DNA of 64,000 nt, taken from assembly GCA_963855995.1 (NCBI GenBank), contig OY979730.1, forward strand, positions 11,013,300-11,077,299. The letters are read 5' to 3'. This DNA is from Muricea muricata. Taxonomy: Eukaryota; Cnidaria; Anthozoa; Malacalcyonacea; Plexauridae. The notes beneath the pieces are model-generated. The model was not told the DNA's origin. It ran no database searches and saw only the letters and a list, made by a program, of their open reading frames with translations. A program made the position numbers and the translations under genes. This document shows, piece after piece, positions 1 through 64,000 of this stretch (its first letter is position 1; every line of letters starts with the position of its first letter).

Positions 1-39
1 GGGTTTACTCTAGCCTATAATTGATTCTAAAACATAAAA

Positions 40-62
40 ATAATTCCGAGCAAGGGAATTAT
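40..62. repeat. Small perfect hairpin at the PLE-derived end
   Basis: ATAATTCC (40-47) and GGAATTAT (55-62) form a perfect 8-bp stem with a 7-nt loop. It recurs in A1 and B of each unit and in the inverted edge copy near 52350-52372, so it belongs to the ancestral element end. Confidence 0.7.
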
Positions 63-435
63 CGTTCAGCTGCGTTGTTTATTTACTGCACCACTTTGCT
101 TGATCACCAGACCGCGTTGGCTATTACACTCGCCCTATGTGGTTTAAATTATTTACCCGTTTTCAACTGAATGAGCTTTAAAAAATAGTTGAACAATATA
201 AACCACTAAAAATCGTAGATGTGTAGCCAGGATTAGACATAAATGAAAATGGTGAGACGTTCTCTGACTAAAATATATTTATTTGTTTACGAGCTTTCGG
301 CCACCAGTCTGTAGCCTTCAACGGGTATATTTATAATGATTTATAAACTGTGAAAGTGTGAAATGAAGCTAGATATGACGTGTATATACATGTGCACTGT
401 GAAATACGATAAGGTGATACTATGTTTTCTTTATT

Positions 436-703
436 AAGATTGTACATTGTCGAGAAAGCGGTTTTGAGTTGTTATCAGCATTCCTGTCTTTGGCAGCTGT
501 ATGCCATGATTCTGGACTTCTAGTTTTAGGCGACTACGGAAATTCCCTGTGTCAATGATTTTCGCGTTGCATGTTTTTCGATGTTTGAACCATTATTATG
601 TTCCTTAACGTTTCTGATGTGTTCAGCCTTTCTTGTTTTCAGAGATCTGCCTGTTTCCCCTAAGTACAGGCAGATATTTTAAAACAAGAAAAGCAAATGA
701 TCA
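436..703 (-). pseudogene. PLE GIY-YIG endonuclease remnant in A1
   Basis: Read on the minus strand, this stretch encodes pieces of the C-terminal GIY-YIG endonuclease of Penelope-like retroelements. They include the region around AEHIRNVK and the end around SKPLPRQCTIL. Compared with the edge copy at 49190-49518, about 30 bp are lost (near 566-577), deleting the segment with the HAWDNDHVIDFD residues, so the fold cannot be intact. No reverse transcriptase sequence was recognised anywhere in the unit. Copies recur at +4944 intervals. The family call is inferred from motif memory, not from a search. Confidence 0.6.
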
Positions 704-885
704 CGCATGGCAATAGTGCCTAGCTGGTCGTAATTCAACCACAATTACTGCAACAGCAAAGCATGACGTATATATATACAAATCGGTGATACTATAGTGC
801 CACCGATTTCTATATATATACGTCATGCTTTGCTGTTGCACTAATTGTGGTTGAATTACGACCAGGTAGGCATTATTGCCATGCG
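704..885. repeat. Long fold-back (85-bp arms, 12-nt loop) in A1
   Basis: The arms at 704-788 and 801-885 are reverse complements with four mismatches that I counted. The loop is 789-800. Each arm contains a TATATATATA run. It looks like a head-to-head junction of two copies of the PLE upstream region, since the same sequence occurs once, in single orientation, in A2 (from about 2464) and in the edge copy at 51600-51665. It recurs every 4944 bp. Confidence 0.9.
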
Positions 886-1515
886 CACATGCATCTATAT
901 ATAGGCTGCTGTTTTTAACGTGCTGTATAAGTTTTATCATAAACATCAAAATATAATTTGCGTGGTCATTTATGCAATCAGCGAAACACATTTCCATTTA
1001 TTTAATACTTATCGTCTCTGTAGTGCCCCAGCAATAATGTTGCCTTCGAAATTAGATTTAAATAGTGATCTGCTTTGTCAATGATGTATATATTGGACGC
1101 CTATAGCTAGGTCATTATATTTGGAAAAGTATGTTTGATCAGAATTTACAAGATCTTCTTCGAGTATAAGAGAAGGCTGATTTCAACACACATTTATTTT
1201 TCAAATGTTTTATTACTCACAAAAATATATGCTCAAGTTGTGATCTTACCCATTTTTGTTATTTGTGATATTGCAAAAGACTCAATTGGATTTATTTAGA
1301 AATAAATTTGTACATAATTTAAAAATGTAATTACACTCAAAAGCAACTTCAGGGTCTTCCTCGACAGAGTATGATTAAATATTATTTGATGAAATGCGAA
1401 CAAAAGCTCGCGAATGGGCTCGAATAACTTCGATTTAATCTAGCGTGTATATTTATGATAATTCTTAACCCTTTGAAAGTGGCAACTAACATGGAAAGTG
1501 GTAACTAACATAGTC

Positions 1516-1580
1516 TAGTGGTAAAGACAATATGTATCCATCAAAATCAATCACTGAGTCCGGGAACAATACCTCCCTAG
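1516..1580 (+). repeat. tRNA-like Pol III motif (A box) in A2
   Basis: TAGTCTAGTGG fits the A-box consensus TRGYNNARNNGG. The downstream B-box counterpart is weak. It is a candidate tRNA-derived SINE head fragment and recurs every 4944 bp. A diverged copy lies at about 50685. Confidence 0.35.
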
Positions 1581-1682
1581 CTTTGCCAAAAATCGTTCTG
1601 GCTTTGGTCAGTTTTAGGAATTAAGCATAGGCTAGAACGTTTAGACAACTTAAACCCACCTGCCGGAGCCTCATAACCAACG

Positions 1683-1745
1683 TAATCCAGTGGTCAAGTA
1701 AAAATGACTCAACAAAGGTGGCTAGGATCAATTCCTGCCCATGCA
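1683..1745 (+). repeat. tRNA-like A box plus B box in A2
   Basis: An A-box-like TAATCCAGTGGTCAAG is followed by a B-box-like GGATCAATTCC near 1725, at tRNA-like spacing. No complete cloverleaf was found. This suggests a decayed tRNA-derived SINE promoter. It recurs every 4944 bp. Confidence 0.4.
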
Positions 1746-3176
1746 TTAAATAGTTTTCGTCAAGTGGAAGAATTATGACCCTTTCCAAAGTATCTTTTTG
1801 TCTATTTTGAAATCTTTTTTAGAAAAGAAGTCGTCAAAATTTCACAACTTCTTTGTATCATACAGTCTGATAAATGAAAATTTTTATTTCGTTCTTAACC
1901 GCACTGACAAAATTTCTGGTAAATGGAGAAAATAACAGTTTTAAAAAATCATCGAAAAAAATTGGACAAAACACCGTGCTCAAAATGCTATGGTTTTTCT
2001 TAACGGTGGGAACCATCTTTTTTTTTTTGCAAAAAAGCCCAAATAAATAATTGAAAAGAATTATGCTATACCACTTACATTAGGGCTATTGAAAAGCATG
2101 ATAAGAGATTGCACACTAGCGTAACCAATTTAAATTAGAAAGTTGCAAAAAGTGTCAGCTGAGAAATTCTGCTACCTTCGAAGGATTAGTCTAGGAATGG
2201 TATAAAAGACAGCATGACGATAGTGAAAAGGACCGGGGTATTGTAATAAAAATTTGCACACGGATGGCACTCGGATGGCTTCGCACAATTGGCCTCGACA
2301 ACCCACCAAATGCGGTTGCCTTTCGACAACGACATCGAATTGACTGCCTCAACCGTCTGTGTTATAACTCCACCACCTCTGGTTCGAAATATAGGGGAGG
2401 GTAGAAGCGGCCCCCAGGCCGTAAGTGCTAAAACCCTGTATCTTCGAATCAGACCATCAAGATATAGTAACACCGATTTGTATATATATACCTCATGCTT
2501 TGCTGTTGCAGTGATTGTGGTTGAATTACGACCGGGTAGACACTATTGCCATGCGCACGTGCACCATGTATAGGATGCCGTTATTAACGTGCTGTATATA
2601 AGTTGTATCATAAACATCAAAATATAACTTCCGTGATCATTTATGGAATCAGCGAACAACATTTCCATTTATTTAATACTTATCGTCTCTGTAGTGCCTC
2701 AGAGTCAGCAATAATGTTGTTCTTCGACATTAGATTTAAATAGTGATCTGTTTAGTTCAATGATATATATTGAACGCCTAAAGCTGGGTCATTAAATTTG
2801 GAAATGTATGTTTGATCAGAATTTCAAGGTCTTCTTTGAGTATAAGGGAAGGCTGATTTCAACACACATTTATTTTTCATATGTTCTACTTACAAACATA
2901 TGGGCTTTTAAAATTCGTAGCACCAGAAACCTACTGTATGCTCAAGTTGTGATCTTATCGATTTTTATTATTTGTGATATTGCAAAAGACTCAATTGGAT
3001 TTATTTAGGAATAAATTTGTACATACATTTAAAAATGTAATTACACTCAAAGCAACTTCAAGATCTTCCTCGACAGACTATGATTAAATATTATTCGATG
3101 AAATGCGAACAAAAGCTCGCGAATGGGTTCAAATAACTTTGAATTAATCTAGCGTGTATATTTATTATAATTCTTA

Positions 3177-3309
3177 CCCCAGACAAAAGCCTATGGGGTT
3201 TGTGACAAGGGCAAGATTTGACCAAAAACTCGTTGACTTGAGACATTTTGCATTGGCCACTAGACTACATGAATCCTTTCACGCCCTTGCCACTTAAATT
3301 GTTTAAGCG
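3177..3309 (-). repeat. 133-bp tRNA-like tail of A2
   Basis: On the minus strand the tail reads GGCAAGG, then an A box (TAGTCTAGTGG), a B box (GGTCAAATC) and CCTTGTC. GGCAAGG and CCTTGTC can pair as a 7-bp acceptor-like stem (one G-U). It resembles a degraded tRNA-derived promoter rather than a functional tRNA. It recurs every 4944 bp. Confidence 0.5.
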
Positions 3310-3741
3310 GGGTTTACTCTAGCCTATAATTGTTCTAAAACATAAAAATAATTCCGAGCAAGGGAATTATCGTTCAGCTGCGTTGTTTATTTACTGCACC
3401 ACTTTGCTTGATCACCAGACCGCGTTGGCTATTACACGCGCCCTATGTGGTTTAAATTATTTACCCGTTTTCAACTGAATGAGCTTTAAAAAATAGTTGA
3501 ACAATATAAACCACTAAAAATCGTAGATGTGTAGCCAGGATTAGGCATAAATGAAAAGGGTGAGACGTTCTCTGACTAAAATATATTTATTTGTTTACGA
3601 GCTTTCGGCCACCAGTCTGTAGCCTTCAACGGGTATATCTATAATGATTTATAAACTGTGAAAGTGTGAAATGAAGCTAGATATGACGTGTATACATGTG
3701 CACTGTGAAATACGATAAGGTGATACTATGTTTTCTTTATT

Positions 3742-4003
3742 AAGGTTGTACATTGTCGAGGAAGCGGTTTTGAGTTGTTATCAGCATTCCTGTCTTTGGC
3801 TGTATGACATGATTCTAGTGCTAGGCGACTACGGAAATTCCCTGTGTCAATGATTTTCGCGTTGCATGTTTTAGTTCGATGTTTGACCCATTATTATGTT
3901 CCTTCATTAACGTTTCTGATGTGCTCAGCCTTTCTTGTTTTCAGAGATCTGCCTGTTTCTCCTAAATACAGGCAGATATTTGAGAACAAGAAAAGCAAAT
4001 GAT
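3742..4003 (-). pseudogene. PLE GIY-YIG endonuclease remnant in B
   Basis: This is the B-block counterpart of the A1 remnant, on the minus strand. It has the same internal deletion and an extra small indel (TTTTAGTTCGATG where A1 has TTTTTCGATG). It recurs every 4944 bp except in unit 10, where the block is replaced by a divergent A1-like copy. Confidence 0.55.
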
Positions 4004-4005
4004 CA

Positions 4006-4187
4006 CGCATGGCAATAGTGGCTACCTGGTCGTAATTCAACCACAATCAGTGCAACAGCAGAGCATCACGTATATATATACAAATCGGTGATACTACAGT
4101 AGCAACGATTTGTATATATATACGTCATGCTCTGCTGTTTCACTAATTGTGGTTGAATTAGGACCAGGTAGCCACTACTGCCATGCG
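4006..4187. repeat. Long fold-back in B
   Basis: The left arm starts at 4006 (CGCATGGCAATAG) and the right arm ends at 4187. The arms are about 83-85 bp with a short central loop near 4089-4103. It is homologous to the A1 fold-back but carries its own substitutions. It recurs every 4944 bp through unit 9. Confidence 0.88.
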
Positions 4188-4811
4188 CACATGCATCTAA
4201 ATATAGGCTGCTGTTATTAACGTGCTGTATAAGTTTTATCATAAACATCAAAATATAATTTGCGTGATCATTTATGCAATCAGTGAACAACATTTCCATT
4301 TATTTAATACTTATCGTCTCTGTAGTGCCTCAGAGTCAGCAATAATGTTGTTCTTCGACATTAGATTTAAATAGTGATCTGTTTTGTTCAATGATATATA
4401 TTGAACGCCTAAAGCTGGGTCATTAAATTTGGAAATGTATGTTTGATCAGAATTTACAATGTCTTCTCTGAGTATAAGAGAAGGCTGATTTCAACACACA
4501 TTTATTTTTCAAATGTTTTATTACTTACAAAAGTATGGGATTTTAAAATTCGTAGCACCAGAAACCTACTGTATGCTCAAGTTGTGATCTTATCGATTTT
4601 TATTATTTGTGATATTGCAAAAGACTCAATTGGATTTATTTAGGAATAAATTTGTACATACATTTAAAAATGTAATTACACTCAAAGCAACTTCAAGATC
4701 TTCCTCGACAGACTATGATTAAATATTATTCGATGAAATGCGAACAAAAGCTCGCGAATGGGTTCAAATAACTTTGAATTAATCTAGCGTGTATATTTAT
4801 AATAATTCTTA

Positions 4812-4944
4812 CCCCAGACAAAAGCCTATGGGGTTTGTGACAAGGGCAGGACTTGACCAAAAACTCGTTGACTTGAGACATTTTGCATTGGCCACTAGAC
4901 TACATGAGCGCTATCACGCCCTTGCCACTTAAATTGTTTAAGCG
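4812..4944 (-). repeat. 133-bp tRNA-like tail of B
   Basis: It has the same length and architecture as the A2 tail. In the units checked its B box reads GGTCAAGTCC, closer to consensus, except in units 4 and 8 (GGTCAAATCC). It abuts the start of the next unit. Confidence 0.5.
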
Positions 4945-7900
4945 GGGTTTACTCTAGCCTATAATTGATTCTAAAACATAAAAATAATTCCGAGCAAGGG
5001 AATTATCGTTCAGCTGCGTTGTTTATTTACTGCACCACTTTGCTTGATCACCAGACCGCGTTGGCTATTACACTCGCCCTATGTGGTTTAAATTATTTAC
5101 CCGTTTTCAACTGAATGAGCTTTAAAAAATAGTTGAACAATATAAACCACTAAAAATCGTAGATGTGTAGCCAGGATTAGACATAAATGAAAATGGTGAG
5201 ACGTTCTCTGACTAAAATATATTTATTTGTTTACGAGCTTTCGGCCACCAGTCTGTAGCCTTCAACGGGTATATTTATAATGATTTATAAACTGTGAAAG
5301 TGTGAAATGAAGCTAGATATGACGTGTATATACATGTGCACTGTGAAATACGATAAGGTGATACTATGTTTTCTTTATTAAGATTGTACATTGTCGAGAA
5401 AGCGGTTTTGAGTTGTTATCAGCATTCCTGTCTTTGGCAGCTGTATGCCATGATTCTGGACTTCTAGTTTTAGGCGACTACGGAAATTCCCTGTGTCAAT
5501 GATTTTCGCGTTGCATGTTTTTCGATGTTTGAACCATTATTATGTTCCTTAACGTTTCTGATGTGTTCAGCCTTTCTTGTTTTCAGAGATCTGCCTGTTT
5601 CCCCTAAGTACAGGCAGATATTTTAAAACAAGAAAAGCAAATGATCACGCATGGCAATAGTGCCTAGCTGGTCGTAATTCAACCACAATTACTGCAACAG
5701 CAAAGCATGACGTATATATATACAAATCGGTGATACTATAGTGCCACCGATTTCTATATATATACGTCATGCTTTGCTGTTGCACTAATTGTGGTTGAAT
5801 TACGACCAGGTAGGCATTATTGCCATGCGCACATGCATCTATATATAGGCTGCTGTTTTTAACGTGCTGTATAAGTTTTATCATAAACATCAAAATATAA
5901 TTTGCGTGGTCATTTATGCAATCAGCGAAACACATTTCCATTTATTTAATACTTATCGTCTCTGTAGTGCCCCAGCAATAATGTTGCCTTCGAAATTAGA
6001 TTTAAATAGTGATCTGCTTTGTCAATGATGTATATATTGGACGCCTATAGCTAGGTCATTATATTTGGAAAAGTATGTTTGATCAGAATTTACAAGATCT
6101 TCTTCGAGTATAAGAGAAGGCTGATTTCAACACACATTTATTTTTCAAATGTTTTATTACTCACAAAAATATATGCTCAAGTTGTGATCTTACCCATTTT
6201 TGTTATTTGTGATATTGCAAAAGACTCAATTGGATTTATTTAGAAATAAATTTGTACATAATTTAAAAATGTAATTACACTCAAAAGCAACTTCAGGGTC
6301 TTCCTCGACAGAGTATGATTAAATATTATTTGATGAAATGCGAACAAAAGCTCGCGAATGGGCTCGAATAACTTCGATTTAATCTAGCGTGTATATTTAT
6401 GATAATTCTTAACCCTTTGAAAGTGGCAACTAACATGGAAAGTGGTAACTAACATAGTCTAGTGGTAAAGACAATATGTATCCATCAAAATCAATCACTG
6501 AGTCCGGGAACAATACCTCCCTAGCTTTGCCAAAAATCGTTCTGGCTTTGGTCAGTTTTAGGAATTAAGCATAGGCTAGAACGTTTAGACAACTTAAACC
6601 CACCTGCCGGAGCCTCATAACCAACGTAATCCAGTGGTCAAGTAAAAATGACTCAACAAAGGTGGCTAGGATCAATTCCTGCCCATGCATTAAATAGTTT
6701 TCGTCAAGTGGAAGAATTATGACCCTTTCCAAAGTATCTTTTTGTCTATTTTGAAATCTTTTTTAGAAAAGAAGTCGTCAAAATTTCACAACTTCTTTGT
6801 ATCATACAGTCTGATAAATGAAAATTTTTATTTCGTTCTTAACCGCACTGACAAAATTTCTGGTAAATGGAGAAAATAACAGTTTTAAAAAATCATCGAA
6901 AAAAATTGGACAAAACACCGTGCTCAAAATGCTATGGTTTTTCTTAACGGTGGGAACCATCTTTTTTTTTTTGCAAAAAAGCCCAAATAAATAATTGAAA
7001 AGAATTATGCTATACCACTTACATTAGGGCTATTGAAAAGCATGATAAGAGATTGCACACTAGCGTAACCAATTTAAATTAGAAAGTTGCAAAAAGTGTC
7101 AGCTGAGAAATTCTGCTACCTTCGAAGGATTAGTCTAGGAATGGTATAAAAGACAGCATGACGATAGTGAAAAGGACCGGGGTATTGTAATAAAAATTTG
7201 CACACGGATGGCACTCGGATGGCTTCGCACAATTGGCCTCGACAACCCACCAAATGCGGTTGCCTTTCGACAACGACATCGAATTGACTGCCTCAACCGT
7301 CTGTGTTATAACTCCACCACCTCTGGTTCGAAATATAGGGGAGGGTAGAAGCGGCCCCCAGGCCGTAAGTGCTAAAACCCTGTATCTTCGAATCAGACCA
7401 TCAAGATATAGTAACACCGATTTGTATATATATACCTCATGCTTTGCTGTTGCAGTGATTGTGGTTGAATTACGACCGGGTAGACACTATTGCCATGCGC
7501 ACGTGCACCATGTATAGGATGCCGTTATTAACGTGCTGTATATAAGTTGTATCATAAACATCAAAATATAATTTCCGTGATCATTTATGGAATCAGCGAA
7601 CAACATTTCCATTTATTTAATACTTATCGTCTCTGTAGTGCCTCAGAGTCAGCAATAATGTTGTTCTTCGACATTAGATTTAAATAGTGATCTGTTTAGT
7701 TCAATGATATATATTGAACGCCTAAAGCTGGGTCATTAAATTTGGAAATGTATGTTTGATCAGAATTTCAAGGTCTTCTTTGAGTATAAGGGAAGGCTGA
7801 TTTCAACACACATTTATTTTTCATATGTTCTACTTACAAACATATGGGCTTTTAAAATTCGTAGCACCAGAAACCTACTGTATGCTCAAGTTGTGATCTT

Positions 7901-9888
7901 ATCGATTTTTATTATTTGTGATATTGCAAAAGACTCAATTGGATTTATTTAGGAATAAATTTGTACATACATTTAAAAATGTAATTACACTCAAAGCAAC
8001 TTCAAGATCTTCCTCGACAGACTATGATTAAATATTATTCGATGAAATGCGAACAAAAGCTCGCGAATGGGTTCAAATAACTTTGAATTAATCTAGCGTG
8101 TATATTTATTATAATTCTTACCCCAGACAAAAGCCTATGGGGTTTGTGACAAGGGCAAGATTTGACCAAAAACTCGTTGACTTGAGACATTTTGCATTGG
8201 CCACTAGACTACATGAATCCTTTCACGCCCTTGCCACTTAAATTGTTTAAGCGGGGTTTACTCTAGCCTATAATTGTTCTAAAACATAAAAATAATTCCG
8301 AGCAAGGGAATTATCGTTCAGCTGCGTTGTTTATTTACTGCACCACTTTGCTTGATCACCAGACCGCGTTGGCTATTACACGCGCCCTATGTGGTTTAAA
8401 TTATTTACCCGTTTTCAACTGAATGAGCTTTAAAAAATAGTTGAACAATATAAACCACTAAAAATCGTAGATGTGTAGCCAGGATTAGGCATAAATGAAA
8501 AGGGTGAGACGTTCTCTGACTAAAATATATTTATTTGTTTACGAGCTTTCGGCCACCAGTCTGTAGCCTTCAACGGGTATATCTATAATGATTTATAAAC
8601 TGTGAAAGTGTGAAATGAAGCTAGATATGACGTGTATACATGTGCACTGTGAAATACGATAAGGTGATACTATGTTTTCTTTATTAAGGTTGTACATTGT
8701 CGAGGAAGCGGTTTTGAGTTGTTATCAGCATTCCTGTCTTTGGCTGTATGACATGATTCTAGTGCTAGGCGACTACGGAAATTCCCTGTGTCAATGATTT
8801 TCGCGTTGCATGTTTTAGTTCGATGTTTGACCCATTATTATGTTCCTTCATTAACGTTTCTGATGTGCTCAGCCTTTCTTGTTTTCAGAGATCTGCCTGT
8901 TTCTCCTAAATACAGGCAGATATTTGAGAACAAGAAAAGCAAATGATCACGCATGGCAATAGTGGCTACCTGGTCGTAATTCAACCACAATCAGTGCAAC
9001 AGCAGAGCATCACGTATATATATACAAATCGGTGATACTACAGTAGCAACGATTTGTATATATATACGTCATGCTCTGCTGTTTCACTAATTGTGGTTGA
9101 ATTAGGACCAGGTAGCCACTACTGCCATGCGCACATGCATCTAAATATAGGCTGCTGTTATTAACGTGCTGTATAAGTTTTATCATAAACATCAAAATAT
9201 AATTTGCGTGATCATTTATGCAATCAGTGAACAACATTTCCATTTATTTAATACTTATCGTCTCTGTAGTGCCTCAGAGTCAGCAATAATGTTGTTCTTC
9301 GACATTAGATTTAAATAGTGATCTGTTTTGTTCAATGATATATATTGAACGCCTAAAGCTGGGTCATTAAATTTGGAAATGTATGTTTGATCAGAATTTA
9401 CAATGTCTTCTCTGAGTATAAGAGAAGGCTGATTTCAACACACATTTATTTTTCAAATGTTTTATTACTTACAAAAGTATGGGATTTTAAAATTCGTAGC
9501 ACCAGAAACCTACTGTATGCTCAAGTTGTGATCTTATCGATTTTTATTATTTGTGATATTGCAAAAGACTCAATTGGATTTATTTAGGAATAAATTTGTA
9601 CATACATTTAAAAATGTAATTACACTCAAAGCAACTTCAAGATCTTCCTCGACAGACTATGATTAAATATTATTCGATGAAATGCGAACAAAAGCTCGCG
9701 AATGGGTTCAAATAACTTTGAATTAATCTAGCGTGTATATTTATAATAATTCTTACCCCAGACAAAAGCCTATGGGGTTTGTGACAAGGGCAGGACTTGA
9801 CCAAAAACTCGTTGACTTGAGACATTTTGCATTGGCCACTAGACTACATGAGCGCTATCACGCCCTTGCCACTTAAATTGTTTAAGCG
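4945..9888. repeat. Array unit 2 (class a, T at the 2628-equivalent)
   Basis: It is almost identical to unit 1. The difference I could find is T instead of C at the position equivalent to 2628. Confidence 0.95.
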
Positions 9889-12800
9889 GGGTTTACTCTA
9901 GCCTATAATTGATTCTAAAACATAAAAATAATTCCGAGCAAGGGAATTATCGTTCAGCTGCGTTGTTTATTTACTGCACCACTTTGCTTGATCACCAGAC
10001 CGCGTTGGCTATTACACTCGCCCTATGTGGTTTAAATTATTTACCCGTTTTCAACTGAATGAGCTTTAAAAAATAGTTGAACAATATAAACCACTAAAAA
10101 TCGTAGATGTGTAGCCAGGATTAGACATAAATGAAAATGGTGAGACGTTCTCTGACTAAAATATATTTATTTGTTTACGAGCTTTCGGCCACCAGTCTGT
10201 AGCCTTCAACGGGTATATTTATAATGATTTATAAACTGTGAAAGTGTGAAATGAAGCTAGATATGACGTGTATATACATGTGCACTGTGAAATACGATAA
10301 GGTGATACTATGTTTTCTTTATTAAGATTGTACATTGTCGAGAAAGCGGTTTTGAGTTGTTATCAGCATTCCTGTCTTTGGCAGCTGTATGCCATGATTC
10401 TGGACTTCTAGTTTTAGGCGACTACGGAAATTCCCTGTGTCAATGATTTTCGCGTTGCATGTTTTTCGATGTTTGAACCATTATTATGTTCCTTAACGTT
10501 TCTGATGTGTTCAGCCTTTCTTGTTTTCAGAGATCTGCCTGTTTCCCCTAAGTACAGGCAGATATTTTAAAACAAGAAAAGCAAATGATCACGCATGGCA
10601 ATAGTGCCTAGCTGGTCGTAATTCAACCACAATTACTGCAACAGCAAAGCATGACGTATATATATACAAATCGGTGATACTATAGTGCCACCGATTTCTA
10701 TATATATACGTCATGCTTTGCTGTTGCACTAATTGTGGTTGAATTACGACCAGGTAGGCATTATTGCCATGCGCACATGCATCTATATATAGGCTGCTGT
10801 TTTTAACGTGCTGTATAAGTTTTATCATAAACATCAAAATATAATTTGCGTGGTCATTTATGCAATCAGCGAAACACATTTCCATTTATTTAATACTTAT
10901 CGTCTCTGTAGTGCCCCAGCAATAATGTTGCCTTCGAAATTAGATTTAAATAGTGATCTGCTTTGTCAATGATGTATATATTGGACGCCTATAGCTAGGT
11001 CATTATATTTGGAAAAGTATGTTTGATCAGAATTTACAAGATCTTCTTCGAGTATAAGAGAAGGCTGATTTCAACACACATTTATTTTTCAAATGTTTTA
11101 TTACTCACAAAAATATATGCTCAAGTTGTGATCTTACCCATTTTTGTTATTTGTGATATTGCAAAAGACTCAATTGGATTTATTTAGAAATAAATTTGTA
11201 CATAATTTAAAAATGTAATTACACTCAAAAGCAACTTCAGGGTCTTCCTCGACAGAGTATGATTAAATATTATTTGATGAAATGCGAACAAAAGCTCGCG
11301 AATGGGCTCGAATAACTTCGATTTAATCTAGCGTGTATATTTATGATAATTCTTAACCCTTTGAAAGTAGCAACTAACATGGAAAGTGGTAACAAACATA
11401 GTCTAGTGGTAAAGACAATATGTATCCATCAAAATCAATCACTGAGTCCGGGAACAATACCTCCCTAGCTTTGCCAAAAATCGTTCTGGCTTTGGTCAGT
11501 TTTAGGAATTAAGCATAGGCTAGAACGTTTAGACAACTTAAACCCACCTGCCGGAGCCTCATAACCAACGTAATCCAGTGGTCAAGTAAAAATGACTCAA
11601 CAAAGGTGGCTAGGATCAATTCCTGCCCATGCATTAAATAGTTTTCGTCAAGTGGAAGAATTATGACCCTTTCCAAAGTATCTTTTTGTCTATTTTGAAA
11701 TCTTTTTTAGAAAAGAAGTCGTCAAAATTTCACAACTTCTTTGTATCATACAGTCTGATAAATGAAAATTTTTATTTCGTTCTTAACCGCACTGACAAAA
11801 TTTCTGGTAAATGGAGAAAATAACAGTTTTAAAAAATCATCGAAAAAAATTGGACAAAACACCGTGCTCAAAATGCTATGGTTTTTCTTAACGGTGGGAA
11901 CCATCTTTTTTTTTTTGCAAAAAAGCCCAAATAAATAATTGAAAAGAATTATGCTATACCACTTACATTAGGGCTATTGAAAAGCATGATAAGAGATTGC
12001 ACACTAGCGTAACCAATTTAAATTAGAAAGTTGCAAAAGGTGTCAGCTGAGAAATTCTGCTACCTTCGAAGGATTAGTCTAGGAATGGTATAAAAGACAG
12101 CATGACGATAGTGAAAAGGACCGGGGTATTGTAATAAAAGTTTGCACACGGATGGCACTCGGATGGCTTCGCACAATTGGCCTCGACAATCCACCAAATG
12201 CGGTTGCCTTTCGACAACGACATCGAATTGACTGCCTCAACCGTCTGTGTTATAACTCCACCACCTCTGGTTCGAAATATAGGGGAGGGTAGAAGCGGCC
12301 CCCAGACCGTAAGTGCTAAAACCCTGTATCTTCGAATCAGACCATCAAGATATAGTAACACCGATTTGTATATATATACCTCATGCTTTGCTGTTGCAGT
12401 GATTGTGGTTGAATTACGACCGGGTAGACACTATTGCCATGCGCACGTGCACCATGTATAGGATGCCGTTATTAACGTGCTGTATATAAGTTGTATCATA
12501 AACATCAAAATATAACTTCCGTGATCATTTATGGAATCAGCGAACAACATTTCCATTTATTTAATACTTATCGTCTCTGTAGTGCCTCAGAGTCAGCAAT
12601 AATGTTGTTCTTCGACATTAGATTTGAATAGTGATCTGTTTAGTTCAATGATATATATTGAACGCCTAAAGCTGGGTCATTAAATTTGGAAATGTATGTT
12701 TGATCAGAATTTCAAGGTCTTCTTTGAGTATAAGGGAAGGCTGATTTCAACACACATTTATTTTTCATATGTTCTACTTACAAACATATGGGCTTTTAAA

Positions 12801-14832
12801 ATTCGTAGCACCAGAAACCTACTGTATGCTCAAGTTGTGATCTTATCGATTTTTATTATTTGTGATATTGCAAAAGACTCAATTGGATTTATTTAGGAAT
12901 AAATTTGTACATACATTTAAAAATGTAATTACACTCAAAGCAACTTCAAGATCTTCCTCGACAGACTATGATTAAATATTATTCGATGAAATGCGAACAA
13001 AAGCTCGCGAATGGGTTCAAATAACTTTGAATTAATCTAGCGTGTATATTTATTATAATTCTTACCCCAGACAAAAGCCTATGGGGTTTGTGACAAGGGC
13101 AAGATTTGACCAAAAACTCGTTGACTTGAGACATTTTGCATTGGCCACTAGACTACATGAATCCTTTCACGCCCTTGCCACTTAAATTGTTTAAGCGGGG
13201 TTTACTCTAGCCTATAATTGTTCTAAAACATAAAAATAATTCCGAGCAAGGGAATTATCGTTCAGCTGCGTTGTTTATTTACTGCACCACTTTGCTTGAT
13301 CACCAGACCGCGTTGGCTATTACACTCGCCCTATGTGGTTTAAATTATTTACCCGTTTTCAACTGAATGAGCTTTAAAAAATAGTTGAACAATATAAACC
13401 ACTAAAAATCGTAGATGTGTAGCCAGGATTAGGCATAAATGAAAAGGGTGAGACGTTCTCTGACTAAAATATATTTATTTGTTTACGAGCTTTCGGCCAC
13501 CAGTCTGTAGCCTTCAACGGGTATATTTATAATGATTTATAAACTGTGAAAGTGTGAAATGAAGCTAGATATGACGTGTATACATGTGCACTGTGAAATA
13601 CGATAAGGTGATACTATGTTTTCTTTATTAAGGTTGTACATTGTCGAGGAAGCGGTTTTGAGTTGTTATCAGCATTCCTGTCTTTGGCTGTATGACATGA
13701 TTCTAGTGCTAGGCGACTACGGAAATTCCCTGTGTCAATGATTTTCGCGTTGCATGTTTTAGTTCGATGTTTGACCCATTATTATGTTCCTTCATTAACG
13801 TTTCTGATGTGTTCAGCCTTTCTTGTTTTCAGAGATCTGCCTGTTTCTCCTAAATACAGGCAGATATTTGAGAACAAGAAAAGCAAATGATCACGCATGG
13901 CAATAGTGGCTACCTGGTCGTAATTCAACCACAATCAGTGCAACAGCAGAGCATCACGTATATATATACAAATCGGTGATACTACAGTAGCAACGATTTG
14001 TATATATATACGTCATGCTCTGCTGTTTCACTAATTGTGGTTGAATTAGGACCAGGTAGCCACTACTGCCATGCGCACATGCATCTAAATATAGGCTGCT
14101 GTTATTAACGTGCTGTATAAGTTTTATCATAAACATCAAAATATAATTTGCGTGATCATTTATGCAATCAGTGAACAACATTTCCATTTATTTAATACTT
14201 ATCGTCTCTGTAGTGCCTCAGAGTCAGCAATAATGTTGTTCTTCGACATTAGATTTAAATAGTGATCTGTTTTGTTCAATGATATATATTGAACGCCTAA
14301 AGCTGGGTCATTAAATTTGGAAATGTATGTTTGATCAGAATTTACAATGTCTTCTCTGAGTATAAGAGAAGGCTGATTTCAACACACATTTATTTTTCAA
14401 ATGTTTTATTACTTACAAAAGTATGGGATTTTAAAATTCGTAGCACCAGAAACCTACTGTATGCTCAAGTTGTGATCTTATCGATTTTTATTATTTGTGA
14501 TATTGCAAAAGACTCAATTGGATTTATTTAGGAATAAATTTGTACATACATTTAAAAATGTAATTACACTCAAAGCAACTTCAAGATCTTCCTCGACAGA
14601 CTATGATTAAATATTATTCGATGAAATGCGAACAAAAGCTCGCGAATGGGTTCAAATAACTTTGAATTAATCTAGCGTGTATATTTATAATAATTCTTAC
14701 CCCAGACAAAAGCCTATGGGGTTTGTGACAAGGGCAGGACTTGACCAAAAACTCGTTGACTTGAGACATTTTGCATTGGCCACTAGACTACATGAGCGCT
14801 ATCACGCCCTTGCCACTTAAATTGTTTAAGCG
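9889..14832. repeat. Array unit 3 (class b, C at 12516)
   Basis: Class b bases are A at 12306 (2418-equivalent) and T at 13326 (3438-equivalent). There are also linked changes near 11368 and 11394, and AAAAGG in place of AAAAAG near 12015. Site 12516 is C. Confidence 0.95.
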
Positions 14833-17800
14833 GGGTTTACTCTAGCCTATAATTGATTCTAAAACATAAAAATAATTCCGAGCAAGGGAATTATCGTTCA
14901 GCTGCGTTGTTTATTTACTGCACCACTTTGCTTGATCACCAGACCGCGTTGGCTATTACACTCGCCCTATGTGGTTTAAATTATTTACCCGTTTTCAACT
15001 GAATGAGCTTTAAAAAATAGTTGAACAATATAAACCACTAAAAATCGTAGATGTGTAGCCAGGATTAGACATAAATGAAAATGGTGAGACGTTCTCTGAC
15101 TAAAATATATTTATTTGTTTACGAGCTTTCGGCCACCAGTCTGTAGCCTTCAACGGGTATATTTATAATGATTTATAAACTGTGAAAGTGTGAAATGAAG
15201 CTAGATATGACGTGTATATACATGTGCACTGTGAAATACGATAAGGTGATACTATGTTTTCTTTATTAAGATTGTACATTGTCGAGAAAGCGGTTTTGAG
15301 TTGTTATCAGCATTCCTGTCTTTGGCAGCTGTATGCCATGATTCTGGACTTCTAGTTTTAGGCGACTACGGAAATTCCCTGTGTCAATGATTTTCGCGTT
15401 GCATGTTTTTCGATGTTTGAACCATTATTATGTTCCTTAACGTTTCTGATGTGTTCAGCCTTTCTTGTTTTCAGAGATCTGCCTGTTTCCCCTAAGTACA
15501 GGCAGATATTTTAAAACAAGAAAAGCAAATGATCACGCATGGCAATAGTGCCTAGCTGGTCGTAATTCAACCACAATTACTGCAACAGCAAAGCATGACG
15601 TATATATATACAAATCGGTGATACTATAGTGCCACCGATTTCTATATATATACGTCATGCTTTGCTGTTGCACTAATTGTGGTTGAATTACGACCAGGTA
15701 GGCATTATTGCCATGCGCACATGCATCTATATATAGGCTGCTGTTTTTAACGTGCTGTATAAGTTTTATCATAAACATCAAAATATAATTTGCGTGGTCA
15801 TTTATGCAATCAGCGAAACACATTTCCATTTATTTAATACTTATCGTCTCTGTAGTGCCCCAGCAATAATGTTGCCTTCGAAATTAGATTTAAATAGTGA
15901 TCTGCTTTGTCAATGATGTATATATTGGACGCCTATAGCTAGGTCATTATATTTGGAAAAGTATGTTTGATCAGAATTTACAAGATCTTCTTCGAGTATA
16001 AGAGAAGGCTGATTTCAACACACATTTATTTTTCAAATGTTTTATTACTCACAAAAATATATGCTCAAGTTGTGATCTTACCCATTTTTGTTATTTGTGA
16101 TATTGCAAAAGACTCAATTGGATTTATTTAGAAATAAATTTGTACATAATTTAAAAATGTAATTACACTCAAAAGCAACTTCAGGGTCTTCCTCGACAGA
16201 GTATGATTAAATATTATTTGATGAAATGCGAACAAAAGCTCGCGAATGGGCTCGAATAACTTCGATTTAATCTAGCGTGTATATTTATGATAATTCTTAA
16301 CCCTTTGAAAGTAGCAACTAACATGGAAAGTGGTAACAAACATAGTCTAGTGGTAAAGACAATATGTATCCATCAAAATCAATCACTGAGTCCGGGAACA
16401 ATACCTCCCTAGCTTTGCCAAAAATCGTTCTGGCTTTGGTCAGTTTTAGGAATTAAGCATAGGCTAGAACGTTTAGACAACTTAAACCCACCTGCCGGAG
16501 CCTCATAACCAACGTAATCCAGTGGTCAAGTAAAAATGACTCAACAAAGGTGGCTAGGATCAATTCCTGCCCATGCATTAAATAGTTTTCGTCAAGTGGA
16601 AGAATTATGACCCTTTCCAAAGTATCTTTTTGTCTATTTTGAAATCTTTTTTAGAAAAGAAGTCGTCAAAATTTCACAACTTCTTTGTATCATACAGTCT
16701 GATAAATGAAAATTTTTATTTCGTTCTTAACCGCACTGACAAAATTTCTGGTAAATGGAGAAAATAACAGTTTTAAAAAATCATCGAAAAAAATTGGACA
16801 AAACACCGTGCTCAAAATGCTATGGTTTTTCTTAACGGTGGGAACCATCTTTTTTTTTTTGCAAAAAAGCCCAAATAAATAATTGAAAAGAATTATGCTA
16901 TACCACTTACATTAGGGCTATTGAAAAGCATGATAAGAGATTGCACACTAGCGTAACCAATTTAAATTAGAAAGTTGCAAAAGGTGTCAGCTGAGAAATT
17001 CTGCTACCTTCGAAGGATTAGTCTAGGAATGGTATAAAAGACAGCATGACGATAGTGAAAAGGACCGGGGTATTGTAATAAAAGTTTGCACACGGATGGC
17101 ACTCGGATGGCTTCGCACAATTGGCCTCGACAATCCACCAAATGCGGTTGCCTTTCGACAACGACATCGAATTGACTGCCTCAACCGTCTGTGTTATAAC
17201 TCCACCACCTCTGGTTCGAAATATAGGGGAGGGTAGAAGCGGCCCCCAGACCGTAAGTGCTAAAACCCTGTATCTTCGAATCAGACCATCAAGATATAGT
17301 AACACCGATTTGTATATATATACCTCATGCTTTGCTGTTGCAGTGATTGTGGTTGAATTACGACCGGGTAGACACTATTGCCATGCGCACGTGCACCATG
17401 TATAGGATGCCGTTATTAACGTGCTGTATATAAGTTGTATCATAAACATCAAAATATAATTTCCGTGATCATTTATGGAATCAGCGAACAACATTTCCAT
17501 TTATTTAATACTTATCGTCTCTGTAGTGCCTCAGAGTCAGCAATAATGTTGTTCTTCGACATTAGATTTGAATAGTGATCTGTTTAGTTCAATGATATAT
17601 ATTGAACGCCTAAAGCTGGGTCATTAAATTTGGAAATGTATGTTTGATCAGAATTTCAAGGTCTTCTTTGAGTATAAGGGAAGGCTGATTTCAACACACA
17701 TTTATTTTTCATATGTTCTACTTACAAACATATGGGCTTTTAAAATTCGTAGCACCAGAAACCTACTGTATGCTCAAGTTGTGATCTTATCGATTTTTAT

Positions 17801-19776
17801 TATTTGTGATATTGCAAAAGACTCAATTGGATTTATTTAGGAATAAATTTGTACATACATTTAAAAATGTAATTACACTCAAAGCAACTTCAAGATCTTC
17901 CTCGACAGACTATGATTAAATATTATTCGATGAAATGCGAACAAAAGCTCGCGAATGGGTTCAAATAACTTTGAATTAATCTAGCGTGTATATTTATTAT
18001 AATTCTTACCCCAGACAAAAGCCTATGGGGTTTGTGACAAGGGCAAGATTTGACCAAAAACTCGTTGACTTGAGACATTTTGCATTGGCCACTAGACTAC
18101 ATGAATCCTTTCACGCCCTTGCCACTTAAATTGTTTAAGCGGGGTTTACTCTAGCCTATAATTGTTCTAAAACATAAAAATAATTCCGAGCAAGGGAATT
18201 ATCGTTCAGCTGCGTTGTTTATTTACTGCACCACTTTGCTTGATCACCAGACCGCGTTGGCTATTACACTCGCCCTATGTGGTTTAAATTATTTACCCGT
18301 TTTCAACTGAATGAGCTTTAAAAAATAGTTGAACAATATAAACCACTAAAAATCGTAGAAGTGTAGCCAGGATTAGGCATAAATGAAAAGGGTGAGACGT
18401 TCTCTGACTAAAATATATTTATTTGTTTACGAGCTTTCGGCCACCAGTCTGTAGCCTTCAACGGGTATATTTATAATGATTTATAAACTGTGAAAGTGTG
18501 AAATGAAGCTAGATATGACGTGTATACATGTGCACTGTGAAATACGATAAGGTGATACTATGTTTTCTTTATTAAGGTTGTACATTGTCGAGGAAGCGGT
18601 TTTGAGTTGTTATCAGCATTCCTGTCTTTGGCTGTATGACATGATTCTAGTGCTAGGCGACTACGGAAATTCCCTGTGTCAATGATTTTCGCGTTGCATG
18701 TTTTAGTTCGATGTTTGACCCATTATTATGTTCCTTCATTAACGTTTCTGATGTGTTCAGCCTTTCTTGTTTTCAGAGATCTGCCTGTTTCTCCTAAATA
18801 CAGGCAGATATTTGAGAACAAGAAAAGCAAATGATCACGCATGGCAATAGTGGCTACCTGGTCGTAATTCAACCACAATCAGTGCAACAGCAGAGCATCA
18901 CGTATATATATACAAATCGGTGATACTACAGTAGCAACGATTTGTATATATATACGTCATGCTCTGCTGTTTCACTAATTGTGGTTGAATTAGGACCAGG
19001 TAGCCACTACTGCCATGCGCACATGCATCTAAATATAGGCTGCTGTTATTAACGTGCTGTATAAATTTTATCATAAACATCAAAATATAATTTGCGTGAT
19101 CATTTATGCAATCAGTGAACAACATTTCCATTTATTTAATACTTATCGTCTCTGTAGTGCCTCAGAGTCAGCAATAATGTTGTTCTTCGACATTAGATTT
19201 AAATAGTGATCTGTTTTGTTCAATGATATATATTGAACGCCTAAAGCTGGGTCATTAAATTTGGAAATGTATGTTTGATCAGAATTTACAATGTCTTCTC
19301 TGAGTATAAGAGAAGGCTGATTTCAACACACATTTATTTTTCAAATGTTTTATTACTTACAAAAGTATGGGATTTTAAAATTCGTAGCACCAGAAACCTA
19401 CTGTATGCTCAAGTTGTGATCTTATCGATTTTTATTATTTGTGATATTGCAAAAGACTCAATTGGATTTATTTAGGAATAAATTTGTACATACATTTAAA
19501 AATGTAATTACACTCAAAGCAACTTCAAGATCTTCCTCGACAGACTATGATTAAATATTATTCGATGAAATGCGAACAAAAGCTCGCGAATGGGTTCAAA
19601 TAACTTTGAACTAATCTAGCGTGTATATTTATAATAATTCTTACCCCAGACAAAAGCCTATGGGGTTTGTGACAAGGGCAGGATTTGACCAAAAACTCGT
19701 TGACTTGAGACATTTTGCATTGGCCACTAGACTACATGAGCGCTATCACGCCCTTGCCACTTAAATTGTTTAAGCG
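14833..19776. repeat. Array unit 4 (class b' with private variants)
   Basis: It has the class b bases plus four private changes shared only with unit 8: GTAGAAGTG at about 18355, A at 19065, GAACTAATC at about 19608 and GGATTTGACC at about 19681. Confidence 0.95.
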
Positions 19777-22700
19777 GGGTTTACTCTAGCCTATAATTGA
19801 TTCTAAAACATAAAAATAATTCCGAGCAAGGGAATTATCGTTCAGCTGCGTTGTTTATTTACTGCACCACTTTGCTTGATCACCAGACCGCGTTGGCTAT
19901 TACACTCGCCCTATGTGGTTTAAATTATTTACCCGTTTTCAACTGAATGAGCTTTAAAAAATAGTTGAACAATATAAACCACTAAAAATCGTAGATGTGT
20001 AGCCAGGATTAGACATAAATGAAAATGGTGAGACGTTCTCTGACTAAAATATATTTATTTGTTTACGAGCTTTCGGCCACCAGTCTGTAGCCTTCAACGG
20101 GTATATTTATAATGATTTATAAACTGTGAAAGTGTGAAATGAAGCTAGATATGACGTGTATATACATGTGCACTGTGAAATACGATAAGGTGATACTATG
20201 TTTTCTTTATTAAGATTGTACATTGTCGAGAAAGCGGTTTTGAGTTGTTATCAGCATTCCTGTCTTTGGCAGCTGTATGCCATGATTCTGGACTTCTAGT
20301 TTTAGGCGACTACGGAAATTCCCTGTGTCAATGATTTTCGCGTTGCATGTTTTTCGATGTTTGAACCATTATTATGTTCCTTAACGTTTCTGATGTGTTC
20401 AGCCTTTCTTGTTTTCAGAGATCTGCCTGTTTCCCCTAAGTACAGGCAGATATTTTAAAACAAGAAAAGCAAATGATCACGCATGGCAATAGTGCCTAGC
20501 TGGTCGTAATTCAACCACAATTACTGCAACAGCAAAGCATGACGTATATATATACAAATCGGTGATACTATAGTGCCACCGATTTCTATATATATACGTC
20601 ATGCTTTGCTGTTGCACTAATTGTGGTTGAATTACGACCAGGTAGGCATTATTGCCATGCGCACATGCATCTATATATAGGCTGCTGTTTTTAACGTGCT
20701 GTATAAGTTTTATCATAAACATCAAAATATAATTTGCGTGGTCATTTATGCAATCAGCGAAACACATTTCCATTTATTTAATACTTATCGTCTCTGTAGT
20801 GCCCCAGCAATAATGTTGCCTTCGAAATTAGATTTAAATAGTGATCTGCTTTGTCAATGATGTATATATTGGACGCCTATAGCTAGGTCATTATATTTGG
20901 AAAAGTATGTTTGATCAGAATTTACAAGATCTTCTTCGAGTATAAGAGAAGGCTGATTTCAACACACATTTATTTTTCAAATGTTTTATTACTCACAAAA
21001 ATATATGCTCAAGTTGTGATCTTACCCATTTTTGTTATTTGTGATATTGCAAAAGACTCAATTGGATTTATTTAGAAATAAATTTGTACATAATTTAAAA
21101 ATGTAATTACACTCAAAAGCAACTTCAGGGTCTTCCTCGACAGAGTATGATTAAATATTATTTGATGAAATGCGAACAAAAGCTCGCGAATGGGCTCGAA
21201 TAACTTCGATTTAATCTAGCGTGTATATTTATGATAATTCTTAACCCTTTGAAAGTGGCAACTAACATGGAAAGTGGTAACTAACATAGTCTAGTGGTAA
21301 AGACAATATGTATCCATCAAAATCAATCACTGAGTCCGGGAACAATACCTCCCTAGCTTTGCCAAAAATCGTTCTGGCTTTGGTCAGTTTTAGGAATTAA
21401 GCATAGGCTAGAACGTTTAGACAACTTAAACCCACCTGCCGGAGCCTCATAACCAACGTAATCCAGTGGTCAAGTAAAAATGACTCAACAAAGGTGGCTA
21501 GGATCAATTCCTGCCCATGCATTAAATAGTTTTCGTCAAGTGGAAGAATTATGACCCTTTCCAAAGTATCTTTTTGTCTATTTTGAAATCTTTTTTAGAA
21601 AAGAAGTCGTCAAAATTTCACAACTTCTTTGTATCATACAGTCTGATAAATGAAAATTTTTATTTCGTTCTTAACCGCACTGACAAAATTTCTGGTAAAT
21701 GGAGAAAATAACAGTTTTAAAAAATCATCGAAAAAAATTGGACAAAACACCGTGCTCAAAATGCTATGGTTTTTCTTAACGGTGGGAACCATCTTTTTTT
21801 TTTTGCAAAAAAGCCCAAATAAATAATTGAAAAGAATTATGCTATACCACTTACATTAGGGCTATTGAAAAGCATGATAAGAGATTGCACACTAGCGTAA
21901 CCAATTTAAATTAGAAAGTTGCAAAAAGTGTCAGCTGAGAAATTCTGCTACCTTCGAAGGATTAGTCTAGGAATGGTATAAAAGACAGCATGACGATAGT
22001 GAAAAGGACCGGGGTATTGTAATAAAAATTTGCACACGGATGGCACTCGGATGGCTTCGCACAATTGGCCTCGACAACCCACCAAATGCGGTTGCCTTTC
22101 GACAACGACATCGAATTGACTGCCTCAACCGTCTGTGTTATAACTCCACCACCTCTGGTTCGAAATATAGGGGAGGGTAGAAGCGGCCCCCAGGCCGTAA
22201 GTGCTAAAACCCTGTATCTTCGAATCAGACCATCAAGATATAGTAACACCGATTTGTATATATATACCTCATGCTTTGCTGTTGCAGTGATTGTGGTTGA
22301 ATTACGACCGGGTAGACACTATTGCCATGCGCACGTGCACCATGTATAGGATGCCGTTATTAACGTGCTGTATATAAGTTGTATCATAAACATCAAAATA
22401 TAACTTCCGTGATCATTTATGGAATCAGCGAACAACATTTCCATTTATTTAATACTTATCGTCTCTGTAGTGCCTCAGAGTCAGCAATAATGTTGTTCTT
22501 CGACATTAGATTTAAATAGTGATCTGTTTAGTTCAATGATATATATTGAACGCCTAAAGCTGGGTCATTAAATTTGGAAATGTATGTTTGATCAGAATTT
22601 CAAGGTCTTCTTTGAGTATAAGGGAAGGCTGATTTCAACACACATTTATTTTTCATATGTTCTACTTACAAACATATGGGCTTTTAAAATTCGTAGCACC

Positions 22701-24720
22701 AGAAACCTACTGTATGCTCAAGTTGTGATCTTATCGATTTTTATTATTTGTGATATTGCAAAAGACTCAATTGGATTTATTTAGGAATAAATTTGTACAT
22801 ACATTTAAAAATGTAATTACACTCAAAGCAACTTCAAGATCTTCCTCGACAGACTATGATTAAATATTATTCGATGAAATGCGAACAAAAGCTCGCGAAT
22901 GGGTTCAAATAACTTTGAATTAATCTAGCGTGTATATTTATTATAATTCTTACCCCAGACAAAAGCCTATGGGGTTTGTGACAAGGGCAAGATTTGACCA
23001 AAAACTCGTTGACTTGAGACATTTTGCATTGGCCACTAGACTACATGAATCCTTTCACGCCCTTGCCACTTAAATTGTTTAAGCGGGGTTTACTCTAGCC
23101 TATAATTGTTCTAAAACATAAAAATAATTCCGAGCAAGGGAATTATCGTTCAGCTGCGTTGTTTATTTACTGCACCACTTTGCTTGATCACCAGACCGCG
23201 TTGGCTATTACACGCGCCCTATGTGGTTTAAATTATTTACCCGTTTTCAACTGAATGAGCTTTAAAAAATAGTTGAACAATATAAACCACTAAAAATCGT
23301 AGATGTGTAGCCAGGATTAGGCATAAATGAAAAGGGTGAGACGTTCTCTGACTAAAATATATTTATTTGTTTACGAGCTTTCGGCCACCAGTCTGTAGCC
23401 TTCAACGGGTATATCTATAATGATTTATAAACTGTGAAAGTGTGAAATGAAGCTAGATATGACGTGTATACATGTGCACTGTGAAATACGATAAGGTGAT
23501 ACTATGTTTTCTTTATTAAGGTTGTACATTGTCGAGGAAGCGGTTTTGAGTTGTTATCAGCATTCCTGTCTTTGGCTGTATGACATGATTCTAGTGCTAG
23601 GCGACTACGGAAATTCCCTGTGTCAATGATTTTCGCGTTGCATGTTTTAGTTCGATGTTTGACCCATTATTATGTTCCTTCATTAACGTTTCTGATGTGC
23701 TCAGCCTTTCTTGTTTTCAGAGATCTGCCTGTTTCTCCTAAATACAGGCAGATATTTGAGAACAAGAAAAGCAAATGATCACGCATGGCAATAGTGGCTA
23801 CCTGGTCGTAATTCAACCACAATCAGTGCAACAGCAGAGCATCACGTATATATATACAAATCGGTGATACTACAGTAGCAACGATTTGTATATATATACG
23901 TCATGCTCTGCTGTTTCACTAATTGTGGTTGAATTAGGACCAGGTAGCCACTACTGCCATGCGCACATGCATCTAAATATAGGCTGCTGTTATTAACGTG
24001 CTGTATAAGTTTTATCATAAACATCAAAATATAATTTGCGTGATCATTTATGCAATCAGTGAACAACATTTCCATTTATTTAATACTTATCGTCTCTGTA
24101 GTGCCTCAGAGTCAGCAATAATGTTGTTCTTCGACATTAGATTTAAATAGTGATCTGTTTTGTTCAATGATATATATTGAACGCCTAAAGCTGGGTCATT
24201 AAATTTGGAAATGTATGTTTGATCAGAATTTACAATGTCTTCTCTGAGTATAAGAGAAGGCTGATTTCAACACACATTTATTTTTCAAATGTTTTATTAC
24301 TTACAAAAGTATGGGATTTTAAAATTCGTAGCACCAGAAACCTACTGTATGCTCAAGTTGTGATCTTATCGATTTTTATTATTTGTGATATTGCAAAAGA
24401 CTCAATTGGATTTATTTAGGAATAAATTTGTACATACATTTAAAAATGTAATTACACTCAAAGCAACTTCAAGATCTTCCTCGACAGACTATGATTAAAT
24501 ATTATTCGATGAAATGCGAACAAAAGCTCGCGAATGGGTTCAAATAACTTTGAATTAATCTAGCGTGTATATTTATAATAATTCTTACCCCAGACAAAAG
24601 CCTATGGGGTTTGTGACAAGGGCAGGACTTGACCAAAAACTCGTTGACTTGAGACATTTTGCATTGGCCACTAGACTACATGAGCGCTATCACGCCCTTG
24701 CCACTTAAATTGTTTAAGCG
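19777..24720. repeat. Array unit 5 (class a)
   Basis: It carries the same diagnostic bases as unit 1 (G, G, C). It opens the second 19776-bp super-repeat. Confidence 0.95.
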
Positions 24721-27700
24721 GGGTTTACTCTAGCCTATAATTGATTCTAAAACATAAAAATAATTCCGAGCAAGGGAATTATCGTTCAGCTGCGTTGTTT
24801 ATTTACTGCACCACTTTGCTTGATCACCAGACCGCGTTGGCTATTACACTCGCCCTATGTGGTTTAAATTATTTACCCGTTTTCAACTGAATGAGCTTTA
24901 AAAAATAGTTGAACAATATAAACCACTAAAAATCGTAGATGTGTAGCCAGGATTAGACATAAATGAAAATGGTGAGACGTTCTCTGACTAAAATATATTT
25001 ATTTGTTTACGAGCTTTCGGCCACCAGTCTGTAGCCTTCAACGGGTATATTTATAATGATTTATAAACTGTGAAAGTGTGAAATGAAGCTAGATATGACG
25101 TGTATATACATGTGCACTGTGAAATACGATAAGGTGATACTATGTTTTCTTTATTAAGATTGTACATTGTCGAGAAAGCGGTTTTGAGTTGTTATCAGCA
25201 TTCCTGTCTTTGGCAGCTGTATGCCATGATTCTGGACTTCTAGTTTTAGGCGACTACGGAAATTCCCTGTGTCAATGATTTTCGCGTTGCATGTTTTTCG
25301 ATGTTTGAACCATTATTATGTTCCTTAACGTTTCTGATGTGTTCAGCCTTTCTTGTTTTCAGAGATCTGCCTGTTTCCCCTAAGTACAGGCAGATATTTT
25401 AAAACAAGAAAAGCAAATGATCACGCATGGCAATAGTGCCTAGCTGGTCGTAATTCAACCACAATTACTGCAACAGCAAAGCATGACGTATATATATACA
25501 AATCGGTGATACTATAGTGCCACCGATTTCTATATATATACGTCATGCTTTGCTGTTGCACTAATTGTGGTTGAATTACGACCAGGTAGGCATTATTGCC
25601 ATGCGCACATGCATCTATATATAGGCTGCTGTTTTTAACGTGCTGTATAAGTTTTATCATAAACATCAAAATATAATTTGCGTGGTCATTTATGCAATCA
25701 GCGAAACACATTTCCATTTATTTAATACTTATCGTCTCTGTAGTGCCCCAGCAATAATGTTGCCTTCGAAATTAGATTTAAATAGTGATCTGCTTTGTCA
25801 ATGATGTATATATTGGACGCCTATAGCTAGGTCATTATATTTGGAAAAGTATGTTTGATCAGAATTTACAAGATCTTCTTCGAGTATAAGAGAAGGCTGA
25901 TTTCAACACACATTTATTTTTCAAATGTTTTATTACTCACAAAAATATATGCTCAAGTTGTGATCTTACCCATTTTTGTTATTTGTGATATTGCAAAAGA
26001 CTCAATTGGATTTATTTAGAAATAAATTTGTACATAATTTAAAAATGTAATTACACTCAAAAGCAACTTCAGGGTCTTCCTCGACAGAGTATGATTAAAT
26101 ATTATTTGATGAAATGCGAACAAAAGCTCGCGAATGGGCTCGAATAACTTCGATTTAATCTAGCGTGTATATTTATGATAATTCTTAACCCTTTGAAAGT
26201 GGCAACTAACATGGAAAGTGGTAACTAACATAGTCTAGTGGTAAAGACAATATGTATCCATCAAAATCAATCACTGAGTCCGGGAACAATACCTCCCTAG
26301 CTTTGCCAAAAATCGTTCTGGCTTTGGTCAGTTTTAGGAATTAAGCATAGGCTAGAACGTTTAGACAACTTAAACCCACCTGCCGGAGCCTCATAACCAA
26401 CGTAATCCAGTGGTCAAGTAAAAATGACTCAACAAAGGTGGCTAGGATCAATTCCTGCCCATGCATTAAATAGTTTTCGTCAAGTGGAAGAATTATGACC
26501 CTTTCCAAAGTATCTTTTTGTCTATTTTGAAATCTTTTTTAGAAAAGAAGTCGTCAAAATTTCACAACTTCTTTGTATCATACAGTCTGATAAATGAAAA
26601 TTTTTATTTCGTTCTTAACCGCACTGACAAAATTTCTGGTAAATGGAGAAAATAACAGTTTTAAAAAATCATCGAAAAAAATTGGACAAAACACCGTGCT
26701 CAAAATGCTATGGTTTTTCTTAACGGTGGGAACCATCTTTTTTTTTTTGCAAAAAAGCCCAAATAAATAATTGAAAAGAATTATGCTATACCACTTACAT
26801 TAGGGCTATTGAAAAGCATGATAAGAGATTGCACACTAGCGTAACCAATTTAAATTAGAAAGTTGCAAAAAGTGTCAGCTGAGAAATTCTGCTACCTTCG
26901 AAGGATTAGTCTAGGAATGGTATAAAAGACAGCATGACGATAGTGAAAAGGACCGGGGTATTGTAATAAAAATTTGCACACGGATGGCACTCGGATGGCT
27001 TCGCACAATTGGCCTCGACAACCCACCAAATGCGGTTGCCTTTCGACAACGACATCGAATTGACTGCCTCAACCGTCTGTGTTATAACTCCACCACCTCT
27101 GGTTCGAAATATAGGGGAGGGTAGAAGCGGCCCCCAGGCCGTAAGTGCTAAAACCCTGTATCTTCGAATCAGACCATCAAGATATAGTAACACCGATTTG
27201 TATATATATACCTCATGCTTTGCTGTTGCAGTGATTGTGGTTGAATTACGACCGGGTAGACACTATTGCCATGCGCACGTGCACCATGTATAGGATGCCG
27301 TTATTAACGTGCTGTATATAAGTTGTATCATAAACATCAAAATATAATTTCCGTGATCATTTATGGAATCAGCGAACAACATTTCCATTTATTTAATACT
27401 TATCGTCTCTGTAGTGCCTCAGAGTCAGCAATAATGTTGTTCTTCGACATTAGATTTAAATAGTGATCTGTTTAGTTCAATGATATATATTGAACGCCTA
27501 AAGCTGGGTCATTAAATTTGGAAATGTATGTTTGATCAGAATTTCAAGGTCTTCTTTGAGTATAAGGGAAGGCTGATTTCAACACACATTTATTTTTCAT
27601 ATGTTCTACTTACAAACATATGGGCTTTTAAAATTCGTAGCACCAGAAACCTACTGTATGCTCAAGTTGTGATCTTATCGATTTTTATTATTTGTGATAT

Positions 27701-29664
27701 TGCAAAAGACTCAATTGGATTTATTTAGGAATAAATTTGTACATACATTTAAAAATGTAATTACACTCAAAGCAACTTCAAGATCTTCCTCGACAGACTA
27801 TGATTAAATATTATTCGATGAAATGCGAACAAAAGCTCGCGAATGGGTTCAAATAACTTTGAATTAATCTAGCGTGTATATTTATTATAATTCTTACCCC
27901 AGACAAAAGCCTATGGGGTTTGTGACAAGGGCAAGATTTGACCAAAAACTCGTTGACTTGAGACATTTTGCATTGGCCACTAGACTACATGAATCCTTTC
28001 ACGCCCTTGCCACTTAAATTGTTTAAGCGGGGTTTACTCTAGCCTATAATTGTTCTAAAACATAAAAATAATTCCGAGCAAGGGAATTATCGTTCAGCTG
28101 CGTTGTTTATTTACTGCACCACTTTGCTTGATCACCAGACCGCGTTGGCTATTACACGCGCCCTATGTGGTTTAAATTATTTACCCGTTTTCAACTGAAT
28201 GAGCTTTAAAAAATAGTTGAACAATATAAACCACTAAAAATCGTAGATGTGTAGCCAGGATTAGGCATAAATGAAAAGGGTGAGACGTTCTCTGACTAAA
28301 ATATATTTATTTGTTTACGAGCTTTCGGCCACCAGTCTGTAGCCTTCAACGGGTATATCTATAATGATTTATAAACTGTGAAAGTGTGAAATGAAGCTAG
28401 ATATGACGTGTATACATGTGCACTGTGAAATACGATAAGGTGATACTATGTTTTCTTTATTAAGGTTGTACATTGTCGAGGAAGCGGTTTTGAGTTGTTA
28501 TCAGCATTCCTGTCTTTGGCTGTATGACATGATTCTAGTGCTAGGCGACTACGGAAATTCCCTGTGTCAATGATTTTCGCGTTGCATGTTTTAGTTCGAT
28601 GTTTGACCCATTATTATGTTCCTTCATTAACGTTTCTGATGTGCTCAGCCTTTCTTGTTTTCAGAGATCTGCCTGTTTCTCCTAAATACAGGCAGATATT
28701 TGAGAACAAGAAAAGCAAATGATCACGCATGGCAATAGTGGCTACCTGGTCGTAATTCAACCACAATCAGTGCAACAGCAGAGCATCACGTATATATATA
28801 CAAATCGGTGATACTACAGTAGCAACGATTTGTATATATATACGTCATGCTCTGCTGTTTCACTAATTGTGGTTGAATTAGGACCAGGTAGCCACTACTG
28901 CCATGCGCACATGCATCTAAATATAGGCTGCTGTTATTAACGTGCTGTATAAGTTTTATCATAAACATCAAAATATAATTTGCGTGATCATTTATGCAAT
29001 CAGTGAACAACATTTCCATTTATTTAATACTTATCGTCTCTGTAGTGCCTCAGAGTCAGCAATAATGTTGTTCTTCGACATTAGATTTAAATAGTGATCT
29101 GTTTTGTTCAATGATATATATTGAACGCCTAAAGCTGGGTCATTAAATTTGGAAATGTATGTTTGATCAGAATTTACAATGTCTTCTCTGAGTATAAGAG
29201 AAGGCTGATTTCAACACACATTTATTTTTCAAATGTTTTATTACTTACAAAAGTATGGGATTTTAAAATTCGTAGCACCAGAAACCTACTGTATGCTCAA
29301 GTTGTGATCTTATCGATTTTTATTATTTGTGATATTGCAAAAGACTCAATTGGATTTATTTAGGAATAAATTTGTACATACATTTAAAAATGTAATTACA
29401 CTCAAAGCAACTTCAAGATCTTCCTCGACAGACTATGATTAAATATTATTCGATGAAATGCGAACAAAAGCTCGCGAATGGGTTCAAATAACTTTGAATT
29501 AATCTAGCGTGTATATTTATAATAATTCTTACCCCAGACAAAAGCCTATGGGGTTTGTGACAAGGGCAGGACTTGACCAAAAACTCGTTGACTTGAGACA
29601 TTTTGCATTGGCCACTAGACTACATGAGCGCTATCACGCCCTTGCCACTTAAATTGTTTAAGCG
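24721..29664. repeat. Array unit 6 (class a, T at the 2628-equivalent)
   Basis: It carries the same diagnostic bases as unit 2. Confidence 0.95.
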
Positions 29665-32600
29665 GGGTTTACTCTAGCCTATAATTGATTCTAAAACATA
29701 AAAATAATTCCGAGCAAGGGAATTATCGTTCAGCTGCGTTGTTTATTTACTGCACCACTTTGCTTGATCACCAGACCGCGTTGGCTATTACACTCGCCCT
29801 ATGTGGTTTAAATTATTTACCCGTTTTCAACTGAATGAGCTTTAAAAAATAGTTGAACAATATAAACCACTAAAAATCGTAGATGTGTAGCCAGGATTAG
29901 ACATAAATGAAAATGGTGAGACGTTCTCTGACTAAAATATATTTATTTGTTTACGAGCTTTCGGCCACCAGTCTGTAGCCTTCAACGGGTATATTTATAA
30001 TGATTTATAAACTGTGAAAGTGTGAAATGAAGCTAGATATGACGTGTATATACATGTGCACTGTGAAATACGATAAGGTGATACTATGTTTTCTTTATTA
30101 AGATTGTACATTGTCGAGAAAGCGGTTTTGAGTTGTTATCAGCATTCCTGTCTTTGGCAGCTGTATGCCATGATTCTGGACTTCTAGTTTTAGGCGACTA
30201 CGGAAATTCCCTGTGTCAATGATTTTCGCGTTGCATGTTTTTCGATGTTTGAACCATTATTATGTTCCTTAACGTTTCTGATGTGTTCAGCCTTTCTTGT
30301 TTTCAGAGATCTGCCTGTTTCCCCTAAGTACAGGCAGATATTTTAAAACAAGAAAAGCAAATGATCACGCATGGCAATAGTGCCTAGCTGGTCGTAATTC
30401 AACCACAATTACTGCAACAGCAAAGCATGACGTATATATATACAAATCGGTGATACTATAGTGCCACCGATTTCTATATATATACGTCATGCTTTGCTGT
30501 TGCACTAATTGTGGTTGAATTACGACCAGGTAGGCATTATTGCCATGCGCACATGCATCTATATATAGGCTGCTGTTTTTAACGTGCTGTATAAGTTTTA
30601 TCATAAACATCAAAATATAATTTGCGTGGTCATTTATGCAATCAGCGAAACACATTTCCATTTATTTAATACTTATCGTCTCTGTAGTGCCCCAGCAATA
30701 ATGTTGCCTTCGAAATTAGATTTAAATAGTGATCTGCTTTGTCAATGATGTATATATTGGACGCCTATAGCTAGGTCATTATATTTGGAAAAGTATGTTT
30801 GATCAGAATTTACAAGATCTTCTTCGAGTATAAGAGAAGGCTGATTTCAACACACATTTATTTTTCAAATGTTTTATTACTCACAAAAATATATGCTCAA
30901 GTTGTGATCTTACCCATTTTTGTTATTTGTGATATTGCAAAAGACTCAATTGGATTTATTTAGAAATAAATTTGTACATAATTTAAAAATGTAATTACAC
31001 TCAAAAGCAACTTCAGGGTCTTCCTCGACAGAGTATGATTAAATATTATTTGATGAAATGCGAACAAAAGCTCGCGAATGGGCTCGAATAACTTCGATTT
31101 AATCTAGCGTGTATATTTATGATAATTCTTAACCCTTTGAAAGTAGCAACTAACATGGAAAGTGGTAACAAACATAGTCTAGTGGTAAAGACAATATGTA
31201 TCCATCAAAATCAATCACTGAGTCCGGGAACAATACCTCCCTAGCTTTGCCAAAAATCGTTCTGGCTTTGGTCAGTTTTAGGAATTAAGCATAGGCTAGA
31301 ACGTTTAGACAACTTAAACCCACCTGCCGGAGCCTCATAACCAACGTAATCCAGTGGTCAAGTAAAAATGACTCAACAAAGGTGGCTAGGATCAATTCCT
31401 GCCCATGCATTAAATAGTTTTCGTCAAGTGGAAGAATTATGACCCTTTCCAAAGTATCTTTTTGTCTATTTTGAAATCTTTTTTAGAAAAGAAGTCGTCA
31501 AAATTTCACAACTTCTTTGTATCATACAGTCTGATAAATGAAAATTTTTATTTCGTTCTTAACCGCACTGACAAAATTTCTGGTAAATGGAGAAAATAAC
31601 AGTTTTAAAAAATCATCGAAAAAAATTGGACAAAACACCGTGCTCAAAATGCTATGGTTTTTCTTAACGGTGGGAACCATCTTTTTTTTTTTGCAAAAAA
31701 GCCCAAATAAATAATTGAAAAGAATTATGCTATACCACTTACATTAGGGCTATTGAAAAGCATGATAAGAGATTGCACACTAGCGTAACCAATTTAAATT
31801 AGAAAGTTGCAAAAGGTGTCAGCTGAGAAATTCTGCTACCTTCGAAGGATTAGTCTAGGAATGGTATAAAAGACAGCATGACGATAGTGAAAAGGACCGG
31901 GGTATTGTAATAAAAGTTTGCACACGGATGGCACTCGGATGGCTTCGCACAATTGGCCTCGACAATCCACCAAATGCGGTTGCCTTTCGACAACGACATC
32001 GAATTGACTGCCTCAACCGTCTGTGTTATAACTCCACCACCTCTGGTTCGAAATATAGGGGAGGGTAGAAGCGGCCCCCAGACCGTAAGTGCTAAAACCC
32101 TGTATCTTCGAATCAGACCATCAAGATATAGTAACACCGATTTGTATATATATACCTCATGCTTTGCTGTTGCAGTGATTGTGGTTGAATTACGACCGGG
32201 TAGACACTATTGCCATGCGCACGTGCACCATGTATAGGATGCCGTTATTAACGTGCTGTATATAAGTTGTATCATAAACATCAAAATATAATTTCCGTGA
32301 TCATTTATGGAATCAGCGAACAACATTTCCATTTATTTAATACTTATCGTCTCTGTAGTGCCTCAGAGTCAGCAATAATGTTGTTCTTCGACATTAGATT
32401 TGAATAGTGATCTGTTTAGTTCAATGATATATATTGAACGCCTAAAGCTGGGTCATTAAATTTGGAAATGTATGTTTGATCAGAATTTCAAGGTCTTCTT
32501 TGAGTATAAGGGAAGGCTGATTTCAACACACATTTATTTTTCATATGTTCTACTTACAAACATATGGGCTTTTAAAATTCGTAGCACCAGAAACCTACTG

Positions 32601-34608
32601 TATGCTCAAGTTGTGATCTTATCGATTTTTATTATTTGTGATATTGCAAAAGACTCAATTGGATTTATTTAGGAATAAATTTGTACATACATTTAAAAAT
32701 GTAATTACACTCAAAGCAACTTCAAGATCTTCCTCGACAGACTATGATTAAATATTATTCGATGAAATGCGAACAAAAGCTCGCGAATGGGTTCAAATAA
32801 CTTTGAATTAATCTAGCGTGTATATTTATTATAATTCTTACCCCAGACAAAAGCCTATGGGGTTTGTGACAAGGGCAAGATTTGACCAAAAACTCGTTGA
32901 CTTGAGACATTTTGCATTGGCCACTAGACTACATGAATCCTTTCACGCCCTTGCCACTTAAATTGTTTAAGCGGGGTTTACTCTAGCCTATAATTGTTCT
33001 AAAACATAAAAATAATTCCGAGCAAGGGAATTATCGTTCAGCTGCGTTGTTTATTTACTGCACCACTTTGCTTGATCACCAGACCGCGTTGGCTATTACA
33101 CTCGCCCTATGTGGTTTAAATTATTTACCCGTTTTCAACTGAATGAGCTTTAAAAAATAGTTGAACAATATAAACCACTAAAAATCGTAGATGTGTAGCC
33201 AGGATTAGGCATAAATGAAAAGGGTGAGACGTTCTCTGACTAAAATATATTTATTTGTTTACGAGCTTTCGGCCACCAGTCTGTAGCCTTCAACGGGTAT
33301 ATTTATAATGATTTATAAACTGTGAAAGTGTGAAATGAAGCTAGATATGACGTGTATACATGTGCACTGTGAAATACGATAAGGTGATACTATGTTTTCT
33401 TTATTAAGGTTGTACATTGTCGAGGAAGCGGTTTTGAGTTGTTATCAGCATTCCTGTCTTTGGCTGTATGACATGATTCTAGTGCTAGGCGACTACGGAA
33501 ATTCCCTGTGTCAATGATTTTCGCGTTGCATGTTTTAGTTCGATGTTTGACCCATTATTATGTTCCTTCATTAACGTTTCTGATGTGTTCAGCCTTTCTT
33601 GTTTTCAGAGATCTGCCTGTTTCTCCTAAATACAGGCAGATATTTGAGAACAAGAAAAGCAAATGATCACGCATGGCAATAGTGGCTACCTGGTCGTAAT
33701 TCAACCACAATCAGTGCAACAGCAGAGCATCACGTATATATATACAAATCGGTGATACTACAGTAGCAACGATTTGTATATATATACGTCATGCTCTGCT
33801 GTTTCACTAATTGTGGTTGAATTAGGACCAGGTAGCCACTACTGCCATGCGCACATGCATCTAAATATAGGCTGCTGTTATTAACGTGCTGTATAAGTTT
33901 TATCATAAACATCAAAATATAATTTGCGTGATCATTTATGCAATCAGTGAACAACATTTCCATTTATTTAATACTTATCGTCTCTGTAGTGCCTCAGAGT
34001 CAGCAATAATGTTGTTCTTCGACATTAGATTTAAATAGTGATCTGTTTTGTTCAATGATATATATTGAACGCCTAAAGCTGGGTCATTAAATTTGGAAAT
34101 GTATGTTTGATCAGAATTTACAATGTCTTCTCTGAGTATAAGAGAAGGCTGATTTCAACACACATTTATTTTTCAAATGTTTTATTACTTACAAAAGTAT
34201 GGGATTTTAAAATTCGTAGCACCAGAAACCTACTGTATGCTCAAGTTGTGATCTTATCGATTTTTATTATTTGTGATATTGCAAAAGACTCAATTGGATT
34301 TATTTAGGAATAAATTTGTACATACATTTAAAAATGTAATTACACTCAAAGCAACTTCAAGATCTTCCTCGACAGACTATGATTAAATATTATTCGATGA
34401 AATGCGAACAAAAGCTCGCGAATGGGTTCAAATAACTTTGAATTAATCTAGCGTGTATATTTATAATAATTCTTACCCCAGACAAAAGCCTATGGGGTTT
34501 GTGACAAGGGCAGGACTTGACCAAAAACTCGTTGACTTGAGACATTTTGCATTGGCCACTAGACTACATGAGCGCTATCACGCCCTTGCCACTTAAATTG
34601 TTTAAGCG
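29665..34608. repeat. Array unit 7 (class b, but T at 32292)
   Basis: It has class b bases like unit 3, but site 32292 is T where unit 3 (12516) is C. This is the one difference I found between the two super-repeat copies. Confidence 0.95.
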
Positions 34609-37600
34609 GGGTTTACTCTAGCCTATAATTGATTCTAAAACATAAAAATAATTCCGAGCAAGGGAATTATCGTTCAGCTGCGTTGTTTATTTACTGCACC
34701 ACTTTGCTTGATCACCAGACCGCGTTGGCTATTACACTCGCCCTATGTGGTTTAAATTATTTACCCGTTTTCAACTGAATGAGCTTTAAAAAATAGTTGA
34801 ACAATATAAACCACTAAAAATCGTAGATGTGTAGCCAGGATTAGACATAAATGAAAATGGTGAGACGTTCTCTGACTAAAATATATTTATTTGTTTACGA
34901 GCTTTCGGCCACCAGTCTGTAGCCTTCAACGGGTATATTTATAATGATTTATAAACTGTGAAAGTGTGAAATGAAGCTAGATATGACGTGTATATACATG
35001 TGCACTGTGAAATACGATAAGGTGATACTATGTTTTCTTTATTAAGATTGTACATTGTCGAGAAAGCGGTTTTGAGTTGTTATCAGCATTCCTGTCTTTG
35101 GCAGCTGTATGCCATGATTCTGGACTTCTAGTTTTAGGCGACTACGGAAATTCCCTGTGTCAATGATTTTCGCGTTGCATGTTTTTCGATGTTTGAACCA
35201 TTATTATGTTCCTTAACGTTTCTGATGTGTTCAGCCTTTCTTGTTTTCAGAGATCTGCCTGTTTCCCCTAAGTACAGGCAGATATTTTAAAACAAGAAAA
35301 GCAAATGATCACGCATGGCAATAGTGCCTAGCTGGTCGTAATTCAACCACAATTACTGCAACAGCAAAGCATGACGTATATATATACAAATCGGTGATAC
35401 TATAGTGCCACCGATTTCTATATATATACGTCATGCTTTGCTGTTGCACTAATTGTGGTTGAATTACGACCAGGTAGGCATTATTGCCATGCGCACATGC
35501 ATCTATATATAGGCTGCTGTTTTTAACGTGCTGTATAAGTTTTATCATAAACATCAAAATATAATTTGCGTGGTCATTTATGCAATCAGCGAAACACATT
35601 TCCATTTATTTAATACTTATCGTCTCTGTAGTGCCCCAGCAATAATGTTGCCTTCGAAATTAGATTTAAATAGTGATCTGCTTTGTCAATGATGTATATA
35701 TTGGACGCCTATAGCTAGGTCATTATATTTGGAAAAGTATGTTTGATCAGAATTTACAAGATCTTCTTCGAGTATAAGAGAAGGCTGATTTCAACACACA
35801 TTTATTTTTCAAATGTTTTATTACTCACAAAAATATATGCTCAAGTTGTGATCTTACCCATTTTTGTTATTTGTGATATTGCAAAAGACTCAATTGGATT
35901 TATTTAGAAATAAATTTGTACATAATTTAAAAATGTAATTACACTCAAAAGCAACTTCAGGGTCTTCCTCGACAGAGTATGATTAAATATTATTTGATGA
36001 AATGCGAACAAAAGCTCGCGAATGGGCTCGAATAACTTCGATTTAATCTAGCGTGTATATTTATGATAATTCTTAACCCTTTGAAAGTAGCAACTAACAT
36101 GGAAAGTGGTAACAAACATAGTCTAGTGGTAAAGACAATATGTATCCATCAAAATCAATCACTGAGTCCGGGAACAATACCTCCCTAGCTTTGCCAAAAA
36201 TCGTTCTGGCTTTGGTCAGTTTTAGGAATTAAGCATAGGCTAGAACGTTTAGACAACTTAAACCCACCTGCCGGAGCCTCATAACCAACGTAATCCAGTG
36301 GTCAAGTAAAAATGACTCAACAAAGGTGGCTAGGATCAATTCCTGCCCATGCATTAAATAGTTTTCGTCAAGTGGAAGAATTATGACCCTTTCCAAAGTA
36401 TCTTTTTGTCTATTTTGAAATCTTTTTTAGAAAAGAAGTCGTCAAAATTTCACAACTTCTTTGTATCATACAGTCTGATAAATGAAAATTTTTATTTCGT
36501 TCTTAACCGCACTGACAAAATTTCTGGTAAATGGAGAAAATAACAGTTTTAAAAAATCATCGAAAAAAATTGGACAAAACACCGTGCTCAAAATGCTATG
36601 GTTTTTCTTAACGGTGGGAACCATCTTTTTTTTTTTGCAAAAAAGCCCAAATAAATAATTGAAAAGAATTATGCTATACCACTTACATTAGGGCTATTGA
36701 AAAGCATGATAAGAGATTGCACACTAGCGTAACCAATTTAAATTAGAAAGTTGCAAAAGGTGTCAGCTGAGAAATTCTGCTACCTTCGAAGGATTAGTCT
36801 AGGAATGGTATAAAAGACAGCATGACGATAGTGAAAAGGACCGGGGTATTGTAATAAAAGTTTGCACACGGATGGCACTCGGATGGCTTCGCACAATTGG
36901 CCTCGACAATCCACCAAATGCGGTTGCCTTTCGACAACGACATCGAATTGACTGCCTCAACCGTCTGTGTTATAACTCCACCACCTCTGGTTCGAAATAT
37001 AGGGGAGGGTAGAAGCGGCCCCCAGACCGTAAGTGCTAAAACCCTGTATCTTCGAATCAGACCATCAAGATATAGTAACACCGATTTGTATATATATACC
37101 TCATGCTTTGCTGTTGCAGTGATTGTGGTTGAATTACGACCGGGTAGACACTATTGCCATGCGCACGTGCACCATGTATAGGATGCCGTTATTAACGTGC
37201 TGTATATAAGTTGTATCATAAACATCAAAATATAATTTCCGTGATCATTTATGGAATCAGCGAACAACATTTCCATTTATTTAATACTTATCGTCTCTGT
37301 AGTGCCTCAGAGTCAGCAATAATGTTGTTCTTCGACATTAGATTTGAATAGTGATCTGTTTAGTTCAATGATATATATTGAACGCCTAAAGCTGGGTCAT
37401 TAAATTTGGAAATGTATGTTTGATCAGAATTTCAAGGTCTTCTTTGAGTATAAGGGAAGGCTGATTTCAACACACATTTATTTTTCATATGTTCTACTTA
37501 CAAACATATGGGCTTTTAAAATTCGTAGCACCAGAAACCTACTGTATGCTCAAGTTGTGATCTTATCGATTTTTATTATTTGTGATATTGCAAAAGACTC

Positions 37601-39552
37601 AATTGGATTTATTTAGGAATAAATTTGTACATACATTTAAAAATGTAATTACACTCAAAGCAACTTCAAGATCTTCCTCGACAGACTATGATTAAATATT
37701 ATTCGATGAAATGCGAACAAAAGCTCGCGAATGGGTTCAAATAACTTTGAATTAATCTAGCGTGTATATTTATTATAATTCTTACCCCAGACAAAAGCCT
37801 ATGGGGTTTGTGACAAGGGCAAGATTTGACCAAAAACTCGTTGACTTGAGACATTTTGCATTGGCCACTAGACTACATGAATCCTTTCACGCCCTTGCCA
37901 CTTAAATTGTTTAAGCGGGGTTTACTCTAGCCTATAATTGTTCTAAAACATAAAAATAATTCCGAGCAAGGGAATTATCGTTCAGCTGCGTTGTTTATTT
38001 ACTGCACCACTTTGCTTGATCACCAGACCGCGTTGGCTATTACACTCGCCCTATGTGGTTTAAATTATTTACCCGTTTTCAACTGAATGAGCTTTAAAAA
38101 ATAGTTGAACAATATAAACCACTAAAAATCGTAGAAGTGTAGCCAGGATTAGGCATAAATGAAAAGGGTGAGACGTTCTCTGACTAAAATATATTTATTT
38201 GTTTACGAGCTTTCGGCCACCAGTCTGTAGCCTTCAACGGGTATATTTATAATGATTTATAAACTGTGAAAGTGTGAAATGAAGCTAGATATGACGTGTA
38301 TACATGTGCACTGTGAAATACGATAAGGTGATACTATGTTTTCTTTATTAAGGTTGTACATTGTCGAGGAAGCGGTTTTGAGTTGTTATCAGCATTCCTG
38401 TCTTTGGCTGTATGACATGATTCTAGTGCTAGGCGACTACGGAAATTCCCTGTGTCAATGATTTTCGCGTTGCATGTTTTAGTTCGATGTTTGACCCATT
38501 ATTATGTTCCTTCATTAACGTTTCTGATGTGTTCAGCCTTTCTTGTTTTCAGAGATCTGCCTGTTTCTCCTAAATACAGGCAGATATTTGAGAACAAGAA
38601 AAGCAAATGATCACGCATGGCAATAGTGGCTACCTGGTCGTAATTCAACCACAATCAGTGCAACAGCAGAGCATCACGTATATATATACAAATCGGTGAT
38701 ACTACAGTAGCAACGATTTGTATATATATACGTCATGCTCTGCTGTTTCACTAATTGTGGTTGAATTAGGACCAGGTAGCCACTACTGCCATGCGCACAT
38801 GCATCTAAATATAGGCTGCTGTTATTAACGTGCTGTATAAATTTTATCATAAACATCAAAATATAATTTGCGTGATCATTTATGCAATCAGTGAACAACA
38901 TTTCCATTTATTTAATACTTATCGTCTCTGTAGTGCCTCAGAGTCAGCAATAATGTTGTTCTTCGACATTAGATTTAAATAGTGATCTGTTTTGTTCAAT
39001 GATATATATTGAACGCCTAAAGCTGGGTCATTAAATTTGGAAATGTATGTTTGATCAGAATTTACAATGTCTTCTCTGAGTATAAGAGAAGGCTGATTTC
39101 AACACACATTTATTTTTCAAATGTTTTATTACTTACAAAAGTATGGGATTTTAAAATTCGTAGCACCAGAAACCTACTGTATGCTCAAGTTGTGATCTTA
39201 TCGATTTTTATTATTTGTGATATTGCAAAAGACTCAATTGGATTTATTTAGGAATAAATTTGTACATACATTTAAAAATGTAATTACACTCAAAGCAACT
39301 TCAAGATCTTCCTCGACAGACTATGATTAAATATTATTCGATGAAATGCGAACAAAAGCTCGCGAATGGGTTCAAATAACTTTGAACTAATCTAGCGTGT
39401 ATATTTATAATAATTCTTACCCCAGACAAAAGCCTATGGGGTTTGTGACAAGGGCAGGATTTGACCAAAAACTCGTTGACTTGAGACATTTTGCATTGGC
39501 CACTAGACTACATGAGCGCTATCACGCCCTTGCCACTTAAATTGTTTAAGCG
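34609..39552. repeat. Array unit 8 (class b')
   Basis: It carries all four private variants of unit 4 (for example GTAGAAGTG at about 38131 and GAACTAATC at about 39384), exactly 19776 bp downstream of them. Confidence 0.95.
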
Positions 39553-42500
39553 GGGTTTACTCTAGCCTATAATTGATTCTAAAACATAAAAATAATTCCG
39601 AGCAAGGGAATTATCGTTCAGCTGCGTTGTTTATTTACTGCACCACTTTGCTTGATCACCAGACCGCGTTGGCTATTACACTCGCCCTATGTGGTTTAAA
39701 TTATTTACCCGTTTTCAACTGAATGAGCTTTAAAAAATAGTTGAACAATATAAACCACTAAAAATCGTAGATGTGTAGCCAGGATTAGACATAAATGAAA
39801 ATGGTGAGACGTTCTCTGACTAAAATATATTTATTTGTTTACGAGCTTTCGGCCACCAGTCTGTAGCCTTCAACGGGTATATTTATAATGATTTATAAAC
39901 TGTGAAAGTGTGAAATGAAGCTAGATATGACGTGTATATACATGTGCACTGTGAAATACGATAAGGTGATACTATGTTTTCTTTATTAAGATTGTACATT
40001 GTCGAGAAAGCGGTTTTGAGTTGTTATCAGCATTCCTGTCTTTGGCAGCTGTATGCCATGATTCTGGACTTCTAGTTTTAGGCGACTACGGAAATTCCCT
40101 GTGTCAATGATTTTCGCGTTGCATGTTTTTCGATGTTTGAACCATTATTATGTTCCTTAACGTTTCTGATGTGTTCAGCCTTTCTTGTTTTCAGAGATCT
40201 GCCTGTTTCCCCTAAGTACAGGCAGATATTTTAAAACAAGAAAAGCAAATGATCACGCATGGCAATAGTGCCTAGCTGGTCGTAATTCAACCACAATTAC
40301 TGCAACAGCAAAGCATGACGTATATATATACAAATCGGTGATACTATAGTGCCACCGATTTCTATATATATACGTCATGCTTTGCTGTTGCACTAATTGT
40401 GGTTGAATTACGACCAGGTAGGCATTATTGCCATGCGCACATGCATCTATATATAGGCTGCTGTTTTTAACGTGCTGTATAAGTTTTATCATAAACATCA
40501 AAATATAATTTGCGTGGTCATTTATGCAATCAGCGAAACACATTTCCATTTATTTAATACTTATCGTCTCTGTAGTGCCCCAGCAATAATGTTGCCTTCG
40601 AAATTAGATTTAAATAGTGATCTGCTTTGTCAATGATGTATATATTGGACGCCTATAGCTAGGTCATTATATTTGGAAAAGTATGTTTGATCAGAATTTA
40701 CAAGATCTTCTTCGAGTATAAGAGAAGGCTGATTTCAACACACATTTATTTTTCAAATGTTTTATTACTCACAAAAATATATGCTCAAGTTGTGATCTTA
40801 CCCATTTTTGTTATTTGTGATATTGCAAAAGACTCAATTGGATTTATTTAGAAATAAATTTGTACATAATTTAAAAATGTAATTACACTCAAAAGCAACT
40901 TCAGGGTCTTCCTCGACAGAGTATGATTAAATATTATTTGATGAAATGCGAACAAAAGCTCGCGAATGGGCTCGAATAACTTCGATTTAATCTAGCGTGT
41001 ATATTTATGATAATTCTTAACCCTTTGAAAGTGGCAACTAACATGGAAAGTGGTAACTAACATAGTCTAGTGGTAAAGACAATATGTATCCATCAAAATC
41101 AATCACTGAGTCCGGGAACAATACCTCCCTAGCTTTGCCAAAAATCGTTCTGGCTTTGGTCAGTTTTAGGAATTAAGCATAGGCTAGAACGTTTAGACAA
41201 CTTAAACCCACCTGCCGGAGCCTCATAACCAACGTAATCCAGTGGTCAAGTAAAAATGACTCAACAAAGGTGGCTAGGATCAATTCCTGCCCATGCATTA
41301 AATAGTTTTCGTCAAGTGGAAGAATTATGACCCTTTCCAAAGTATCTTTTTGTCTATTTTGAAATCTTTTTTAGAAAAGAAGTCGTCAAAATTTCACAAC
41401 TTCTTTGTATCATACAGTCTGATAAATGAAAATTTTTATTTCGTTCTTAACCGCACTGACAAAATTTCTGGTAAATGGAGAAAATAACAGTTTTAAAAAA
41501 TCATCGAAAAAAATTGGACAAAACACCGTGCTCAAAATGCTATGGTTTTTCTTAACGGTGGGAACCATCTTTTTTTTTTTGCAAAAAAGCCCAAATAAAT
41601 AATTGAAAAGAATTATGCTATACCACTTACATTAGGGCTATTGAAAAGCATGATAAGAGATTGCACACTAGCGTAACCAATTTAAATTAGAAAGTTGCAA
41701 AAAGTGTCAGCTGAGAAATTCTGCTACCTTCGAAGGATTAGTCTAGGAATGGTATAAAAGACAGCATGACGATAGTGAAAAGGACCGGGGTATTGTAATA
41801 AAAATTTGCACACGGATGGCACTCGGATGGCTTCGCACAATTGGCCTCGACAACCCACCAAATGCGGTTGCCTTTCGACAACGACATCGAATTGACTGCC
41901 TCAACCGTCTGTGTTATAACTCCACCACCTCTGGTTCGAAATATAGGGGAGGGTAGAAGCGGCCCCCAGGCCGTAAGTGCTAAAACCCTGTATCTTCGAA
42001 TCAGACCATCAAGATATAGTAACACCGATTTGTATATATATACCTCATGCTTTGCTGTTGCAGTGATTGTGGTTGAATTACGACCGGGTAGACACTATTG
42101 CCATGCGCACGTGCACCATGTATAGGATGCCGTTATTAACGTGCTGTATATAAGTTGTATCATAAACATCAAAATATAACTTCCGTGATCATTTATGGAA
42201 TCAGCGAACAACATTTCCATTTATTTAATACTTATCGTCTCTGTAGTGCCTCAGAGTCAGCAATAATGTTGTTCTTCGACATTAGATTTAAATAGTGATC
42301 TGTTTAGTTCAATGATATATATTGAACGCCTAAAGCTGGGTCATTAAATTTGGAAATGTATGTTTGATCAGAATTTCAAGGTCTTCTTTGAGTATAAGGG
42401 AAGGCTGATTTCAACACACATTTATTTTTCATATGTTCTACTTACAAACATATGGGCTTTTAAAATTCGTAGCACCAGAAACCTACTGTATGCTCAAGTT

Positions 42501-44496
42501 GTGATCTTATCGATTTTTATTATTTGTGATATTGCAAAAGACTCAATTGGATTTATTTAGGAATAAATTTGTACATACATTTAAAAATGTAATTACACTC
42601 AAAGCAACTTCAAGATCTTCCTCGACAGACTATGATTAAATATTATTCGATGAAATGCGAACAAAAGCTCGCGAATGGGTTCAAATAACTTTGAATTAAT
42701 CTAGCGTGTATATTTATTATAATTCTTACCCCAGACAAAAGCCTATGGGGTTTGTGACAAGGGCAAGATTTGACCAAAAACTCGTTGACTTGAGACATTT
42801 TGCATTGGCCACTAGACTACATGAATCCTTTCACGCCCTTGCCACTTAAATTGTTTAAGCGGGGTTTACTCTAGCCTATAATTGTTCTAAAACATAAAAA
42901 TAATTCCGAGCAAGGGAATTATCGTTCAGCTGCGTTGTTTATTTACTGCACCACTTTGCTTGATCACCAGACCGCGTTGGCTATTACACGCGCCCTATGT
43001 GGTTTAAATTATTTACCCGTTTTCAACTGAATGAGCTTTAAAAAATAGTTGAACAATATAAACCACTAAAAATCGTAGATGTGTAGCCAGGATTAGGCAT
43101 AAATGAAAAGGGTGAGACGTTCTCTGACTAAAATATATTTATTTGTTTACGAGCTTTCGGCCACCAGTCTGTAGCCTTCAACGGGTATATCTATAATGAT
43201 TTATAAACTGTGAAAGTGTGAAATGAAGCTAGATATGACGTGTATACATGTGCACTGTGAAATACGATAAGGTGATACTATGTTTTCTTTATTAAGGTTG
43301 TACATTGTCGAGGAAGCGGTTTTGAGTTGTTATCAGCATTCCTGTCTTTGGCTGTATGACATGATTCTAGTGCTAGGCGACTACGGAAATTCCCTGTGTC
43401 AATGATTTTCGCGTTGCATGTTTTAGTTCGATGTTTGACCCATTATTATGTTCCTTCATTAACGTTTCTGATGTGCTCAGCCTTTCTTGTTTTCAGAGAT
43501 CTGCCTGTTTCTCCTAAATACAGGCAGATATTTGAGAACAAGAAAAGCAAATGATCACGCATGGCAATAGTGGCTACCTGGTCGTAATTCAACCACAATC
43601 AGTGCAACAGCAGAGCATCACGTATATATATACAAATCGGTGATACTACAGTAGCAACGATTTGTATATATATACGTCATGCTCTGCTGTTTCACTAATT
43701 GTGGTTGAATTAGGACCAGGTAGCCACTACTGCCATGCGCACATGCATCTAAATATAGGCTGCTGTTATTAACGTGCTGTATAAGTTTTATCATAAACAT
43801 CAAAATATAATTTGCGTGATCATTTATGCAATCAGTGAACAACATTTCCATTTATTTAATACTTATCGTCTCTGTAGTGCCTCAGAGTCAGCAATAATGT
43901 TGTTCTTCGACATTAGATTTAAATAGTGATCTGTTTTGTTCAATGATATATATTGAACGCCTAAAGCTGGGTCATTAAATTTGGAAATGTATGTTTGATC
44001 AGAATTTACAATGTCTTCTCTGAGTATAAGAGAAGGCTGATTTCAACACACATTTATTTTTCAAATGTTTTATTACTTACAAAAGTATGGGATTTTAAAA
44101 TTCGTAGCACCAGAAACCTACTGTATGCTCAAGTTGTGATCTTATCGATTTTTATTATTTGTGATATTGCAAAAGACTCAATTGGATTTATTTAGGAATA
44201 AATTTGTACATACATTTAAAAATGTAATTACACTCAAAGCAACTTCAAGATCTTCCTCGACAGACTATGATTAAATATTATTCGATGAAATGCGAACAAA
44301 AGCTCGCGAATGGGTTCAAATAACTTTGAATTAATCTAGCGTGTATATTTATAATAATTCTTACCCCAGACAAAAGCCTATGGGGTTTGTGACAAGGGCA
44401 GGACTTGACCAAAAACTCGTTGACTTGAGACATTTTGCATTGGCCACTAGACTACATGAGCGCTATCACGCCCTTGCCACTTAAATTGTTTAAGCG
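39553..44496. repeat. Array unit 9 (class a)
   Basis: It carries the diagnostic bases of units 1 and 5 and opens a third, incomplete super-repeat. Confidence 0.95.
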
Positions 44497-47400
44497 GGGT
44501 TTACTCTAGCCTATAATTGATTCTAAAACATAAAAATAATTCCGAGCAAGGGAATTATCGTTCAGCTGCGTTGTTTATTTACTGCACCACTTTGCTTGAT
44601 CACCAGACCGCGTTGGCTATTACACTCGCCCTATGTGGTTTAAATTATTTACCCGTTTTCAACTGAATGAGCTTTAAAAAATAGTTGAACAATATAAACC
44701 ACTAAAAATCGTAGATGTGTAGCCAGGATTAGACATAAATGAAAATGGTGAGACGTTCTCTGACTAAAATATATTTATTTGTTTACGAGCTTTCGGCCAC
44801 CAGTCTGTAGCCTTCAACGGGTATATTTATAATGATTTATAAACTGTGAAAGTGTGAAATGAAGCTAGATATGACGTGTATATACATGTGCACTGTGAAA
44901 TACGATAAGGTGATACTATGTTTTCTTTATTAAGATTGTACATTGTCGAGAAAGCGGTTTTGAGTTGTTATCAGCATTCCTGTCTTTGGCAGCTGTATGC
45001 CATGATTCTGGACTTCTAGTTTTAGGCGACTACGGAAATTCCCTGTGTCAATGATTTTCGCGTTGCATGTTTTTCGATGTTTGAACCATTATTATGTTCC
45101 TTAACGTTTCTGATGTGTTCAGCCTTTCTTGTTTTCAGAGATCTGCCTGTTTCCCCTAAGTACAGGCAGATATTTTAAAACAAGAAAAGCAAATGATCAC
45201 GCATGGCAATAGTGCCTAGCTGGTCGTAATTCAACCACAATTACTGCAACAGCAAAGCATGACGTATATATATACAAATCGGTGATACTATAGTGCCACC
45301 GATTTCTATATATATACGTCATGCTTTGCTGTTGCACTAATTGTGGTTGAATTACGACCAGGTAGGCATTATTGCCATGCGCACATGCATCTATATATAG
45401 GCTGCTGTTTTTAACGTGCTGTATAAGTTTTATCATAAACATCAAAATATAATTTGCGTGGTCATTTATGCAATCAGCGAAACACATTTCCATTTATTTA
45501 ATACTTATCGTCTCTGTAGTGCCCCAGCAATAATGTTGCCTTCGAAATTAGATTTAAATAGTGATCTGCTTTGTCAATGATGTATATATTGGACGCCTAT
45601 AGCTAGGTCATTATATTTGGAAAAGTATGTTTGATCAGAATTTACAAGATCTTCTTCGAGTATAAGAGAAGGCTGATTTCAACACACATTTATTTTTCAA
45701 ATGTTTTATTACTCACAAAAATATATGCTCAAGTTGTGATCTTACCCATTTTTGTTATTTGTGATATTGCAAAAGACTCAATTGGATTTATTTAGAAATA
45801 AATTTGTACATAATTTAAAAATGTAATTACACTCAAAAGCAACTTCAGGGTCTTCCTCGACAGAGTATGATTAAATATTATTTGATGAAATGCGAACAAA
45901 AGCTCGCGAATGGGCTCGAATAACTTCGATTTAATCTAGCGTGTATATTTATGATAATTCTTAACCCTTTGAAAGTGGCAACTAACATGGAAAGTGGTAA
46001 CTAACATAGTCTAGTGGTAAAGACAATATGTATCCATCAAAATCAATCACTGAGTCCGGGAACAATACCTCCCTAGCTTTGCCAAAAATCGTTCTGGCTT
46101 TGGTCAGTTTTAGGAATTAAGCATAGGCTAGAACGTTTAGACAACTTAAACCCACCTGCCGGAGCCTCATAACCAACGTAATCCAGTGGTCAAGTAAAAA
46201 TGACTCAACAAAGGTGGCTAGGATCAATTCCTGCCCATGCATTAAATAGTTTTCGTCAAGTGGAAGAATTATGACCCTTTCCAAAGTATCTTTTTGTCTA
46301 TTTTGAAATCTTTTTTAGAAAAGAAGTCGTCAAAATTTCACAACTTCTTTGTATCATACAGTCTGATAAATGAAAATTTTTATTTCGTTCTTAACCGCAC
46401 TGACAAAATTTCTGGTAAATGGAGAAAATAACAGTTTTAAAAAATCATCGAAAAAAATTGGACAAAACACCGTGCTCAAAATGCTATGGTTTTTCTTAAC
46501 GGTGGGAACCATCTTTTTTTTTTTGCAAAAAAGCCCAAATAAATAATTGAAAAGAATTATGCTATACCACTTACATTAGGGCTATTGAAAAGCATGATAA
46601 GAGATTGCACACTAGCGTAACCAATTTAAATTAGAAAGTTGCAAAAAGTGTCAGCTGAGAAATTCTGCTACCTTCGAAGGATTAGTCTAGGAATGGTATA
46701 AAAGACAGCATGACGATAGTGAAAAGGACCGGGGTATTGTAATAAAAATTTGCACACGGATGGCACTCGGATGGCTTCGCACAATTGGCCTCGACAACCC
46801 ACCAAATGCGGTTGCCTTTCGACAACGACATCGAATTGACTGCCTCAACCGTCTGTGTTATAACTCCACCACCTCTGGTTCGAAATATAGGGGAGGGTAG
46901 AAGCGGCCCCCAGGCCGTAAGTGCTAAAACCCTGTATCTTCGAATCAGACCATCAAGATATAGTAACACCGATTTGTATATATATACCTCATGCTTTGCT
47001 GTTGCAGTGATTGTGGTTGAATTACGACCGGGTAGACACTATTGCCATGCGCACGTGCACCATGTATAGGATGCCGTTATTAACGTGCTGTATATAAGTT
47101 GTATCATAAACATCAAAATATAATTTCCGTGATCATTTATGGAATCAGCGAACAACATTTCCATTTATTTAATACTTATCGTCTCTGTAGTGCCTCAGAG
47201 TCAGCAATAATGTTGTTCTTCGACATTAGATTTAAATAGTGATCTGTTTAGTTCAATGATATATATTGAACGCCTAAAGCTGGGTCATTAAATTTGGAAA
47301 TGTATGTTTGATCAGAATTTCAAGGTCTTCTTTGAGTATAAGGGAAGGCTGATTTCAACACACATTTATTTTTCATATGTTCTACTTACAAACATATGGG

Positions 47401-48311
47401 CTTTTAAAATTCGTAGCACCAGAAACCTACTGTATGCTCAAGTTGTGATCTTATCGATTTTTATTATTTGTGATATTGCAAAAGACTCAATTGGATTTAT
47501 TTAGGAATAAATTTGTACATACATTTAAAAATGTAATTACACTCAAAGCAACTTCAAGATCTTCCTCGACAGACTATGATTAAATATTATTCGATGAAAT
47601 GCGAACAAAAGCTCGCGAATGGGTTCAAATAACTTTGAATTAATCTAGCGTGTATATTTATTATAATTCTTACCCCAGACAAAAGCCTATGGGGTTTGTG
47701 ACAAGGGCAAGATTTGACCAAAAACTCGTTGACTTGAGACATTTTGCATTGGCCACTAGACTACATGAATCCTTTCACGCCCTTGCCACTTAAATTGTTT
47801 AAGCGGGGTTTACTCTAGCCTATAATTGTTCTAAAACATAAAAATAATTCCGAGCAAGGGAATTATCGTTCAGCTGCGTTGTTTATTTACTGCACCACTT
47901 TGCTTGATCACCAGACCGCGTTGGCTATTACACGCGCCCTATGTGGTTTAAATTATTTACCCGTTTTCAACTGAATGAGCTTTAAAAAATAGTTGAACAA
48001 TATAAACCACTAAAAATCGTAGATGTGTAGCCAGGATTAGGCATAAATGAAAAGGGTGAGACGTTCTCTGACTAAAATATATTTATTTGTTTACGAGCTT
48101 TCGGCCACCAGTCTGTAGCCTTCAACGGGTATATCTATAATGATTTATAAACTGTGAAAGTGTGAAATGAAGCTAGATATGACGTGTATACATGTGCACT
48201 GTGAAATACGATAAGGTGATACTATGTTTTCTTTATTAAGGTTGTACATTGTCGAGGAAGCGGTTTTGAGTTGTTATCAGCATTCCTGTCTTTGGCTGTA
48301 TGACATGATTC
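44497..48311. repeat. Array unit 10, truncated in its B sub-block
   Basis: A1 and A2 (44497-47805) are intact and of the unit 2/6 type. The B sub-block starts at 47806 and matches unit 9 until about 48311. There the sequence changes to an A1-like but divergent copy, with GGACTTCTAG inserted relative to B. This is the right boundary of the homogeneous array. Confidence 0.9.
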
Positions 48312-48847
48312 TGGACTTCTAGTGTTAGGCGACTACGGAAATTCCCTGTGTCAATGATTTTCGCGTTGCATGTTTTTCGATGTTTGAACCACTATTATGT
48401 TCCTTAACGTTTCTGATGTGTTCAGCCTTTCTTGTTTTCAGAGATCTGCTTGTTTCCCCTAAGTACAGGCAGATATTTTAAAACAAGAAAAGCAAATGAT
48501 CACGCATGGCAATAGTGCCTAGCTGGTCGTAATTCAACCACAATTACTGCAACAGCAAAGCATGACGTATATATATACAAATCGGTGATACTATAGTGCC
48601 ATCGATTTTTATATATATACGTCATGCTTTCCTGTTGCACTAATTGTGGTTGAATTACGACCAGGTAGGCACTATTGCCATGCGCACATGCATCTAAATA
48701 TAGGCTGCTGTTATTAACGTGCTGTATAAGTTTTATCATAAACATCAAAATATAATTTGCGTGGTCATTTATGCAATCAGCGAAACACATTTCCATTTAT
48801 TTAATACTTATCGTCTCTGGATTGCCCCAGCAATAATGTTGCCTTCG
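47806..48847. repeat. Chimeric terminal copy (B-type start, A1-like end)
   Basis: Up to about 48311 this equals B of unit 9. From there to 48847 it is A1-like but divergent. It contains its own fold-back (48503-48684). At 48847/48848 the sequence jumps from the A1 equivalent of about 1045 to the equivalent of about 91, a deletion junction that starts a further copy. Confidence 0.8.
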
Positions 48848-50144
48848 CCACTTTGCTTGATCACCAGACCGCGTTGGCTATTACACTCGCCCTATGTGGT
48901 TTAAATTATTTACCCGTTTTCAACAGAATGAGCTTTAAAAAATAGTTGAAGAATAAAAACCACTAAAAATCGTAGATGTGTAGCCAGGATTAGACATAAA
49001 TGAAAAAGGTGAGACGTTCTCTGACTAAAATATATTTATTTGTTTACGAGCTTTTGGCCACCAGTCTGTTGCTTTCAACGGGTTCATTTATAATGATTTA
49101 TAAACTGTGAAAGTGTCAAATGAAGCTAGATATGACGTTATACACGTGCACTGTGAAATACGATAAGGTGATACTATGTTTTCTTTATTAAGATTGTACA
49201 TTGTCGAGGAAGCGGTTTTGAGTTGTTATCGGCATTCCTCCCTTTGGCTGTATGTCATGATTCTAGTGTTAGGCGACTACGGAAATTCCCTGTGTCAATG
49301 ATTTTCGCGCTGTCGAAATCAATTACATGATCATTGTCCCATGCATGTTTCGCGATGTTTGAACCATTATTATGTTTCTTAACGTTTCTGATGTGTTCAG
49401 CCTTTCTTGTTTTCAGAGATCTGCCTGTTTCCCCTAAATACAGGCAGATATTTGAGAACAAGAAAAGCAAATGATCACGCATGGCAATAGTGGCTACCTG
49501 GTCGTAATTCAACCACAATCAGTGCAACAGCAGAGCATCACGTATATATATACAAATCGGTGATACTACAGTAGCAACGATTTGTATATATATACGTCAT
49601 GCTCTGCTGTTGCACTAATTGTGGTTGAATTAGGACCAGGTAGCCACTACTGCCATGCGCACATGCATCTATATATAGTCTGCTGTTATTAACGTGCTGT
49701 ATAAGTTTTATCATAAACATCAAAATATAATTTGCGTGATCATTTATGCAATCAGTGAACAACATTTCCATTTATTTAATACTTATCGTCTCTGTAGTGC
49801 CTCAGCAATAATGTTGTTCTTCGACATTAGATTTAAATAGTGATCTGTTTTGTTCAATGATATATATTGAGCGCCTAAAGCTGGGTCATTAAATTTGGAA
49901 ATGTATGTTTGATCAGAATTTACAAGGTCTTCTCTGAGTATAAGAGAAGGCTGATTTCAACACACATTTATTTTTCAAATGTTTTATTACTTACAAAAGT
50001 ATGGGATTTTAAAATTCGTAGCACCAGAAACCTACTGTATGCTCAAGTTGTGATCTTACCCATTTTTGTTATTTGTGATATTGCAAAAGACTCAATTGGA
50101 TTTACTTAGAAATAAATTTGTACATACATTTAAAAATGTAATTA
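48848..50144. repeat. Divergent edge copy of the PLE-derived block
   Basis: It runs from the CCACTTTGCTTGATC equivalent through the endonuclease remnant, a fold-back (49478-49659) and block R, which is interrupted at 50144 by an insertion. It carries many substitutions relative to the array and lacks the array-wide endonuclease deletion, so it is an older or non-homogenised relative. Confidence 0.8.
49190..49518 (-). pseudogene. PLE GIY-YIG endonuclease remnant, best-preserved copy
   Basis: The minus strand encodes an open frame of 87 codons (49518 to 49255). Residues 26-34 (ICLYLGETG) correspond to the YIG motif with YLG in place of YIG. RSLKTRKAEH and NIAKHAWDNDHVIDFD follow, the usual order of the PLE C-terminal GIY-YIG nuclease, which nicks target DNA during retrotransposition. 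A TGA interrupts the frame after TLES, where the plus-strand copy at 51918 has TGG. Recognisable sequence continues past it to about 49190 (PRQCTIL). No RT domain precedes it: upstream is the fold-back. It is therefore a truncated, non-functional piece. The family assignment is from motif recognition. Confidence 0.65.
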
Positions 50145-50628
50145 TTATCATTTATATACCCGGAACGAGGGGGATTCAGTGAAATATTTCCTGAAGTGAT
50201 GATATTTCCCGAGGGCTTTAGCAAACTTTTAAGTTTTTCAAGTTGAACATACCTTCGTGAATATGATGCTCTAAAATACAAAATAGCCAGTTCTTTGTTT
50301 ATTTTTATAACGAGAAGTACAGAAAATTCCTTTTAATTTTTTAAATATTTGTGTTTTCAACGTCCTTGTCCTCCAAAATACTTTATAATTCTTCGTGAAG
50401 TTCATCAAACTTTTCGCACATTCCGCCATTTTTGTTTACGAAAACTTGCCAATCTGTGCTTGCGTGTACAAGCGTTGCCATGACAGCGTGAGATATTTAC
50501 TGTATCTCACTTTAAAAATGAGATTCAGTGGTATCTCACTTTAAAAGTGAGATTCAGTGAGAAATCTCCTCATCACGTGGTAGCAATACGATATTTTGAT
50601 TGGACAAGTTGAATTTGAGGTATAATAT
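50145..50628. mobile_element. Insertion of about 484 bp inside an edge-copy R block
   Basis: In array units ATGTAATTA continues directly into CACTCAAAG. Here about 484 bp lie between them. The ends show only a short inverted similarity (TATATACC on the left, GGTATAATA on the right), and no clean target duplication could be fixed. Inside are two tandem 29-bp units (50503-50531, 50532-50560) and a repeated GATTCAGTGA motif near the left end and in the 29-bp units. No coding sequence was found. It is probably a non-autonomous DNA transposon of unknown family. Confidence 0.6.
50503..50560. repeat. Two tandem 29-bp units
   Basis: TATCTCACTTTAAAA followed by (A/G)TGAGATTCAGTG is repeated twice with two mismatches. 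Each unit contains the inverted pair ATCTCA / TGAGAT and can form a hairpin. Confidence 0.7.
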
Positions 50629-51600
50629 CACTCAAAAGCTACTTCAAGATCTTCCTAACTAACATAGAAAGTGGTAACTAACATAGTCTGGTGGTAAAGA
50701 CAATGTGTGCCTCTTCAGAATCAATCACTGAGTCCGGGAACAATTGACCTGCCTTTGATAAAAATCGTTCTGGCTTTGGTCAGTTTTAAGAATTAAGCAT
50801 AAGGTAGAAGAACGTATAGACAACTTAAACCAACTTGCCGAAGCCTCATAACCAACGTAATGCAGTGGAAAAATACAAATTACTCAACAAAAGTGGGTAG
50901 GATAAATTCCTGCCCTTGCCATGCATTAAATAGTTTTCGTCTTGTGTCAGAATTACAACCCTTTCCAAAGTATCTTTTCGTCTATTTTGCAAATTTTTTT
51001 AGAAAAAAATTCGTCAAAATTTGACAACTTGTTCTTATCATACAGTCTGATAAAGAAAAATTTTTATTTCCTTGTTAACCGCACTGGCAAAATTTTTGGT
51101 AAATGGAGAAAATAAAAGTTCTAAAAAATCATCGAAAAAAATTGAACAAAAAACCGTGCTCAAAATGCTATAGTTTTTCTTAACGGTGGGAACCATCGTT
51201 TTTGGCGAAAAAACCCCAAATAAATAATTGAAAAGAATTACGCTTTACCACTTACATTAGGGCTATTGAAAAGCGTCATAACAGATTGTACGCCAGCGTA
51301 ATCAATTTCAGAAATTAAAAAGTTCCAAAAGGTGTCAGGAATTCTGCTACCTTCGAAGGATTAGCCTTGGAATGGTATAACGATGGTAAAAAGGACCAGG
51401 TATTGTAATAAAAGTTTGCACACGGATGGCTTCGCACAATTGGCTTCGACAAGTAACCCAATGCGGATGTCTTTCGACAACGGCATCGAATTGACTCCCT
51501 CAACCGTCCACCACCTCTGGTTCGAAGTATAGGGGAGGGTAGAAGCGGCCCCCAAAACCCCAAGTGCTAAAACCCTGTGTCTTCGAATCAGACCATCAAG
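50629..51600. repeat. Divergent A2-like edge copy
   Basis: After CAAGATCTTCCT the sequence jumps to the A2 left part (AACTAACATAG onward), so the end of R and the start of A2 are missing. It then parallels A2 with roughly ten per cent differences by eye, including small indels. No gene was recognised. Confidence 0.75.
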
Positions 51601-52405
51601 ATATAGTATCACCGATTTGTATATATATACCTCATGCTCAGCTGTTGCAGTGATTGTGGTTGAATTACGACCAGGTAAGAGCACTATTGCCATGCGTGAT
51701 CATTTGCTTTACTTGTTTTCAAATATCTGCCTGTATTTAGGGGACACAGGCAGATCTCTGAAAGCAAGAAAGGCTGAACACATCAGAAACGTTAAGAAAC
51801 ATAATAATGGTTCAAACATATCGCGAAAAATGCATGGAACAATGGTCATGTAATTGATTTTGACAACGCGAAGATCATTGACACAGGGAATTTCCGTAGT
51901 CTTCTAACACTAGAATCATGGCATACAACCAAAGACAGGAATGCCGATAACAACTCAAAACCGCTTCCTCGACAATGTACAATCTTAATAAAGAAAACAG
52001 TATCACCTTATCGTATTTCCCAGTGCACATGTATACACGTCATATCTAGCTTCATTTGACACTTTCACAGTTTATAAAGCATTATAAATGAACCTGTTGA
52101 AAGCAACAGACTGGTGGCCAAAAGCTCGTAAACAAATAAATATATTTTAGTCAGAGAACGTCTCACCTTTTTCATTTATGTCTAATCCTGGCTACACATC
52201 TACGATTTTTAGTGGTTTATATTGTTTAACCATTTCTTAAAGCTCATTCAGTTAAAAACGGGTAAATAATTTAAACCACATAGGGCGAGTGTAATAGCCA
52301 ACGCGGTCTGGTGGTCAGGCAAAGAGGTGTAAATAAACAACGCAGCTGAACTATAATTCCCCTGCTCGGAATTATTTTTATGTTTTAGGATAAATTATAG
52401 GCTAG
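51601..52405 (+). repeat. Inverted edge copy: PLE-derived 3' end in plus orientation
   Basis: From 51601 the A2 path continues through a single (not fold-back) version of the arm sequence. It then runs into the reverse complement of the A1 left half and ends near TATAGGCTAGAG, the reverse complement of the A1 start. This is the only place where the upstream region and the endonuclease end are collinear, so it probably reflects the original element order. Confidence 0.8.
51660..52000 (+). pseudogene. PLE GIY-YIG endonuclease remnant, plus strand
   Basis: An open frame starting at 51617 encodes the SNICLYLGDTGRSLKARKAEH region, then loses frame near 51825 by a one-base change. The continuation (HVIDFDNA, TLESWHTTKDRN, PRQCTIL) is readable in another frame to about 51990. 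AATAAA at 51987-51992 lies at the end of the recognisable coding part and could be a former poly(A) signal. Just upstream, TGCTCAGCTGTTGCAG at 51632-51647 resembles a splice acceptor, which would suit an intron before the endonuclease exon (inference). The remnant is broken and lacks RT. Confidence 0.6.
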
Positions 52406-53043
52406 AGCATGGCCGTAAGAACCACGGGGGCAGGGGGGGGCTCGAGCCCCCTAACTTCAAAGGCAGGGGGGCTGAGCCCCCCTAAAAAAGATCTATGAGT
52501 CCCGAAGTTAATACATGTTTTAACGGTTTACAGTATTACATATGTATTAATCCAATGATTATGGTAAAACTAACCTCAAAAGGGCAGAAAAGCATGTTTG
52601 AGCCCCCCTCTCTCCATTATGAAAATCTAGCTAATTATATTGAATTTAAAGACACAAATTATTAATTAAATAATCGTTTTTATCCGCAAATCATCACCAT
52701 TTCGCAGCCAATCTAGTATCTCCACTAGGATTTCTGAGACGCCTGTCTCAGGCTGTCTGGCCATGTTGTTGGGTCAACACGAATAAACAGGATATGTACA
52801 GCCAAGAGAGCGAGGCCCTTAATTTTGCAAGGCCCCTGAATGCGAGAGGCCCCTAAATTTAGGGCGCACCTAAAATGGGCGTGTCCTAATAGAAAACGGG
52901 TGTGTGACAGAAAAATGGACGTGGCCCAGCACGAGGTCCCAAAAGGCCCCAAGATGGTTAATCCGCCCCTGTATGCAATAGAGGTAATTCAACACGAGTC
53001 TTAACTGGTCAAATTTGTTAGTAACATTTCCACTGACTTTTAG
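52406..53043. other. Unclassified GC-rich repeat debris
   Basis: It contains the G/C palindromes at 52433-52482. A stretch with repeated GGCCCC motifs follows (about 52800-52975), ending AATCCGCCCCTG, which looks like old interspersed repeat sequence. The 75-codon minus frame at 52725-52952 has no recognisable domain, and I do not call it a gene. Confidence 0.4.
52433..52482. repeat. Paired G/C palindromes
   Basis: GGGGGCTCGAGCCCCC (52436-52451) is a perfect palindrome. GGGGGG-CTGAG-CCCCCC (52466-52482) is a second hairpin of the same design 14 bp downstream. Together with the G run at 52433 the sequence could also form G-quadruplex structure. Confidence 0.75.
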
Positions 53044-54700
53044 ATGCTCAAGAATTCAGTGATGTTACTGGCCAATTTGGTCGTGTTGGCGTCAAGAGCT
53101 TTATTGAGTACAAAAATTCCATTGGAGGACCAAGCAAGGCAACAATAAACAGAGGGAAAATGCCCAAAAAAGCAATATTAATAAAGAATTAAACATGAAA
53201 AAGAGGTAGTGATTAAGATTGGTTTGATGCATTGGAATGCAAACGATGAAAAACTCAAAGAACGAATGGCAAAGCGTGTAGCGTTGCGAGTTTCAACTTC
53301 ATCAGACTATAAAACAATTCTCGAAAATGCTGAGAGAGGTGGAAGAGTTATTGGAAAAATCTATATCAGGAAGGAAAAGAATATGCTCTGCTGTACGAAG
53401 ATGGTCAGATTGCTATGTTTCTACCTGGATCTAATCAGGAAGCTTTCAGTCTTAAAAGGTACAAAGAGGACGTGTTGAAGGATTACAAGCGAATAACATT
53501 TTAAGAACCTTGAACACCTGTCTTGCAGTAAGACATTCTGTTCCGATGACGAAGATATAAACATTGCCCTTAGTTTTTTACGAGCTTTCTGTTGATGCAA
53601 GTTATTTTTTCTAAAATTGAACTTGAAATATCACAATTTTTTGACAGTAATACAGTTTTATAGTAATATCGTAGAAAAACGTGTTGGCAAGGGCCCACAA
53701 GAAATTTCAACGTAGCCAACATTCAGAAATATACTTACTAGCCTTAAAGGAACAAGATAAAACCAAAATGAAATTGTCCCCCGATATGGTAAGTAAACAT
53801 GCTTTTTGGTACCCCTATCTGCCGGACTATTAATACCATTAATGCCCTCCCAACTGCTTCGCTGGCAACAGTCGAATTTCGCGCCTATCACGTGATCCTC
53901 CTTTAACTAATAAGATGCTGCAATAAATGAACTTTGATACTTATATACTTATAATAATATATTATATGTCCTTAAGTTGTAGCGATCCGTAATTCTCAGA
54001 TGTAGAAAAGAATGGTTTTATGCATGCAGATCATCATTCATCTATATAAGACCATACATTTTCAGTGTAAAAAAGTAATTTCCCACGATCCATCAATAGA
54101 ACTCAGAGCAAGTCACATTATCACAAATATGAAATAACCAGGGCACTTTCTCACAAATATATACTGAGAAGGAGGTTACTACTTTTGTTCTCATATGTGA
54201 AGCAGCTATTTCCTACATTCAAGCACGCATGTTAAAAACCAATTAACTTATTTTCTTTCACAGAACCAGGTATATATATACGCGATTCAGACAGTGAAGA
54301 TGAAGGAAATGCTGCTGTAAAACGTCAAAGGAAAGAAAAACATGATGACACAGCCCGTTGTAAAGAAGATGAAATACAAATTAAGAATGACGAAGAAATT
54401 GGTATTGCCTTACAGAGTGAACTTGATAAACGGGAGGATGTTTTTACAAACGAATCTCAGGTAATTTTGGCCTTGGAAGAAAAGGTCATTGGCACGGATG
54501 ATGGTACGGATTCATTATATATAGTTGTCCGAATAAAAGCACAGTTGGAAAGAAAGCTGAATCTTTGGAAAAGGGCAACCAATAAAGTAACACCAGAACA
54601 CACCCTTTGTGTAAAATTTATTGGCGAAGATGGTATTGATACTGGAGCAAATTTCACGCCCATAAATTCAGAATGTGTTTTATACTTTTACATTTTGTGA
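53044..54700 (+). pseudogene. Decayed HECT/G2E3-like gene fragment
   Basis: Three coding-like pieces lie in order. (1) 53044 to about 53190 follows a splice-acceptor-like CTTTTAG and encodes GQFGRVGVKSFIEYKN, then a stop. (2) 53193-53502 encodes IKIGLMHWNAND and, after a frameshift near 53345, EYALLYEDGQ, FLPGSNQEAF and KDYKRITF, then a stop. (3) 54264-54700 follows TTTCACAG and encodes an acidic linker (RDSDSEDEG), a basic stretch, and KFIGEDGIDTGA, which resembles the start of a HECT domain in G2E3-like proteins (ubiquitin-protein ligases). The catalytic C-terminal lobe with its cysteine is absent; the frame runs into an unrelated tail and stops. These families are abundant and often transposon-associated in cnidarians and fish (general knowledge). 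The assignment rests on motif memory. Confidence 0.5.
53503..54263. other. AT-rich spacer, likely intron of the decayed gene
   Basis: I see no coding signal. TATA-rich stretches lie near 53950 and a polypyrimidine tract with CAG precedes 54264. The minus-strand frame at 53658-53891 shows no known motif. Confidence 0.35.
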
Positions 54701-54791
54701 AGGAAACAGTGTATGGCAGGTAGAAGAGTTGGATGTATACTATTAATTACTGTTTTTTGTTAAATTCACATTCCATTAACTGCAATTGATT

Positions 54792-55241
54792 TTAAATTTT
54801 CATACAGTTAGTTGTAAAGCTTCCCTCCAGTGCCCAGCTAGGCTTTTCTGTCAAGTGTTCACTTGCATATTCCAGTTCATTATCTGTAACATCCACAATT
54901 AATCCTCTAATTCCTCCATGGGCTTCTGGCAACGAATATACTGCATTGCATTTGGCCTCCCACAAACAGTGTCATGTCTAGATTTGCGTATATAAATTAT
55001 GGGTGTTCCAGGATTCTTTAACCTCATCTAAACTGGATTGAATCAAATTTGAAAAGCAAAACCAGATGCATTCTCTTTGAATGGGGTCAGTAATATTTAA
55101 GTTTTCTCTTTCAATTGAATCTTTGAAAAAATTTATCCACCAATTACTCCAATTCTTTCTCAGAAAAGACCACCATGCCTCGATTCTTTGATTTCTTGGT
55201 AAGGTGACGTACTCCAGACTGAAAAGTTTTATTTTGCGCAT
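54792..55241 (-). pseudogene. Integrase-like (transposon-derived) C-terminal fragment, frameshifted
   Basis: On the minus strand, 55241-54978 encodes PRNQRIEAWWSFLRKNW and CFSNLIQSSLDEVKESWN. This pattern is typical of the C-terminal half of the integrase-core-like proteins common in coral and fish genomes (family recalled, not searched). A one-base shift at about 54980 breaks the frame. The continuation (RHDTVCGRPNAVYSLPEAHG, then DVTDNELEYA) is readable to a stop at 54792. The N-terminal catalytic part is missing. The fragment points toward the HECT-like remnant 90 bp away, so the two are convergent. Confidence 0.55.
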
Positions 55242-55351
55242 AAAAGATCCTTTTCACCAGAGAACTTTGCGCAGAAATGTAGAAAACTTTAGCAGATAAT
55301 TATGAGTCTAATCAGGTGGTCTGGGTTCAGTTTAGTTGATGACCCTCAGAC

Positions 55352-55551
55352 CCTTTTCACACGAGACCGGATCCGTGTGATCTCGACATTTAGTTCGGTC
55401 ACCTTACGGTCACATTTACTCTTACCACTTTTTCTATGGTACGTTTTAATTAAGTTCTGTAATATTATCACAAATTTAAGAGTCATGCTCGTCTTGAAAC
55501 TTGTAAAATTGATATGGTCACCATACGGATCCGGTCCCGTGTGAACGGGGT
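55352..55551. mobile_element. 200-bp hAT-like MITE with TIRs and target duplication
   Basis: The left end (CCTTTTCACACGAGACCGG) and right end (CCGGTCCCGTGTGAACGGGG) are imperfect inverted repeats of about 26 bp, including GGATCCG. CTCAGAC flanks both sides (55345-55351 and 55552-55558), with an eighth base mismatched, fitting an old 8-bp hAT-type duplication. The 80-codon plus frame across it is not a gene. Confidence 0.75.
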
Positions 55552-55559
55552 CTCAGACT

Positions 55560-55940
55560 CAGTAAATAAATTTATCATCATCAATTTATCATTATCAATA
55601 TTGAGCACAGTTGGCAGGTTAGCCTAGATTTTCTGATGATTTGTGCAGACTTTTCTGCGTAGTTTATCTACACTTAGGAATTTTGCGCAGATTTTTGCAA
55701 TTACAAAAATTTTTGCGCAGGAAATTAATTTCCGCCAAAGGAAAAAACAATGAATGCCAGCCATGGACCATAATCCACTGAAAGCAATCCAACAACTTCT
55801 TCGTAGGTATATCCTTTATAAAACAAGTATGCTATTTTTTCTTCGACGTCCGCCATGTTTTTTGACACTTGCCGTGTTTTCACTTCCGCATGGGTTTTAC
55901 TTCCGCCGCCAGTTGTACTTCCGCCGCAAGTTTTACTTCC
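55560..55940. other. Non-coding spacer with short direct repeats
   Basis: TTTTGCGCAG occurs twice near 55680-55720. ACTTCCGCCG occurs repeatedly between about 55895 and 55945 and leads into the minisatellite. No gene was recognised. Confidence 0.5.
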
Positions 55941-56075
55941 GCCGTGGAATTTAGCGTGGTTTCGCCGTGAAATTTAGCATGGTTTTGCCGTGAAGTTTAG
56001 CATGGTTTTGCCGTGAAATTTAGTGTGGTTTTGCCGTGAAATTTAGTGTGGTTTTGCTCCGAAATAGTGTGGTTG
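55941..56075. repeat. 23-bp minisatellite, about 5-6 units
   Basis: The unit is GCCGTGAAATTTAGYRTGG plus TTTT. Units start near 55941, 55964, 55987, 56010 and 56033 with few substitutions, and a degraded last unit (GCTCCGAAATAGTGTGG) follows. Confidence 0.85.
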
Positions 56076-56180
56076 AGATGCCGTGACCCTTGTGGGCCAC
56101 CGTACTAAGTGGCATATCAAATGACATAATGATCAATGGATACCGCCATTTTGAATTTCAATAGTGTTACTGTACAGTAT

Positions 56181-56345
56181 GTGCGCATGCAGGATTGGTA
56201 GATTTCCTGCATAAATAAGCCAAATTTTTAACAATGCTCATTGTTTTCCTTTGTATTTGCCTTTTGTTCCCTTTGTCATTTTGATGATACTAATGACTGT
56301 ATGGCTTATTTATTCATAAAATCTACCAACCCTGTGCGCATGCTC
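56181..56345. mobile_element. Fold-back element of about 165 bp
   Basis: The left arm (GGATTGGTAGATTT then ATAAATAAGCCA, 56192-56221) is the reverse complement of the right arm (TGGCTTATTTAT then AAATCTACCAACC, 56302-56332) with a few mismatches. Both arms carry GTGCGCATGC outside. No clear target duplication was seen. It is probably a MITE remnant. Confidence 0.65.
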
Positions 56346-56450
56346 GGCTAAACTCCTGATTTGAAATTTTGGTATGTGATGACGTAATCGTCATTCAAAG
56401 AAAATTTGGTTACTTTGAAATGCTTTCGTTAGGGTTTGATTACAGGATGA

Positions 56451-56503
56451 GAACCTCGATATAAAGGGCGAACCTCAATATAAAGGGTATGTATGTATGT
56501 ATT
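56451..56503. repeat. Short tandem duplication plus GTAT microsatellite
   Basis: GAACCTCGATATAAAGGGC is repeated with one substitution (56451-56487), followed by about four GTAT units (56488-56503). Confidence 0.8.
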
Positions 56504-56719
56504 TATAAATGTCTTCGGGCAAACATGTTAAACACGTTTTGAAGGGCGGCATTGATTCTGCTACCAACTTTTATAATTTTTGTCTGCTTCATTGCCTGTG
56601 ATGGCGACGACGCTCGCTAGCTGCACGTGGAACCCTAGGTAGCCGAAAACGTTGTGTTTTTGATAAATTCAAAAATCCACTCCGTTTCATGTGTTTCAAA
56701 AACACCAAGTTTGAGCTAC

Positions 56720-56900
56720 CTGGGGTCGAACCGACTTGGTAACGTAGTTCAGTTGACAAGGCATTGGGTTAGCATTCCAAAGATCGTGCGTTTGTTTGAT
56801 AATTATCTCGGGCTAACGATGCCGGTGCAGGTAGTGCAATCAAAAGTGAAAACTTTACTTCACCGTTTATCGTTTCAAAAACCACGGCCAGCCAACAATT
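56720..56900 (+). repeat. tRNA-derived SINE-like sequence
   Basis: An A-box-like TAGTTCAGTTGACAAGG starts at 56745. A decayed B-box-like GTTTGATAATTATC lies near 56794, and a short unrelated tail runs to about 56900 before an A-rich stretch. The spacing fits a tRNA-derived promoter. It is not a functional tRNA, since no complete T arm or acceptor pairing is visible. Confidence 0.45.
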
Positions 56901-56939
56901 TAAGAAAATATAAAAAAAAATAAATTTCGAAAAAAAAGT

Positions 56940-57057
56940 CATCTTGCAATTCAAGATATGAATAAAAACAAGACAAACAATTGAAACTGTCAATTTTCGA
57001 CTAATGGTTTCAAAGTCATCGTCAGACAGAATGTCTGAATGTTTGAATTGCAAGATG
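56940..57057. repeat. 118-bp element with perfect 15-bp inverted ends
   Basis: CATCTTGCAATTCAA (56940-56954) and TTGAATTGCAAGATG (57043-57057) are perfect reverse complements. On the minus strand the interior contains CTGACGA, then a stem GACT/AGTC, then GAAA (about 57024-56995). That is reminiscent of a hammerhead ribozyme core but with one extra U before the stem and no convincing outer helices. Confidence 0.6.
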
Positions 57058-57332
57058 GCTTTATTTTTCGGAATTTGTTTCTTTCTATGTTTATCGTTTC
57101 GCCTAGTGAAAGAAAACTAAACCTTTCGTAGGTTAGTGTTCCCAAACTGGCTAGGCATATTTTCAGCTTTCCCAGTGTGAATATGGACTCAGAATGACTC
57201 CTCAAACATCAGCCTTAACAACATATTAAAATAAAAGGCGATGGCAGTAGTCAGTTATCAACGATATTTTACACAAAACCCTTTTCCTTGGATACAGTTT
57301 TAATTTACCAACGCTTTATACATAAATAGTTA

Positions 57333-57338
57333 TTTATT
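57333..57338 (-). terminator. Candidate poly(A) signal AATAAA
   Basis: AATAAA on the minus strand lies 33 bp beyond the stop codon of the membrane-protein gene at 57371, a plausible but short 3' UTR. Confidence 0.45.
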
Positions 57339-57370
57339 AGTTGATATTCCTGTTTAAAAATATAATTGCT

Positions 57371-58024
57371 TCAATTATCCTGATGCTCATTATCTTCTTC
57401 GTCAATGGATGATTTAAATAAAGGTTTTTTAATACTGCTATTTCCCTTCTCTTTCCTACTTCCGTCCCTTTTCTTCGGTTGGACTTTATGGACTAAAGCA
57501 TAAACGGGAACTTTTTCAAATTTCTTTGCGGCAATCGCGCTTTCGCCCGTTTTCTCCGGGTATAAAAAGCTCTCGGGGTCTTTTACCCGGGGTTTTCTTG
57601 TACCTGACTTCATCCGTGGATAGCAAATCAAAATTTGTACAGCGGCCATCATTACACCGCCCAACATCATCAACACGCTTCCAATCAAAACAAGTGCGTC
57701 TAACATTGAATTATACTGGACCGCTTGCCCGACCGGCTCTTCGTTGCCGTCAGTATGAACCCGGTAGTCAATTTCCCGCCTCTTCACCAGACCTCCGACG
57801 AGTGCAAGCACGAGCCCGGCGAGAAGCATTAAACCGGAAATGGCGCGTACAAAGCACAAACGGCCATCTGCTTTGTGTGGTAGAAGGCGATGAGTATCTT
57901 CAACCGCGGAATCTTCCTCGCTCGTCGGGTCGTCTTTAAATAAATGCTGATGAAGATAACGCACACCAAACTTCTGCTTCGACGAGATTCGTTTTAATCT
58001 TTTATGCCTTTTAAATTGCGGCAT
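57371..58024 (-). CDS. Two-pass membrane protein, function unknown
   Basis: This uninterrupted 217-residue frame is the longest in the window and is GC- and CpG-richer than its surroundings. The N-terminus is strongly basic (residues 1-20), followed by an acidic patch (DDPTSEEDSA, 31-40). Hydrophobic segments lie at about 59-80 (ISGLMLLAGLVLALVGGLV) and 108-134 (ALVLIGSVLMMLGGVMMAA), separated by a short polar loop (81-107). The C-terminal tail of about 83 residues is charged, lysine-rich, and ends in an acidic run. Both termini are probably cytosolic (positive-inside rule). The two-helix layout with glycine-rich helices and basic flanks recalls the TMEM200 family, but I cannot confirm this. 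The start is the first ATG after an in-frame TAG about 27 codons upstream. It appears intronless; the antisense 137-codon frame is a shadow. Confidence 0.75.
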   Translation of the reverse strand: MPQFKRHKRLKRISSKQKFGVRYLHQHLFKDDPTSEEDSAVEDTHRLLPHKADGRLCFVRAISGLMLLAGLVLALVGGLVKRREIDYRVHTDGNEEPVGQAVQYNSMLDALVLIGSVLMMLGGVMMAAVQILICYPRMKSGTRKPRVKDPESFLYPEKTGESAIAAKKFEKVPVYALVHKVQPKKRDGSRKEKGNSSIKKPLFKSSIDEEDNEHQDN

Positions 58025-58495
58025 TTCCTTTTGGGGTTTTTTAAATTTCTTGACAATTTGCCCAACTCTAATGCTGGCCCTCGATTTGTTTAAACGTCTC
58101 TAGATTCTTTTTGATCTTTCTGGAAAAGCGACGTTTCTTGTCTGGCGACAAAAGCCGACGAATTCTTCATCTTCTCCGACGTGAGCAACTTCCTTTTTCA
58201 GAAAACTTTCTGTAAAACGGAATCGACGTGTTTCGCTGCGAGTAGAAAAGGTTAAAACGCTTACAATCGAATGCAAACTGCTTTCAATTGTCGCTTGCTA
58301 CCCACGCTGACAATTCTTTTAAACTGAGCGTCCTCTGGGTCGTCAAAACAATGTGGCATTTGAATTCTGTTTGAATTACTAATTAGTTTCCATTTCATCT
58401 GACGTATATATCTCATATTTAATCATTTATCGTGTCATCGACTATCCGGCTTCAGGCACCGATGATGGAATGGATCGATCAACGGGGACGCTTGT

Positions 58496-58532
58496 GATTG
58501 GCTGCGCGATTCCTGCAGCGCGTTTTCATTGG
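58496..58532 (-). promoter_or_regulatory. Two CCAAT-box-like motifs upstream of the membrane-protein gene
   Basis: On the minus strand CCAATG (58532-58527) and CCAATC (58501-58496) lie about 31 bp apart in a GC-richer stretch some 470-510 bp upstream of the start codon. Paired CCAAT boxes are typical of TATA-less animal promoters. No experimental support is implied. Confidence 0.35.
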
Positions 58533-58539
58533 TCGAAGC

Positions 58540-60090
58540 AGGTTGACAAAAGCGACAGATGTTTAGCAGAATTTGTTTCCTGCCAGGCGGACGTCGAGGA
58601 GTGATTATTTAAAATACTTTTTTATATTCAATTATGAAATATTCACTTTGAGTCAAGAGCAAAAAATAAACCTTTCAAGCCTAAGCACTGCATTAACAGT
58701 TCGCATTTTGTACCGTATTTGTGATTAAATTATTCCGCTTAGAGCATTATAAGTTATAACCCGTTCTGTATACTACTTTTTGTGTTGTAACTTAACATGG
58801 ACAAAAGCTATTTACACCCCAACCGTCATGTCGCTTTGTGACACTGTGTAATATGTCGCAATATAGGACCTTCATTATTTATCTTTTTCAGCTATATTCC
58901 ACAGCTGTGTTCAATATTGTTTTCTTCGGGTTGGTTTAGCGGTTGCAATATCATTGTTTTCTAGAAAATTGTACAAAATTACGAGAAGAATTGACCTGTC
59001 AAGCGCTTGGTCTTTGAACAAAGCCGGACATTATTATATTCTAAACAAAGAACGCCAAAATATGCTACTTTGCTGCATGTTGCAAAACTTCAAAACATAT
59101 AGATAGGAATTAGGTTTTTTAAAACTTTTACAGTATATATTTATTTTAACGTCTCTTTATTATGACTACTTGTATTATCGTCACGAGTGCATATTTATTA
59201 TCACACATGTGCCATACGCGTGCTTATAATACTTCGTTATTGTTTGCAACATACGAATTGCACAAAGATTACAAGCGAGCAGAGTCATGCAAACAATTTG
59301 GGCCCTTCAGTCGACCAGAATTTCGCTGTGGTCCCTGGGAGCTGCACCCGCAGATACTAAGATAATCCACGAAGGCAAAAACTCGCGAATTTCAACGGGA
59401 ATGTTTTGAAAATTGGACTGACCCAAGACACGTCTTCACAGCATGATCCGATATAAACACGACCGAGATTGCAAGATTGGGTCATAACAATTGATGCGGT
59501 CGAAATGTGTGCCCCTATATTTGAGTCCCTATAGGGTTTCTTTGCGACAAGGTTCGATTATATCGCCATTTTGCCAAAAACAAATGTCGTGAAGTGTTCA
59601 GAAATTTTTGTATTTTTCACACGAGACATTTTACAAACGTCAGAAAGAGAATTTATAATGAAAATTGTTGCAGTGGTTATATAATAAACGTTGAGTTTTA
59701 ATTATATATTTTCGGACCCAAATGTGCGTCAATATAAATTCAATATGTAAGCCACATTTTAAGATTGCTATCACTTCATTATGTGTAAGTGTCGAGATAT
59801 GACTGACCACTTTTATTCGTAGCTGTCATTTGTCGAACAGGTTTTTTAGTCTGATATTCGAAGTAAAATGTATTATCGATATAAGTTATCAGCCGATATT
59901 GGCATAAATATTGAAATATCTATAAATTTTCATGTTCTTTTAGGCGGTCTAGTCATCGTGAAACTTTATATCTGATATCGAAGGCACAGAATAACAATTA
60001 AGCAGAAGAGCCACTCGAGTCGGAACCTTTGAAGTTTGCGTCGCCGCGCATGCGCTGCATTACACATGTTTATATGGGTCCTGGCTTGGT
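58540..60090. other. Intergenic AT-rich region
   Basis: I see no gene here. A 67-codon plus frame (59162-59365) has no recognisable motif. GTCCCTATAGGG near 59524 is a small palindrome. The rest is unremarkable. Confidence 0.5.
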
Positions 60091-60435
60091 CACAGATTAC
60101 TATTGTACCAGATGTCTATCTTCGTGTTTTCGCAAGGTAAATTTGTGTTCTCGATTTTCACTCTGATCACGAATTGCACTCGTCATTTTTCGCAATATCA
60201 CGTATGTTGCGCTTACTAAGAACATGGCGGACACTTGCGTCAGACTCGCGTCCAGGCCAGGCCTTTGTCAGACATGCATAGGTTTTAGACTCGGTTAGAC
60301 TGTTGCTTACGTTGTATGGCGTGGATTGCGCTTACTAAGAACATGGCGGAAATCTTTCGTCAGCTCGCGTAAGCAGTCAAAAACTTGTAACAGATATTTG
60401 GCGAAGATAGACATCTGGTACAATAGTAATCTGTG
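60091..60435. mobile_element. Inverted-repeat element with 34-bp perfect arms
   Basis: The arms at 60091-60124 (CACAGATTACTATTGTACC onward) and 60402-60435 are exact reverse complements. Between them a 25-bp sequence containing CGCTTACTAAGAACATGGCG occurs twice in direct orientation (60207-60231 and 60326-60350). No coding capacity or clear target duplication was found. It may be a MITE or a rearranged fold-back. Confidence 0.7.
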
Positions 60436-60448
60436 GCTTGGTCCTGGC

Positions 60449-61379
60449 CAGTGAACTCAAAAAAGACTGGAACGATAACTTGGCCGCCAGTACTTTGAAG
60501 CCAAATTGAAGGCCGCCATGAAGGCCAAGCCACCAAAATATGACCTATTTTCAAAAGCTCTTTTCGACCCTTAAACTTCATGTTTTAGAGCCAGTTAGGT
60601 GCTAAATATTTTCTAGATAGATTGAAATTTCATGTACCTCAACTTTCTACGACGTCGAGAAAGATTTTAAAATATTTTTTGGCTGCTAAAAATGAAAAAC
60701 AGTTTTGGCGAAAACTTTGTCACGAAATATCTTTTTTAAACAACTGATACCTTTCGAGTTTTAACAGTTAGATGGAAGAGGCTGCCAAGAACTATCCGTA
60801 ACCGAAGTTTAAAGCTTTAAAACTAATGCTATCTGACGAAAAATATAAGTTTTATACGTATTTTTAAATCAACCATACAAATACACCACTTTGAAAACCT
60901 CGATTTACTCACGTTTTAGAAGGGCTACAGCAAAGACTAAATACTCAAAATAAACAACGATACCTGGACTTTAGCACAAGATAAGTTTTGGAAGTGTTGA
61001 AATGTTTTAAAGCAATATATTCTTGAGTTGAAGAGCGTAGTTTGCTTCGTAGTTTGCTTCGGCACGTTGAAACTTTCGTCATTTTCCAGAGTAAAAAACT
61101 GATAGCCTTCAATTTTTTCCGTAACTAAGTGTAGAGCAGTCAGGACTATCCAGAAAACCAGGATCAAATCTTTAAAATTGAAGTCTTGTGATGAAAATTC
61201 TCATTTTTCATGCATATTTTCGCTCAAAAACAAACTTTTCACTCCTCGTAACTTTCCCCAGTCCTTTCGAACAAGCCATTTTCCCCGCGCGGTTCCCGCC
61301 TTTTGCTTCAAATTTGGCTTCATCCGATCATAGGACGAAAACATAGGAGTTATCGTTCCAGTTGTATTAGAGTTCGCTG
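60449..61379. mobile_element. 931-bp hAT-type non-autonomous transposon
   Basis: The left end CAGTGAACTC and right end GAGTTCGCTG are inverted repeats. The similarity continues inward for about 35 bp to a 13-bp exact match (TGGAACGATAACT on the left, its reverse complement on the right). A perfect 8-bp direct repeat GTCCTGGC flanks the element (60441-60448 and 61380-61387). CAGTG-type ends with 8-bp duplications are the hallmark of hAT elements (established knowledge). No transposase is readable inside; the 76-codon minus frame at 60937-61167 has no known motif. Confidence 0.85.
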
Positions 61380-61387
61380 GTCCTGGC

Positions 61388-62101
61388 TTGTTCTGGCTAT
61401 CTATATCTAGAGAGTGGTAAAGGGTATTTTCGTGAGCCGTGATTAGCTAGTATCTGCACGTGTGAAATGCTTGATTTGGGTGCCGTGAAATGTGATTTGC
61501 TCCACGCCCACGATCCTCAATAAAAATTAAGAAATGTTGCCTGAAATGTGAATAATATGTGTCGAGCACCTGAACTATGAGTCGATTGTTCAAATAAGAG
61601 TAAGATTTCCTCGGAGGCCTTTCAGAGGTTGATACATATTGGAGGATTATTCATTATACATACTAAAGAAGTAAGATCTGGTCTATCTAAAGGAGCGTGA
61701 TAGATCTGAAAACAAACTGTTATGTAGATGAAACCTGAAGACAAATGAAACTGCTTTTCCCCCACTGCGAAACAACCCCCATTTACCGTCCTCTACCCAT
61801 GGTTCTGGTCAGTCAATTGCACTTTTTGACCAATAGAAACGCTGAACTCATTTTTCCTGTTATCCTTGAGAAATCTAAATTAGTTTTAATGTTAGTTGCA
61901 AGAAGTTGGAGTTGTCAGCATAAGTTTCAGTCGATAATACTTTGAACATATATAAACACTCTTCACAAATGATGAAAAATGTCATTTCAGTGCCCAGGCC
62001 CCCGAAAGCGCGCGATCGGATGTCGGGTGTTCTGGATGTTGCATCATCTTTCGAGAGCCACATGTTATTGTAGAAGATTTTTAGAAAAAGTTTGTGTTAA
62101 A
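61388..62101 (+). promoter_or_regulatory. Upstream region and probable 5' UTR of eIF2-alpha
   Basis: No other gene was recognised here. An ATG at 61979 is in frame with the eIF2-alpha start and has no stop between, giving a possible 41-residue extension that is not conserved. GTCATTTCAG at 61981-61990 could be a splice acceptor, which would place the true 5' UTR exon further upstream. No TATA box or clear initiator was seen. Confidence 0.3.
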
Positions 62102-63377
62102 ATGCCCCTGTCCTGTCGTTTTTATGAACATAAATATCCCGAAGTGGACGATGTGGTTATGGTAAATGTTAGGAATATCGCGGAAATGGGAGCCTATGTA
62201 AATTTACTGGAATATAACAACATAGAGGGAATGATATTGCTTAGCGAGCTGTCGCGGAGAAGAATCAGGTCGATAAATAAGTTGATCAGGGTTGGAAAGA
62301 ATGAGTGTGTTGTCGTTATCCGTGTAGATAAAGAAAAAGGTATGTTTGATTGATGATTTTCAAAGTGTCTATTTTTGGTGGTAATTAATAGGCAATCATC
62401 TTTATTTATTATATTGATTGTCAGTCGATATTATTGATTATGTTTATTGTATTACTTTCAGTAATATGTATGTTTCTGAAGCAGGCATGATATTATTGGT
62501 AATCATTATTATTGATTGCTAATTGATATTATTGTTTATGTATAATATAATTATATATGTCTATATAATTATTACTAATTATATAATTTTAATAGTGATA
62601 TTATGGACTATTTATAGGTTATATTGATCTCTCAAAAAGGAGGGTATCGCCAGAGGAAGTTAAAAAATGTGAGGCAAAATATTCAAATGCAAAAACAGTA
62701 AGTTGGCCATAAGAATAATTAGATTTTAATTTTAACTATAAATTACATTTCAATTTAATTACCAAATTGAAATTGAAACACCCAATCTCTCAAAGTGTGG
62801 AGCTTTATTGAATGTCTGTTCCATCTAGGTTCATAGCATTCTGCGACACACTGCTGAAATTTTGAAATATGAAACAGATGAACAACTTGAAGATCTTTAT
62901 ATCAAAACGGCCTGGACGTTAGACACAAATCTCAAAGGAGTTGGTAAAGCCTTTGAGGCTTTCAAGAAAGCTGTTACGTAAGTTTTTTTGTGGTTGTGTA
63001 GTTCAACAAGACCACTTAAGATTACCACATTACCTTTTTTGTAAATTATCAGAGAGTTAGCAGGAGATATGATTATAAAAGTGTCAGTACCAATAAGAGT
63101 TTGTAAGTTTACTGGAAATGTAGGAGGTGATCAATCATGTGCAAGTTTCATTATGTGCCTTCATATTTCCAGGGATCAAACTGTATTGGATGACCTCGAT
63201 CTCGATGAAAATACGAAGAAAGTTCTCCTAACTAACATCACTCAGAGGCTCATGCCACAAGCGGTTAAATGTAGAGCAGATGTCCAAGTCTCGTGTTTCA
63301 CACACGAGGGAATCGATGCGGTGAAAGAAGCCTTAATGAAAGGCTTGGAAAATGAGAACGAAGACATGCCGATCAAG
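62102..63377 (+). CDS. EIF2S1: Eukaryotic translation initiation factor 2 subunit alpha, exons 1-4 (3' part beyond window)
   Basis: The exons are 62102-62339, 62618-62697, 62829-62977 and 63173-63377. They join in frame with GT...AG introns (278, 131 and 195 bp) and encode the first 224 residues of a protein of about 315 in human; the last roughly 90 residues must lie past the window, since no further exon is visible. The protein is the alpha subunit of the GTP-binding eIF2 complex that brings initiator tRNA to the 40S ribosome. The N-terminal S1 RNA-binding domain spans about residues 15-88. The regulatory phosphosite motif [15 protein letters not shown] (44-58) is intact, with the target serine at 51 counting Met (Ser51 of human, which has one extra glycine and is numbered without Met), so control by eIF2-alpha kinases should be conserved. 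The helical middle domain follows. The start [11 protein letters not shown] matches animal orthologues. Exon 4 ends at DMPIK with a GTATGG donor. Confidence 0.93.
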
Positions 63378-64000
63378 GTATGGCAGGGGGGGACTGCAGG
63401 AAGGCGAATTTCTTTGAGTTTGATGTAAATAAAAACAATTTTGTTGAACAATGTGTTATGAAAATATATATGGGGTATAATATATAAGGCGGTTGTCAAA
63501 AATATAGATGGGAACAAAGTATAATTGTGTGGAGCAAGGTGTTGTTAAAAATGTATATTTTAACTAGACCAAATTGTTGTGTTGGTCCTTGTTTAGGAAT
63601 GGACACCCTAGGTATCGTAACTCAAAAGAGTTTAAGCTTTAACTAAACCTGTTGGGATTGGGTACTTCAATTACCTCCCACAGAGAATGTTGATAGGGTG
63701 GGCTGGTATTAGCTCCTAACTGATCCTTCCTTCGTAGTTGTGCTCCGTGATCAGACATGAGACATAAGGTGGCTGTCAGAGGTTCTCTTAGAAAGCCTTC
63801 GACTGGATCAGTTTGAGCTGCGTTCTTTGTACTAGACACAATTGGCTAATTGTTCACACTGTTGCCACCCAATTTCCATCTTTGGGTTATTTACATGGTT
63901 GGGTACCACTGTTCTGGTTTACGAAGTAGTACATTGGGACAAAAGTAACCTGGTGTATGAGTGATGAATACGAGTTATTCACCCATGTCCATACTTCTAA
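63378..64000 (+). other. Start of eIF2-alpha intron 4
   Basis: It begins with GTATGG after codon AAG. I see no further coding exon before the window ends. A 66-codon minus frame at 63639-63839 lies in a moderately GC-richer stretch that may be an interspersed repeat; no family was recognised. Confidence 0.6.

Follow-up and report, generated by a model that had tools for sequence, protein, structure and literature searches.

The locus and its tandem array

The window analysed here, a 64,000-nucleotide stretch of the Muricea muricata genome, holds a tandem array that lies between ordinary genes (Table 1). PEX13 is found about 8 kb from the array on the left, and on the right the in-register array is followed at about 9 kb by a neurensin gene and then by eIF2-alpha and SLC1. 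The array repeats with a period of exactly 4944 bp and is free of indels throughout its in-register part. The first-pass annotation had correctly placed an array at positions 1 to 44496, but this extent is too short, as the units stay in register to 48312 and family pieces continue to about 52407. Leftward, the array starts outside the window at window coordinate ~−31118 (C15:10982181), and with this extension it comprises 16 units or ~80 kb—plus edge pieces, and with a partly altered last unit. With its kilobase-size monomer of 4944 bp in 16 tandem units as assembled, the array is a macrosatellite. The number of its near-exact 19.8-kb blocks, read as it is from the assembly, is not assured.

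Between the units of the window, identity is at least 99.7%, and at the edges of the array it falls to 84–94%. The right edge was also considered as merely diverged sequence, a view that was rejected: unit 10 switches at ~48309 to L-like sequence, with 56 of the 62 informative sites at its end being L-like, 4 S-like, and 2 neither.

Table 1. Features of the window, in window coordinates
Feature	Position	Strand	Remarks
Tandem array of 4944-bp unit, in register	1..48312		units 1–9 and 3816 bp of unit 10
Higher-order block A,B,C,D	1..19776		units 1–4
Higher-order block A,B,C,D	19777..39552		units 5–8; one difference from units 1–4, at column 2628 of the C unit
Start of third window block	39553..48312		units 9 and 10 = A, B
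Module L of unit 1	1..3309		98% identical to C5 3310-bp unit and C12 3311-bp unit
Module S of unit 1	3310..4944		L with internal deletion, as judged from sequence
Degraded GIY-YIG-like peptide remnant in L	518..678	-	
182-bp palindrome in L	704..885		93% self-complementary; a second in S at 4006–4187
Direct repeat R1 inside L	793..1471		
Core Y	1472..2462		one per unit
Direct repeat R2 inside L	2463..3180		86% identical to R1
Degraded copy of GIY-YIG-like peptide in S	3810..3980	-	
End of unit 10, S module switching to L-like sequence	48309..48847		56 of 62 informative sites L-like
Degraded family pieces, right edge	48848..52407		94% (48848–50144), 85% (50657–51696), inverted 89% (51602–52407)
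Better-preserved GIY-YIG-like peptide copy	49258..49518	-	
Neurensin/TMEM74-family gene, right flank	57374..58099	-	PF14927, E 2.4e-12
eIF2-alpha exon, S1 domain	61976..62350	+	PF00575, E 6.9e-15; named from neighbouring exon
eIF2-alpha exon	63045..63425	+	PF07541, E 5.1e-19

Architecture and probable origin of the unit

The unit is a composite of a 3309-bp module L and a 1635-bp derivative S. Near unit position 4267–4288, inside the direct repeat, S passes from mostly R1-like to mostly R2-like sequence, and apparently it arose by deletion between the direct repeats inside L. By eye only, Y and the end of R2 show tRNA-SINE-like boxes; no tRNAs were found.

Penelope-like elements join a reverse transcriptase to a GIY-YIG domain, and some of them—but not all—carry a hammerhead ribozyme in their pseudo-LTR. 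We take the GIY-YIG-like peptide of the unit to be Penelope-type on account of its motif; it gave no Pfam match at E 0.1 or E 10. The peptide has 2689 candidates genome-wide, 150 of which were scored, and the open frames of related peptides reach 519 aa. A reverse transcriptase was not found in the unit, and a hammerhead search at E up to 2 in 40000–64000, which covers one full unit length, gave no match—a result that says little for a trait that is not universal. The macrosatellite is probably derived from Penelope-like elements.

A coding function of the array was rejected, as the only start-to-stop frame of at least 150 aa in the 64 kb is a flanking gene. Under other genetic codes, the longest frame of the unit has 249 codons (table 6, with TGA as sole stop), which we take to be chance. 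RNA families gave no match at gathering score. At E up to 2, for 40000–64000 only, there were 44 matches below that score, 42 to microRNA families and 2 to the bacterial sRNA StyR-3; those in the unit were set aside, being ascribed to its palindromes and inverted repeats.

A four-unit higher-order repeat

The four-unit higher-order repeat (HOR) at this locus is real. Among the window's 10 units, 15 columns vary, and 14 of these are exactly 4-periodic; at a lag of 19776 bp, a single position out of 28536 differs (window 12516), against up to 15 differences per unit between unit classes. This bears out the 19776-bp super-repeat of the first-pass annotation together with its a,a,b,b reading of columns 2418 and 3438 and its four variants found in units 4 and 8 only, which lie at unit columns 3528, 4233 (window 19065), 4779, and 4852. 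The repeat also survives the leftward extension that had been proposed as a check, with 11 of the 15 window columns keeping the four-unit phase over all 16 units (−5 to 10). The leftmost partial unit breaks this phase, with Q-like bases at 3639 and 3924 in place of the expected P (P and Q being the two unit types discussed below).

Unit classes distributed at random, which would have spoken against the repeat, were not found. In a distance matrix from which the conversion-tract columns were excluded, the mean distance between units is 7.5 at lag 1, 12.0 at lag 2, 7.9 at lag 3, and 0.9 at lag 4. The observed lag-4 distance is reached by 8 of 20000 shuffles of the order of the window's 10 units and by 0 of 20000 shuffles of all 16 units; restricted to the six leftmost units, the test has little force, with 2224 of 20000 shuffles matching. 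Aligned and placed in a phylogeny, as had likewise been suggested, the units show the 4-unit periodicity and fall into two clades with adjacent sisters: classes A and B differ at 1 site and C and D at 4–5, as compared to 10–11 for A–C and B–C, 14 for B–D, and 15 for A–D.

The first-pass annotation had gone further and had read a 2-unit period nested in the 4-unit one as a two-step signature of successive doublings, in which one unit becomes two, then four, then eight by copying of the whole array at each step. Such a history would suit the 16 units of the array, the 0 differences between units −1 to 2 and units 7 to 10 (lag 8), and column 2628, which does read C,T,C,T,C,T,T,T,C,T in the window and alternates over its first 6 units. 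However, column 2628 is the sole abab site, and across the full array it reads TTCCTTCTCTCTTTCT, so that the 2-unit alternation fails. A doubled dimer gives sisters that are two units apart, whereas the sisters here are adjacent and the lag-2 distance is the largest of lags 1–4—19997 of 20000 shuffles gave a value that did not exceed it. The doublings are hence not supported. The blocks are also not equally old, since the leftmost has diverged and the three right-hand ones have not. We regard this history as highly doubtful.

The likeness to centromeric HORs, also drawn in that annotation, holds for the organisation, which is alphoid-like in that blocks resemble one another more closely than their constituent units do. 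It does not hold for the location: where a centromeric HOR would have a single principal array on each chromosome, set in gene-poor centromeric DNA, there are genes on both sides—PEX13 on the left, neurensin, eIF2-alpha, and SLC1 on the right—and four separated array regions of the same family on contig C2 alone. A centromeric or otherwise functional HOR is thus barely credible, and a clean HOR near ordinary genes that bears no centromere sign implies that HOR organisation alone is not a centromere mark.

Unit types and gene conversion

The two unit types, P and Q, differ at 10 sites, with the derived state in P at 6 and in Q at 4, as polarised against the C5 and C12 modules, with the paralogous L as reference for the three sites in S. 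The differences all fall within 2443 bp of the unit (chance 0.017); such clustering hints that a tract was imported, as opposed to plain point mutations having accumulated. In unit −2, all 8 changes in columns 3166–3332 match the paralogous S-to-L junction, and the next differing site downstream retains the base of the recipient; this shows a gene-conversion tract.

Origin of the array

The best explanation, which we consider likely, is that unequal exchange and gene conversion acted on a macrosatellite that probably consists of mobile-element fragments and has acquired a four-unit HOR. A deletion between direct repeats in L, at the locus or before the locus arose, would have produced the 1.6-kb S, and the L+S pair would have become the 4944-bp unit. 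Two unit types would then have become neighbours in the order Q,Q,P,P, and out-of-register exchanges by four units would have multiplied this block into an older left copy and three near-identical right copies, while gene conversion between units and modules would keep neighbours alike and yield the odd sites. The physical step might be unequal sister-chromatid exchange or break-induced replication, and a selected function is presumably absent.

In a neutral simulation of block duplication and deletion with an ad hoc scoring rule, 1415 of 13500 snapshots had a HOR of 2–6 units; 189 had period 4, and 54 of those were AABB-like. The AABB-like form is, hence, possible under neutrality, not predicted. 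The rarity of simulated AABB, the phase break of the leftmost unit, the weak test on six units, the clustering of the P/Q differences, and a C5 array without an established HOR were counted against the explanation by unequal exchange and conversion.

The near-zero divergence of the three right-hand blocks could stem from the assembly or from one rolling-circle event. Accurate long reads are often no longer than 19.8 kb, and three blocks that differ at ~1 base per 19.8 kb might reflect an assembler circling a 19.8-kb loop, so that the number of blocks or the repetition itself would not be real. The leftmost block, however, shares the phase and carries variants of its own as well as a conversion tract; family arrays with other periods exist; and neighbour order would need reads of only ~5–10 kb. 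An artefact is unlikely on these grounds, although three near-identical 19.8-kb blocks do represent a miscounting hazard for long-read assemblers. Alternatively, a 19.8-kb QQPP extrachromosomal circle might have been copied head-to-tail and reinserted—a route that is proposed for satellites in the part of a review used here (PMC8122249)—which would yield three almost identical blocks in perfect register. Yet the older left block shares their phase and place, and plain unequal exchange explains the array without a circle, which makes this course quite unlikely.

The family elsewhere in the genome

When up to 3 mismatches are allowed, the 453-Mb genome contains 961 occurrences of a 43-mer from core Y. 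Module L is also arrayed in tandem on C5 and C12, and core-Y arrays with other spacings are found on C2 (~3312, 1694, and 3380) and C3 (3120), with the four array regions of C2 being well separated (6.07, 10.7, 16.85, and 24.2 Mb). Further arrays of the family lie on C4 and, at 1.62 Mb, on C15. On C5, the array comprises 14 units of ~3310 bp, of which those at the ends have diverged. A 3-unit repeat considered there was reduced to a hint, as the lag means (10.6 at lag 3, 9.4 at lag 1) do not place lag 3 below lag 1.

A broader reading, improbable in our estimation, is that one mobile-element-derived module seeded many independent non-centromeric arrays, several of which grew HORs of their own, with the palindromes causing copy-restarting breaks. 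In this seeding reading, the HOR period is four here and perhaps three both on C5 and in the array near C2:24.2 Mb, and the HOR near C2:10.7 Mb would be longer and irregular. If true, the family would be a natural replicate experiment for HOR formation away from centromeres. The presence in one genome of several family arrays that differ in period would allow for a locus-by-locus comparison of HOR formation.

Comparison with known systems

In a literature survey by titles and abstract starts, none of the entries was about a Penelope-derived HOR, which is weak evidence of absence. Full-length insertions of Penelope-like elements are, in the portion of PMC8969392 used here, directly followed by a second, usually 5′-truncated copy, and such a pseudo-LTR tandem copy could seed a tandem pair. 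Each module described here carries a degraded GIY-YIG-like peptide, a putative likeness to these elements, but the modules form long homogenised arrays with decayed peptide remnants only, in contrast to a single tandem pair.

For alpha-satellite HORs of primate centromeres, the consulted sections of PMC8122249 describe amplification together with homogenisation, blocks whose mutual similarity exceeds that of their monomers, and arrays that reach several million bp at the centromere; the monomer is 171 bp (PMC2588610, in part). The array shares with alpha satellite that blocks resemble each other more than the units inside them, and differs from it by its 5-kb units, its extent of ~80 kb, its position among genes, and its identity of at least 99.7% even between the units of the window.

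A close published precedent, as far as the passages of PMC2588610 used here describe it, is a human LTR-retrotransposon megasatellite with 6-monomer HORs, the MaLR 'LTR array'. Its monomers of ~3.5 kb consist of retrotransposon fragments, and it forms many arrays on several chromosomes, for which unequal crossing over was inferred from array-specific rearrangements; its arrays lie in general within segmental duplications, with the three largest being pericentromeric. Both systems bear kilobase-size monomers of mobile-element fragments, many arrays, and HORs of several monomers, and for both unequal exchange is inferred. The human system builds 6-monomer HORs from LTR-retrotransposon fragments, whereas the present array builds four-unit ones from probably Penelope-like sequence—and does so in another animal.

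The four-unit repeat along the array

By autocorrelation, the window, C15:11013300-11077299, repeats every 4944 bp exactly, and the register is unbroken—with zero indels—over positions 1 to 48312. Among its 10 units, 15 columns (unit positions) vary, 14 of which are exactly 4-periodic, and at a lag of 19776 bp, 1 of 28536 positions is mismatched. No difference separates units 1, 5, and 9 from one another; the same holds for units 4 and 8 and, within the part compared, for units 2, 6, and 10. A single base distinguishes unit 3 from unit 7. The four-unit periodicity described in the first-pass annotation is hence correct, and so is the series C,T,C,T,C,T,T,T,C,T that it gives for the fifteenth column, 2628, over these units.

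The leftward extension that it had called for, with 100 kb left and 10 kb right of the window being read, bears this out. The array starts at about window coordinate -31118 and comprises 16 units (-5 to 10, unit 10 being altered at its end) plus edge pieces. The four units of a 19.8-kb block are of classes A and B (together type Q) and C and D (type P). Their phase is held throughout the array in 11 of the 15 window columns, and is lost at columns 2151, 2418, 2628, and 4233—each time in the leftmost block—with one further failure of column 2628 inside the window. Unit -5 bears private changes at 173, 4665, and 4921. The exception is the partial unit to its left, where the phase stops, since it is Q-like at 3639 and 3924 and P is due. 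With conversion-tract columns omitted from the distance matrix, the observed lag-4 mean distance is reached in 0 of 20000 shuffled orders of the 16 units and in 8 of 20000 when only the 10 window units are shuffled; restricted to the six left units, the test is weak (2224 of 20000). The number of near-identical blocks, as assembled, is uncertain.

Table. Coordinates of the features (window coordinates unless a unit or contig is given; among the matches listed, the arrays on C2 and C3 are marked by core Y or the module end)
Feature	Position	Remarks
Phase-keeping columns	unit 1481, 1506, 2252, 2302, 2738, 3438, 3528, 3639, 3924, 4779, 4852	for 3924, 4779, 4852, unit 10's altered end is excluded
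182-bp palindromes	unit 704-885 and 4006-4187
Unit -2, left of window	-14832 to -9888	4945 bp
Inverted unit piece, right array edge	51602-52407	matches unit 8-796, 88.7%
Neurensin-like frame, left of array	-35811 to -35008	weak, E 0.0058, below cut-off
Neurensin-like frame, right of array	57374-58099	strong, E 2.4e-12
154-aa frame	54236-54697	HECT-type ubiquitin-ligase fragment by eye; Pfam without match at E 0.1
Array	C2, 6.07 Mb	spacing about 3312 bp
Array	C2, 10.7 Mb	spacing mostly 1694-1699 bp, plus longer spacings
Core-Y spacing cycle	C2:10681204-10839597	3926, 3392, 1699, 1694, 1694, 1694, 3397, with variations, among matches listed; may be another, longer higher-order repeat
Array	C2, 16.85 Mb	spacing about 3380 bp
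Array	C2, 24.2 Mb	spacing mostly about 3302 bp
Array	C3, 17.85 Mb	spacing 3120 bp, one of 1492 bp
Peptide-only candidate array	C4, 0.70 Mb	spacing 3061 bp; module identity putative
Peptide-only candidate array	C15, 1.62 Mb	spacing 3330 bp; module identity putative
Array, read whole	C5:18065621-18111944	14 units of about 3310 bp, end units diverged
Long frames of short amino-acid repeat, near C5 array	C5:18054279-18058212	probably a minisatellite in two orientations

Make-up of the unit and array edges

The 4944-bp unit is itself a composite of module L (1-3309) and module S (3310-4944). Its self-matches are 1-1471 with 3310-4815 (91%) and 2463-3309 with 4095-4944 (95%). Module L shares 98% identity with two units elsewhere, one of 3310 bp that forms an array on contig C5 and one of 3311 bp on contig C12, and module S corresponds to L with an internal segment deleted. 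Informative sites in S at first mostly resemble the direct repeat R1 (793-1471); at about 4267-4288 the majority shifts to the direct repeat R2 (2463-3180), apart from a short R1-like run near 4479-4526. Because of this switch, S most likely originated by recombination between these two repeats of L. Each module bears, on the minus strand, one decayed GIY-YIG-like peptide, a motif known from Penelope-like elements; since Pfam gave no match for the peptide and no reverse transcriptase was found, a Penelope-like origin of the modules is only probable.

At the right edge, the S module of unit 10 turns L-like at about 48309: at 62 informative sites, the switched end is L-like at 56, S-like at 4, and neither at 2, and it bears 5 private differences. 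Past the switch follow pieces at 94%, 85%, and—inverted—89%, and the left edge shows a 99.2% piece and then an 84% piece. Genes on both sides of the array mark this as animal DNA, neurensin and eIF2-alpha within the window and PEX13 and SLC1 further out, and the array may lie between neurensin paralogues.

Growth of the array

The super-repeat had been taken to suggest successive doublings. A dimer doubled as a whole array is expected to leave likeness between units two apart. The A and B units of one block are 1 site apart; between C and D there are 4 differences in units 7 and 8 and 5 in units 3 and 4, as compared with 10-11 for A-C and B-C, 14 for B-D, and 15 for A-D; the sisters are therefore the neighbors A-B and C-D, and the unit tree sets A and B units apart from C and D units. 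The mean unit distance rises from 7.5 at lag 1 to 12.0 at lag 2, then falls to 7.9 at lag 3 and to 0.9 at lag 4. In 19997 of 20000 shuffles, the mean for lag 2 is at or below the observed one. The leftmost block has diverged from the next, unit by unit, at 4, 1, 1, and 3 sites plus a tract, and the right three blocks are one base apart. Array growth is hence uneven, and doubling is not borne out. At column 2628, the site taken for a two-unit alternation, the whole-array series is TTCCTTCTCTCTTTCT, for which conversion or repeated change is the better reading.

The tract in unit -2 (columns 3166-3332) holds eight changes, seven substitutions and one insertion. It is a gene-conversion tract: 8 of 8 changes fit the paralogous S-to-L junction (4801-4944 followed by 1-23), the first differing site beyond it on the downstream side still has the base of the recipient, and no more junction-type changes occur upstream of it in this unit. 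At ten P/Q sites—polarized by the C5 and C12 modules, and by paralogous L for three S sites—the derived state lies in P at 6 and in Q at 4; as both types carry derived states, their divergence predates block multiplication. All ten lie within 2443 bp of the unit taken as a circle (chance 0.017), a clustering that may reflect an imported tract.

When block duplication and deletion were simulated as neutral, 1415 of 13500 snapshots contained a higher-order repeat of 2-6 units (60 being too uniform for scoring), with period 4 in 189: 54 AABB-like, 56 ABAB-like, and 79 other. Such a mechanism suffices in this model but is not proven.

Related arrays and the nearest known system

Throughout the genome (453,007,491 bases, 74 contigs), a module-end 47-mer has 585 matches (217 + 368) and a 43-mer of core Y, the once-per-unit part 1472-2462 of L, has 961 (446 + 515) with ≤3 mismatches; the backward control gives 0 for both. 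Array places were taken from the first 100 matches listed per probe. Among these, spacings suggest a three-unit block at 24.2 Mb of C2 and a longer irregular block at 10.7 Mb, where marker distances among the matches listed vary (17496, 19196, 18019, 20245, 9013, and 15803). On C5, units 8, 9, and 10 show 0, 0, and 2 differences from units 11, 12, and 13, which hints at a three-unit copy, but the lag-3 mean (10.6) is not below the lag-1 mean (9.4).

Among known systems, the human MaLR LTR megasatellite comes closest. Unequal crossing over was inferred for it, and its higher-order repeats hold 6 monomers (PMC2588610), whereas those described here hold four units.
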